Source: Sipunculus nudus (taxonomy: Eukaryota > Annelida > Sipuncula > Golfingiida > Sipunculidae). From it: 64,000 bases of DNA. A model generated the notes under the pieces. That model did not search any database. It had not been told where the DNA came from and saw nothing but the letters and a program-made list of their open reading frames with translations. Position 1 is the first letter of the stretch; every line of letters starts with the position of its first letter. Both the position numbers and the translations under genes were made by a program. The stretch is taken from positions 54,782,079 to 54,846,078 of the forward strand of contig CM049309.1 in the NCBI GenBank assembly GCA_026874595.1. The letters are read 5' to 3'. This document shows positions 1 through 64,000 of the stretch, in pieces.

Positions 1-754
1 TCATTGACTATTGAATTAATGGAAATATGAGGATTTGATGGTGCTGTTGTAATTAGAAACAGCCATGTTTATTCTCACTGAACGGTCACAAAACATGATG
101 TAAATAGTAATAATATGTAAATAATTCCTCTTTGAAGAACAAAATTTTACATTTGAATTCTATCACACAAACACAAGACTGATTGGTATAGGTTATTACA
201 GAAAGCTGAGCATATAAACACATAGTTAGCTATGAACACTGGCACTTGGGCAATTAAAAGTAACACAGGCTGGGCCTGAGAAATATAATTAATTTTTCTT
301 TTGCCTAAGTTGGGCCTTGGGTTGGGGGGGAGGGGGTCACACAGCAGTTTCCAAGGCTTCAGGACCACTACCATGTGCTGGCAGAGAACAAAGTAGCAAC
401 TGGTATGCCTGCTTATCCAGAACTGGATGCATTCAAAGCAAACAAGTAAAAACAATTTAAAAAGGATTTGCGTTACATGCTGTGTATTGTTCAATCAGAA
501 CTTGCTGGGCAGGGTGGTCACTGGTCACCCATCCAAAAGCTATCAGAGCTCGATCAAGCTTACCTCAGATGATCGTTTGGACTGTACAACATATCTCTCA
601 TAGCATGGTCACACTGTTCCGAAATTAACGGTAAAGCTAACTGTTCTTTTATCATTTCAAGACTTCCTGTATTTACAGGAAATGCTGATGATAAAGTAGG
701 TAGCTACAATCAGTGGCGATCAAATGTGAAAGATCTCATAAGTGACAATTTCAC
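1..754 (+). other. Tropomodulin intron, no recognised content
   Basis: This lies upstream of the first visible tropomodulin exon, so it is probably intronic. It is AT-rich with a short G-run near 325-340. The open frames are short, not flanked by convincing splice sites, and match nothing I know. Confidence 0.5.
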
Positions 755-1367
755 TCCTGACTCTGAAATTTTGCATTTGTATAGATCTCACATAGCTCTT
801 TATCATATGCAAAACTGGTGGGGCCACCTGCAACCATTTTTGCCATCTGTTTGTCTGCCGTGGGACAAAATCACTCATATCTCCACAGTGGTTTGACTTT
901 TCTGCCTAAAATTTTGCATGTATATACATCTTGGATAGCTGTCTCAATTTTGTGGCAGGTGGCGCCACCTACTTTCAAGTTCTGGCTGCAGACATCCTGG
1001 CTTATATTTCAGGACTGGTTTGATGTATCCTCCTGAAATTTTGCATGTCTATAAATTTCACATAGCTCTTTATCATATGTAAAACTGGTTGCGCCACCTG
1101 CAACAATTTTTGCAGAGTGTCCCTCTGTTTGTCTGCCGTGGGATAAAATCACTTAAATTTTGGCAGTTGTTTGACTTATCTGCCTAAAATTTTGCAATTG
1201 TATACAACTTGGATAACTTTCTGGATTTTGTGGCAGGTGGTGCCACCTACATACACATTTTGGCAGCAGATGTCCATGCTAATATGCAACACACCTCTTT
1301 CTATTTCAGCTGTCCCACTCTGGTTTTGGCAGATACACGAGCGGATTGTCGACTATTCGTATTCTAG
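755..1367 (+). repeat. H2-family element, 3' fragment
   Basis: The segment matches the 3' half of the complete H2 copies at 8639-10357 and 32277-33858. It shares the phrases around TTTTGCAT, the palindromic GGTGGCGCCACC near 960, and the terminal part ending TATTCTAG at 1367. The 5' fold-back and most tandem units are missing, so it is a 5'-truncated, diverged copy. The start is approximate. Confidence 0.7.
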
Positions 1368-1812
1368 TTACTATACTATATTTACTTGGTGAACAAAAAA
1401 TATGAATAATGAATACACTCACGTGAAAATTTTACAAAAGCACAATTGAGGAACGTGCTGTCCTCAAAGTCCGAATGCCAGAGTTGCATCACCTGACATT
1501 CAAACACTTATATACCCGCCTACAGGTGGCCCTGTGACAACTTTAAGAGAAATAACCAATAAAAAGAGGTCACAGTTCACAGAAAACCCTGGGACATGAT
1601 GTACCAATTAAATGGAGAGTTACAACGATGCTGGACTAGAAAACGGAAGTAAATAACGAACTGCAAACTGAAGAGTGGAGAGGTACTGAAATGATGCTGG
1701 CCTATGAAATAAAGCAGATATGGTTACAGGCTACCGTTACATATATATTTATATATAATATCTTAAGTTAATTATTAGTTTGATGCTTGTCTACTGCGTA
1801 CATATATTTTAG

Positions 1813-1943
1813 GTGTTGCCAAGCATGAGGGTTTTAAACTTGTCCCTGATGAGCCACCAAACCCAACAGATGTGGAGGACAGCCTGAAGAGGTTGAAAGA
1901 CAATGACCCCAAGCTTAAGGAAATCAACTTAAATAATATCAAG
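1813..1943 (+). CDS. TMOD: Tropomodulin, internal coding exon (linker into LRR domain)
   Basis: This exon belongs to tropomodulin, which caps the pointed end of actin filaments together with tropomyosin. The acceptor TTTTAG precedes 1813 and the donor GTATTG follows 1943. The reading begins with the last two bases of a split codon and gives GFKLVPDEPPNPTDVEDSL, then NDPKLKEINLNNIK. This is the family signature just before and at the start of the leucine-rich repeats: the PVPDE...TDVE and NDPKL..VNLNNI motifs of vertebrate TMODs. The exon ends on a complete codon. Earlier exons, with the tropomyosin-binding and first actin-binding regions, lie outside the window. Which family member this is (invertebrates often have one) cannot be decided here. 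Confidence 0.93.
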
Positions 1944-2394
1944 GTATTGCACCATATCTAATAAACATCAATAAATGAAAACCTAAAACAGTGTGCAGAC
2001 TAAGTATGCCCATAGATTCATCTTGAGCTATATAAATATGTATTTACTAGAGAGTAAATAACTTGGATCTCTTATTCCAGTAAAAAAAGGATTTAATCAG
2101 TAGGACAATACATTTACAGTTTTGTACAAAATGTTTACAAAATAATGCACATATCCAAACCCTGAGTAATATATATTTGCAGTGTATGACTCGAATATAT
2201 GGAAGCTTAATCAGATACCTAGCTTATATAAAGCTAAATGGTATCACCTGATTTCATTTTTTGTGTGTGTGATATTAAAAGATAACCACTTATTTTTATA
2301 GACAGATTGTGAATAGATGTCACACCAGTGTATTTGGTTATTGTTTATTAAAAAGAAAATAATTTGTATAGAAATTTAAATAATCTGTTGACAG
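1944..2394 (+). other. Tropomodulin intron
   Basis: A short AT-rich intron with donor GTATTG and acceptor TTGACAG. I see no repeat or RNA gene in it. Confidence 0.85.
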
Positions 2395-2502
2395 ACAATG
2401 ACTGTTGATCAGATGGTAGAGTTCGGAGAAGCTTTGAAGAATAACACACACCTTGAGTCACTACTGATGGCTAACACCAAGGCAACAGACAGGGTAGCGA
2501 AG
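2395..2502 (+). CDS. TMOD: Tropomodulin, LRR exon
   Basis: This is exactly 36 codons in phase 0, with acceptor TTGACAG and donor GTGAGT. The translation begins TMTVDQMVEFGEALKNNTHL and continues to TDRVAK. It aligns with the tropomodulin leucine-rich repeat that in vertebrates reads LKAYAEALKEN followed by a strand and a short NDPVA-type turn. It joins in frame to the exon at 8131, where the next repeat starts (SIAEGLKSNQSLKVL). Length and phase match on both sides, so I see no sign of a missing exon. Confidence 0.92.
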
Positions 2503-5500
2503 GTGAGTTATCATAAATGAAAGAGAGAGAGAGAGCAGCTGATGTTTATGAAATAGGTTTCAGTATTTTATTGAAAAAAAAGGATTTTGATTATCCTGCT
2601 ATCAGATAGTTATTGTGTCTTTCAATGTTCATTAAGTGACACAGAGTAACTCTTAGGGAGCAAAATGAAGCAGTGAAGGATTTTCCCCAAATAAATCAAT
2701 AAAAAAAATAATTTGAATTAAGAACAATTTATTCCATATCAAGACCCTTGTCCAGCTGAATTTTCTTGACACTTTTCAAAGACATAAGAGCATAATTTTT
2801 AGAGAATCTGTGAGCTTATGCGACGATGCGGTGGTGTCCTTACGCCGTCCACTGTACAATAACCCATGCTGTATCAAAATCTGTCAGAGCAAGCAGCACC
2901 AAATTTTGTGGAAAAATCAGCCACATGTCAAACTTTATCAGATTGAGCCCAGTTTTAGCTCAGTTTAGTGTAAGTAAACTAGGCTATAGTGATCAGTCAG
3001 CGTCTGTGGTCTGTCCATCCTTCCATCTGTCTGTCACTCTGTCCATCTGTCTAGTCTGTATGTTAGTTCTAGACTGCCATGTGTTGACTGCCATGTGTTG
3101 ACATGGTTGGACCAAGAAACCTGTAATTGAAAATCCAGGGAGGTCAAACTCCTTGAAAACCTGAAATTAGGTCACTGTGACCTATACCCTCAGAGCTATG
3201 TGGCTTGGAAGTACCCCAGAATAATTAAAAATTTGATACAAAACCTCCAATATCTTGATACTTAATGCATGGATTGCTATGAATCTTGCCTTGAATATTG
3301 ACCATGACTAGTGTAGTAAGTTCCCAAAAACTAATGGTGCCACCCATTTTTTACTTGTTTTTGAGACCGTCAAATAACAGCAATTACATCAGTTTCTCAA
3401 CTGTGGTTTCATCTAGTGTCTTGACACCTGGTCTGTTTATTGATTATGACTGGTTTCTTCAATTCCTGAAGACTGGTGATGCCATCTGTATTTTTTCTGT
3501 TTTTTACAAATTATTTCTATGTTTTTGGACTGCCAAATTATAATGATACTATCAGATTTGCAACTGTGGTTTCATCTATTGTCCTGAAACCTAGTGTGTT
3601 ATTTTGACCCTGCTTGGGGATGCCCTACAGTAAACACTCTGTTTATCTGTCTGTTAGTCTTTCTGTATGTCCTTCAAATTTGTTTCCTGATGATAACTCC
3701 AGTTTGGATAGACATACAGATTTTAAATTTGAGTTATATATGGCCCACCTCTAATGCAAGAACTCTGTTGATTTTGGGGTTAAGGGGTCAAAGGCCAAAG
3801 TCTCAGCTAGGACCCATTTATTTAAAATGATAATGGATGCATTTTGAGCCTAACTTTTCAGCCCAAACCTTCAATCTGGCACATATAGCTGACCTGCCAT
3901 TAGGAGAAAAACTTCATCTATATTGGGGTCAATGGTCAAGGTCACAAGGACCATCTGTCTGCATATTTATTTCCTGATGATAACTCCATTTTAGATTAAC
4001 ATATTGGTTTCAAACCTGATTTATATATTATAATAATATAATTTTATAGGGAAAAAGCTAAAAAATCTTCACCAAAACTGTCCAGCCAAATTGTTCAATA
4101 TTCCACAGACATAATCACAGAAACAATCTCTCAAGTTTGTTCAAATAGTTCCAGTTCAAAGATTTTTGGTCAAGTTAAAAGGAGCTGATCTTTGTAATTT
4201 GGCCAAATATGCATACTAAAACCACAATCATGGAAATGACAGGAGCTGTCATAACCAAATTTAATGAAAATGTTGGTTCCATAAGTCATATTTGAAAATG
4301 AGGTATTGGTGGTACCACCTGGAACAACCTTTTTTGTACAGGGGTCAACAGTACATTAACCCATAATTTCTCAGGAATAGCAGGAGCTAGCATCACAAAT
4401 TGTATGCAAAAATCAGTCACATGTCAAATGTTGTGGGATTGAGGTTTTTGTTGTGCCACCTATACCAACTTGCATTTACCGGGGGATAAGTTAGAAAACC
4501 TTTGAATATCTCCTTCTCAGAAATCATTTAGCAAAATTATTAAGTATTTCACAGAAATTATCGAAGAAATGAGCTCATAAGTTTGTTCAAATGGTTTGGA
4601 TTCAATGAACTTAGTTACAGGAATTTAAACTTTAGTCATTTGCCCAAGTAAGCATACTAACATTACAATCTCAGAAACGGCAGGAGCTAGATTCACCCAA
4701 GTCACACAACTCTAATTTGAAATTGAGGTTTATGTGGCACCATTCTTGTGTACAAGAAAGCCATCAAAAATGGAATGACAGGCCAAAATTTCAGGCAGAT
4801 ACATCAGACTTCTCCTCAGTCAGGTGCACTGGCTGACCAAGTTTAGCTGAGGAATGCACTTGTCAACCAAGTTAAGCGAAGTTAATTGCCAAATGCAGCT
4901 ACTGCACTGAGTGAATTCATGACCTGTAGCTGGCGGCACTGGAGAAATGTCTAGTCTGTGCATGTGACACATTCACACAACCTTTGTTACCTCACATGAA
5001 TGGCACTCCTGTGTCCCAGGGGAAAAATGTGACAATATGCAGAAGAAGCCAAAATATACATTTACCTATCATTACAAAGTGTCAGAACCAACAAAGAGAA
5101 TATGCTTTGTGGGGCTGTGACTGTGCACAGAATTTTCATTTAATAAATTAAAAGTAAAAAAAAAGACTTGAAAACAGTGTAATCGGGACACTGTATTGTT
5201 CATTTCATGAATAAAGCAGGAAAGATGTATCATAATTTCAGAATGTTCAACTACAATGACAAAGTATAAAATCCAATTGTAGTTTGCTTTCAGTTGGGAA
5301 TGGACAATGTAAACTGTGAAACCACTGTTTTCTTGAAATATAATTTAAAATCTTAACCTTCAGATGGTCAGACTGCATTAATTCTGATTAAGTTAAGCAT
5401 GAAGTTAAAAATTTACATAATTAGGCAGGTAGCAAAACTGCTATTTAAAATGGGTTAACCACTGGAGTTAACTGTCATGTCCATAAATTAACACCCGAAG

Positions 5501-5774
5501 TGGTCTCTGGGCTGCTGACCCTTTCCAGGGAACTGACATTTCCAGCTGAGCTGCTTGTCCCAAAGAGGAAGCATTAAACCCCTGTCCAGGAGTATATAGC
5601 CCAAACAATGAGTAGTTGGTGGAGTCACTTAACTGCAGCAGTGCTGGGATAGAAATTTAACATTGCTTAACTGCCCGGGACAGGTGATTTATGCTTTCAG
5701 GCAGATAAAAACCCATAGCTCCCTGCCTAATAGACAGGCAGAAGATCCAGCCACAGTTATGCTGATGACCAGTG
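2503..5774 (+). other. Tropomodulin intron, part 1, with fossil repeats
   Basis: A purine-rich (GA)n stretch follows the donor near 2521-2535. From about 2950 to 4900 the sequence looks like old repeat debris. A decayed H3-like start (TTTTAGCTCAG near 2955) carries a TAAACT/AGTTTA fold-back. Around 3590-4020 it resembles the 280-290 bp units at 17190-18200 (GGATGCATTTT, GGTCAAGGTCACA). Degraded GGTGGTACCACC-type palindromes recur near 3340, 4315 and 4450. I recognise nothing between 4900 and 5774. Confidence 0.5.
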
Positions 5775-6758
5775 TCAATTTGTCTGGGGATACTAAGTTT
5801 TCATACCGGTCCCCCCGCTGCCGCATATAAATCTTGTTGGAGCGATAACTCAAAAAAAATTTCACAGATCTTAAACAAACTTGGTATATGTATAGATATG
5901 GGTGAGAGGACGATGCCTATTTGAAATGAGGTCATGACCTTGAACAGTAGAGTGTCCTTGACCTTGAATAGGTCCAATTTTGGGGAAAATCACACAAATT
6001 CTTTAATATCTCAAGAAATCTTGCATGGATTGATCCCAAAATCAAGTTGATGGAAGATCATGGATAGGGTTGTCATGTTCCAGAAACTGGTGGTGCCACC
6101 TATTATTGTATCCGCCAAAACAGAGTTTTGCGGATACTATGTTTTCAGCCCACCGCCGCCGCCGCGTAGGTGTCCAGAGAACTCCTCCGTAACCGCTGGG
6201 AGGAATTTTACGAAACCCGGGATTATGTTCGGGTCACATGTGAACTGCTGCAGTCCGATTTTGTTTTGACCTTTGACCTTTCCTCTGCGCTCTGCGTCCG
6301 TTTGTGCGTCTGTTTCCACACATAAACCCACATATCTTGGGAACCGTTTGACCGATCAGGAAAATTTTTTTGCACAAATGTAGCCCTTGGAGAGCTTTAT
6401 AACATGCACAAAAATGGTGGCACCACCTGCAACCATGTTTGCACAGTGTCCATCTGTTCGTCTGCCTTGGGTTAAAATCACTCATATCTCTGCAGTGACT
6501 TGACTAAGTATTACTTGAATAAGCATTATAAGTCATAAACTAATGGACAGATTTATTTCATATTATGCATATACATAGACATGGGTTAGGGGATGATGTA
6601 TATTGAAATTGGGGTCATGACCTTTTCTATGAGAGTGACCTTTTCTATGAGTGTGGTCTGATATTAATTGTTGCTGAAGATGGGGGGCCAATTCTTAAAG
6701 GGGAGGGGATTAATTGTCTGGGGATACTATGGCACCTGCAGTGCCAAGCTATATCTAG
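5775..6758 (+). repeat. H4-family element with an embedded H2 5' end
   Basis: The left part (5778-6107) has the right arm of the H4 5' fold-back (TCTGGGGATACTA) and H4 body sequence also present at 16510 onward. At 6108 it switches to an H2 5' end (GTATCCGCC, fold-back, CCGCCGCCG run) and H2 body to about 6507. It then switches back to H4 sequence (GCATTATAAGTCA, GGGGTCATGACC). The 3' end has the perfect hairpin TGGCAC-ctgca-GTGCCA at 6730-6746, then ATATCTAG ending at 6758. The H2 block is either nested or a chimera formed at a shared ACTTGAC. Confidence 0.7.
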
Positions 6759-8130
6759 TTTCAATTTGACATGAAAAATATACTCTTGTTTTATATGATA
6801 TATTAACAGTTTATAAATACAGCACCCCTTATTAATAACTATTTGCTAACAAATGTTCGGGAATTAATACTCTAATAAAAAATATTCAGGCAGGTAATGG
6901 ACACATTTGAGCAGATGACTTTCATCAACTGGCTGCCTGACATGGCAGGTAAGAAACAAAGTCAATATCTAACCCTGCAGTGGTCAGTTGATTGACAACT
7001 CGACATGTATCAACTAGTGGCACAAGAGAGGAGGGAAGTTATTCAGTAACAGGATAATTTTCTCTAAAACATCAGAACTAATACTGCTTAACCAAACAAA
7101 GACAAATGTCATATATCAATTGGTCAAAGGAAAATTACCCATCCCTCCGTCTAAAGCTAACAGTAAATTGTAAGCACAATGAAAGCAGAATAAAATAGGA
7201 AATTCACCATCTTTCTATCTTTAACATTTAATTAAAAGTGCATAATATATGAAAATCAGGGAACAAATTTACATGAAGTTTAAAAGCGAATAAAAACGAA
7301 AGGAAGATGAAATAATAATAGATGAGCTTAGAAGCTGACACCTGTCTGTATCTATAAATGAAGTATTTATTGTATTAAAATATCTCTTATACATGTTTCC
7401 TGCCAAGATTGGTTGCTCACAAAACAAATTAGAAAGAAATTGTTTACAAAAAACATTCAAGGGACTTGAAGTTCTTAGTATAATGGGGGTGAAATCAGTT
7501 CAGTAAATATAGTTTGGACCGCACTTGAAAAGTGGTGCACTGTAGTGATCATCTTGTCCGTCTGTTCGTCTGTCTTTTAGTCTGTCTGTCATGGCATCCA
7601 TCTGTCAGCGACACTTCCTATCATGTGCATTATCTCAACAAGAAACATTTTATCTTTCTAAAATTTACAGGGATGATTGGTGTCTATGAGGGCTAAAGAC
7701 CTAACAAATAACAGGCCCATGTAAAACCCAATATGGCTTCCAAAACACAATCAGTGATTTTCAGAATATTTAACAGAATATTGACACCCATGACAATATG
7801 TTAGCTTTCAAATTATTACTCCCGTTAAATCTAATATGGCTGCCAATCAAATATTTAAAAATCCTTTCACAATAACTTTTTAGATAATGTAATGATTTTG
7901 CATTGTTTGTGCTGATAAATTTCAGACTAAACTGACATCCAGTATGGCCAAAGGGTTGCCATTTTGAGGATCTGGCAATCACAGGGCCCTAATTAAGGAC
8001 CTTTACAGACCCTAACCGCTAGTTGTTTGCAAAATGAATATTTATGCAAGGTTTTCCTGTCATGGGGTAAGATGAAAATATAAGATTACAGGGTAAATAT
8101 TTTCGCTTACCCTTCTGTGTTTGTTTTCAG
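6759..8130 (+). other. Tropomodulin intron, part 2
   Basis: AT-rich intron sequence up to the acceptor TTGTTTTCAG. A GTCCGTCTGTTCGTCTGTC run near 7555-7590 is typical of the start of H3-like repeats, but no clear termini are present. I see no gene. Confidence 0.5.
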
Positions 8131-8274
8131 TCAATAGCTGAGGGTCTTAAAAGTAACCAGAGCTTGAAGGTGCTGAATCTGGAGTCTAACTACATCAGCG
8201 GTGAATCAATTGTTAAGATCCTGGAGGCTGTGGCTGAACATCAAGTGTTGCAAGAATTCCGTGTCGCCAACCAG
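8131..8274 (+). CDS. TMOD: Tropomodulin, central LRR exon
   Basis: This is 48 codons in phase 0, with acceptor TTTTCAG and donor GTATGT. The translation contains GLKSNQSLKVLNLESNYISG, the best-conserved stretch of the tropomodulin LRR domain (vertebrate LKTLNVESNFISG), followed by IVKILEAVAEHQVLQEFRV. These repeats form the curved C-terminal domain that binds actin at the pointed end. The exon ends ANQ, where vertebrate proteins have DNQ. Its introns are large (5.6 kb and 5.3 kb) because of inserted repeats. Confidence 0.95.
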
Positions 8275-8638
8275 GTATGTAACTGGTCATTTTATCTCAT
8301 TCACCACACACAGATTTATTACATGAATACTCATTATATACTGGTTTGTGATGTGAACACTCAGTACATATAGCAAACACCTAGTAAATACAGATATGTA
8401 ATTTGAACATTTCACTATATGTAGATTTGTTCTTTGAACACTCAGATTACATCCAGATTTGTAATGTTAACATTCATTACACAAAGATTTGTAATCTGAG
8501 CTCTTGTTAAACAGAGATTTGTTATGTGAACATTTTTATCTGCAGATTTGTAATGTAGGATACTGATTAAAACTTAGATCTTTGAAATGTTAGCTTTCAA
8601 AAAGCTTTATAATTTAAACACATATTACTTACATAATT
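8275..8638 (+). other. Tropomodulin intron, short degenerate repeats
   Basis: Several loose copies of a phrase like TACA.AGATTTGTAATGTGAACA recur between about 8310 and 8560 at roughly 45-55 bp spacing, which looks like a decayed minisatellite. No coding signal is seen. Confidence 0.45.
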
Positions 8639-10357
8639 GTATCCGCCAAAACAGAGTTTTGCGGATACTATGTTTTCAGCTGCACGCCGCCGCCGCCGCC
8701 GCGTAGGTTTCCGGAGAACTCCTCCATAACCGCTGGGCGGAATTTTACGAAACCCGGGATTATGTTCGGGTCACATGTGAACTGCTGCGCCCCGATTTTG
8801 TTTTGACCTATGACCTTTCCTCTGCGCTCTGCGTCCGTTTGTGCGTCTGTTTCCTCACATAAACCCACATATCTCGGGAACTGTTTGACGGATCAGGAAA
8901 ATTTTTTTGCACAAATGTAGCCCTTGGAGAGCTTTATAACATACACAAAAAATGGTGGCACCACCTGCAACCATGTTTGCACAGTGTCCATCTGTTCGTC
9001 TGCCTTGGGTTAAAATCACTCATATCTCTGCAGTGACTTGACTAATTCACTTGAAATTTGGCATGCGTATACATCCTGGATAGCTTTTCTGATTTTGTGA
9101 CAGGTGGCGCCACCTACATTCACGTTTACACTGCAGACATCCAAGCTCATATCTCAGGAACCGTTTGACCGATTAGGAAAATTTTTTTGCACAAATGTAG
9201 CCCTTGAAGAGCTTTATAATATACACAAAAAATGGTGGCGCCACCTGCAACCATGTTTGCACAGTGTCCATCTGTTTGTCTGCCTTGGGTTAAAATCACT
9301 CATATCTCTGCAGTGACTTGACTAATTCACCTGAAATTTGGCATGCGTATACATCCTGGATAGCTTTTCTGATTTTGTGACAGGTGGCGCCACCTACATT
9401 CACGTTTACGCTGCAGACATCTAAGCTCATATCTCGGGAACCGTTTGACCGATCAGGAAAATTTTTTTGCACAAATGTAGCCCTTGGAGAGCTTTATAAC
9501 ATTCACAAAAAATGGTGGCGCCACCTGCAACCATGTTTGCACAGTGTCCATCTGTTTGTCTGCCTTGGGTTAAAATCACTCATATCTCTGCAGTGACTTG
9601 ACTATTTCACCTGAAATTCGGCATGCGTATACATCCTGGATAGCTTTTCTGATTTTATGACAGGTGGCGCCACCTACATTCACGTTTACGCTGCAGACAT
9701 CCAAGCTCATATCTCGGGAACCATTTGACCGATGAGGAAAATTTTTTTGCACAAATGTAGCCCTTGGAGAGCTTTATAACATACGCAAAACTGGTGGCGC
9801 CACCTACAGCCATTTTTGCACAGCTCCTGTCTGTTTGTCTGCCATGGGATAAAATCACTCATTTCTCGCAGTGGTTTGACATATCGGGCTATAATTTTGC
9901 TGGTTTATACATCCCCGACAGCTCTCTTGATTTTATTACAGGTGGAGCCACCTGCATTCTAGTGTATGCAGCAGACATCCAAGCTCATATCTTGGGAACC
10001 GTTTTGCATGTGTATAGATCTCACATAGCTCTTTATCATACGCAAAACTGGTGCCGTCACCTGCAACCGTTTTTGCCCAGCCTCCATCTGATTGTCTGCC
10101 ACGAGCTAAAATCACTCATATACATGTAGTGGTTTGACTTATCTGCCTTAAATTTTGCATATGTATACAACTGGGACGGCTTTCTGGATTTTGTGGTGGG
10201 GGGGCAACCTTCATACACAATTTGGCTGCAGACATCCATGCTAATATGCAACACTTCACTCTATTTCCCCTTGCCACTTAATCCATGCCTCACTTCACCC
10301 GTTCCACTCTGATTTAGGCGGATACACGTAGTCGCTTGTCGACTACCCGTATTCTAG
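8639..10357 (+). repeat. H2 element, complete copy (Helentron-like, non-autonomous)
   Basis: The 5' end is GTATCCGCC, within a fold-back at 8641-8666 (arms ATCCGCCAAAAC and GTTTTGCGGAT, one-base bulge). The 3' end has GGCGGATAC, the inverse of the 5' terminus. It is followed by the hairpin GTAGTCG-cttgt-CGACTAC and TATTCTAG ending at 10357. The core is a tandem array of 280 bp units (clear between about 8950 and 9800) with the palindrome GGTGGCGCCACC twice per unit. There is no substantial ORF. The fold-back, subterminal inverted repeat and 3' hairpin plus CTAG match the Helentron/HINE plan known from animals. Confidence 0.8.
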
Positions 10358-10464
10358 TTAAAATTTGAACAGAGATTCTGCAAAAGAGGAGTTTCATGTG
10401 TAAGGAAGTACAGAATTATTGTTTGCTTTCCTTTGGCTCAGCAGGGTTTGCTTTCCTTTAGCTC
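10358..10464 (+). other. Tropomodulin intron spacer
   Basis: Short spacer between repeats with nothing recognised. Confidence 0.5.
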
Positions 10465-11000
10465 AGCAGGGTGTCCATCCATTAACATGGCACGTTTTGA
10501 AACCTTTATGACTATGAATATTAAATTTGACATACCGTTAGCCATCCCTAAGTTCTCCAATAAAACCTGAAACTAGGTCAGTGCGACAACATTCCTTTGA
10601 GAAATAAAGGAAAAACCTCTGTTTTCCAGAAAAAACCTGTTGTTGCACATTAAAACTGTGTATTATGGAAACCTCTGTTTTTAATCTATTCATATTTGAA
10701 ATAACCATTCCTGCATATATTTCCTATGTACATGCCAGAAAATAGATAAAATTTGCATAAATATTTGAAGTTATTGACCCAAACATAATGCACTTTGTCA
10801 AAAAACTGGAAATATATTTCTTCAATTAACATGGTAATTTGTTATGCTAGAGATCTAATTTTAATCATATATCTATATTCAACTGAGTTTTAATTGTTTA
10901 CCAGAAATTAGATCAAAATTTTGTAATTTTTTAGCTCAGCTGACTCAAAGTTAACTGAGCTATAGGAATAGCGGTACCCTCTAGAATAATTAAACATTTG
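10465..11000 (+). repeat. H3-family fragments
   Basis: From 10465 to about 10920 the sequence matches the body of H3 copies (GGCACGTTTTGAAACC, AGGAAAAACCTC, TATGTACATGCCAGAAA). A fresh H3 5' end then appears at 10933-10961, with fold-back arms AGCTCAGCTGACT and AGTTAACTGAGCT. No 3' end is seen, so these are truncated pieces. Confidence 0.65.
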
Positions 11001-11346
11001 ATACAAAACCTCCAGAATCCTATAATTAAGCACCCCATCGAGGAGCTTATTTTTTTTTAAGGTGAGTCTGCTTCCGTGTCCACTTCCTCACTTTTAAAAT
11101 GCTTCTGTCTCCTACATGCTTGCATCTACCAATCTACCATCTAATTTAGTGGAAGGCATTGAATTATGACTCTAAAAAACTGATTAACATTTGGTTGACC
11201 TTGACCCATATTTGTGCAATTTATTAGCACTTTAGCATTTTCCCCAATGACTAAAAATCATCAAAAAGTGGTTTTAGGTGTATCTTAGGCATACTCTCAG
11301 ATATTCTTGGATATCAGTATTGCATTATACTAATTCCACAGTTTTT

Positions 11347-13064
11347 ATGCCCCCGCCACAAAGTGGCCGGGGCATATAGTTTTACCCATGTCCGTCATTC
11401 CGTCCTTCCGTCATTCCGAAATCAAACAGTTGTACAGACTTTTTTTCGCAATGCCTGCAGATATTGGCCTGATTTTTGGTGTGTGGGTAGATATAGACCA
11501 GTTACAGATCGAGTTCGCGTTTCGTCCTGGTTGACCTACTTTTGACTGTTTTACGGCTCCTAAACTTAGAAAATTTCATGAAAAATAGAAATTTCATGAC
11601 AAATACACATGTATGGACTTTTTTTCGCAATGCCTGCAGATATTGGCCTGATTTTTGGTGTGTGGGCTGATATAGACCAGTTACAGATCGAGTTTGCGTT
11701 TCGTACCGGTTGACCTGCTTTTGACTGTTTTACGGCTCCTAAACTTAGAAAATTTCATGAAAAATAGAAATTTCATGACAAATACACATGTATGGACTTT
11801 TTTTCGCAATGCCTGCAGATATTGGCCTGATTTTTGGTGTGTGGGCTGATATAGACCAGTTACAGATCGAGTTCGCGTTTCGTCCTGGTTGACCTACTTT
11901 TGACTGTTTTACGGCTCCTAAACTTAGAAAATTTCATGAAAAATAGAAATTTCATGACAAATACACATGTACGGACTTTTTTTCGCAATGCCTGCAGATA
12001 TTGGCCTGATTTTTGGTGTGTAGGCAGATAATGTCCAGTTACAGATAGAGTTTGCGTTTCCTCCCAGTTGACCTACTTTTGACTGTTTTACGGCTCCTAA
12101 ACTTAGAAAATTTCATGAAAAATAGAAATTTTCATGACAAATACACATGTACAGACTTTTTTTTCGCAATGCCTACAGATATTGGCTTGATTTTTGGTGT
12201 GTTGGCAGATATAGACCAGTTACAGATCAAGTTTGCGTTTCGTACCTGTTGACCTTCTTTTGACTGTTTTACGGCTCCTGAACATAGAAAATTGCATGAA
12301 AAATATGAAATTTCATGACAAATACACATGTACAGACTTTTTATCGCAATGCCTGCAGATATTGGCCTGATTTTTGGTGTTTTGGCAGACATTGACCAGT
12401 TACAGATTGAGTTCGCGTTTTGTCCCAGTTGACCTACTTTTGACCATTTGACGGTGCTCTAACATAGAAAATTTCATGAAAAAGTGCACATGTATGGACT
12501 TTTTTTCGCAGTGCCTGCAGATACGGGCCTGATTTTTGGTGTGTAGGCAGATATTGACCAGTTACAGATCGAGTTCTTGTTTTGTCCCAGTTGACCTACT
12601 TTTGACCATTTGACTGCTCCTGAACATAGAAAGTTTCATGAAAAATAGAAATTTTCATAACAAATGCATATGTACTGACTTTTTTTCCTCAATGCCTGCA
12701 GATACCACCCTGATTTTTTATGTGTTGGCAGATAATGACAGTTACAGATCGAGTTCGCGTTTTGTCCCGGTTGACCTACTTTTCATTGTTTTATGGCTCC
12801 TAAACATAGAAAATTTCATGAAAGACAGAAATTTTTATGGAAAATGCACATGTATGAACTTATTTTCACAATGCCTGCATATACTGGCATGATTTTTGGT
12901 GTGTTGCTTGATAATGACCCGTTACAGATTGAGTTTGCATTTTGCCCTTGTTGACCTACTTTTGACCATACGACACCTCCTGAACTGAAAAAATTTTTCG
13001 AAATTTTACAAATATTTCTAATTTGCCCCATGCGGGGGCATTCGTGTCGTTCCGACACATCTAG
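11347..13064 (+). repeat. H1 element, complete copy with about 180 bp tandem core
   Basis: The 5' fold-back at 11347-11375 has arms ATGCCCCCGCCAC and GTGGCCGGGGCAT with an AAA loop and one C-C mismatch. GCGGGGGCAT near 13032-13041 is the inverse of the 5' terminus. The 3' hairpin GTGTCG-TTC-CGACAC (13044-13058) is followed by ATCTAG ending at 13064. Between lie about nine 179-180 bp units (phrases ATGCCTGCAGATATTGG, CCAGTTACAGATCGAG, GTTGACCTACTTTTGAC, ATTTCATGAAAAA). The 3' units are more diverged than the 5' ones. It resembles the CvA/pearl-like elements of bivalves and Helentron-associated elements. Confidence 0.82.
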
Positions 13065-13610
13065 TCTTAAATAAGGTCACCCTGATGCAATTTAGCCACA
13101 AAACTAGGTCAGACAGCATGCTTATATTAATGCTATTGGCTCCTCTATTATTCATCAGAATTGGACCAAACCATGCATTATTCACCAGTTTGTGTAATAG
13201 TACCCATTTTGCTTATGACCTTACATATGTGCTCAAGGTCAAGTCACAGTAGACTTTGGGCCTCATTTGGCTATGCAAAAAAAAATTACTATTTTTTCCA
13301 TATTGAATCATTAAATGGTTATAGGCTGCAAGTTTCATTTATTACACATAAAACTTTTACAAATACATGTTTGTGATAATGAGAGGCTCCTGCATCTTTC
13401 AGGTAGTCCATAATAGTCCACAGTCAACACAACCACTAGGATTTTATACAAATATTCGCAGAATCAATATCGGCAGAGTGCCATGACCCACAGGTAACTT
13501 GTAATTGAAAAGACGTACACTTGTAAGACACACAGTTGATTGTTTTATAAGGGACTTTTAGGTGTGAGTAACTGTTGATATTGTTTATGATGTTGATGTT
13601 GTCATAACAG
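13065..13610 (+). other. Tropomodulin intron, 3' part
   Basis: AT-rich intron ending in the acceptor ATAACAG. No repeat or RNA gene is recognised. Confidence 0.7.
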
Positions 13611-13758
13611 AGGCAGCAGGTTCTTGGGAGCCAGGTGGAGATGAAGATTGCTTCACTTATGGAGGCCAACACTGAGATGCTCAAACTAGGCATCTTTCTC
13701 CAGACTGCTGACCCCCGTGTCCGAGTACAAGACTATCTTCAGCGTAACAACGACAGCA
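13611..13758 (+). CDS. TMOD: Tropomodulin, last full LRR exon
   Basis: The acceptor is CATAACAG and the donor GTGAGT. The translation begins RQQVLGSQVEMKIASLMEAN and ends LQRNNDS plus one base of a split codon. Vertebrate tropomodulins have the equivalent LGNKVEMEIVSMLEKN, then LLKFGYHFTQQGPR. The NN-D turn near the end matches MNNNDLVR. This region forms the end of the LRR solenoid and its capping helix. Confidence 0.94.
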
Positions 13759-14294
13759 GTGAGTACATTAACTGTGTGTACATATCACAAGTGGAATCCC
13801 ATTTTAAGATTTATTATTTCATGATTATTTTATTATTATTATTATTATTATTATTAATGAATATAAATGTTTATTATTTTATTTTATCTTTTAAGGGACT
13901 GCTTGTAAGTGGCCATAAATAGGTGTCCTTAGTACAAAGGTAGCCGTAAAAAGAGTGTCCACTGTATGTTAACTTCTGCACTTGAGTTAATTATTTAGTA
14001 TAAACAACTTAAAACTTGTGTGCACAAATTAATTAAATCATACACATGTAGTAAAGCAGAGTGCTGAGATTCCCTAGGTCTATGAAACCATCACATAGGA
14101 GCTGTATCATAAAACCACTGCAAGTAAAAAAACGGGCGTATGGTAAGTCTATTTCAACAATGGGCAAAGGTAATATTGTACAAAACAAGAAAAAAAGTAA
14201 TAGCAGATCTCTAAATGATTAGATCGTCATTGAGGATTTTGTTCATTGTAAGATAAATGAAACCTTGGTAAAATATGTTTACTTTTCTTCACAG
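13759..14294 (+). other. Last tropomodulin intron, with (TTA)n microsatellite
   Basis: A phase-1 intron of 536 bp. It includes a (TTA/ATT)n tract at about 13829-13858. The rest is AT-rich and unremarkable. Confidence 0.85.
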
Positions 14295-14359
14295 GGAGAC
14301 AACAGAGGATTGCTGAGTTATTACATGGAATGGCTGAATCCAGGGCAGATAAGGCCTAG
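14295..14359 (+). CDS. TMOD: Tropomodulin, terminal coding exon and stop
   Basis: The acceptor TTCACAG joins to the split AGG codon. The exon reads RRQQRIAELLHGMAESRADKA, counting the split-codon arginine as its first residue, and stops with TAG at 14357-14359. Vertebrate TMOD ends with a similar basic helix (RKRRLADLTG) and a short tail. Here the tail after the helix is acidic/basic and brief. The C-terminal helix contributes to actin binding in known family members. Confidence 0.9.
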
Positions 14360-15603
14360 ATAGAATTGATGTTGGGAACGTGCATGCTACATGGAGAAAG
14401 TCTCTCACCAAACCAAGTCTCCTTGTAGACTTTTTTACACACTTTCGTTGGGGGATGCTTAAGTAACTTTTTTATTATCACCAAAGTGTCCCTGATTTGC
14501 CAGATCGCACAGCCTTGGACTTGCAAGAGTTCTCCCCTGTATATTCTGTGTGGGTTTTCTAGATATATTCTGCATGGGTTTCTAGATATGTAAAAAGCAT
14601 AAATACTTATGATGAAAACACGTGTAAATCTGTGCAATACTGTAAAGTGAAAATGGCACATTTAGTAACAGATGGAAATATAGTATTATGTATGCGCTTG
14701 GTTATGGTAATAATGCCAGCGACTCTTCAGCGTCACATCGACATGCTTTCTGCCGTGATACTCCGCTTGATTTACCAGCCTTTATTGGCTATATGGTAAT
14801 GCTCCACCAATCAGCCTTTCTGGATGCTGGATGATTATGAATTCTCTTGACATGTTTATGTGTTTATGGTCCTGGTAATAGTAAAGTCAGATAAAAGAGA
14901 ATAATGTGGAGTTGATGCGTGTCAGAAGGACTTTATTATAATCAGATAAACTGATTCAGCTGTGACTGGATTAAATGAGATATGGAGGCTCTTAGGTTTG
15001 TGTATTCTTGGATCATGTGTCTGCCTTTCTGTGTCTGTCCCTTCATCATACCTTCATGTGAGCTTTTTCATAGCTTCATGTAAGTGGTGGAAACTCATGC
15101 ACTCTTTTTATAATCAACAAGTTTTATTTCCCATTGCACTGCCTGTACCATGAGAGTGATAGGCTAAGATATTTATGCTTAAAGATGTTATTGCTTCCGA
15201 GATAAAAGCAGAGTAGTGCAGCCTACCTGAAGTGACCTGGGTTATCTGATGATGATGGGGTTCAGCTGCTGAGTCTGGTAGGTATGTCAGTCTGGTCTGA
15301 CATTCTCAAGATGTGGTGTAGCTGTTCATATCCTCATCACAAGTGTTGTAGGAGCTAAGGACCTGGTATACGTTGGGACTGGATATTGACAAGATGTATT
15401 CAAATGAAAATAAGTAGAAGAATACATATACAGATGTTGCATAATGTAAATTTAAACTTAAAGAACTTTATATATTATTACATCTGAGGCCATAAGATGA
15501 TGAGCATTATTAATATAATAGACAGAGTCACATTACAACTGAATTTAGTAGGAGTGTTATGAATATTTAATTTTCTAACCTGCATAACACTGAAAGTAAT
15601 AAA
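14360..15603 (+). other. Probable tropomodulin 3' UTR, AATAAA at 15598-15603
   Basis: The sequence after the stop has no further coding signal. The first canonical AATAAA I find is at 15598-15603. This is only a plausible poly(A) signal; earlier variant signals could be used instead. Confidence 0.45.
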
Positions 15604-16250
15604 CCTGTACACCCATCTCTGTGTTCATTTTGCTTTTCTCTGTATAACATTGTGTGTCCACATTGTCTCATTAGATATTTGAAACATTAAATAAGTTAAA
15701 TAACCGGAATACCCTACTCAGTGACTGTAAACATATTGATATTTCCTGACTACTCGTGAACCATGGCAGATTTCAGTGGCCTTGCTGAAGAAAAGAGTGG
15801 TTTTATCTCGAGGGGGGGGGGGGGGGATCACATGTTGAGCAGGTTGGGTACACTTATTCAAGCTTTCTGCTGTTTATCCATTTACTTCATCATCTTGAAA
15901 CTGCTTGGAATCCAGAATTCTAATTCTGACTCCACTTGGCCCCTATCAAACCAACAGCTACACTATGACAGTGTTTTTACTTGGGGTTGGGAACCTCACA
16001 ATATGTGCCATTCAAGCAAATAATGTAGAAAACTGCCTTATTTTTGTCATTTGACCAAATAGTGTTAGAAACCTCATAAACTGTAGAATTCGGCTGAGTA
16101 AGGTATGAAACCCCTTTGTGGCATTCAACCAAATAGCTTTGGAAATGTCATTTGTGCCATTAAACCAAATATCAAAGGAAACATATGCACTGTTCAACCA
16201 AATAATAGTTGTCATTTTTGCAGATTAACCAATTTTTGCAGGAAACCTCA
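15604..16250. other. Intergenic, no gene seen
   Basis: Contains a G homopolymer near 15812-15825. Several diverged phrases like GCCATT.AACCAAATA recur between about 15990 and 16240, suggesting a decayed 40-60 bp minisatellite. Confidence 0.45.
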
Positions 16251-16509
16251 TTTTAGCTCAGCTGACTTTCAATCATGTTGATCTATAACAATGGGTGTCT
16301 CTCTGTCATCCAGCTGCCTGGCCAGCTGTCTCTCCATCTGTTAGCAGGGCACATCAGTCCTTGTCCATGGCCTTGCTCGGAATACAAACAGTTCATGTGA
16401 AATCTCTGTGCAGACCCAAAATTAGATCATCATGACATATATTCAAAGAACTATATAGCAGAAACATGATTCTGAGCACTTTAAAGTCAGACTCTATTAA
16501 ATATTAATT
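16251..16509 (+). repeat. H3 5'-end fragment, decayed
   Basis: TTTTAGCTCAGCTGACT at 16251 is the H3 5' terminus. It is followed by a CTCTGTCATCC/CTCCATCTG stretch in the place of the GTCCGTC run, then loses similarity. The right arm of the fold-back is not preserved. Confidence 0.55.
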
Positions 16510-17380
16510 GTATCTCCAGACAGAGTCGGGATACAATGGTTTTACCATGGTCCCGCCGCCGCCGCAGAAAAATCTTGTGAGCGGGATAACTAAAAAAATA
16601 TTTCACTGACCTTTTTCAAACTTTACATTTGTATAGATATAGGTAAGAGGACAAAGTCTATTTAAAATGGGGTCATGACCTTTGCTAAGAGAGTGACCTT
16701 GACCTTGAATAGGTCCATTTTAGCTGAAAATAACACTAATTCTTAAATATCTCAAGAAAGCTTGCCTGGACTGGACAAAAGATCTTGGATAGCCTTGTGA
16801 TATACTGGAAACTGGTGGCGCCACCTATTATCCTTTTCTTGTTTTTACGCCTTTTAATACTCCCATAATTGCCACTTGACAGTACTACGAGCATTATAAG
16901 TCAAGAACTAATGGACCAGATTTCTTTCATATTATGAACATGTAGAGAGATGTGTTATGGGATGAGGTCTATTTAAATTTGGGTCGAGACCTTTATCATG
17001 AGAGTGGCCTCGACCTTTAATATTTTCATATTTGGTAAAAATCACACACTTCTTATGATATCTCCAGTGTTGATAGCCATATGGATTTCAAACGTGACTT
17101 ATGTATGGCCCACCAATAAAGTAAGAACCCTATAGGTTCTAGGGTCATGAGTCAAAGGTCAAGGTCACTGGACTCCATCATTAAAGATATTGTGGATGCA
17201 TTTTAAGCCAAACTTTTCATCCCAGAGTCTTCAACATATAGCTCACATGCCAATAGTGGCTGATTCATATCAATTTTGGGGTCACAAGGTCAAAGGTAGA
17301 GGCCTTAAGAGCTATCTGTCAAAAAATTATTTTCCGGATATTTTCAGCTTTTTTATGTATGGATTTCAAACTTGATTTAT

Positions 17381-17413
<33 letters not shown>

Positions 17414-20240
17414 AACAAGGTCCCTATTGATTTTTAGGTCATAAGGTCTAGGTCACAGGACACATCTTTGAAAAGATTGTGGATGCATTTTCAGCCGATT
17501 TTTTCATTTCAGACCTTTTATCTTGAACATATAGTTCACCTGCCAATAGAGGAAGACCCCTATCCATTTTTAGGTCACAAGGTCAAAGGTGAAGGCCACA
17601 GGAGCCATCTGTCCAAAAAATAATTTCCAGCTTGGAATGATATAGGGGCATCAAACTTGACTTATATATGGCCCATCAATAAAACAAGATTCCTATTGAT
17701 TTTGAGGTTATTAAGTCAAAGGTCAAGGTCACAGGACAAACATCTTAGGAAAGATTGTGGAGGCATTTTCAGCCAAACTTTTCATCTAAGACCTTTTTTC
17801 TTGCACATATAGTTCACCTGCCAATAGAGGAAGACCTCTATCCATTTTTAGGTCAAAGGTGAAGGTCACAGGAGCCATCTGTGCAAAAATTCATTTCTTG
17901 ATGATAACTCTAGCTTTGAATGATATATGGGTTTCAAACTTGACTAATATGGCCTATCAATAAAACAAGATTCCTATTGATTTTGAGGTCATGAGGTTAA
18001 AGGTCAAGGTCACAGGACAAACATCTTTGAAAAGATTGTGGATGCATTTTCAGCCAAACTTTTCATCTCAGTCCTTTTATCTTGCACATATAGTTCACCT
18101 GCCAATAAAGGAAGACCTCTTTCCATTTTTAGGTCACTAGGTCAAAGGTGAAGGTCACAGAAGCCATCTGTCCAAAAATGCATTTCCTTATGATGACTCC
18201 AGTTGTATTGAAATATGGGTTTCAAACTTGACTCATATATGTCCATCCATCTTGGAAAGTTTTCTCCTAAACCATACAGGTGTCGCCACCTACCTTCTCG
18301 ATTTTGTAGAATAATTGAATTCCCTTTTCTGAGGAGTGATTTGCCTGAAAATGTGCATATCCATAGATCTTGGACTCCTACATTTTGTACTCAAGACTGG
18401 TGGCACCATTTGCTATCGTTTTGCCGTGGTGTCCATCTGTACATGTGCTTTTGATGAAAATGGTTCGTATCTCTGGAGTGGTTAAAGGTATTGGTCTTAA
18501 ATTGGAAAATTAAAAAAAAAAAGACAGGTGGCGACACCTTCTTTCCTGTTTCTGTAAAATAAATTCATGCTCTTTTCTCAAGAGAGATTCATTTTATTGA
18601 CCCCCATTTTTGGTGAAAAATATTGTTTCTGAAGTTGATAGATGAAAGAAACCATAGTCGCTTGCTTAAATGTCAGTATATGCTGATATCTATCTTTTAT
18701 TTAAAATGAATACACCAACTCAATGATTAATGCTTAACGAGAAATTGATACTTATATATTTTAATATGGAACTTCAGGGTTGATTAGAGACTGACAGATG
18801 ACAAGTATCTGACTCTTTAACTCTGCACTCATAGATCTGATGATAAAAGCTTATGTAGGGAACATATGTCAGACCTGTTTCAGGGGCAACATGAACAGTT
18901 TAATCTCTAAGGTCAAATCTGGCCAATATTAGGACTATTATGACCCCCTTATATTTGGAAGTACTGAAAATTATTTCCTTATAATTTGACATGCAAGTTC
19001 TTTCTGGCATGTTCTCTGATGAGTTCAACCTGGCGACTTTGATCGTCAAGGTTAAATCTGCAGAAATTTTAAATTATAGTGAAATACATACTATGAGCAT
19101 TATAAGTAAAAAACTAATGGACAGATTGGGCTGAAATTGTGCATGTCCATTGATTTTGGATACCTCGATCTTGTATTCAGGACTTGTGGCACCATCTGCA
19201 ATCGTTTTTGTGTGGCGTCCATCCGTATGTTTGCTTTCAATGAAAATATATCATATCTTAGGAGTGGTTCAATGTATTGAAAATGTCTGAAATTTGGGAT
19301 TTGTATCCGTCTTGGAGAGTTTTCTCGTAAAGCAGACAAGTGGCGCCACCTACCATACTGCTTTCATAGTATAGATTAAAGCCCTTTTCTAAGGAATATT
19401 TTGCCATTTTGGCCTGAAATGGTGCTTGTTCATAGACCTTGGATACTTCAATCTCATATTCAAGACTGGTGTCGCCGTCTGAAATCGTTTTTGTGTGGCG
19501 TCCATCCGTACATTTGCTTTAGCTGAAAGTTGTTCATATCTCAGGAGTCGATCAATGTGTTTGCCTGAAATTTGGCATGTACATCCATCTTGGACAGTTT
19601 TCTCGTCAACTAGTGGCGCCACCAATCTTACTGTTTTCATAGTATGAATTAATCCCATTTTCTCAAGAGTAATTCTCCGTATTGGCCTGAAATTGTGCAT
19701 GTCCATAGATCTTGGATATCTCCATCTTGTACTTATGACTGGTAGCGCAATCTGCAATCGTTTTCGTGTGGGGTCCATCCAAACATTTACTTTGGGTGAA
19801 AAATGCGCATATCTCAGGAGTGGTTCAAGGTATTTGTCTGAAATTTGCCATGTCCATCCACCTTGGAACGTTTTCTCGTAAATCAGACAGCTGGCGCCAC
19901 CTACCTTCCCGTTTTCGTAGAATAAATTAATGCCTTTTTCTCAGGAGTGATTGGCCGTATCGGCCTGAAATTGCGCATGTCTTTAGATATTGCATACTCC
20001 CATCTCGTGTACAAGACTGGTGGCGCCACATGAAATTTGGCATGGCCATCCATCTTGGACAGTTTTCTCGTAAACCAGACAGGTTACCTCCCTCTTTTCG
20101 TTGAATAAATTAATGCCCATATCTCTGAGTTTTAGTGAACTTAATTAAGGAGTGGTGTGACATACCACTCAATCCATGCCTCACTTCACTCATACCACTC
20201 TGATTTCGGCGGATACCCGTTGTCGTTACCTATATCCTAG
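16510..20240 (+). repeat. Large chimeric element: H4-type 5' end, H2-type 3' end
   Basis: The 5' end (GTATCTCCAGACA with right arm GGGATACAA) and first 600 bp are H4-like, with a CCGCCGCCGCCG run and the palindrome GGTGGCGCCACC near 16816. The middle (about 17190-18200) is a tandem array of 280-290 bp units. From about 18270 to 20100 there are units with GTTTTCTCGTAAA and GGCGCCACCTACC, spaced about 270-280 bp. The 3' end carries the H2 phrase AATCCATGCCTCACTTCAC, then GGCGGATAC and TATATCCTAG ending at 20240; its terminal hairpin is decayed. Only short open frames occur, so it is non-autonomous. The 18500-19080 part may be a separate insertion. Confidence 0.65.
17190..18200 (+). repeat. Tandem array, about 280-290 bp units
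   Basis: The phrase ATGCATTTTCAGCC (with variants) occurs near 17190, 17482, 17758 and 18041. Each time it is followed by an ATAGTTCACCTGCCAATA phrase, GGTCAAAGGTGAAGG, and the next unit. A (TA)n microsatellite lies at about 17378-17413. Confidence 0.7.
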
Positions 20241-21242
20241 TTTTCTTCAAACTGTTTCCATCCCACTCTTAGAAGAGTTTGCACATCTGTGAATTTGAAC
20301 TTTATCTTTAAGGTCAAATCTACAGCAATCTAGAATAATGTGACCCCCATACCGTTTGGATTTCCGAAGGTTTTTGTCTCATATTTCTCACACAGGTTGT
20401 GTTCAGCCAGTTTGATCTTCAAGGTCAAATCTACTGATTCATATGAATCTGTTAACACCAAACTTTTGAAATAGTGAAAATATTTTCCTTAAGTTACGGA
20501 TTGAGGAGGTTAAATTCTATTTCATCTTGGAAAGCGTCACAACAGAATGTATTACCACATTAAAATCGACTAATTACGACTTGCAATAGGCAGTTCTGTA
20601 TGAGGATCAATTAACAGTTTGTAAAATTTGTTCGACTAAGATCGATCCCTTTAAAATAAACGCAAAAATACGCAAATATTTCTCTATGAATAATTGCCAA
20701 AAGGATCCCTTTGAAATTTACTAAATTTGTTCATTTGAATGGCCTTATCTGTTGACAATTGGATAGGATTGTAGGTGCCACTTCCTAAGTATCAATAGTA
20801 GTCATATTACACAGAAATCCGTTACACTTAAGTTCTGTACTAATGTATCTTACTATGGATAATAACATTATACAGTTACTTAACAAACAGCTAAATCTAC
20901 GGCCACTTTAATACCTATGTGTACATTGGTTTGGTGACCAAGTCCTATACTAAATACCGTTATGTATATTTAATTTTACGAACTCCATCTACAAACTGAA
21001 ATGTCCAAACTGTTTTCAATATGGGCAGTTCAAACCAGTGGTGCCTGACCACCATGGCCCAAGACAATCTTGTCCTTGTTCACCACATTTGCCAGTCTCA
21101 AAATTAGTTTCAAATTTGTGTATAAAAAAGAAAGACATTTTAAGCAGTCCTAATGATTTAAAGGATAGGCTACTCTTATTAAATTATAGGTCGATATTTG
21201 CTCTCTCAGCGTTTCAGCTTCATCGAAAGAAGGAAGGGGTTT
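20241..21242. other. Intergenic, no gene seen
   Basis: Phrases such as AAGGTCAAATCTAC near 20320 and 20430 resemble 18900-19070, hinting that both flanks belong to one older repeat. No termini are found and there is no coding signal. Confidence 0.4.
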
Positions 21243-22255
21243 TGTAATTTCCTATCGCAATGTCGTATCGTATATAACCAAGATCCGTGTCGTATTTCTA
21301 CGTACATTATACGAATGTCGCGCTTAAAGGGGACGGGATCATTACATCAAATACTGATCAGCAACATGGCTGCCAATGAAACTATACATCGCAGAAAATT
21401 GGCTTTATGTGCTTCGTAGCCTGATTATTAGATGGCGATGAAGAGAATCTACCGGTCGGAAGAGGAGATTATTGGTATGGCTTTCACTTATGCGGCGGAA
21501 TAACGATTGCCAGTTACGATACGAAAATTTTGAACATGCTCGAAAAAATACGATACGATACGAAGCCAAGATCGTAGGACGTCGTATCGGATCTCAACAT
21601 ACACGTTGCGATAAGAAGCCAAGAAGCCAGGACTTCGTGTAGTATCCTGCTTACTATCCCATCGTATCCAAATTTCGTAACGTGAATGCTGGGCTTAAAA
21701 ATTAGCCTAGCGCACACGTTGGATACGATACCATTGCGTAATTTCCTATCGCAATGTTGTATCCTAAATACCTAAGATTTTTTTCGTATTTTCCCGTACA
21801 TTTTACAAATTTCGTGGAAACGGTGATGGGATGATTAGATGAAATACTGATCAACATTATGGCCCCCATTAAACAGTTGCTTCTATAACCCGCAGAAAAT
21901 TGGCTTTACGCGCCACGAACAGAAAATAAAAGGAGGGTGGGACATGGAAAAGGACAAAGCCAAATAAATTCAGTTTTCACGTTATGAAATATGAATACGA
22001 TACGATAGGCTGGCAGTTACGATATAAAAATTTCGAACATGCTCGAAATAATACGATACGATAAGAAGCCGAGATCGTAGGACTTCGTATCGTATTTCAA
22101 CATACACGTTGCGATAGGAAGCCAAGAAGTCGGGATTTCGTATACTGTTTCGTGTCATATCGAATCCAAATTTGGTAACCTGTCCGGTGGGTTTAGGCAT
22201 TTATATTTATATGATACGACGCTGCGATAGGAAATTACGAAATCGTATCGTATTC
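21243..22255. repeat. Duplicated TCGTATCG-rich inverted-repeat element
   Basis: GTAATTTCCTATCGCAATG starts at 21243 and recurs, slightly changed, at about 21739. Its inverse (TGCGATAGGAAATTAC) lies near 22220-22236. Two roughly 480 bp halves share ordered phrases: GAACATGCTCGAAA, AATACGATACGATA, GATCGTAGGAC, TACACGTTGCGATA and AAGCCAAGAAG. ATACGATACG and its complement recur many times. It looks like a tandem dimer of a non-autonomous DNA element; its family is unknown to me. Confidence 0.65.
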
Positions 22256-22870
22256 AAATTTCGTAAGGTGTACGCTATGCTTTGGTTATTTCCTAAATGA
22301 GGCCGTCCGTTATTTGACAGCTATGGGCTTATATCTGCACATTCACAAGCATTGAAGGAACCTTGAGACCCAAGAACAAGATCCAGCAGGTCCTCATTAG
22401 GGAACTTTTCTTTGCCACAGGCCCTTGAAATAATATAATTCTAGAGAGCATCTCTTTATTACTATTACAGTGGTATTATCTATAATTTTATGATTTCAAG
22501 GTCCTGTGTCATTGTGTCATTACAGCAACTGATCAACAGCTTTCTGCATGAAGGCCTGTCTGGAGTTCTGGTTGACGAACAGCATAACAATATCCTATAT
22601 ATAAGGGCAGGTCGTCCATAACGCACCTGCTGTTACTCGTCTTAACTTCAATAGTCAGATTAATCAGGCTTTTTCCCCTCAAATTTGCTACATAGATTAT
22701 GCAATGAGGTCTATATACGTCCGTCTGTGTCATGTCCATCCATGTCTTGTTACAATTTTTATTGAGCTGAATTTCCCATATCAGCTTGTAAAAGTTGTAA
22801 TAAACCATTAGATAATTTAGCTGGACTGACAAAAATAGTAAAAAGATGAAAAACAGTCAAGGAATCCTTG

Positions 22871-23013
22871 TGTGGCAATATGTAGGACTGATGGATATCT
22901 ATGCTGAAAGTGGACACCAGGTTGCGTTAGTGACTTTGTGGCACGTTGCAGGCTTGGATTTTGCTCACACATAATATGTAAGTTTTATAAACAATTAAAC
23001 TATGAAACATGGT
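22871..23013 (+). repeat. LTR fragment, left copy
   Basis: This is similar over about 140 bp to 25101-25253 in the same orientation. Shared phrases are GATGCTGAAAG or near variants, GACACCAGGT or AACACCAGGT, GTGGCACGTTGCA, and GCTCACACATAATATGTAAG. Together with the coding relics between them, these are best read as LTR remnants of a degraded Gypsy-type retrotransposon. Confidence 0.6.
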
Positions 23014-23039
23014 GGCTGCGATGGAATTTCTCACTGTGA

Positions 23040-23900
23040 GCCTCTTTTTGCCCAAGCGCTTTGAGTTACTCTTGTTCCACATGTGCAATATTACATTTGT
23101 TTCCTTCTGTTCCTCAATTAGTACATACTTTCTGGGAATTATATTGCCTTCAGCACCACAGTCAACTTGGAATTTCACATGTTTATTGCTCTTTACAATG
23201 ATCATGTCTGCATATGTGGGACCATCACAAATTGTGGTTATATCGTTTGCAACTCTGGATATATCAGTGACTACATCAATTGTATATTCTTGTCCGGATG
23301 AGTCAGAATCATTTTCATTTTTTTTTTACTCTATACACATTTCTGGTAGTATTAGTTGAACAGCAGACTGCAAAGTGATGTTTTCCTTTGCACTTGTTAC
23401 AAGACTTTTCCCATGCAGGGCACATTTTCATTTTTTTCTTTGATGACTCCCCCCCACAAAACTTACACGACAGCACTGGGAAAGTTTGGTTGTGAGAGTA
23501 CTGAGCCTGTTTGGGCTGTTTTCCTACTTAAACAACTGATGTGGCTGAGCTAACACTCTTTGACTGTAACCTCTGTTTAGTGGCCTAAGCAACTATACAT
23601 ATGTCTATAGCAATCTTCAAAGTCAACTTTCTTGTTTGTATAGCACCATATTGCGGGTTGAATTGTCCTGGATCCCAGTAAATAACCTGTCTGTAATCAG
23701 TGAATCTCTCAAACGGTCTCAAAAGTTACATATGATTCTATACTTTCATCTTCATTCTGCTTCCTCTTATTAAATTTAGACCTTTCATAGGTCTCATTTG
23801 TTTCACCTATTATGTGTTCATCAAACTTTCTAATGATGGTAGTAATATCTTGTTTGTCCTCAGCATGGGGGTTATCATCTGGTCCCGCGGGTACAAACAC
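23040..23900 (-). pseudogene. Gypsy-type gag and protease relic
   Basis: Reading leftward on the minus strand, a gag piece (23900-23709) has GETNETYERSKFNKR and ESIESYV, motifs of the Gypsy-type gag core. Near 23480-23370 a zinc-knuckle-like segment reads CKFCGG...CPAW...CNKC....H. Near 23170-23130 a retropepsin core reads FQVDCGAEGNIIP; here the usual D-S/T-G-A has Cys in the second place. The frame is broken between these blocks, so it is not expressed as one protein. Reverse transcriptase and RNase H are absent. Confidence 0.72.
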
Positions 23901-24072
23901 AAGAGTTTTTGTATCTTAACTCCTATATACAGTCCCAGCACAATTTAGAAACACTGCACATTAGTATTCTTTATAAATCCCTTTTATCCAGTTCAGATAT
24001 GATCTGATAGTTCCTAAAGAGCTGTTTGAACAATCCAGTCCCCTACCATATTTTTACCAAGTTGCAGGAGAG

Positions 24073-24957
24073 ATGGTGTTTGCACAGACAGTTATTTTTC
24101 CAATTTTTGGGAATTTAATCGTCTTTATGGTGTTAAGTACAGTAATAATCAAAATGAAAGCTCACTTCCTAAGAAATGGAATTCCTAGCATTGTTGTTAG
24201 TGACAATGGGAAACAATATATTTCTGATAAATTCCAGAAATGTGCTCGAGAATAAGATTTTGAGCAGTGGTAAGCTCACCCTATCACCAAAACGCCAACG
24301 GAAAAGAGGAAGACGCAGTAAAGGCTGTCAAGCGCATCATGAGAAATGTAAAGAAGGAAAAAATAACGTATTCAAAGCCCTTCTTAAGATTAGAAATACA
24401 CAAACACAATTATAAGCTATAGGCAGTAGCCCTGCTTTGCGGTTAATTACAAGGCAGAAGGACAAGGTCTACTCTACCTGCAACAGCCAACCTTTTAAAG
24501 CCACGAGGTGCAGAGGTACTCCATAAAAAGCGGGAAATTAAGGATGAAGCTAAGCCAATATTAGCAAGCACAGCTGTACAATATAACGGCCAGAGATTTA
24601 CCAGAGTTGAATGAAGGAGATGTGGTAAGGCTGAAATCATTCCAGCTTGGAGAAAAAGATGAGATAAAGGTATTATAAACTAAAGATTAGATGAGCGCTC
24701 TTGTGAAATAGAGACAGAAAGTGGGATTCTGGGGAGAAATCGTGTGCATCTCAGGAAAACATATGAATCACCACCACAGCAAAATAGCGCAAGTGATGGT
24801 ATTCCAAATACTAGTGATGTTCCATTCAGTCCAGAACGAGGTGTGACTGATGATTCACAAAAAAACAAATATGACAGATCCAGAAAAACAAGATGACAAG
24901 AAATCACGGTCAGGACGCGAGGTCAGACCACCAAGTCGTTTTAGAGACTTTTTGTAA
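24073..24957 (+). pseudogene. Gypsy-type integrase relic, opposite orientation
   Basis: On the plus strand the first frame has AHFLRNGIPSIVVSDNGKQY, the integrase core around its second catalytic Asp. After frame breaks come pieces recognisable as the C-terminal integrase region: a RNTPTQ-like segment near 24390, LKPRGAEVLHKKREIKDEA near 24495-24555, LPELNEGDVVRLKSF near 24603-24647, and a tail with RSGREVRPPSRFRDF near 24910-24950. The DNA-binding zinc region and first catalytic Asp are not found. The orientation is opposite to the gag/protease relic beside it. Confidence 0.75.
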
Positions 24958-25100
24958 ATTAAAAGTATTTCACAGTAGGTGACAAAATATGGATGAACAG
25001 TTCATGTAATCAAAAGTGATTGTTTTAACTATAAGTAAGGCTGAAGAGTTTATTAAAGCATAAGTAATTTAATCCCGATCATCTGAAAAAGGACAAAGTA

Positions 25101-25253
25101 TGTGGATATGTTCAGGACTTATAGATATTGATGCTGAAAGTAAACACCAGGTGGCGTTAGTGACTGTGGCACGTTGCAAGCTTGGATTTTGCTCACACAT
25201 AATATGTAAGTTTTATGAACAATTTAACTATTGAAGCACCTGGTATGCAGAAA
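25101..25253 (+). repeat. LTR fragment, right copy
   Basis: The partner of 22871-23013. It follows the integrase tail by about 150 bp, the expected place of a 3' LTR for the plus-strand integrase. Its exact ends cannot be set from two short diverged copies. Confidence 0.6.
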
Positions 25254-26925
25254 TTGAATTAAACTAAAGAATTGGCATCTGTTACCTATTGTGTATAATT
25301 ACACTATTTATCAATTTATTTCTTTTCGCAAATCCTATAAAGAATAATGATGTTGTTAACGATTAAACTCGATACATTTAGGCATGTTGATCATGAACAG
25401 CTTTATCCATCTCATGTCATGAGATTTGTGGTGACCAGTGCTATATCTCCATATACAGACTGGGGAGAGTCCTATAATCTGAGGAGTGTAAGTTTTTTCT
25501 TAGAATATAAAAAAATAATATTATTAATTAAAAGATAATTGAGTATTTTATTTATTAATTTTATATATTACCAAACAAATCACGCGTGTTCCCAGACAAA
25601 AAGCATTTGTAAGGAAAAGTAAAATCCTTAAATAACACCACCTGTGTAAGACACCGTAGATTCCTTCTCTTTAATAAGGCCCCCACGGGCTCCCTAAAGT
25701 AATCGGCCGTCCGTCCATCAGTCACGCTCTTTCGTGCGCGTGTGAGACTATAGTGGTGCTATATAAATTTTCAATCATTGTAAATAGATGTGCATGATTG
25801 GTTTTGAGACTAAGAACTGATATACTGGTGTGATTGTTTAACTCTCCACACATGTATCTGACTATGGATAATACAATTGATATAAAGGGTCTCGGCAAAA
25901 CATATTTCCAATAAACTTATCATCAAAATTTTAACAAAAATTACGCCGTTCTTTCAAAATGTAACTGAACGTGTGGATATTATGCAGTGGGTCTCTTGTT
26001 TGGAATTTAATTATCGGGAACGATGCAAAATGTGACCTATTGTAGATAATTTCCAACATGTTTCCAAAAATCCTTGGAAACATACTTTAGTTAAGTAAGG
26101 CATTATCGAAGGGGCATCTATCAGAACTACGGCAACTATCTGTATCCATGTTGCAGCGGGTGAACTCGGCCCATGGAATTCTTGGCCGACGGAGAAGTCG
26201 CGCAGACCATTCCCAACGCAAGAACGCGCAAGTAAGATGCTGCCTGGAATACTATAGTAAAGGACCTATATCGCGGTAGCATATCAACACTTCATTAAGG
26301 CGAGCGTTAAGCATATATGGGCAAATATAAAGAGAAGAATTGCCTTTTAAATATTTAATTTATTAAAAAAATAAATAAGATTTCCATCAGATTTCCGTGT
26401 TTTGTAGATATACATTCAGGTCACACACACACACACCATACACACACACACACATATATATATTAAAAATTTGAAAATTTCAAAGTGCATATACGTCCGC
26501 CAACATTTATATCTGCACTCAGAATTTAAAAATCACAAATCCCTCCTTTAATTTGCTGATATTCATTTAAACCGTTGGGCTATATTGACAAAAAAAAACA
26601 CAATTCTTTCACTAAAGTTAAATCTTAATCATTAAGAACATAGGGTGACTTTATTTCGTTCCAAAAAACAGTAGCAATGTCCTGATCTCCAGTGTCCTTA
26701 ACATTCACTGACTGATTGCACTAACGGTATAGGGCCGGGGGGGGGGGGGGTATTCTAGGGGCCAACATACTTTAACTATGGAGAACAAAGGGGCGTCAAA
26801 ATAGTGCGGATGGGGGGGGTATATAACCCCCCCCCTTTTTGGCAAGGGGGATGGTCAGTGTAATCCCCCCCCCCCCCACACACACACTTTTCAGAGAATG
26901 ACATTTATATATTGCAAATAAAATG

Positions 26926-26959
<34 letters not shown>

Positions 26960-27160
26960 AATAATTATAGATTTTGGTTAATGAGTTAACTATGAATTAT
27001 ATCTAAATATTATAAAGTATATATATTTGAAATGTGTTATACAGACGTTAACAATATATATATATGTATGTCAGTGTGTGAATGTACGTGAGTATGTCTG
27101 CGAGTCATCCCCCACCCATGCAGGAAGATGTACATTGACGCCACTAAGAGAACATGATGT

Positions 27161-27198
27161 ATATATATGTCAAGGTATCTCTACCCTGACATATATAT
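27161..27198. repeat. Near-perfect 17 bp hairpin
   Basis: The left arm ATATATATGTCAAGGTA (27161-27177) pairs with the right arm TACCCTGACATATATAT (27182-27198) across a TCTC loop, with a single A-C mismatch. It lies among TA microsatellites and may be a by-product of them, but the GTCAAGGTA/TACCCTGAC part is not simple sequence. Confidence 0.7.
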
Positions 27199-27578
27199 AT
27201 ATATTCACAACATACTCAGTATCATTATACCGCACGCTTAAATGTTGATTAAAGTCAACAAAATTACGCTCAGGAGAATTCCCCTTTTTTACTTACACGT
27301 TATCGGTTTTGATGAATAGGGCTCCAGGAAGCTTGAATTAGGCCTACAGCCAGGCGCTTGCCCCGTGCGTCCTTGCATGCCTGACCGTCTGTTTGTCTGG
27401 ATCTATCTGCCTGTCTGTATGTCTGCCTATCTGCCTGTATTTTGGTTTTATTTCATTTATAACGGGTATACCAAATATGTTATCAAAACCACAGAACATG
27501 TGACAGTTTGATAAATCATTATTATACTAAGCTTACAAATGTTAAATGGTAGGCCTAGTAAAATATTATTGAATCACT

Positions 27579-27584
<6 letters not shown>

Positions 27585-27665
<81 letters not shown>
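27585..27665. repeat. (AT)n microsatellite
   Basis: About 80 bp of pure alternating AT. Its length is likely to vary between individuals. Confidence 0.95.
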
Positions 27666-27670
<5 letters not shown>

Positions 27671-28169
27671 CAGATATGGCAAAAGTTGATCAGAAAAGGT
27701 AAGTTTTAGTATTTATTTTAAAAGAAGCCGATGACGGTGAAGGGTTGGTTTAAATTTTGGGAATTTTAATATTTAACTCATTTCACAGCTGTGTTGCCAA
27801 AGTGGAGATCGAATTCCCTCGAACGACACGTCACAGTAATTTATTATTTTTTTATTTTATTTTATGACATGATTATGTAATTTATAAATACCTGTCATTT
27901 TATATATATATAGTCTATCATAATTATAAACAATATCAATAAAATGTTTTCTCTTTTTTGGTCATGCTTGGAATTTAACTGTTGTGATAAATGACGTCGG
28001 GTCATAGCCACGTATCAAAGCGAGGACACCGTTTCATAGAGGTCACTTCAGGACGAACTTGTAAGCCGATCAGTGAAACATACCCTCCGCAGAAAATTTG
28101 TGTCTTTACGGTAGTTGAACAGGGTCATGTGATCTTGTATCAGCCAATGAAGTTCCCCGTCTGATTGCC

Positions 28170-28181
28170 GCCGCCATATTT
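28170..28181 (-). promoter_or_regulatory. YY1-like motif near the NUP153 start
   Basis: Read on the minus strand, the site is AAATATGGCGGC, matching the YY1 consensus. It lies 123 bp upstream of the NUP153 start codon, with an AGCCAATGA (CCAAT-type) sequence at about 28142-28150. YY1 sites are common just downstream of the transcription start of TATA-less housekeeping promoters, so this is a plausible core promoter or 5' UTR. The start site itself cannot be seen. Confidence 0.45.
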
Positions 28182-28303
28182 TATATGGTCACTCCGCATG
28201 CTTGAAGACCTGGTCTTCGTTGACAAGATTCTTTTCAAGGATAACGTTTAACTTGTTAGACCTACCAATTACAAATAGAATCGTACACTTAAATATCAAC
28301 ACG

Positions 28304-28375
28304 ATGGAGTCCCAAGAGGGGGGAGGCAAAATGAAGAACAAGCGTGTTGCCGACAGAAAACCGTACAATCGACAG
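28304..28375 (+). CDS. NUP153: NUP153, first coding exon
   Basis: NUP153 is a nucleoporin of the nuclear basket that binds importins, exportins, lamins and chromatin. The exon encodes 24 residues, beginning MESQEGGGKMKNKRVADRKP, with donor GTTGGT at 28376. The ATG has A at -3 and G at +4. Vertebrate NUP153 also starts with a Gly-rich segment, then a basic patch and a KPYQQ-like stretch; here GGGKMKNKR and KPYNRQ correspond. The exon alone is weak evidence. The call rests on the exons that follow in phase. Confidence 0.85.
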
Positions 28376-31300
28376 GTTGGTTGTCCAGAAATACAGACCA
28401 ACGACTCTGGCCCACTCAGATTTAAGTTTTTCCCTCACGGTTGATCTAAAAAAAAATTGTTTAATAACATGTATTCTAGTTCATGGATATAAAAATCAAA
28501 AGCTGAAGTTGATCTGAAAGACATCTCGGGGACAGTCTTTTGTTTTCAATAAGAGCAATTTTCACTGTCACTGAGAAATGCCAATGAGAAAAGGCTTTCT
28601 GATTAATTAAGTCAGTATTAATATAATAATACTATTATATACAGACAGTGATTAGCTGCTCAGTTATGACAGTATTTCTCACACTTTTCTGATCCTCTGA
28701 GGGGTGCCTAGTGAATTATGAACAAAGTAAGTTAATATTGAATAAATATGGTTGTGAATGAATATGACTGTCCCTATACCTTGCAAAACCTTTTTGTCAT
28801 GGCAGTATGCCAATAGGTATTAGAGACCGTTTGTCACCAAAGCATCAATGTATAATAGTATATGTCATTATGTCATGGAAACGATGGATTGCCAGATTCA
28901 TTGATTGGTTTGTGTCCAGTTGGCAGATGTGCGTCTTTTCTGACTGTACACTGTCATGTTGTCCATCTACCTGTCAAACAGTCATTTCCCCCCATTTTTG
29001 GCAACAAGTTCCTTTCATGGCTGCCAGTCTTAAATCGACCAGCACTGACAATGCTCAGCCATACATGTCAGCCTTGGCATGTGTGGGAGAGCACCAATTC
29101 TGCAGCAGGACCCTCATTAATCAAGTAGTTCTTGCACGAGCATATGTGATTGTGAACCTTAATACTTTAATTAATTTGACTTGATTCATGGTTATTTAGT
29201 ACTTGTCCATATCACAAGTGTATCCTGTGTATAAAATTAATTAATAAGTTACAAAAATTCCTTGTTGACAGCTTGACTTTTCATTTGAAAATAGTCTGTG
29301 TTATCCCACCAAACTGAAATGAGCAGACTAAACCAGAGCTAAAATTTGTTTTGCTGAATTAATTGTAAATTTGATATAAATACCCTGTATTTTGTGTTAC
29401 TGATGGACCTTGAGCTGGCTATGTTAAAACTGAAATATGGGGGAAAATCTTGCAGATGCCTGTAAGCCTATTATTGTATACTAGCACCAACAAACAGAAA
29501 TAAGCATACAAATTAACACAGACATGGTTAATAGTATGATGATATAAAAATCATATAAGGACTTAACCTCTTTTACATCAATATGAATAAGTTTAAAGGT
29601 CGAGCAGCTGATACTGTGCTCTTCAGCTTATGCCATAGTTAACAGAGTCGATGGCTTATTTGCACTGGCAGCGAAAATGGTTGATTTGTGGTCCTAGGCT
29701 GATGTTTCCTATAACCACTTCAAATAAATACTGTAGAGCATTGTTAAACAAAAAATTATTTATAAAAAATGTTTATCTGGAATTGTAAACTAAGGACCAA
29801 AAATTTGATTGTTTATCCAAAATCTAAACAATGAAAAAAGCAACAAAAAAGTTTGTATGAAAGATCTTTGAATTCCAAGCAAATGTACTGTAAAACAGAA
29901 GCAGGTCCAGGGGGTCTGGACCCCCCCCCCTTTCTTTTCATCAGAAACATTTTTTTCAAGGGCTTCAGGCAAAATTTTGCTGCCTGGAACCCCCCCCCCT
30001 TTTCAGACCTGAGGACCTTTTTTTTAGGGTTTTCATTTGTTCTCTTGGGTTGGACCCCCCCTTTTCCGAAATCCTGGCTCAACCCCTGTAAAACTCCTTG
30101 CAGAAGTTGGGAAGCTAGGAAATCAAATTCTAACAAACAGAATATTCTAGGGTGCTACTTGTAATACATACTTGTCCGTCAAGTCAGATTTCCTGGTATA
30201 TGGAATGACACATTTTAGCAATAATTTGCGATTCCTTTAACCTATGCTTTGCAAAATAAATTTCCCCAATAATTTACACCTTTAACCATCTTTTATGAAA
30301 ACATGCCTAATGTTTGGTGAACTAATGGAATCATTTTATAGACAAGAAATGCAAATTATTATAAACTTGCCCATGTCAAGGCGTACCTGATTTGACAGGT
30401 CACAATTCAAGTGACAATTCACTGCAAAACTGGTATATCATGAGTCAATTTGATGCATATGCCAGTCTGCCACTCTTTGATTTAACCTTTTCTGTCCGTT
30501 TGGGTATGCAAGAAATAAGTATGGAAATTTGCAGGTTCCATAGTTGTTTATATATGTTTAATTTGCCTCACTAAAGACATGTGGTGAATACTGTTGCCTG
30601 TGCAGTTGATCACAGGTACCAGCTGACCGTTGAAGCCATGTAGCAGATGTAAAAGTCAGTGCCAAATATGCTCAATGTGGTGTATTGGGACTCTTCATGT
30701 GTGCACAAGTGAATGAATCCTGTCTACTTTTGACAAACTTCAAGCATTTAAACAGTTGCTTGAGTGTGATGATATTTGGCATCAGACTATATATATATTT
30801 ATACAGTCATTTAACTTGATATTAGTATTTCTAATGTTTCTTAGTCTAGTAAGGAACAGCAATAATGACATTGTTTCACAGCACATAATGTTATCCGGTG
30901 CAGCTGACACAGGGACTACAACTCACTATACAAACCTTATATTATGGACCGTTCCTGAAACAAATTTTAACAGCAATTCCCCAAGGGGATCCTAACAGTC
31001 AGGGTGCAACATGTAATAAGTGTGCGACATCTGCAAGGAATTTTACAGTACAGATATCCACACAAATTAATCAAGAAATGTCCTTACCACACTTTGAATT
31101 GATGTAGAACTCAAATCCAGACTTTTACTCAAGTCCACTTTTTTAGGGACTCGGGGCTTGACTTGAGGGGTTAGAATCATGAGGATTTACTGTTAATCCT
31201 GATTTTACTCTTTTGTTCCACTGCTGTTTGACATTTATTATCACTTCTCGATGGATTCATGTGAAGTGCAAGTGCAATATCCTGTCACTTGATGACAAGC

Positions 31301-31567
31301 TGTCGATCCTTACTAGACTTGACAAAGTTACCAAGCCTGCTAAGTCTGCCAGGTTAAAAAAAACCTCAGCAGATCAAAGGTCTGCGATTTGGTTAACAAC
31401 TTAAGGAATTCAAGGCAGTCTGCGCTTTTTAGTAATTTTTACTCAAAATATTTTCATTAATTGTACATTTGAGTTCTGGTCATCTCACTTGAAATACTAT
31501 TCAATATGAAGTTTTCCAAAGTTTATTTGATTGCTTAGAGATGGTAGCATTTCAAGGTCAAAGCAGG
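28376..31567 (+). other. NUP153 intron 1, first part
   Basis: Mostly AT-rich sequence without recognised repeats, except the C-run repeat at 29905-30100. The longest open frame (28807-29184, 125 codons) has no recognisable domain and no exon signals. Confidence 0.6.
29905..30100. repeat. C-run interspersed repeat
   Basis: Three blocks each contain a run of 7-11 C followed by TTT (near 29920, 29990 and 30055), joined by GGGTCTGGACCC and TTCAGGCAAAATTTTGCTGCCTGGAA. Both joints are self-complementary. This looks like a degraded interspersed repeat, with no clear termini. Confidence 0.5.
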
Positions 31568-31995
31568 TTGAGTTACCATATGCATGGTGCATTGCATTAA
31601 TTAGGCATGGTAGTTGATACCACTGATTTGATTTTCAGGGCCATTTAGCAATAATTCTAGTGTATTTCACATGGCATATGATATATTTCATAGATGGGGA
31701 AACTAGGAAAGGTAATGTTGTTAATGTTAATTATGGGCTACAGCTTCATTAATTTTTGTCTGTCAGCGTCTGATAGCATCTTGAGTTACCATATGCATGG
31801 TGCATTGCATTAATAAGGCATGGTAGTTGATACCACTGATTTGATTTTCAGGGCCATTTAGCAATAATTCTGGTGTATTTTACATGGCATATGATATATT
31901 TCATAGATGGGGAAACTAGGAAAGGTAATGTTGTTAATGTTAATTAAGGGCTACAGCTTCATTAATTTTTGTCTGTCAGCGTCTGATAGCATCTT
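31568..31995 (+). repeat. Two-copy 213 bp tandem duplication
   Basis: The unit starting TTGAGTTACCATATGCATGG at 31568 repeats at 31781 with only a few differences. The copies stay in register to GATAGCATCTT. Very high identity points to a recent duplication. Confidence 0.92.
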
Positions 31996-32276
31996 ATACT
32001 TGGCAGTAGTTTCCCATTCATGGTGAATCCTGCAAAATTGTTTATCTGAACGAAAACTATGTCCTCCAAGCTTTAAGATAAATGTCTTCTTTTGGCCAGG
32101 ACACCAGCTTTGGCTTGATTACAGGTAAAATAACCTACCTTTGATTCTCCCATTTTCTCATTATCTTCCAGCTTTTTTAACAGTGGGTTGCACTGTTGTT
32201 CCATTTCTTTCCAGTGCAGCAAAGAAATTTATTAGTTTCTTAAAGTCCCTTCTCTCAAAGGACAAACATAATCATT

Positions 32277-33858
32277 GTATCCGCCAAAACAGAGTTTTGC
32301 GGATACTATGTTTTCAGCTACACGCTGCCGCCACGGCGTAGGTGTCCGGAGAACTCCTCCATAACCGCTGGGCGGAATTTTACGAAACCCGGGTTTATGT
32401 TTGGGTCACATGTGAACTGCTGCGCCTCGATTTTGTTTTGACCTCTGACCTTTCCTCTGCGCTCTGCGTCCGTTTGTGCGTCTGTTTCCACACGTAAACC
32501 CACATATCTCGGGAACCGTTTGACCGATCAGGAAAATTTTTTGCACAAATGTAGCCCTTGGAGAGCTTTATAACATACACAAAAAATGGTGGCGCCACCT
32601 GCAACCATGTTTGCACAGTGTCCATCTGTTCGTCTGCCTTGGGTTAAAATCACTCATATCTCTGCAGTGACTTGACTAATTCACCTGAAATTCGGCATGC
32701 GTAAACATCCTGGATAGCTTTTCTGATTTTATGACAGGTGGCGCCACCTACATTCACATTTACGCTGCAGACATCCAAGCTCATATCTCAGGAACCGTTT
32801 GACCGATCAGGAAAATTGTTTTGCACAAATGTAGCCCTTGGAGAGCTTTATAACATATACAAAAAATGGTGGCGCCACCTGCAACCATGTTTGCACAGTG
32901 TCCACCTGTTCGTCTGCCTTGGGTTAAAATCACTCATATCTCTGCAGTGACTTGACTAATTCACCTGAAATTCGGCATGCGTATACATCCTGGATAGCTT
33001 TTCTGATTTTATGACAGGTGGCGCCACCTACATTTACGTTTACGCTGCAGACATCCAAGCTCATATATTGGGAACCGTTTGACCGATCAGGAAAATTTTT
33101 TTGCACAAATGTAGCCCTTGGAGAGTTTATAAAATACACAAAAAATGGTGGCGCCACCTGCAACCATGTTTGCACAGTGTCCTTCCAAGCTCATATCTCA
33201 GGAACCGTTTGACCGATTGGGCCAAAATTTTGCATGTGTATAGATCTCACATAGCTCTTTATCATACGCAAAACTGGTGGCTCCACCTGCAGCCATTTTT
33301 GCACAGCTCCTGTCTGTTTGTCAGCCATTGGATAAAATCACTCATATCTCGGCAGTGGTTTGACATATCTGCCTAAAATTTTGCAGGTTTATACATCCCC
33401 GACAGCTCTCTTGATTTTATGACAGGTGGCGCCACCTGCATTCTAGTTTATGCAGCAGACATCCAAGCTCATATCTTGGGAACCGTTTGACTGATTGGGC
33501 CAAAGTTTTGCATGTGTATAGTTCTCACATAGCTCTTTATCATACGCAAAACTGGTGGCGTCACCTGCAACCATTTTTCCTCAACGTCCATCTGTTTGTC
33601 TGCCACGGGCTAAAATCACTCATATACATGTAGTGGTTTGACTTATCTGCCTTAAATTTTGCATATGTATACAACTTGGACAGCTTTCTGGATTTTGTGG
33701 TAGGGGGGGGCAACCTACTTACACCATTTGGCTGCAGACATCCATGCTAATATGCAACACTCTATTTCCCCTTGCCACTCAATCCATGCCTCACTTCACT
33801 CGTTCCACTCTGATTAAGGCGGATACACGTAGTTGCTTGTCGACTACCCGTATTCTAG
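32277..33858 (+). repeat. H2 element, second complete copy
   Basis: It has the same termini as the copy at 8639: 5' GTATCCGCC with the CAAAAC/GTTTTG fold-back, and 3' GGCGGATAC, a GTCG/CGAC hairpin and TATTCTAG. Palindromes GGTGGCGCCACC begin at 32588, 32737, 32868, 33017 and 33147, alternating 149 and 130-131 bp apart. It ends only 15 bp before the next element's fold-back. Confidence 0.82.
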
Positions 33859-33869
33859 TTACCTTGTGT

Positions 33870-36800
33870 TTTTAGCTCAGCTGACTATAAGTCATCTGAG
33901 CTATAGTCATGGTCCATTGTCTGTCGTCCGTCCGTCTGGATGTCCGTCAGTAAGACTGGCACGTTTCGACACCGTTGGACCTACAAATCTGAAATTTGGC
34001 ATACAGTTAGATGTCCCAAAAATCTCCTACCATGCCAAAAATTGGGTCAATAGGACTTGGTTCCTTCGAGATATTAAGGAAAAAACCTCAATTTTTTATT
34101 TGAAATCTATTTTCACACATCAGGACTGCCTAATATCAAAACCACTCATCTGGTTTTCTTCATATTTACCATAAATATTCCTCTATATAGTTCCTATGTA
34201 CATGCCAGAAATTAAGTCAGTATTATATAATTTAAAAAAGTTATTAGCCCAAACATAATGGACTTTGTAAAAAAATCAGGAAAGATATTTGGTCACTTAA
34301 GACCAAAAGTGTTAAAGGTAGGGACTTTTTCCCAGTAATACAACCTAAATTAATCAAAATGTAATTGTATACCAAAAATTAGATCAAAATCTGTTAAATT
34401 TTTTTAAATATTGGCAAAAACATAAAATTGGTACCTTAAATTTTGCCCAAGTTTGGCCACGGCACGTTTTTTTCCTGTAAGTACTGTGGATTTAATTTTC
34501 ACAGCATGTATACATAAGGATTTAATCTGTTGAAATCTGAAATTTGAAAATAAAAGCTGCAAAATTAGGCTAGTTTTTTGGAGGCTCTTGTTGTATTCCC
34601 TTACATTGTCAAGCAGTCCACTTTGATGACTGTAGGTCATTCAGTGCACATCTCTATGCTCCCCAGGCTGTTGGCATAATTTTAGATGTCCCCAAAATCT
34701 CCTACCATACCGAAATTGGGTCACAAGGACACTGTTCCTTCGAGATATTAAGGAAAAAAACTCTGTTTTCCATAAAAAAAAGCCATTGTTACACTTCAAG
34801 GCTGCCTAATATCAAAACCACTGATCTGTTTTTGATCTTATTTAGTATTCACATTCTTTCATACATTTTCTATGAACATACCAAAAATTAGGTCAGTATT
34901 GGGTATTATTTTGAAGTTATGGGCCAAAACATAATGCAATTTTTTAAAAACTCAGGAAATATATTTACTCACCTAACATGAGAATTGCTGAACCTAGAGA
35001 CTTTTTTTTCAGGAATATAACTTTATTTAATCAAGATTCAATTGTTTACCCAAAATTAGATCTGAATTTTGCAAATTTTTCAAGTTATTAGCATAAATAA
35101 AAAACCAATACCTTAAATTTTGTCCAACTTTGGCACTGTTGATTTAATTTTCACAACATATATATACATAAGGATTTAATCTTTTAAAATCTGAAATTCA
35201 AAGAAATTGATTGGAAAGATTTTATTCATGCTTTCATAGTGTCAAGTGTTGTTTACATCTAGCCCACCTAGTAGTACAGCCTTCACTTGCATTATGTAAC
35301 CCACCCCAGGCAGCTTGCCTTGGGTCAGCTTGGCCACTACCAGCACGCTTCCCCTCTGCCCTACACCCCCCCCCCCCGATGGTGCATAAACTAGATGAAT
35401 GTTATTATTTTCTGTATTTGATTCATTCTTATTCTAGGCTATGCTACATTTTAGATTTTGTATTGTACCACCAGGGTTACAATGATTAAAGTGTACATTT
35501 AATTGTGTCCACAAAGTGGTGTATTGCTATGAAAGTGTGGATGTTCATGAGATAAGTAAGTCCTTACTTCAGAAGAGTAAAAACTTCTTCAGGTGTGAAA
35601 TTGACTATTAATTCCAGTAATAAATTAAAACTGGGATAGTAATTAGCACAATGATATTGTTTGTCCCTCATTCAACCAACAGTGTATATACTTTATTTGA
35701 AAAGATGTTTTATATTATCAAATTTACTGAATCTTTTATTTTATTTTGGTGAATAAAATTAAGCATGTACTGAAAACTCCAATGTACAAAACTTTTTAAT
35801 AGTGATTCAAGGAATATTCTTGTAGATTCCATGTTGTGGCATTATTTTCTTTTAAATTCAGTTTAAACATTTATGATTTGAAAATAATAAAATATATGTG
35901 TATGCATAATATGACCCAATATGAGCTACACTCTGGATATATGATGATTGCAACTTTTGCAACAATTCTAATATTTTAACTTATAGTTTCAGTTTTTTAC
36001 TCTGTATATATAATGATTGCAACTTTTGCAACAATTCTAACTCATATTTTCAGGGATTTTTTTATTAAAAATTTATAAAACCTGTAAATAAAAAAATGAT
36101 TCAGATAAAAACTTCTTAATGGAAAAAGTGGATATGTTTAATAAAATAGGATTATATATAAACTTAAATGCATTATTCCCTTGAAAGTGAAATAAAGGTA
36201 TCAGTCCATTCTGTCCACTTGCCTGTCCATCTGTAAATTTTCATATGCATCACAGTATCTCAAAACTTTTACTGTTTTTCTTCATGACAGTCTTGTCGGA
36301 GTATAAGTTTGCAATCATATATTTAGAACTTTACTATAACTAAGTAGGAGGGCCCCTTTCCTCTTAGCTTTTCATATTCTTATATAAATGAAAAACATTA
36401 CAATAGAATATTTCTACATCCACCTTCGTGCTGCCCTCACTTTTCCCTTCTCCGAACCCCATCCCAAAGTCAGCCTCAGTAAGCAAGAACAAGATGAATC
36501 AGATATATATTTATACTTTAATATTTTGTAAAACTATGTACATGCCAGAAATTATGTCAATATTGTGTAATATGTAGACATAGTGGGCATCACAATAATG
36601 TACCATGTCAAGACTAAAGAGATATTGTGTCATACAGTCACAAATTCATAAATCACTTCATCAGCATAGTTAATCATAACATCATATCTGTCAAATTGAA
36701 AGCTTGCAGACCACCATACACTTTAGATCCTTCAACAAATAGCCATATCATCATTCTACTACTGCTTATTACTGCTGTCATTGCATTCATATTTGCTCAA

Positions 36801-37036
36801 ATATATCACAATTTTCAACCCCTCCTAAATAAATAAAATATAAACCACTATATTTGACTCTATTAATCCATCAGTCAGGTAATTTCATTTACTCACATAT
36901 TACATTACATTCCTTTATAATAGCCCAACATGTCTGTGATATTCATAAGCTTTATCGACTCGATATAGTATCACAGTGGAGAAACATTTATAGTCCAATC
37001 ACGATCAGCTGAGCGCCGTGACCCATAGGTCCCTTG
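33870..37036 (+). repeat. H3 element, long copy
   Basis: The 5' fold-back at 33874-33902 has arms AGCTCAGCTGACT and AGTCATCTGAGCT, followed by CTATAG and a GTCCGTCCGTC run. The body contains two diverged copies of a roughly 600 bp unit (AGATGTCCCAAAAATCTCC; then near 34680 AGATGTCCCCAAAATCTCC). The 3' end has TCAGCTGAGC (37005-37014, the inverse of the 5' arm), the short hairpin GACC-CATA-GGTC and CCTTG. It has no coding capacity. A 71 bp tandem duplication (ATTGCAACTTTTGCAACAA) lies near 35945-36040. Confidence 0.75.
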
Positions 37037-37190
37037 TTTTTTTTGTGATATTCTTGCATTATCAGTGAACAGATAGACCATCCTGATATTTATATGTGGC
37101 ATAGACAACAGGTTGTTGATGCCACATACCTGTGGACCATGTTATTAGGCTAATGTAGGTGTGAGGCTAACTATGTTTTCCTTTTTGCAG

Positions 37191-37340
37191 TCATTGTTTA
37201 CCAAAGTAACGGATACTGTAAAGGACATGCTGTCTCCTTCCTGGTTGGTGGACATGGTCAGTAGTGTCAAGAAAAAACAGACAAACCCTCCAGCGCAGCA
37301 AGAGCCTCCAGCCACTATTACCCAGCCTCCTGATAACTAT
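37191..37340 (+). CDS. NUP153: NUP153, exon 2 (amphipathic pore-targeting region)
   Basis: This is 50 codons in phase 0, with acceptor TTTTTGCAG and donor GTGAGT. It starts SLFTKVTDTVKDMLSPSWL, matching the vertebrate LSRVTESVKNIVPGWL segment, an amphipathic helix used for membrane and pore targeting. A basic stretch (KKKQ) and a Pro/Gln-rich tail follow. Together with the later exons this makes the family call firm. Intron 1 is 8.8 kb, more than half of it accounted for by inserted elements. Confidence 0.92.
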
Positions 37341-38343
37341 GTGAGTACTTTATACTGTCTTTTGTCAAGTATACTGATCAGGAAGATTAGAAGTCTTTCG
37401 GGTTCTTGTACCGTAAATTTCTGCATATACGTTGAGAAATTGGCCCCTAAAAAATAATCCAGGAATGGGGGTTGCATTATGTGCGGGTCTAAGCCTGACA
37501 GTCCAAATTTTACCCAGACTTCGTCAAACTGCCGACCTGAATGTCCGGCGACGCAGATGGGACTTGCCTAATGGCTCATCAGATGTTCGTTTCCGGGGAT
37601 GTCGGGTACATATGTGCCCTTTCAGTCATTAAATACTGTGGAATTAGATTTCCATACTATTCTTTTGTTCAAGTTCGGCCATTTAGGCTGTCCTTTAAAT
37701 TTGGAAATGCGGTATATCAAAATTCATGCGATAAACCTGAATGCTGACAACCAGCATGTGACCCCGCGCCCAGTTATAATTAACAAACTTCATTCATGGG
37801 CGATTGGGCATGGGTCCTAGAGGCACGAGTATTGCGTAACCAATTCGGGTTTTATCACTGGTTGACCTCTGTGTATTTGACATCAAAGTCTGTTTAAGAA
37901 TTGCTGGGCAACAACATTTGATGCTTGCAATAGCGAGCAAACATGCAAATGACCGCGGGCCGCTGTTTGTGAATATGAACAGGTGACAAAAGGCAGGCGA
38001 ACTTGGGTGAACTTCAGAGCCATTTTCCCACTGACACAGGTCATGGGTCTTCAGAGCGCAATGGTTTCATAACTGTTTTTTTCCGACAATTAAAATACAG
38101 ACAGTTAGCTTGGGATTATATGTCATGACGATCGCCATGACCCACATATAACTGTGGTCGGCCAAATAGGTCAGACGAGATACGTGTTCCATTCAGCCAG
38201 GGATCGTATCGGGTAGCTGATAAATCCGCAGTCTGTTAAGTACTGGGATTTAAAATACAAAACTATGAAAGGATATCATATTTTCATTCACAGGTTATCA
38301 GTTTTCAGGCCTCGAAACTAACTTTTTTCCTTATGGTCCCGGT

Positions 38344-38394
38344 ACCGTCCCGAAATGCAGAATGAACCGTCCCGGGTACACAAATCACCGTCCC
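38344..38394 (+). repeat. hAT left subterminal motifs ACCGTCCC x3
   Basis: ACCGTCCC occurs at 38344, 38366 and 38387, spaced 22 and 21 bp, about two helical turns. Clustered short repeats just inside the termini are the usual transposase-binding sites in hAT elements; that role is inferred here. Confidence 0.75.
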
Positions 38395-38568
38395 AGCTAG
38401 GACTCTCATGCCCCCCCCCCCCCCACCAAAAAACACACAACAACAATTATACAACAATTATTTTATTACTCATCTGATTGGCAGAACCTGTGACATAGGG
38501 ATTTGAGTGTTAACAGAATATAGTGTAAGTGGAGCAAGACTTTTTATGGAATCCTTTGTAATTTAAAA

Positions 38569-39381
38569 CTAAATGTCTCCGAACGACACGAATGCCCCCG
38601 TCTGGGGCAAATTAGAAACATTTGTAAAATTTTGAAAAATCTTTTAAGTTCAGGAGGTGTCGTATGGTCAAAAGTAGGTCAACAAGGGCAAAATTGAACC
38701 TCGATCTGTAACGGGTCATTATCAAGCAACACACCAAAAATCATGCCAGTATATGCAGGCATTGTGAAAAAAAATTCCATACATGTGCGTTTTCCATAAA
38801 AATTTCTGTCTTTCATGAAATTTTCTATGTTTAGGAGCCGTAAAACAATCAAAAGTAGGTTAACCGGGACGAAACACGAACCTGATCTGTAACTGTCATT
38901 ATCTGCCCACACATAAAAAATCAGGGTGGTATCTGCAGGCATTGAGGAAAAAAAGTCAGTACATATGCATTTGTTATGAAAATTTCTATTTTTCATGAAA
39001 CTTTCAATGTTCAGGAGCAGTGAAATGGTCAAAAGTAGGTCAACTGGGACAAAACAAGAACTCGATCTGTAACTGGTCATTATCTGCCTACACACCAAAA
39101 ATCATGCCCGTATCTGCAGGCACTGCTAAAAAAAGTCCATACATGTGCAATTTTTTATGAAATTTTCTATGTTAGAGCACCGTCAAATGGTCAAAAGTAG
39201 GTCAACTGGGACAAAACATGAACTCGATCTGTAACTGGTCATTATCTGCCCACACACCAAAAATCAGGCCAATATCTGCAGGCATTGCGAAAAAAAGTCC
39301 GTACAACTGTTTGATTTCGGAAGGACGGAATGACGGACATGGGTAAAACTATATGCCCCGGCCACTTTGTGGCGGGGGCAT
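38569..39381 (-). repeat. H1 element, short copy inside the hAT
   Basis: On the minus strand the 5' fold-back starts at 39381 (ATGCCCCCGCCAC and its partner). Four to five 180 bp-type units follow. The element ends with GGGGGCAT, a GTGTCG-type hairpin and TTAG at 38569. The hairpin right arm is partly decayed and the CTAG is changed to TTAG. It must have inserted after, or travelled with, the hAT. Confidence 0.78.
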
Positions 39382-39477
39382 AAAAATACATATTACAGGT
39401 TCTCTTAACGCTATATTGATAATAAAGAAGCAAGATTTGACCAGACTTAGAAATTAGTGACAGATTCTAGTGGCAAT

Positions 39478-40197
39478 TCATTCTGTGCCAAACAGGGGTC
39501 TCTTTGTTCTCTCCCCGCTGACCCACCACCTGCTGATGGCATTTATAGGATTGAAATTTGTTACTGAAGGACCCTCCATAGATATATGAAGGAGGTGACC
39601 TAACATCTCATTGCTGAGACTAGATCTCCAGTCAGACTTTACTCGTTTCATTGCTGAAAAACCACGTTCACAGCAGGCGGTGCTCATGGGGTAAACCATG
39701 TGGATTTCGCATAAAACTTGAAAATTGGGAAACTGGTCTGCCTCAGCAATGGTACCTTGCAACAAACGTTGCCATAGGGTTTGTGGCCGGATATGCATGA
39801 AATGCCTGTAAACCATGACTTTTAAAAGTGGCCATTCCCTTCTAGCTCCATCCACTGAAAAACCATTTACAAATTCAAGTAAATCCTTGAAGTGATTCAG
39901 GAAAACATTGAGGTCTTGTTGGCCATATGATGCTAATTCCTCTGTTGGGGCATCTTTATCTGGCCAGTTGACAGTATTGAAAATGTTCTGAGACGCTTTT
40001 AACACTCCCTCCTCGAGGTTCCCAAATCTCAAAGTAATAAAGTCACAGAGGCTGTCTATTAACTGATCCCGGATGGCCTCAAAGGACGTCTCAGCATCTT
40101 TGCTGTGACAGGTCAGCGGAATACCCTGATAAGAGCTTCCATGATCTCCAGTTTCAACGGTTTCAATAAAGTTTACGAGTTTTGGGCCAGGGTGGAT
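39478..40197 (-). CDS. hAT transposase, C-terminal exon (dimerisation domain)
   Basis: The minus-strand acceptor TATTGCAG precedes 40197. The exon begins IHPGPKLVNF and runs 239 codons plus stop. It contains YPMSTACCERGFSAMKRVKS and DWRSSLSNEMLGHLL, the hAT C-terminal dimerisation region. CCERGFS supplies the third acidic (Glu) catalytic residue of the DDE fold. It joins in phase 0 to the exon ending at 41335. Upstream codons in the same open frame (40251-40198) are taken as intron read-through. No frameshift or stop is seen. Confidence 0.9.
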   Translation of the reverse strand: MHPGPKLVNFIETVETGDHGSSYQGIPLTCHSKDAETSFEAIRDQLIDSLCDFITLRFGNLEEGVLKASQNIFNTVNWPDKDAPTEELASYGQQDLNVFLNHFKDLLEFVNGFSVDGARREWPLLKVMVYRHFMHIRPQTLWQRLLQGTIAEADQFPNFQVLCEIHMVYPMSTACCERGFSAMKRVKSDWRSSLSNEMLGHLLHISMEGPSVTNFNPINAISRWWVSGERTKRPLFGTE

Positions 40198-41334
40198 CTG
40201 CAATAGATATGTAGTAAACAAAGTCTCAGACTTGTAATACACATGAAACATTAATAGTTGGATAAAAACAGACTAGTTTGAGACGGTAAGTAACATTTAA
40301 GATAAGAAGGTAAGTAGCAAATGAATGTTTGTATCCGAGTCACTTTGGATGAATAAGGCGAGTTTTAAAATATATACTTTGTCTTTCACAGTGAGTAGAA
40401 AATAACTTTTGTTATAAATTTTTTTCAGATTAGTATGTTTATTTTTAATCTGCTTTTTCAGATACCAGAAAAAGTACTACACAGAATTATTTTTAAAAAG
40501 GTGACCTATGGGTCATGATACTCAACTGACAAGCATGACTTGTGACATTTATGGCCTAACATTAATTTTTTAAAAAGCATATTTCATAATTTGCCACTAG
40601 TGATCAAACTTTGCAGGATGACAGGAATATCATATGTATCTGATTAAAGCACATTACAGGATGGAACAATGCTGATTCCTGCGGTAGTATAATACTGTGT
40701 CATGACTGATATTCATCAATCTCAAAATAACCATTAAACCTACAGGAAAAATAGATTGCACCAGTGACTGGCTTCATATAACAGGCTAAGCTTTCCACGA
40801 TGAACAGGGGTGGTAATTTAAAAACAATCTGTGAACTATATTTATGGATTTTATCATAAATTCACATTTGTTAGCAACTTTTGCAGAACTGCTTGACCCA
40901 ATATTGTTCAAACTTTGAATGGTAACTGGGAAAATTGGCCATAAATATACATGATATTAATTTTATTATAATTTTTAATTTAAAAAAAAATCAGAGCTAA
41001 ACTGTCACACTGAAGTCAGTTGTGGCACCTCAGAATCAATCTTGAACTTGCATAGAAAGTTCCACGTCTTGTGAAATTGGTAAAAAGAACAACAAATCAG
41101 CCTCACAGACAAGATCTGAAAATATTTAAACAGGCTCTGTCCACAGATCCATATCTATAGACATACAAATTGTAAAAAGCCATCCCAGTTTTTTCCAGTT
41201 TAATAATATCATCTGCTGAGGGACTCGCGGCTGGCTTGAAGGACAACCGACAAAGACCCATCGCTATAGCTCAACATGACCAACATTCAGTTAAGCTATA
41301 TATGAAATAAAAATATGAAATTAGATTCACTAAC
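40198..41334 (-). other. Intron of the hAT transposase gene
   Basis: The donor GTTAGTG (minus strand, from 41334) and acceptor TTGCAG (ending at 40198) enclose 1137 bp of AT-rich sequence without open frames. Conserved hAT protein sequence resumes exactly across the junction. Confidence 0.8.
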
Positions 41335-42762
41335 CCTCGTTGCTACAAGTGCCACTGTTGTACGTTGAAGACCATCAGCTACCATTTGCAAAGTTACATC
41401 ATCTTGCTGAAAGAGCAAGCTTAACACCTTGAGTTCATCCAAAACATCAAGCAGGAAGTGGATGAAAAGCAACATTTTGTGGCTGGACAGACTTTTTCTG
41501 ACCTGGCGGGCTCTTCCTTTCATTGTTGCACTCGCCTCATGGTCACAAGAATCACTAGCATGATTTTCAAAATGGATCATGATTGGACTGTAATTTTGAA
41601 CTAGAGCACCAAGTGCTCTGGACATGTGAGGCAGCCAGCGGGTACCCCGAGCATTGACAGGTTTTAAAATATCAATTCCAAGAGCTTCTGCTACTGCTTT
41701 AAGTTCCCTTGTGGCTTTGGCGGAGTAACTGTAGTGTTTGAAAACTCCAAGTAGTGTTTCATTCACTTCTCTTAGCAAAGGGATATGCTTTACTGCATCG
41801 AGAGCTGACAGTTCTAATCTGTGGGCAACACAATGAATGGTTACAACCCAGGGACAAATATCTTTTAACTTGGCAGCTACACCATTTTGCTTTCCCATCA
41901 TTACTGATGCTCCGTCAGCTCCAAATCCAACTAGCCGGGACCGCAAGTCCTGATTATTGAGCCCAATCTGCCCAAGTCCAGCTATAATGGCATTTAGAAT
42001 ACCCTGAGCATGAGCATGTTCTAGAGAGACAATTGCAACCAGGCAGTTGACCGGATTTCCTTCAGTTACATGCCTTACATAAATGAGTTCCTGGTCAAGG
42101 CTGCTTCTGTCCATTGATGAATCTGACATCACAGAAAAGAATCTGGCATTTTTCAGCCTCTGTGTCTTGTCTTCCATAAAAGACTCTCCAATAGCTTTCA
42201 CAAAATGTCGGCAACCATGATCATTTCTGTATGTACTACCCATGTCCAGACCATTTTTGCAATGTAATTCAACAATTTTGGGGAAGAAGGTAAATGGGGC
42301 CTCCTCCTTTGCAATGAAGTAGGCACAGTTAAATAGCTTCTCTAATTTCTCCCGAACAGCAGCATCCATGTTTTGGAATGAACTGACAATCGGGGCTTGT
42401 GCAGGGGCTTCTTGCACACTCTTAGCACCAACACAGTCCAAGTGACTCCTTGTTGAAGCATGATCTTGTAGTGTTCTGATTCTGATTTTAGACCCCCCTA
42501 CTCCACAAACCAATGTATTGTTTCTTGAAATTCTGGGGAATTCTCTGCATAGAGAACAATACATAACTGTTTCATGCTCATCATAATTCACCCAGTCATA
42601 AATTTTCTTCCAATTCTCTTTAAAACACCTTTTCCGTTTGCTCTCGTACTTTTTTTTTTTAGAACAACAAGATATAGGTGCAGACTTCCCTTCTGAGGAA
42701 CACGTGGCTTGACTTCCATCCACAGGGTTTGGGGTATCATTTTGGGGTTCTTTGAGTTTCTC
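41335..42762 (-). CDS. hAT transposase, main exon (zinc finger and catalytic core)
   Basis: The transposase cuts and re-inserts the element. The exon is 476 codons. A basic stretch is followed by a zinc finger (YCSLC, about 70 residues in, then H-x5-H in DHASTRSH). The RNase H-like core has a first Asp in FFSVMSDSSMD, a second Asp in GFGADGASVMMG, the CVAHRLEL motif (C-x2-H) and RGTRWLPH. The style resembles ZNF862-like hAT proteins. A minus-strand acceptor AATTGCAG before GAGAAACTC suggests a short upstream exon with the start, not located; the open frame continues to 42942 and its Met could also serve. No stops interrupt it, so it may be functional. Confidence 0.92.
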
Positions 42763-44793
42763 CTGCAATTTAACACATAAATAAATAAAGATAATTATAA
42801 GATTAAGCTCTCGGTTTCTCAGGGACATTTTATGGCTAAAAAACTGAACTGAAATATGCTGAAGTACCCCCACACCTTTTAATGATAATATAGAACAGTT
42901 ACCTTGCTGCTCAGGTATAAAAAAAAGGGGGCGGTTTATCAAGGGTAAAGGCTGTTAAATTTAATGAAAGATCTGTACTACTTTCTGGCATATATCAGCA
43001 GGATAGTTTAACTTTAAATTAAAAGAAAAAGGAAATCTAATTATAAATAATCTGCCTAATTGACAATGCAGTTTCTACAAATAAAACCGACTTGAATTGT
43101 TTATAGTTTTAGCCATAATTTTAGCCAAATATGTGCTGTTAATACTAAATAATAGTTAAATAATCAGGTTAAGTAGTCCAAACGTTTTCAAATTTTGACA
43201 GTGCGGCATGCAACATCGATCGCCGGAGGCTGTGTTCATTCAATAGGGCCCGTTAGGATATATTTTCACAACGTGCCGTATTCTATTACTGCATAATATA
43301 AATATTGTTAGTGAATGCAGAATACCCCGGTAGCGTCACCTGGTGTTTGCGTAAGAGACTAAGAATGTGGTGACCATGAAAAAAGTTACAACACAAACGT
43401 CAATAGGTCTTCAGCTGATGTCCCAACGAAACTGGTGACATTGTACAAATTTTACCTTGATCATGATAGCTAGACTGAAGAAATTTCTGGTGCGGGACAA
43501 GTTAATTTGCACAATATGCGCAGGACACTCCAGGGGTACATGGCGGGAACACGTGGACATAATCATATGCATGAGACTTCCAGGCCAAAACCGATGACGT
43601 CTAAGGGAATCCCTATCCAAATTATCACGTGTTGTCCACACTCGGTTAATTAGCATATAATGGACACCTATTTTATGAATAAACGCGCAACTCCGCATAT
43701 GCAAATTATCACGTGGTGCGCAGTTTTATTAGCGATCAGCATACACTGTCACTGACACATTTTCCAGTGCAACCGTCGTGCCCAAGAACTTCCATGTGCA
43801 GTGTAATTTACAAATACGGCACACAGTGGTCTATCTCTGGCTTTGTGTCTTTATGGTACACGGACATTAACAAGATTAACAGAGGAGAGTTTTGTAATTA
43901 TTACGCTGATTTACTTTGACATTTGACAAAGACATTCAATATTCAGTCGCCTAAAATTCCGTCATTTAAAATTTCTTTCGGCATTCTTGCTGGACTTTAG
44001 TTTTTGGCGAAGTATAATATATAATGCGCGCGGGCCCTGTCTCTATATTGTCTTCATTGCGTATATGATATATGCTTACTCGGGGAAAATTTTAATAGGG
44101 AACCCTGCTCTTCCAAAATTGCCAACTTTGTTGCTGTGAATTAATGATATGCGAGGTGCTGTCTCTGCAGCGCAATATATATATGTAAGCCCCTGTGATC
44201 CTTGGCATGAAAACAACTGACCAATGGCGAACAGCTTCTAAAGTTATAGTAAACAACATTCATTCATGATGGACATATGTTTATGGAAATTTCTGTGACT
44301 TGGACCAATCATTTTAATGCATCGTAAATTATACAGAGTTACACGCTTGTGATGCTATTACTAGTATTAGACCCAGCATAACTTTTTAAAATACGATGTC
44401 CCGTATCAACTAATTTCTAAATCTTTGATGCATAATGTGTCGTTAACTGTTAATAATTAAAATAATACTGATTGAATAGGCAAGGGTTAATGACTGCACA
44501 CCTTACTACTGGTCACCGTGAATCCAAATCTGGTCAGGTCCATATCAGCGATTCTTCACGCGGCCGACTGGTACAAAAATTCTTAACCGCGGGTCCGCGC
44601 GTACACGTGTCTAATAACGACGCTGTGTTGTATTACATGATACGATATTATGTATCAATGACACTTGACAGGAGCAACATTCTAGACTGGACGGCAGCAG
44701 CTGTGTTGTGTGTACCACTCCTTTTCCGTCTTTGCAAAACACATAAAATATGAACTGTGATAAAAAATTTGCTGAGATGTTCCGAGGGTTTCT
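42763..44793 (-). other. hAT 5' part: possible promoter and first exon, not resolved
   Basis: This lies between the transposase main exon and the right subterminal repeats. It should hold the promoter and any first exon on the minus strand, but I cannot identify them. Short ORFs near 43411-43704 and 44611-44901 show no hAT similarity. Confidence 0.5.
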
Positions 44794-44871
44794 ACCGTCC
44801 CAGCCTCGTCCCGGACGGCACATATGATCGTCCCGAGCTAAACTCCGATCGTCCCCGGGACGACGGGACGC
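44794..44871 (+). repeat. hAT right subterminal motifs CGTCCC
   Basis: TCGTCCC occurs at 44806, 44828 and 44849 (spacing 22 and 21 bp), preceded by ACCGTCCC at 44794. Inverse copies GGGACG follow at about 44858 and 44865. The spacing equals that at the left end. Confidence 0.75.
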
Positions 44872-46019
44872 CGTTAGTTTCGAGGCCTTAGTTTTGAACA
44901 ATGACGAAGATTATTTTATTTGATCCACTGCCAGATAAGCAGAAAAGGCAAACTTGAGCTTGATTGTTGATTCTGTTTTCCATTTTTCTTCACGCATCAT
45001 TGGCGTCACTTGACGGGAATAAAGTTGACTATTTTTTTATAGCGATGACAAATTAACGCTTGTTCTGAAAGGTGTAAAATGAAAGCTATTTAGTCTTACG
45101 TTATATACCTATTCATAACTCTTGAAGAGCAAATCTTGTTCATTATTATGTATAGAAAATAAAATTCATACACGAAATAATGTGAATTCAGTTTCTCCCC
45201 TTTCTAATAAGCAGAAACGGTCTCCTTGACGTTTGGTTGTCAATTTCCCCATTTATTTTCACGCAACATTGGCGACATCTTCCGGGAAAATGTATGACTA
45301 CATTTATGCCGTTGGTATAAAGTATTGTCGGTTCTCAAAGCTTATATGGAATTATGCCTGTAACTATATAGACTTACGTATATATATTTACTCATATTAT
45401 ACTTACGTAGATTCTTATTCATAACACTGGGAAAAGTCTTTGTTCATTTGAAAGCAACAAGAAATGACCTTGAACCCATGTTAATATTGTAATCTACGTC
45501 GTCACACGGCGGGCCTTCCCGGGGGTTCACTTTCAGCTATAAATCATGGCGTCCAGTGGGTTTGACCTTCACTGAAAAGAAATGTTACCTGCACTACAAG
45601 CAGCGGTAGTGGGTACTTGTAGTCTTACAACTATGCATGTAAGTTTATTTTTGGGTGCAACTTTTAAATGACTCACTCTATTGGTTATCATTTACTTATC
45701 TGTTGTGAGCTGGGGACTATCCAGACTCAGTGGGCTCTAAAAAAATTTCTCCCGATATCTCTCTTCAAAATCCCACCTCGACTTATATGCGGGGTCGACA
45801 TATATGCGGAAAATTATGGTATATAATCCCCATATATATAGATTTCTTTTTGCACCTTCACATTTGCATATCCTTATATTAATATGGTCTGAATTATCAC
45901 TTCTGTCAGTAAAATTTGATCTGCATAGCACTTTATAGGTGCAAGTGCATGAATACTTTTAAAAATGAAAATTGAAGGATTCAGGAATACTTATCCAATT
46001 AATCTGTTTAATATTTCAG

Positions 46020-46224
46020 GTAAACCAGGCACAGCTGCCAAACAGCGCACAGACAATGGCATACCCGATCCCATACTCTGTTCCTATTGAGGGTAACTCT
46101 AACCAGAGGGGACCACCACCTGTCCCTCCTGGCATGAGTGGTCAGTTCATGCCCGCTGAACTGCCATTCCCGTTCAGTAAACCACCTGTCATGCAAACCA
46201 GTACCACAGTTAATCCAAGTCCAG
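46020..46224 (+). CDS. NUP153: NUP153, exon 3 (Pro-rich)
   Basis: The acceptor ATATTTCAG precedes 46020 and the donor GTAACA follows 46224. The reading starts VNQAQLPNSAQTMAYPIPYS in phase 0 and ends after one base of a split codon. It is a low-complexity Pro/Ser/Gln segment with PPPVPPG and FPFSKPPV. The vertebrate region between the targeting helix and the STTSGFSS motif is similarly unstructured. The exon is placed by phase and position rather than clear sequence identity. Confidence 0.8.
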
Positions 46225-46625
46225 GTAACACACAAATTTTAATCTGGTCAAACCTGTTGTTTGTAATAACCAGTTACACAATGATAGGTATTAGGGGCTC
46301 TTTATTATTAAATTACACATAATATAAATTGCTACATGTAAGTTTCAGCTAAGGGTTAACCAAGTTTAGATAATGGCACAGTATTTAATTGATTTATCAT
46401 TGTATCATATATCATTTTGTTATATGAAACATAAGAGAAATGGTATTTTATCTTTAATATACATTTCCTTTCTATGAGTGGACTTGCTCATGGGGGTTTA
46501 AGTCAGTTTTATACACTGCTGGTAGTTGTCATGTTTATTAACAGGTTTGATCAGTTACCACTAGTATGGCTCACCAGGTCTAATATTGTTTAACATTTCT
46601 TATTGAATGTGGTACTTTCTTGAAG
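46225..46625 (+). other. NUP153 intron 3
   Basis: 401 bp, AT-rich, acceptor CTTGAAG. No repeats are seen. Confidence 0.8.
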
Positions 46626-46844
46626 ACATGAAAGTTGCTGATGACCAATCTGAGCACAGCGAGTATTCAGTTTCAACAAGTGGGTGTTCATCTATTGTTC
46701 CTCACCCAGATCGCCGTGAATATCAGCGAGACATCTTGCAAATGAATGAATCTAAACTTCAGCAACTGAGACAGGACCTGGAGGTGACCTCCACTCCCTC
46801 AGTCAAACAGACAGGCACATCAGTTGATCTCACAGGAACATCAG
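46626..46844 (+). CDS. NUP153: NUP153, exon 4
   Basis: The acceptor CTTGAAG completes the split codon GAC; the donor is GTACGC. The protein reads MKVADDQSEHSEYSVSTSG then CSSIVPHPDRREYQRDIL. It corresponds to the vertebrate DDDNISTTSGFSSRASDKD block. A coiled Gln/Glu-rich stretch (NESKLQQLRQDLE) and a Thr/Ser-rich tail follow. The phase is 1 to 1, consistent with the neighbouring exons. Confidence 0.88.
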
Positions 46845-47156
46845 GTACGCAGGTCACAGTGCCAACATTACAGTGTAACATGTTCTGAATATGCTGGAGT
46901 TGTTACCATTAGTCTTGTGTATTGGTCTGTTTTGTTTAGTTTCCACCAAGCAAGAGTCCTTCTTATGTACCATTGTTTATTACTCTTTGTGCTCTTACAT
47001 TAACTATTAACAGTTGTGGCCACATTTTTTGCTAGGTCAGTGATGAAATCATGTTAGGTATTTGAGGCAACACAAAGAAAAGGACCTACATATTAAGCCA
47101 AACCTGCAGTGGGCATCAGCATTCACCAGAAATCTGACACACTAATTGTCTTGGTA
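46845..47156 (+). other. NUP153 intron 4, first part
   Basis: AT-rich with nothing recognised before the mini-transposon. Confidence 0.6.
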
Positions 47157-47937
47157 CAATAGCGCCATTTTTCCGAAAGTGTCGGGGGGGGGGGGGGGGA
47201 GTTTATCTTTTCGAAAAAACAAATTTTTGGAAAATCGGTCAGGGGTCAAGTGGAAAGTTTTTATGACAGTTAATTATTAATTTAACACCATTTAACTGAG
47301 GGAACACCTTGTTTCTTTTCGACCTACGTAATTGACCTATAAAATATTGGATTAAATGCACAGCTTGATTGGTAAAGATAGTCTAACCTGTTCTTTAGGA
47401 TACGTGCATGCCCTTTTTTCAACAAATTCACCATTAGGAAAGGTCAAATGATATCGCCATTGGAGAAGCTTAGTTAGTTTCTGTAATTGCCCACAGGCAG
47501 CATCATACACAAAACGAGTGAAAAACAAGGGAATAAAAGATTTTGAACAATCACAGTTGGCCTGACACCCTAGCCCAAGACAATCAAATAAGCTTGCTTG
47601 AGGTCAAACAAGATTAGCTGATAACACACAAGTGCTCTGATAAACTGCTCAGTCGCTTTCTTTGAGTATAGGGAGCCTAGCGTTGAGGGACTAGCTGTAA
47701 TTTTCACACCTTTGCCCAGCGACAAAATCGGCCCAGGTCTAATTAGTTAAGGTCACCACTGGGCTTAAACACCTGACTGCAGACCCTTGTGACTTGTTAT
47801 TTAAAAAAATCATTTGAGGTCTTTGCAAGCTTTACAAATTTTTTTATATATACGAATAAATTTTTGGTTCTGAATTTTAAATTTTGGAAAATCAAATTTT
47901 TGGAAATTTGGCATTCGGAAAAAAAGGCGCTCTTCTG
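47157..47937. mobile_element. MITE-like element with TA target duplication
   Basis: The left end CAATAGCGCCATTTTTCCGAA is matched in inverse at the right end (TTCGGAAAAAAAGGCGCTCTTCTG), with a few differences. TA flanks both sides (47155 and 47938). The 781 bp body has G-run and TTTTTGGAAAATC phrases near both ends but no coding capacity. It is consistent with a TA-targeting (Tc1/mariner-type) non-autonomous element. Confidence 0.6.
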
Positions 47938-48211
47938 TATTTCATCGCTGAATTCAATAAGTTAATGGATTAATTTTAATTCCAGGCCTTGCATGATCTT
48001 TTCAGAACTATCTGAAACTTTGTTTGTTACATATTGCACTCCTTTAATTAATAAACATGAACATAAATACGTCACAGATGGTAAATAACATCATTATCCA
48101 TGAGCTAAATACACAAATTAGTCCACTTAATGGTGTGACCTATGTGTCACTTGGTTTTATCCAGCATTCTCAGTGTCAGCTGTTTAAAACCAAACCATCC
48201 TTTTGTTACAG

Positions 48212-48336
48212 AGATACAAGAGAGGACCAGCAGTAACCCAAGTTTCCTTTGGACACGGTCAGGCTCATCAGAAAATAAAGGCAGCGCCTCCAAAACTAGG
48301 CCTAGTTTTAATGCATCTGTCTTTGTCTCTCCCCCT
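48212..48336 (+). CDS. NUP153: NUP153, exon 5
   Basis: The acceptor TTGTTACAG completes the split codon GAG; the donor is GTAAGT. The translation includes SSNPSFLWTRSGSSENKGSA and KTRPSFNASVF. Vertebrate NUP153 has NTSLPPLWSPEAE and then KKPAFNLSAF in the same order and spacing. This is one of the clearest matches in the window. The exon ends on a complete codon. Confidence 0.94.
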
Positions 48337-48441
48337 GTAAGTAAAGCCTGGATTTTTATGTTGATATTGAAGTGGTGAGAAATTTCAGGTGAGCAGATGT
48401 AGTACCCCAGTACCGTTAAAATAAGAGGCCAGCCCCTTTTT

Positions 48442-51400
48442 TTTTAGCTCAGCTGACTATAAGTCATCTGAGCTATAGTCATGGTCCATTGTCCGTCGTC
48501 TGTCCGTCCGTCTGTCCGATGTCCGTCCGTAAGACTGGCACATTTCGACACCATTGGACCTACGAATCTGAAATTTGCCATACAGTTAGATGTCCCAAAC
48601 ATCTCCTACCATGCCGAAAATTGGGTCAATAGGACTTTGTTCCTTCAAGATATTAAGGAAAAACCTCAATTTTTTATTAGAAATCTATTTTCACACATCA
48701 GGACTGCCTTATATCAAAACCACTCATCTGGTTTTCTTCATATTTACCATAAATATTCCTCTATATAGTTCCTATGTACATGCCAGAAATTAAGTCAGTA
48801 TTATTTAATTTAAAAAAGTTATGAGCCCAAACATAATGGACTTTGTAAAAAAATCAGGAAAGATATTTTGTCACTTAAGACCAAAAGTGTTAAAGGTAGG
48901 GACTTTTTTTCAGTAATACAACTTTAATTGATCAAAATTTAATTGTATACCAAAAATTAGATCAAAATCTGTTAAATTTTTTTAAATATTGGCAAAAATA
49001 TAAAATTGATACCTTAAATTTTGCCCAAGTTTGACCATGGCACGTTTTTAGCTCAGCTGACTATAAGTCATCTGAGCTATAGCCGTGGTCCTTTGTCTGT
49101 GGTCCGGCCGTCCGTCTGTCCGTCCGTCCATCCGTAGATGTGGCACGTTTTGAAACCGTAAGACCTAGGAATCCGAAAATTCGGCATAATGTTAGATGTC
49201 CCCAAGATCTCCTACCAAGCCGAAAACTGGGTCTTTGCGACTTCGTTCCTTCAAGAAATTAAGGAAAAACCTCAATTTTTTATTAAAAACCTATTTTCAC
49301 ACTTTAGGAATGCATAATATCAAAACCACTCATCTGTTTTTCCTCATATTTACCATAAATATTCCTCTATATAGTTCCTATGTACATGCCAGAAATTATG
49401 TCTGTGTTATTTAATTTAAAAAAGTTATGGGCCCAAACATAATGCATTTTGTAAAAAATCAGGAAAGATATTTGATCACTTAACACAAAACATGTTAAAG
49501 CTATGGACTTTTTTTCCAGTAATAACTTTATTAATCAAAATTAAATTGTATACCCAAAATTAGATCAAAATCTTTTAAATTTTTTAAAATATTAACAAAA
49601 ATAAAAAATTGGTACCTTAAATTTTGCCCAACTTTGACCATGGCACGTTTTTTTCCTGTAAGTACTGTGGATTTAATTTTCACAGCATGTTTTTGTTAGC
49701 ATTTTGCCTGTTAACACCAAAAATTTTAAACCTGTTGATCAAAAACTAGATTTTATTCAAGTTTTCAAGCACCATGTAACATATTGTTTACATCAAGCTA
49801 GTGTCATGCAGTTTGCAAGAGCTCAGCTCCCCAGCATCAGCTCTCAGTTCCTAAAATTTGGCATACAATTAGATGTCTCAAAAATCCCCTACCATGCCAA
49901 GAATTTGGTCAATAGGACTTAATACCTTCGAGATATTAACGAAAAACTTCATTTTTCCATTAAAAACCCATTGTTACACTTCAAGACTGCCTAATATCAA
50001 AACCACTGATCTGACTTTAATCATATATAATATACATATTTTTCTATACATTCTGTATGCAAATGCCAGAAATGATGTCAATGTTGCCTAATTGTTTTAA
50101 GTTATGGGCCAAAACATAATGCACTTTGTAAAAAATCAAGAAATACATTTACTCCCTTAACAAGAGGATTGCTGAAGCTAGAGATTTTTTGTCAGGAATG
50201 TAACATTATTTAATCAAGATTCAATTGAATACCAAAAATTAGTTCTGAATTTTTCAAATTTTATAAGTTATTAGTCTAAATATAAAATTAGTACCTTAAG
50301 GACACATAAGCACACATAAGGATTTCAGCTTTTTAGTGTAGAAAGCTGAAAGAAATTGGCCAAAAATTATAGCTTTTATTAATGTTTTTATGAGACCATG
50401 TCAGACCTTGGCTCGCTCTAACCCCTCTTGAGTCACCTGTATGTTTACCTTGTTGAACTTTCAGCAAATTATGCATGCTTGAGGCGAGGCATAAACTAGG
50501 GCAGCCAGGCAGCTTATTACCAGCCACAGTTGATCCAGGTGTCCAACCCAACTCATCTAGTAGTTTTAACCAACAACATAACAATAAACAATAAATTAAT
50601 AAATTTTTATTGATTTTTAATAACAAATTAAAGAAAAATAGAAAAGGAATTTGTTAGTTGATGATAACAGGAAATTAACTTGAGTTACTGATGATATAAG
50701 AATCTTGTATCGATGGATAGAATGTCACATATTCCAAATAACACCATGCAGTCACCTATGGTATTTTTCAGTTCAATTTTAATGATAAAAAAGTAAATCA
50801 TATTAATTATTACTAATCATTAGGGATCATATGAAGGAAATTAATGATAGACAAAGATGCAGTTGATAATATTAATCTAGATTCCTACTGTGTCTAGTGT
50901 GTACATTGATGTGAATTTAGTCCAAAATGATTATATTACATTTAATTTTTAATATTAATAAAAGCCATAAAACCAGGTACTTATGATCATTATTTAAATG
51001 TGTGAATTTTGTATATTCTGGATTCTCAACATCATTGTTTGGTGAAAACTGAATAAATACCAGACATGGTGCGAATACTTTGCAACTGTATGTAAATACA
51101 AATATGAATATGTACTCCATGATAAAATTTCTTTCATAAGAATGGGAATTCAGGTAAAAATGAAAGTATATGAATATCAGTGCAAATACTTTCAAAATGT
51201 ATTCATGAATGCATTCATGATTATATTCTTTAATATTATTTTAATAATCACTTCAGTTATATTTCATTTTAAAAAATCATACAATTCTCTTTTTATTTTT
51301 AATAAAAATTATATTTGGGACAATATTTGTATTTTTTTTAATAAATAGTTAAACTCTTATATTATATGTTCTGCTTATAAGTTATATGGCCAAGTCAAAA

Positions 51401-51617
51401 TCTGTGTGACAATAGCACTCCATTTGTTAATAAAATAAATGAAATCAATCCTCTTCCCTGTCTCCAAAGGTACTATCAAAATCATACATAAGCTAAACAA
51501 CAACAACTCATAATACAGCTTATTTTTTTACCACGTAAAACCAGCATGTGCCTCATTTCTAAATCATATTTTTTAATCATATATAACAGCTGAGCGCCGT
51601 GACCCATAGGTCCCTTG
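48442..51617 (+). repeat. H3 element with two 5' ends
   Basis: Fold-backs with AGCTCAGCTGACT arms start at 48446 and again at 49050, about 604 bp apart, each followed by CTATAG and GTCCGTC-type runs. A third body unit without a fold-back follows near 49855. The unique tail ends with CAGCTGAGC, GACC-CATA-GGTC and CCTTG at 51617. It lies in NUP153 intron 5. Confidence 0.75.
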
Positions 51618-51623
51618 TTTTTT
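49655..51623 (+). repeat. H3 3' module, first copy of a 1969 bp tandem duplication
   Basis: It starts CCTGTAAGTACTGTGG and includes the H3 tail and 3' terminus. The whole segment recurs from 51624, interrupted there by an H1 insertion. Shared phrases include GAGCTCAGCTCCC, CTACCATGCCAAGAATTT, CCAGCCACAGTTGATCCAGG, and ACAATAGCACTCCATTTGTT. Confidence 0.85.
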
Positions 51624-53068
51624 CCTGTAAGTACTGTGGATTTAATTTTCACAGCATGTTTTTGTTAGCATCTTGTCTGTTAACACAAAAAATTTGAAAC
51701 CAGTTGATCAAAAACTGTAGATTTTATTCAAGTTTTCAAGCACCATGTCACATATTATTTACATCAAGCTAGTGTTATGCAGTTTGCTAGAGCTCAGCTC
51801 CCTAGCTTCAGCTCTAAGTTCCTTAAATTTAGCATACAGTTAGATGTCTCCAAAATCCCCTACCATGCCAAGAATTTTATCACTAGGACTTAATTCCTTT
51901 GAAATATTAATGAAAAACTTCATTTTTCCATTAAAAACCCATTGTCACACTGTAAGACTGCCTAATATCAAAACCACTGATCTCACTTTGATCATATATA
52001 ATATACATATTTTTCTGTACATTCGCTATGCACATGCCAGAAATGATGTCAGTATTGCCTAATTGTTTTAAGTTATGGGCCCAAATATAATGCACTTTTT
52101 AAAAAATCAAGAAATATATTTACTCCCTTAACAAGAGGATTGCTGAAGCTAGAGATTTTTTGTCAGGGATGTAACATTATTTAATCAAGATTCAATTGAA
52201 TACCAAAAATTAGTTCTGAATTTTTCAAATTTTATAAGTTATTAGTATAAATATAAAATTAGTACCTTAAATTTTGCCCAACTTTGACCATGGCACGTTT
52301 GTTTCCTGAGAGCACTGTTGATATAATTTTCATATCATACACACATAAGAATTTCATCTTTGTAGTTCAGAAAGCTGAAAGAAATTGGCCAAATATTGTA
52401 GCTTTTATTAATGTTTATATGAGACCATGTCAGACCCAGGCTTAATCCAGCCCCTCTCTAGTCACATGTATGTTGACCTTGTTGACCTTTCATCAGATTA
52501 TGCATGCTTGAGCGAAGCATACACTGGGGCAGCCAGGCAGCTTATGCCCAGCCACAGTTGATCCAGGTGTCCAACCCAACTCATCTAGTAGTTGTTTTGA
52601 AAAATAACATAACAATAAACAATATATTAATAATTTTGTATTGTTTTTTTATAACAAATTAAAGAAAAAGTAATAGAAAATGAATTTGTTAGTTGATGAG
52701 TAACAGAAAATTAACTTGCAGTTACTGATGATGTAAGAATCTTGTATGGATGGATAGAATGTCAATGTCAATGTTATTCCAAATAACACCATGCAGTCAC
52801 CTATGGTATTTTTCAGTGAAATTTTAATGATAAAAAAATAAATCATTAATTATTACTAATCATTAGGGATCATATGAAGGAAATTAATGATAGACAAAGA
52901 TGCAGTTGATAATATTAATCTAGATTCCTATTGTGTCTAGTGTGTAGATTGATGTGAAAGTAGTCCAAAGTGAATATATTACATTTATTTTTTATGCCCC
53001 CGCCACCAAGTGGCTGGGGCATATAGTTTTACCCATGTCCGTCATTCCGTCCTTCCGTAATCAAACAG

Positions 53069-54202
53069 TGTCACCCCTAACTTAACGTGAAAACTTTACA
53101 ACGGATATATCCTATAAAACCATACGATGGGTTTACGCTCGCCACTTGATTTCACTCATCAAGAAATTAGATCCCGGTCATTACAGGTGACATTTCCAGG
53201 TTCTTTTAAGGACGTGTATTAAAATACCAGACAATCATACACCCAGATCAATAGAAACTATGAGACATCAGGTTAAATTCACAAATATAATTCAAGACAA
53301 TACTTACAGAGACACAAATGTGAGTGTGTGCGTTGATGTGTCAATACGACAGCAGGATATTTACTGAGTCCATGGTTTGTATAAAAACAATAAAATCCAG
53401 TTCCTTCAGAGATCTCTGGTTACTGCCTTGTGTAGAATCTAGCGTATGGTTAGTACCATATAGTCTTTCTGAGTTTAGCGTTCTTCAAATGATCTTACTT
53501 GACAGCGACCCGGGTAGGTTTACGTTCACGTGAATGGTAATAGGTCTCTTTGTTTACATATGAGCTTAGAGTCCTTGACCTTAATTCGTGTAGTAATAGA
53601 TTCACGGCTTACAGCGTTTATATATCTAGGTCAAGCTAAACTAGGCCAGCGGGTGACGCGTGCGCACTTACTTTACCACCAATACGAAGCTTTGTCGGCA
53701 GCATGGCTGTGATCTTGTGAGTTGGGCCCTTGCCCCATGTATAAGCTTGCTTCTGTGCCGTTCCTGGCGGTTTTAAGCGTCTCTAGGTTCTCTCTGCCGT
53801 GCGTGCGTGTTGCCTCTCCAAGCTTCAGGACCCAACTGAACCAACGTTCAGCGTCTCTTCTTGAAGTCTGACGTCACAATCGCCTGTTCACTGTGTACGG
53901 CAATCCAGTTCTCTGATTGGCTTATTTCTCAAGTGTCCCATATAAGGATATATGTGACCTAGTTTGACTGTTAGCGTCACCATGGCGACCCACATACCAA
54001 ATGTAATAATACACACGATGCGTGACACGGATAAATCAGCTGATAGCCGATGGGATTACATACAAGAATACACAATAGATATATACAATCAAGACCTGTC
54101 AACGCTTTAGGATGACGCTTCACGTCAATATCAATAGAGAACAGACTTCGTTAAACTATGATACAAAACACCGTACATATTGTCACCTATTGTCTGGTGA
54201 CA
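53069..54202. mobile_element. Solo LTR (1134 bp) with 5 bp target duplication
   Basis: It begins TGTCACCCC and ends GGTGACA, with AACAG directly on both sides (53064-53068 and 54203-54207). Removing it restores the H1 5' phrase AATCAAACAGTTGTACGGAC found intact at about 11401-11440. A TATAAGG at 53941 could be an LTR TATA box on the + strand. No internal retrotransposon genes are present, so recombination to a solo LTR is the simplest reading. The family is not identified. Confidence 0.82.
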
Positions 54203-54835
54203 AACAGTTGTACGGACTTTTTTTCGCAATGCCTGCAGATATCGGCCTGATTTTTGGTGTGTGGGCAGATATAGACCAGTTACAGATTGAGTTCGCGCTT
54301 CGTCCCGGTTGACCTACTTTTTACCGTTTTACGGCTCCTAAACCTAGAAAATTTTATGAAAAAAAATAGAAATATTCATGACAGATACACATGTACGGAC
54401 TTTTTTTCGCAATGCCTGCAGATATTGGCCTGATTTTTGGTGTGTGAGCAGATATAGACCAGTTACAGATCGAGTTCGCGTTTCGTCCTGGTTGCCCCTA
54501 TTTTGACCGTTTTACGGCTCCTGAACATAGAAAATTTCATGAAAAATATGAAATTTCATGACAAATACACATGTACGGACTTTTTTTCCCAGTGCCTGCA
54601 GATGTTGGCCTGATTTTTGGTGTGTGGACAGATATAGACCAGTTACAGATCGAGTTCACGTTTTGTCCCGGTTGACCTACTTTTGACCGTTTTACGGCTC
54701 CTAAACTTCGAAAATTTCATGAAAAATAGAAATATTCATGACAGATACACATGTACGGACTTTTTTTCGCAATGCCTGCAGATATTGGCCTAATTTTTGG
54801 TGTGTGGGCAGATATAGACCAGTTACAGATCGAGT

Positions 54836-56137
54836 TCGCGTTTCGTCCTGGTTGACCTACTTTTGACAGTTTTACGGCTCCTGAACATAGAAAATTTCAT
54901 GAAAAATATGAAATTTCATGACAAATACACATGTACGGATTTTTTTAGCAGTGCCTGCAGATATTGGCCTGATTTTTGGTGTGGACAGATATAGACCAGT
55001 TACAGATCGAGTTCGCGTTTCGTCCCGGTTGACCTACTTTTGACCGTTTTACGGCTCCTAAACTTAGAAATTTTCATGAAAAATAGAAATATTCATGACA
55101 GATACACATGTACGGAATTTTTTTCGCAATGCCTGCAGATATTGGCCAGATTTTTTGTGTGTAGGCAGATATAGACCAGTTACAGATCGAGCTCACGTTT
55201 CGTCCCAGTTGACCTACTTTTGACTGTTTTACGGCTCCTAAACTTAGAAAATTTCATGAAAAATAGAAATATTCATGACAGATACACATGTACAGACTTT
55301 TTTTTGCAATGCCTGCAGATATTGGCCTAATTTTTGGTGTGTGGGCAGATATAGACCAGTTACAGATCAAGTTCACGTTTTGTCCCGGTTGACCTACTTT
55401 TGACCGTTTTACGGCTCCTGAACATAGAAAATTTCATGAAAAATATGAAATTTCATGACAAATACACATGTACGGACTTTTTTTTTTCGCGTTTCGTCCT
55501 GGTTGACCTACTTTTGACAGTTTTACGGCTCCTGAACATAGAAAATTTCATGAAAAATATGAAATTTCATGACAAATACACATGTACGGATTTTTTTAGC
55601 AGTGCCTGCAGATATTTGCCTGATTTTTGGTGTGGACAGATATAGACCAGTTACAGATCGAGTTCGCGTTTCGTCCCGGTTGACCTACTTTTGACCGTTT
55701 TACGGCTCCTAAACTTAGAAATTTTCATGAAAAATAGAAATATTCATGACAGATACACATGTACGGAATTTTTTTCGCAATGCCTGCAGATATTGGCCAG
55801 ATTTTTTGTGTGTAGGCAGATATAGACCAGTTACAGATCGAGTTCACATTTCGTCCCAGTTGACCTACTTTTGACTGTTTTACGGCTCCTAAACTTAGAA
55901 AATTTCATGAAAAATAGAAATATTCATGACAGATACACATGTACAGACTTTTTTTTGCAATGCCTGCAGATATTGGCCTAATTTTTGGTGTGTGGGCAGA
56001 TATAGACCAGTTACAGATCAAGTTCACGTTTTGTCCCGGTTGACCTACTTTTGACCGTTTTACGGCTCCTGAACATAGAAAATTTCATGAAAAATATGAA
56101 ATTTCATGACAAATACACATGTACGGACTTTTTTTCG
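54836..56137 (+). repeat. 651 bp higher-order duplication in the H1 core
   Basis: The block 54836-55486 is repeated at 55487-56137 with only scattered differences. The seam near 55480-55490 joins TTTTTTTT of one unit to TCGCGTTTCGTCC of another, as expected from unequal exchange between out-of-register units. Each block spans about 3.6 units. Confidence 0.88.
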
Positions 56138-57503
56138 CAATGCCTGCAGATATTGGCCTGATGTTTGGTGTGTCGGCAGATATTGACCAGTTACAGATGG
56201 AGTTCGCATTTCGTCCCGGTTGACCTACTTTCGACTGTTTTACGGCTCCTGAACATAGAAAATTTCATGTAAAATATGAAATTTCATGACAAATACACAT
56301 GTAAGGACTTTTTTTCGCAATGCCTGCAGATATTGGCCTGATGTTTGGTGTGTCGGCAGATATTGACCAGTTACAGATGGAGTTCGCATTTCGTCCCGGT
56401 TGACCTACTTTTGACTGTTTTACGGCTCCTGAACATAGAAAATGTAAAATATATATTTTCATGACAAATACACTTGTACAGACTTTTCTTCACAATATCT
56501 GCAGATATTGGCCTGATTTTTGGTGTGTAGGCAGATAATGACCAGTTACAGATCGAGTTCTTGTTTTGTCTCAGTTGACCTACTTTTGACCATTTGACTG
56601 CTCCTGAACATAGAAAGTTTCATGAAAAATATAAATTTTCATAACAAATGCATATGTACTGACTTTTTTTCCTCAATGCCTGCATATACTGGCATGATTT
56701 TTAGTGTGTTGCTCGATAATGACCCGTTACAGATCGAGTTTGCATTTTGCCCTTGTTGACCTACTTTTGACCATACGACACCTCCTGAACATAAAAAATT
56801 TTCCAAATTTTACAAATGTTTCTAATTTGCCCAAGGCGGGGGCATTCATGTCGTTCCGACACATCTAGTTTTAATATAAATAAAAGCCATAAAACCAGGT
56901 ACTTATGATCATTATTTAAATTTGTGAATTTTGTATATTCTGGATTCTCAACATCTTTGTTTGGCTAAAACTGAATAAATACTAGACATGGTGCGAATGC
57001 TTTGCAAATGTATTAGAATACAAATATGAATATGTACTGCATTAAAAAATTTTATTGCATAAGAATGGGAATTCAGGTAAAAATGAAAGTATTTGAATAC
57101 CAGTGCAGATACTTTCAAAATGTATTTATGAATGCATTCATGAATATATTCTATAATATTATTCCAAAAATATTTCAATTTTTTTAATAAAAATTATATT
57201 GGGACAATATTTGTTATTAAATTTTAATAAATAGTTAAACTCTTTTATAATATGTGCTGCTTATAAGTTATATGGCCAAGTCAAAATCTGTGTGACAATA
57301 GCACTCCATTTGTTAATAAAATAAATGAAATCAATCCTCTTCCCTGTCTCCAAAGATACTATCAAAATCATACATAAACTAAACACCAACAACTCATAAT
57401 AAAGCTTATATTTATTACCACACAAAACAAGCATGTGCCTCTTCCCCAAATAATATTTTTTATCATATATAACAGCTGAGCGCCGTGACCCATGGGTCCC
57501 TTG

Positions 57504-57831
57504 TTTTAATCCTCCATGACAGATGCAGTTGTTGCAATTGTCTCCAACTCATCTTCCACCAAAAACATTTTTGTGTGCACCTTTTACAGCAGGCTTTTCT
57601 TAGTATGCAATGTTGCTGAAATTATATTAAATCACGACATTGAGATCTTCCTTAAACATTCCTGTCACAAGTTTTAAGAAAATCTGCTCAACCAGTACTC
57701 AAAGCATCACTGTCTTTTGCAGAATTTCATTGTTAAACCCCCTGAATTAATATTCAAAGCAACATCTTATATGAATGCATATAAATCTGAGATATAGAAC
57801 ATAGTTAAATAAGAGTTTTGTTTGTTTGTAG
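57504..57831 (+). other. End of NUP153 intron 5
   Basis: Runs to the acceptor TTTGTTTGTAG. Nothing is recognised. Confidence 0.7.
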
Positions 57832-57951
57832 AAGGGCGTATCTATATTTGGAGACATGGGAGGTCAGTCGTCCTTTTACGCTGGTAAAACTATATTTGGA
57901 GGAGCTGCCTCTCAGCAACTGCACAGAAGAGCAGCCTCATCACCATATCAG
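57832..57951 (+). CDS. NUP153: NUP153, exon 6
   Basis: This is 40 codons in phase 0, with acceptor GTTTGTAG and donor GTAGAG. It reads SIFGDMGGQSSFYAGKTIFG then GAASQQLHRRAASSPYQ. Vertebrate NUP153 has GDSPFYPGKTTYGGAAAAVRQ...NTPYQ here. The F-Y-x-G-K-T-x-x-G-G-A-A and PYQ motifs make the assignment secure. Confidence 0.95.
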
Positions 57952-58665
57952 GTAGAGTTGCCATTTGTGTTAGACCACAGGATAGTGTGTTTATATCATA
58001 TATCATTCTTCATCTTGTGGAGATATTAGCTACCAATGATTGATATCTAACAGAAATTTGTCATGTGTATTCTGGTAATACTTTATGGTGAAAATATATT
58101 TATTAATCTGCCTATTGCTAGATCTCCTAGAAATGCAACCAGTAGAGGAGGGTATATGACATGTAGCTATATATTAAAATATATTAAAAGATTGCCATCT
58201 TATCAAACATTCAGTCTCTTAGAGCACCATCACCTCTGATATACTTATCATGCTGTAGGAATCAGAATTCCTTTGACTGAACTCCATCATATATTCACAA
58301 GGATATATTTTGTTTTGTGTTTGTGTGCACACACCTTCACTGATACCTCTGATAGTCTAAATTCTTTTTCATCACTGCAGTCATCAACAGTGCAGTATCT
58401 TAGCTGAGTTGCGCAGAGCTGTCCTGTAGAAAAAGGACATGAGGAAGTAAAAATACCTCTTAGGTGTCCCTCTGTTAAAGTTTTGAAGTCGTTGTTGTAC
58501 TGATTGTTGATGGGTAGCATGTGTGCAACTCTGTCTAGTGAGTTACTATTGAATTCCTGGTCACAGTTGGTAAACTGATAACATTACCCTAGAAATAAGC
58601 AGATAGTAAGAAATCACACAGGATAATACCAAAACAGTATATATATATTTATATGTGATTTATAG
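57952..58665 (+). other. NUP153 intron 6
   Basis: 714 bp, AT-rich, with donor GTAGAG and acceptor TTTATAG. No repeat is recognised. Confidence 0.8.
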
Positions 58666-58791
58666 AAGGGGACCCCTACCCTGAAGCAAGTCAGAGCAAA
58701 GCCTGTGGCAGTACAGCAAGGATCTGTGTCCACATGTTCAACATCACAGAGAATTTTGCAGGCCCTGGAGAAGATGTCCACCCCACTCACA
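58666..58791 (+). CDS. NUP153: NUP153, exon 7
   Basis: This is 42 codons in phase 0, with donor GTGAGT. It includes LKQVRAKPVAVQ and STCSTSQRILQALEKMSTPL, equivalent to the vertebrate RRQMKAKQLSAQ and SSTARRILQSLEKMSSPL. It is the last recognisable NUP153 exon in the window. The zinc-finger cluster and FG-rich C-terminus must lie downstream. Confidence 0.96.
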
Positions 58792-60997
58792 GTGAGTGTC
58801 AGTGAACCTCCCTCACATAATAACCACTGAATCTTTTCACAAAATGTCCACCTGTCTCAAGGTGTGTTGTTCTGAACCACCCTAATTTTGCCACAGCTAA
58901 TTCTTCACATGTGCATGTTTCCACCCATAAGGCGAGTCTTTGATATAAGACTGGTGGAGCCATTTAAAAATCTTATTTTTCTCTTTATGTTGACTCCCAC
59001 CTTAATCAGTGTGGAAATAATGACAGATGAACTGATGGACAAATTCTTTATTTAAAATGGATGGGAGTCAGAGGTCAGAACTTCATTTTAGATTGCTTAT
59101 TTGGGTAATTCTCTTGTTAGCGAGCTCCATTGAACAGTGTATAAATAGGTTGCTGACACACGCTTTCTGCTAAAGTTCCCGGAAAGCTAATCCTGGTGAC
59201 ACCAATGACACCTGACCCACACACCCATTGGATGACATTAGATTGTCATTTGACCCATGCGTCAATTGGTTGACCTCGATTTTATTTGCATAGACGTCAT
59301 CTGACCTCTGACCTGCCTTGTGACTGTCTGACCGTCTTGTTTTTTTGCACAGTAGAAAATTCGCACTTCGGCAGGCGTGACGTCATACCTATTATCCAAG
59401 TGAATCAAAGAGCAATCAAAGAGTGAATCAAAAAATATTTGTTTTTAACTTGCCAAACAAATTATCAGCATTCAATAAACGGACCGTATGCACTTTAAAT
59501 GTGCCAGTTTTTACCGTTTGATCCAAATCATACTATAATTCACGGGAATCTGTTTGTCTGTCTGTCCGGATTCATTCGCACGCTAGGGATTGCACGGTCG
59601 TCAAACTTCGTGGGAGGGTGCATCTTGGTCCGGGGAAGAACGAGTTTATATTTTTTTAGGCGTTTGGTAAAGAAATGGCCTCAAAATCGATAAAAATATT
59701 CTGGGTTTAATACCTGCGGTTTGCCGTGGCCATTCTCACATAGTGCGCCCACGTCGTCCTCAATCTCCTCTCGCTAACCAATCAAATCAAACCTGACATG
59801 GTCTGCCAAACATTCACTACGCATCGGCCTTTTGTAAGCAGTCCGCTAAAGTCAACACAAATGAATGTTGTTGTGGGTTGACCGCTGAGACGAATTTAGA
59901 CCGGGAACATCTCGCCACTGCCCATATCGGCAATATGTCCCCCAATTTTTGCACAAGTGAATCATGTTGCGGGTTAATCGTTGGGACGATTTTGCACGCG
60001 CAACATCTCACCCCTCGCCAAATTGCCAACATGTCCCGCAATTTGTGTCAGTCCATTTCAAACGCGCACGCCGTGTCAGTGCTTACTCATAATTTAAGAA
60101 AAGTGTGGATGCAGGTACTGATAGGGGTATATTCTAGTCATAAGATAATACCAGGTCTAATAGAGTTCCAGCAATTTCAATATTTTACATTGTCATTAAT
60201 CATAAAGTCTGTCAAATTGACGATTATGTGTTTCGTCTGAAAATGCGGTGAAAAATAAAAATAAAAAATTTTTTCTTTTTCCCCTCTATCCTGAAATTTG
60301 GTCAATTTTTGTAGGGCATTTCGTTGTCGTGAAGTGTTTATACCCAGTCATAGGCCCGCCTGCTTGTGGTATAGTACCGAGATACGTACATGACATCGAG
60401 GTCCAGGGCGCTTGATAGCAAATAAAAACTTGTTTTAGCCTATGTTGCAAATTGTATTTTGGAAGGTTGTCCATTATGTTATACAAATACAAATAAACAT
60501 AGGCCATATGAATAGTCCTGTCGGGTGAACTTATCATGTTTTTAATAAAACAGTGACGCAGTGTTGTAGGGTTTAGCATCAGTGTCAACTGCACTCAGTG
60601 TCGTAAAGAGATTTTCTTAACTATCGTTGACAGCACATTCCTTTATTTTTCCGAGGAAAATGGAAACATAAAAAAAAATATGATAATAATGTGATATTCA
60701 GTGAATTCATGCAAAGTAAATACATGTGTCTTAAGTTTTCAGAGGTTACCCATGTTAATTTCTGCAGCTGTATATTTAGAATAATATTTATAATAATTGT
60801 ACTGAGGTGCATCAATTGAGGCCCACGACAAGGTTTAAGGAATTGACTTGCAATTTTATAGTAATTATTTCATTATGTCTTATTTATTTAATGTCTAAAA
60901 TATTCATGGTGGTTTCTAAGCTTTTCCTGGAACTCTTTTTCAGTTTATTTATCAAGTTTTTTTTACTTCTTTTCTAGTGAATAAAAAAAATATCTTT
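58792..60997 (+). other. NUP153 intron 7, first part
   Basis: A TGACC-rich stretch (about 59205-59335) is followed by the palindrome TGACGTCA at 59378-59385, then a 96 bp two-copy repeat near 59875-60066. I see no NUP153 exon between 58792 and the window end. Confidence 0.55.
59875..60066 (-). repeat. 96 bp two-copy repeat, open on the minus strand
   Basis: Two diverged units lie 96 bp apart (GGGTTGACCG at 59875, GGGTTAATCG at 59971; both followed by ACATCTC, GCCAA/GGCAA and ATGTCCC). Because 96 is 32 codons, the minus-strand frame (60041-59817) reads LAIWRGVRC...INPQHDSLVQKL and then LPIWAVARC...VNPQQHSFVLTL. The short frame has no known domain and is probably not a gene. Confidence 0.6.
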
Positions 60998-62914
60998 TTT
61001 TAGCTCAGCTGACTATAAGTCATCTGAGCTATAGTCGTGGTCCATTGTCCGTCGTCTGTCCGTCCGACCGTCCGTAGATGTGGCACGTTTTGAAACCGTA
61101 AGACCTAGGAATCCAAAATTCAGCATAATGTTAGATGTCCCCAAGATCTCCTACCAAGCCTAAAACTGGGTCTTTGCGACTTCATTCCTTTGAGAAATTA
61201 AGGAAAAACATCAATTTTTTATTAAAATCCTATTTTCACACTTCAGGACTGCCTAATATCAAAACCACTCATCTGTTTTTCCTAATATTTACCATAAATT
61301 TTCCTCTATATAGTTCCTATGTACATGCAAGAAATTAAGTCTGTAAAGTATAAATTCTTTAAGTTATGGGCCCAAACATAATGGACTTTGTAAAAAATCA
61401 GGAAAAATAATAACTCACTTAACATGAAAAATTTTGAAACTAGAGTCTATTTTCTCAAGCATATAACTATGTTTAATTAAGATTCAATTGTTTACCGAAA
61501 ATTAGATCTGAATTTTGTAAATTTTTTAAGTTATTAGCTTAAAAAAAAATCAGTACCTTAAATTTTGCCCAACTTTGACCATGGCACGTTTTTTTCCTGT
61601 AAGCACCATTGATTTAATTTTCACAGCATGTAAACATAAATATTTAGTTTGTCTAAATCTGAAATTTGAAAATAAAAGCTTGAAAATTAAGCTAGTTATT
61701 GAATTTTTTTTCTGTAGTCACTTGCTTTGATTACAGATGCAGGGTCCCACTCCAGGTCACTGGAAGTCAGCTATGCCAGGGTTTCTGATTTGTTACAGTC
61801 ACTAGGGGAGGTCCCCTGCTGTGACAGGTGTACAGTTATTCTCATATCACCACCCCAATCACCCCCCCCCCCCCCCGGCAAACCCAACCCACCAAGTGTT
61901 ATGCACTAATTGTTGTTATTGTTTTCACTGTATCTCCTTAATTGTAATGCTGTTTCCACTCCGATATGCAAAAACTTTCCTTGAAAAAATAATTCAAGGT
62001 GTAATCAAGAAGATGCAATGTTGTGTAATGTAGCATTTTTAAAGAAATCAATTTTCTTTTAAATGATTTCAACAAATATAATTGAACCCATCAGTATGCT
62101 TAAATTATTATAAAATATGAAGCACATTATGGATAAATAAAGACACAATTAAAAATTGTGAAATCTAAATCAAGTATTATTTTTAGATATTTATTGTTTT
62201 GCAGATTTAAAAGATATATTTTTGCGGTAAAAAATAAATAAACATTTGTATGCATGATGTGGTGTTATCTGACAAGATTGAGATTTATGATGATGTAGTT
62301 GAGAATTATGAAACAACTTTTATATTCAGATATATATGTTAAATTGGAAATGTATAGAAATATAAACTTAAATTAGAAAATAATTGATGTGATAAAAAAA
62401 AATGAGGATTAAATACAAACATTTGTTCATTATTTTCCTGCCTCAGCAGAATTTGAGATCAGGCTTTGTTTTCCCCGTTTTATTTTGTTTATTAGCTCTA
62501 TTTCAACTGTATACATTTCATTAAAAAAATACATATATATTTAATAATATATATTATACCAAAAAATAGATCCAATTGAACAAATGTGTAAACTACTGAA
62601 ATGTCAACAGTTAATCGAAAAACCAACTAATGATCATGGTAATAGTACAGATCATTTGTTCACAAACTGTTCACATGACAGATCATTTGTTCACAAACTG
62701 CTCACATGCTTTAGTTTTAACATTAGGAAACACATGGTCAGGTCACAAAATATTTTTTGCAACAATTTCTTGCTCATCAATACAAACCAATCATATAAAC
62801 CAACCATGGCCTTTATTACCTCTTCCTCTTACACTTTATCTCCATTTGATATTATTTTAGATTTTTACCTTCAAGGTTAATGTCAGCTGAGCACAGTGAC
62901 CCATAGGTCCCTTG
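60998..62914 (+). repeat. H3 element, compact complete copy
   Basis: The fold-back starts at 61002 (AGCTCAGCTGACT / AGTCATCTGAGCT). It is followed by a GTCCGTCGTCTGTCCGTCC run, one body unit and an AT-rich tail. The end has TCAGCTGAGC (62883-62892), GACC-CATA-GGTC and CCTTG at 62914. A 31 bp tandem duplication (ACAGATCATTTGTTCACAAA) lies at 62647-62708, and a C-run near 61862. Confidence 0.8.
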
Positions 62915-63052
62915 TTTATTGCATGCACCAATAGACCTATCTGACACTTCTGCAGAATATGCGTTGTAAAAAGTAGACCAAATTCTCATATTTAAAATAA
63001 TTCTGTATGTTAACTGTTTCTTTACTTTATTGATAATAAGGCCCTTTAGTTA

Positions 63053-63408
63053 CTGTGGTTGCCTTTTTATTCGCAAGGGTTTTATTTTCGCGATATTCGC
63101 GAATATGAAACCCTTGGGAATAAGATGCCCCATCAACTAAGATGACCTCTGAAAACAACCTGATCAGGAACCTTATATGTGCCTGGTTTCAAAATTCGCC
63201 CATGCATTAGCCGTACACACAGACTGTGATACATATCGATTATGAAACAAATTTAATGACTGGACCAGCAATGAGGTAACTATTGTAGAATCCTGCTTTA
63301 CTAATATTTTACATGTTCTGGTGTAATCGTGAAAATGAAACCCTCGCAAAGCGGTCAAAATGAAGAAATCGCGAAATTTCAGCCTCGCGAAAATATAGCC
63401 AACCACAG
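63053..63408. mobile_element. MITE with TACTGTGG-type ends
   Basis: The left end CTGTGGTTGCC and right end GGCTATATTTTCGCG / CCAACCACAG are inverse repeats, flanked by TA on both sides (63051 and 63409). TTCGCGA phrases recur inside both ends. It is 356 bp with no coding capacity. This type of short TA-flanked element with CGCGAAA arms is frequent in marine invertebrate genomes as I know them. Confidence 0.72.
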
Positions 63409-64000
63409 TATCTTCTCCTTATTACTAATTTTCCTTCGAAAAAAAAAACTAATAAAAATTTTCTTTGCAAAAAAAACCCCAGGTGAAAACAAGAGGATGG
63501 AACAGATCATTATAGCAGTCAAAAGAAAACACATGAAACAGACTTTTGAAAACAATATTATTTTTTCTCTTCAGTTTTTCCTATTTGCTAGTCAATTTGG
63601 AAATTGATAAGCACACTCTGCTCATCAATTTCTAAAAGTAATTTGAGCCTTGTAATGCTATCAATTTTTGCCAAAAAACAGCTGCTTTGGGGCCATTTAA
63701 ATCCTCAAAATGCATGGGCTGCAGGGTTCTCTGCCCCTGTCCCCCCCTAGGGGTTTTGCCACGAGACCCTATCAGGGGCCCTAAGTTAGGCCCCTGGATC
63801 CCACCCGTCTAGGGCGAGTGCCTTTGGCTCTTGCATTGAGTAAGATTTCCAGCTTTCAGATGTTGGCAGGTCTGCTGTCTGTATGTCCCTCTGTCTGTCT
63901 GTCCATCAGGTTTTCGTTTCTGTGCTATAACTTCCCTAAATACTATCAGATTTCATTCAAATTTGGGTCCATGATTGCTCTCATGCATACTTTAGTTTGG
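63409..64000 (+). other. NUP153 intron 7, end of window
   Basis: Near 63705-63840 the sequence is GC-richer, with GGGTTCTCTGCCCC, TAGGGGTTTTGCC and CAGGGGCCCTAAGTTAGGCCCC. These are self-complementary phrases of an unassigned interspersed repeat. The final 100 bp (GTCTGTCTGTCCATC) may begin another repeat cut by the window edge. Confidence 0.45.

Follow-up and report, generated by a model that had tools for sequence, protein, structure and literature searches.

Introduction

The described systems closest to the elements reported here are the HINEs, or non-autonomous Helentrons, whose end plan, TT target, lack of a target duplication and variable number of T residues are described among the available portions of six reports (PMC4067079, PMC7492417, PMC7992393, PMC11136912, PMC10294476, PMC9741609). 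In the Pacific oyster, HINEs with satellite-like cores are reported to be widespread, and the accessible text of that work leaves the source of their enzyme open, with none of 10 autonomous Repbase oyster elements relatable to them (PMC7492417); a further report, in the sections available, detected no autonomous sequences in the oyster (PMC7992393). Helentrons bearing a herpes-tegument-type (VTD) domain have been reported in molluscs among others, according to the available part of their description (PMC9741609). Among the titles listed by our literature searches, whose scope leaves out most subscription journals, none reports end-matched partners of HINEs in a mollusc. Here we compare with these systems a stretch of 64,000 bases from Sipunculus nudus (C4:54782079-54846078 in a genome of 1.43 Gb), referred to as the window, and its coding relatives elsewhere in the genome.

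Results

Families and end layout

An earlier note on this DNA had described four repeat families, H1 to H4, built on one Helentron-like plan, and for H1, H2 and H3 the shared layout is borne out by end matches where it had placed them, by the scan for copies and by folding. All three open with TT and then a fold-back repeat, which corrects the start given previously, and the 3' end presents the inverse of the fold-back, then a hairpin and finally a terminal CTAG (H1 and H2) or CTTG (H3). The H1, H2 and H3 ends GTATCCGCC, ATGCCCCCGCC and AGCTCAGCTGA have six, four and six matches in the window against 0.12, 0.00 and 0.03 expected, and subterminal inverted repeats are present as GTATCCGCC, ATGCCCCCGCC and AGCTCAGCTG, each with its inverse near the 3' end. 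With one copy folded per family, none of 200 shuffles was as good as the 5' fold-backs of H1, H2 and H3 or the 3' hairpins of H1 and H2; the H3 3' hairpin is short, and 15 of 200 shuffles equalled it. Two descriptions needed revision. The division of families by CTAG versus TTG fails, as Rep-bearing loci with H3-type ends show CTTG and CTAG alike, and the tandem core said to be frequent is long in H1 (unit of about 280 bases), H2 (about 180 bases) and H4, with H3 copies having short tandem stretches only (48490-48530 and 62647-62708).

H4 had been given no coordinates, and the sole candidate found in the window has a 3' module resembling that of H1 (61 bases at 88.5%), a weak 5' fold-back (2 of 200 shuffles as good) and no 3' hairpin that folds (80 of 200 shuffles as good). 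An independent H4 family is thus not supported; judged by these sequence features the candidate seems to be a diverged relative of H1, which would leave three families.

Table 1. Elements mapped in the window, complete copies being those for which a scan recovered both ends
Feature	Position	Strand	Description
H1 copy	8637..10357	+	TT + GTATCCGCC fold-back, 280-base tandem core, inverse GGCGGATAC, hairpin, CTAG; host ...TAA^TT...
H1 copy	32275..33858	+	layout as 8637..10357; host ...TCA^TT...
Truncated H1 5' part	6106..6519	+	3' limit about 6507-6519
H4 candidate, seemingly diverged H1	16508..20240	+	two tandem arrays; starts TTGTATC, ends CCTAG before TT
H2 copy	11345..13064	+	TT + ATGCCCCCGCC fold-back, 179/180-base tandem core, inverse, hairpin, CTAG
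H2 copy	38569..39383	-	short core; 3' end TTAG
H2 copy	52992..56868	+	nested in outer H3 (48444..57503); empty site is paralogous stretch at about 50947-50951
H3 copy	33872..37036	+	TT + AGCTCAGCTGA fold-back ... CAGCTGAGC, short hairpin, CTTG
Outer H3 copy	48444..57503	+	split by H3 (49048-51617) and H2 (52992-56868); net 2,613 bases
H3 copy	49048..51617	+	nested in outer H3; empty sites are T-runs 34467-34473, 49648-49654 and 61589-61595
H3 copy	61000..62914	+	both ends found
Tentative old H3 copy	10931..13501	+	hosts H2 at 11345-13064; 3' end 8/33 mismatches

The truncated H1 part sits within an H4-like copy (about 5787-6642), at ...TTA^, as read by eye from a comparison of its host with 16800-16840. 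Elsewhere in the genome, 19 of 27 paired H3 copies, which were picked by position, are 2,500-2,650 bases long. The end scan also met an H3-like 5' end at 2953-2989 (8/37 mismatches), for which it showed no partner 3' end, and a separate palindromic repeat (TATTTTCGCGATATTCGCGAATATG...) at 63083-63428. At 31568-31995 lies a 213-base unit in two copies that are 98% alike.

All three families are abundant. Searches with exact ends of 15-16 bases, in which G was disallowed as the outermost flank base so that the counts are lower bounds, gave at least 3,320 5' and 6,354 3' ends for H1, at least 2,884 and 2,896 for H2, and at least 15,068 and 7,174 for H3, with 0-2 matches for reversed-pattern controls. 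When up to one mismatch in 23 bases was allowed, the H1 3' end had 10,319 matches in the genome.

Insertion sites and the absence of target duplication

Flanking bases were counted in the first 100 among the matches listed for each end, all on C1. Of the 100 H1 5' flanks, counted outward from the fold-back, 98 have T at -5, 95 have A at -3, 97 have T at -2 and all have T at -1. For the bases after CTAG 83 rows were used, with T first in every row and T second in 81; the 17 rows dropped from 100 were 12 with one flank (one of these with a single change), three lying within 300 bases of one another, and two sharing another flank. The H2 5' flanks (n = 96, four of 100 rows being internal reverse hairpins) have T at positions -5 to -1 in 92, 94, 85, 95 and 92 rows, and T, T follows CTAG in 98 and 92 of 100. 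H3 flanks resemble those of H2 in a chosen subset, since the H3 base counts and lengths come from rows that are likely pairs by position (48 of 100 at the 5' side and 29 of 100 at the 3' side). The target of H1 is TNA^TT and that of H2 and H3 is mostly TTT^TT, with insertion directly 5' of TT. Several H3 host copies read TGT or ATT rather than TTT, so that the T-rich bases before TT are partly explained.

Ends were paired with the nearest end on the same strand, such that a few pairs may join different copies, giving 57 H2, 32 H1 and 27 H3 pairs, or 116 in total with 115 distinct 3' ends (one H1 3' end serves two pairs, leaving 31 distinct 3' ends among 32). In these 116 pairs, direct repeats across the element are no longer than in shuffled pairs, and only T-runs at chance level were seen. 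This bears out the earlier statement that no obvious target duplication surrounds the copies, a duplication being the finding that the earlier note had itself set against its reading. Seven pairs with a dinucleotide other than TT at the 3' side keep TT at the 5' side, and three with a non-TT 5' side have TT at the 3' side; the two sides agree in none of these 10 pairs.

Empty sites were searched for in the window and the loci, with no more than 4 of the 29 anchor bases allowed to differ. Paralogous empty sites were found for 24 of the 116 pairs; a control that joined the flanks of different copies gave 3. The net gain is 2 bases in 15, 3 in three, 1 in three, -1 in two and 6 in one, so that nine of 24 deviate from a 2-base gain, including two of the three H1 sites (one H1 site gains 2; the two with -1 lie in a TTG repeat). 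Within the window, the empty site ATTTAATTTTTAATAT corresponds to the filled ATTTATTTTTT<H2>TTTTAATAT and CACGTTTTTTTCCTG to CACGTTTTT<H3>TTTTTTCCTG, the filled flanks summing in both cases to 4 bases above the empty site. Other sites read TTATTAAC when empty and TTATT<H2>TTAAC when filled, and TAATTGTT when empty and TAATT<H1>TTGTT when filled. A usual gain of 2 bases with TT on both sides is also what would be expected of cut-and-paste, MITE-like elements that duplicate a 2-base TT target. We regard this explanation as very improbable, as none of the 10 non-TT pairs agrees between its sides, though later mutation could explain some of them, the elements do not end in terminal inverted repeats, and Rep and helicase are found in their coding relatives. 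The empty site TTTTCTTT speaks against it as well, for its filled counterpart is TTTTT<H2>TCTTT, and the extra TT therefore belongs to the element. On the basis of the empty sites, the disagreement of sides and the pair shuffles, a TT target duplication is rejected; given the empty sites and the 0/10 agreement, the element begins with TT and inserts directly 5' of a TT.

Coding partners of H2 and H3

The earlier note had proposed a search of the genome for Rep/helicase proteins flanked by the same termini, and this yielded partners for H2 and H3 and none for H1. The Helitron_like_N profile gave 143 hits among the matches listed, and 45 Rep loci were examined (the 3' sides of 43 and 8 kb around two more). 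Nineteen have H3-type ends (at most 8/31 mismatches), two have H2 ends and 24 have neither; two of the 19 (L027 and L028) resemble one duplicated stretch. The 8-kb surroundings of two Rep matches on C3 and C5 (L015/L016) are 99.4% identical, and no element end was seen inside them.

The H2 partners, C5:20300942-20313327 and C3:41766495-41778499, are about 12 kb each. Both have the 5' end of H2 and its 180-base array, and their 3' end is identical to that of H2 over 33 bases. Their main stretches are 93-99% alike (about 2.9 kb of the C3 copy lie outside the comparison) and their flanks have no match. In the C5 copy, split frames hold DUF6570, Helitron_like_N (Rep), PIF1 and Exo_endo_phos.

The H3 partners are elements of 14,885 and 16,128 bases on C17 and C5. 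Their main stretches are 94-98% alike, the flanks on both sides do not match, and the alignment breaks at TTTTAGCTCAGC and CACTTG. In the C17 copy a single open frame of 2,342 codons holds Herpes_teg_N, DUF6570, Helitron_like_N and PIF1, together with a weak Exo_endo_phos match below cut-off; the copy on C5 is broken into several frames. H3 has only about 70 bases at the 5' end and 45 bases at the 3' end in common with these two complete elements, and the closer Rep loci L028 and L054 share about 200 further bases with H3 at 76-78%. Both H3-type Helentrons (L033/L017; L034/L019/L018) have a tandem array in which a second H3 5' end occurs, about 0.7 and 1.1 kb inward of the first. At L047 and L054, two H3-type 3' ends come in succession, spaced by about 590 and 180 bases; one ends in CTAG and the other in CTTG, as though a duplicated or overrun stop point lay there.

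The Rep regions of the H3 and H2 types are 29-32% identical, and they are 34% and 41-42% identical, respectively, to that of a third group, F1. The alignment of a pair of F1 loci, 99.4% alike over 7.1 kb, breaks just past a different 3' hairpin, and neither CTAG nor CTTG was found at that break. The H3-type protein starts with a herpes-tegument-type (VTD) domain, and the F1 group carries OTU (L013:2203-9228 minus; L004:1-3612 minus).

These data bear on the suggestion, made in the earlier note, that one replicase serves many ends, meaning that a single Helentron enzyme tolerant of differing termini moves all families. The families do have one architecture, H3-type ends recur at several Rep loci of differing sequence, and an H1 partner was not found, all of which would accord with such an enzyme. 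As an account of all families we nevertheless consider it improbable, because H2 and H3 each have an end-matched coding element with Rep regions only about 30% identical, H1 differs in target from H2 and H3, and the third Rep group breaks past yet another 3' hairpin. For H2 and H3 a shared replicase is rejected on the strength of these separate elements; for H1 and H4, which have no replicase among the loci found, sharing is possible.

H1 and its missing partner

No H1 end lies beside Rep at any of the 45 loci, of which 24 are without an H-type end; in hardly any of those 24 was the true end traced. Because of this lack of a partner and because its target is TNA^TT rather than TTT^TT, H1 probably has, or had, an enzyme of its own. 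The two H3-type Helentrons (L017/L013, C17; L018/L014, C5) each contain a diverged H1 at TTA^TT in matching surroundings, so it got in ahead of their split and was carried along.

The target also raises the question of whether H1 and H4 should be placed in another rolling-circle group, either canonical Helitrons or something like a proto-Helentron, with A/T insertion and CTAG. An A precedes TT in 95 of 100 H1 copies, T comes first after CTAG in every one of the 83 rows used, H1 empty sites read TAA^TTGTT and TAA^TTAGC (3 and 5 of the 29 anchor bases mismatched), and proto-Helentron-Pi of Phytophthora, in the available part of its description, has a 5' TT, a 3' CTAG and A/T insertion (PMC4067079). 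Set against this, H1 has the HINE layout of 5' fold-back, inverse near the 3' end and tandem core, a Rep with H1 ends was not found at the 45 loci, and the net gain at the other two H1 empty sites is -1 instead of 2. Membership of such a group is in our estimation possible yet doubtful. A canonical Helitron (5' TC, 3' CTRR, A/T insertion) does not describe these elements, as H1, H2 and H3 all have 5' TT; compared with it, H1 has CTAG and A^T, and H2 and H3 insert mostly at T^T. We would advance equally tentatively that H1 and H4 are a rolling-circle lineage with the Helentron end plan, a TNA^TT target between that of Helitrons (A^T) and that of Helentrons (T^T), and a replicase that differs from both matched ones and went unrecognized at the 45 Rep loci.

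Discussion

Our findings make it very likely that H1, H2 and H3 are HINEs, with H2 and H3 end-matched to separate Helentrons and H1, together with H4, representing a third end set. The designation of these repeats as Helentron-type and non-autonomous is supported by their ends, by their insertion sites, by the absence of a target duplication and by coding relatives that share those ends. In the mechanism that we propose, HINEs would keep both ends recognized by an enzyme and lose the genes, the Helentron enzyme consisting of a Rep nickase, a PIF1-type helicase and an endonuclease. The enzyme would cut at the 5' TT and fold-back, one strand would be peeled off and copied until copying reaches the 3' hairpin with CTAG or CTTG and halts, and the copy would be joined directly 5' of a TT without duplicating the target. 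H2 may then be its own 12 kb Helentron shortened by internal loss, with the 180-base array kept, H3 may stem from a separate Helentron lineage, of which the intact copy has a VTD-type domain, and retain little beyond its ends, and H1, with H4, would constitute the third set of ends. Movement in trans, a rolling-circle intermediate, and activity whether present or past are what we infer from these sequence relationships.

End-matched elements for two families, with sharply different Reps, make it possible to test which ends a given enzyme moves, and the differing target sites offer an independent readout of enzyme-end matching.

The comparisons that follow refer to the available portions of the cited reports. 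As in HINE/DINE-1 elements and Helentrons (Thomas et al. 2014, PMC4067079), the elements here have a 3' palindrome, a TT target, no duplication and a variable T number; they are also like mite HINEs, with subTIRs of 12-15 bases situated 2-4 bases from the 5' end, and their partners, like those Helentrons, carry Rep/helicase and endonuclease (PMC4067079). They differ from HINE/DINE-1 in that three end sets occur in one window and H1 prefers TNA^TT (PMC4067079). Proto-Helentron-Pi is like H1 in both termini and in insertion; H1 differs from it in its subTIR architecture, and its coding copy was not found at the 45 Rep loci (PMC4067079). The VTD-bearing Helentrons have the same combination of Rep, helicase, AP-type endonuclease and herpes-tegument-like deubiquitinase domain, and are described without HINEs, unlike the situation here (PMC9741609). 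The oyster Cg_HINEs (Vojvoda Zeljko et al. 2020, PMC7492417) are alike in having a subTIR and, in the left flank, a repeat complementary to it, a satellite-like core, a 3' palindrome, a TT target and several parallel families; for them no autonomous element could be related, whereas H2 and H3 have partners. The plan is thus already known from DINE-1 and the oyster Cg_HINEs, and what is added here are the end-matched partners and the differing targets.
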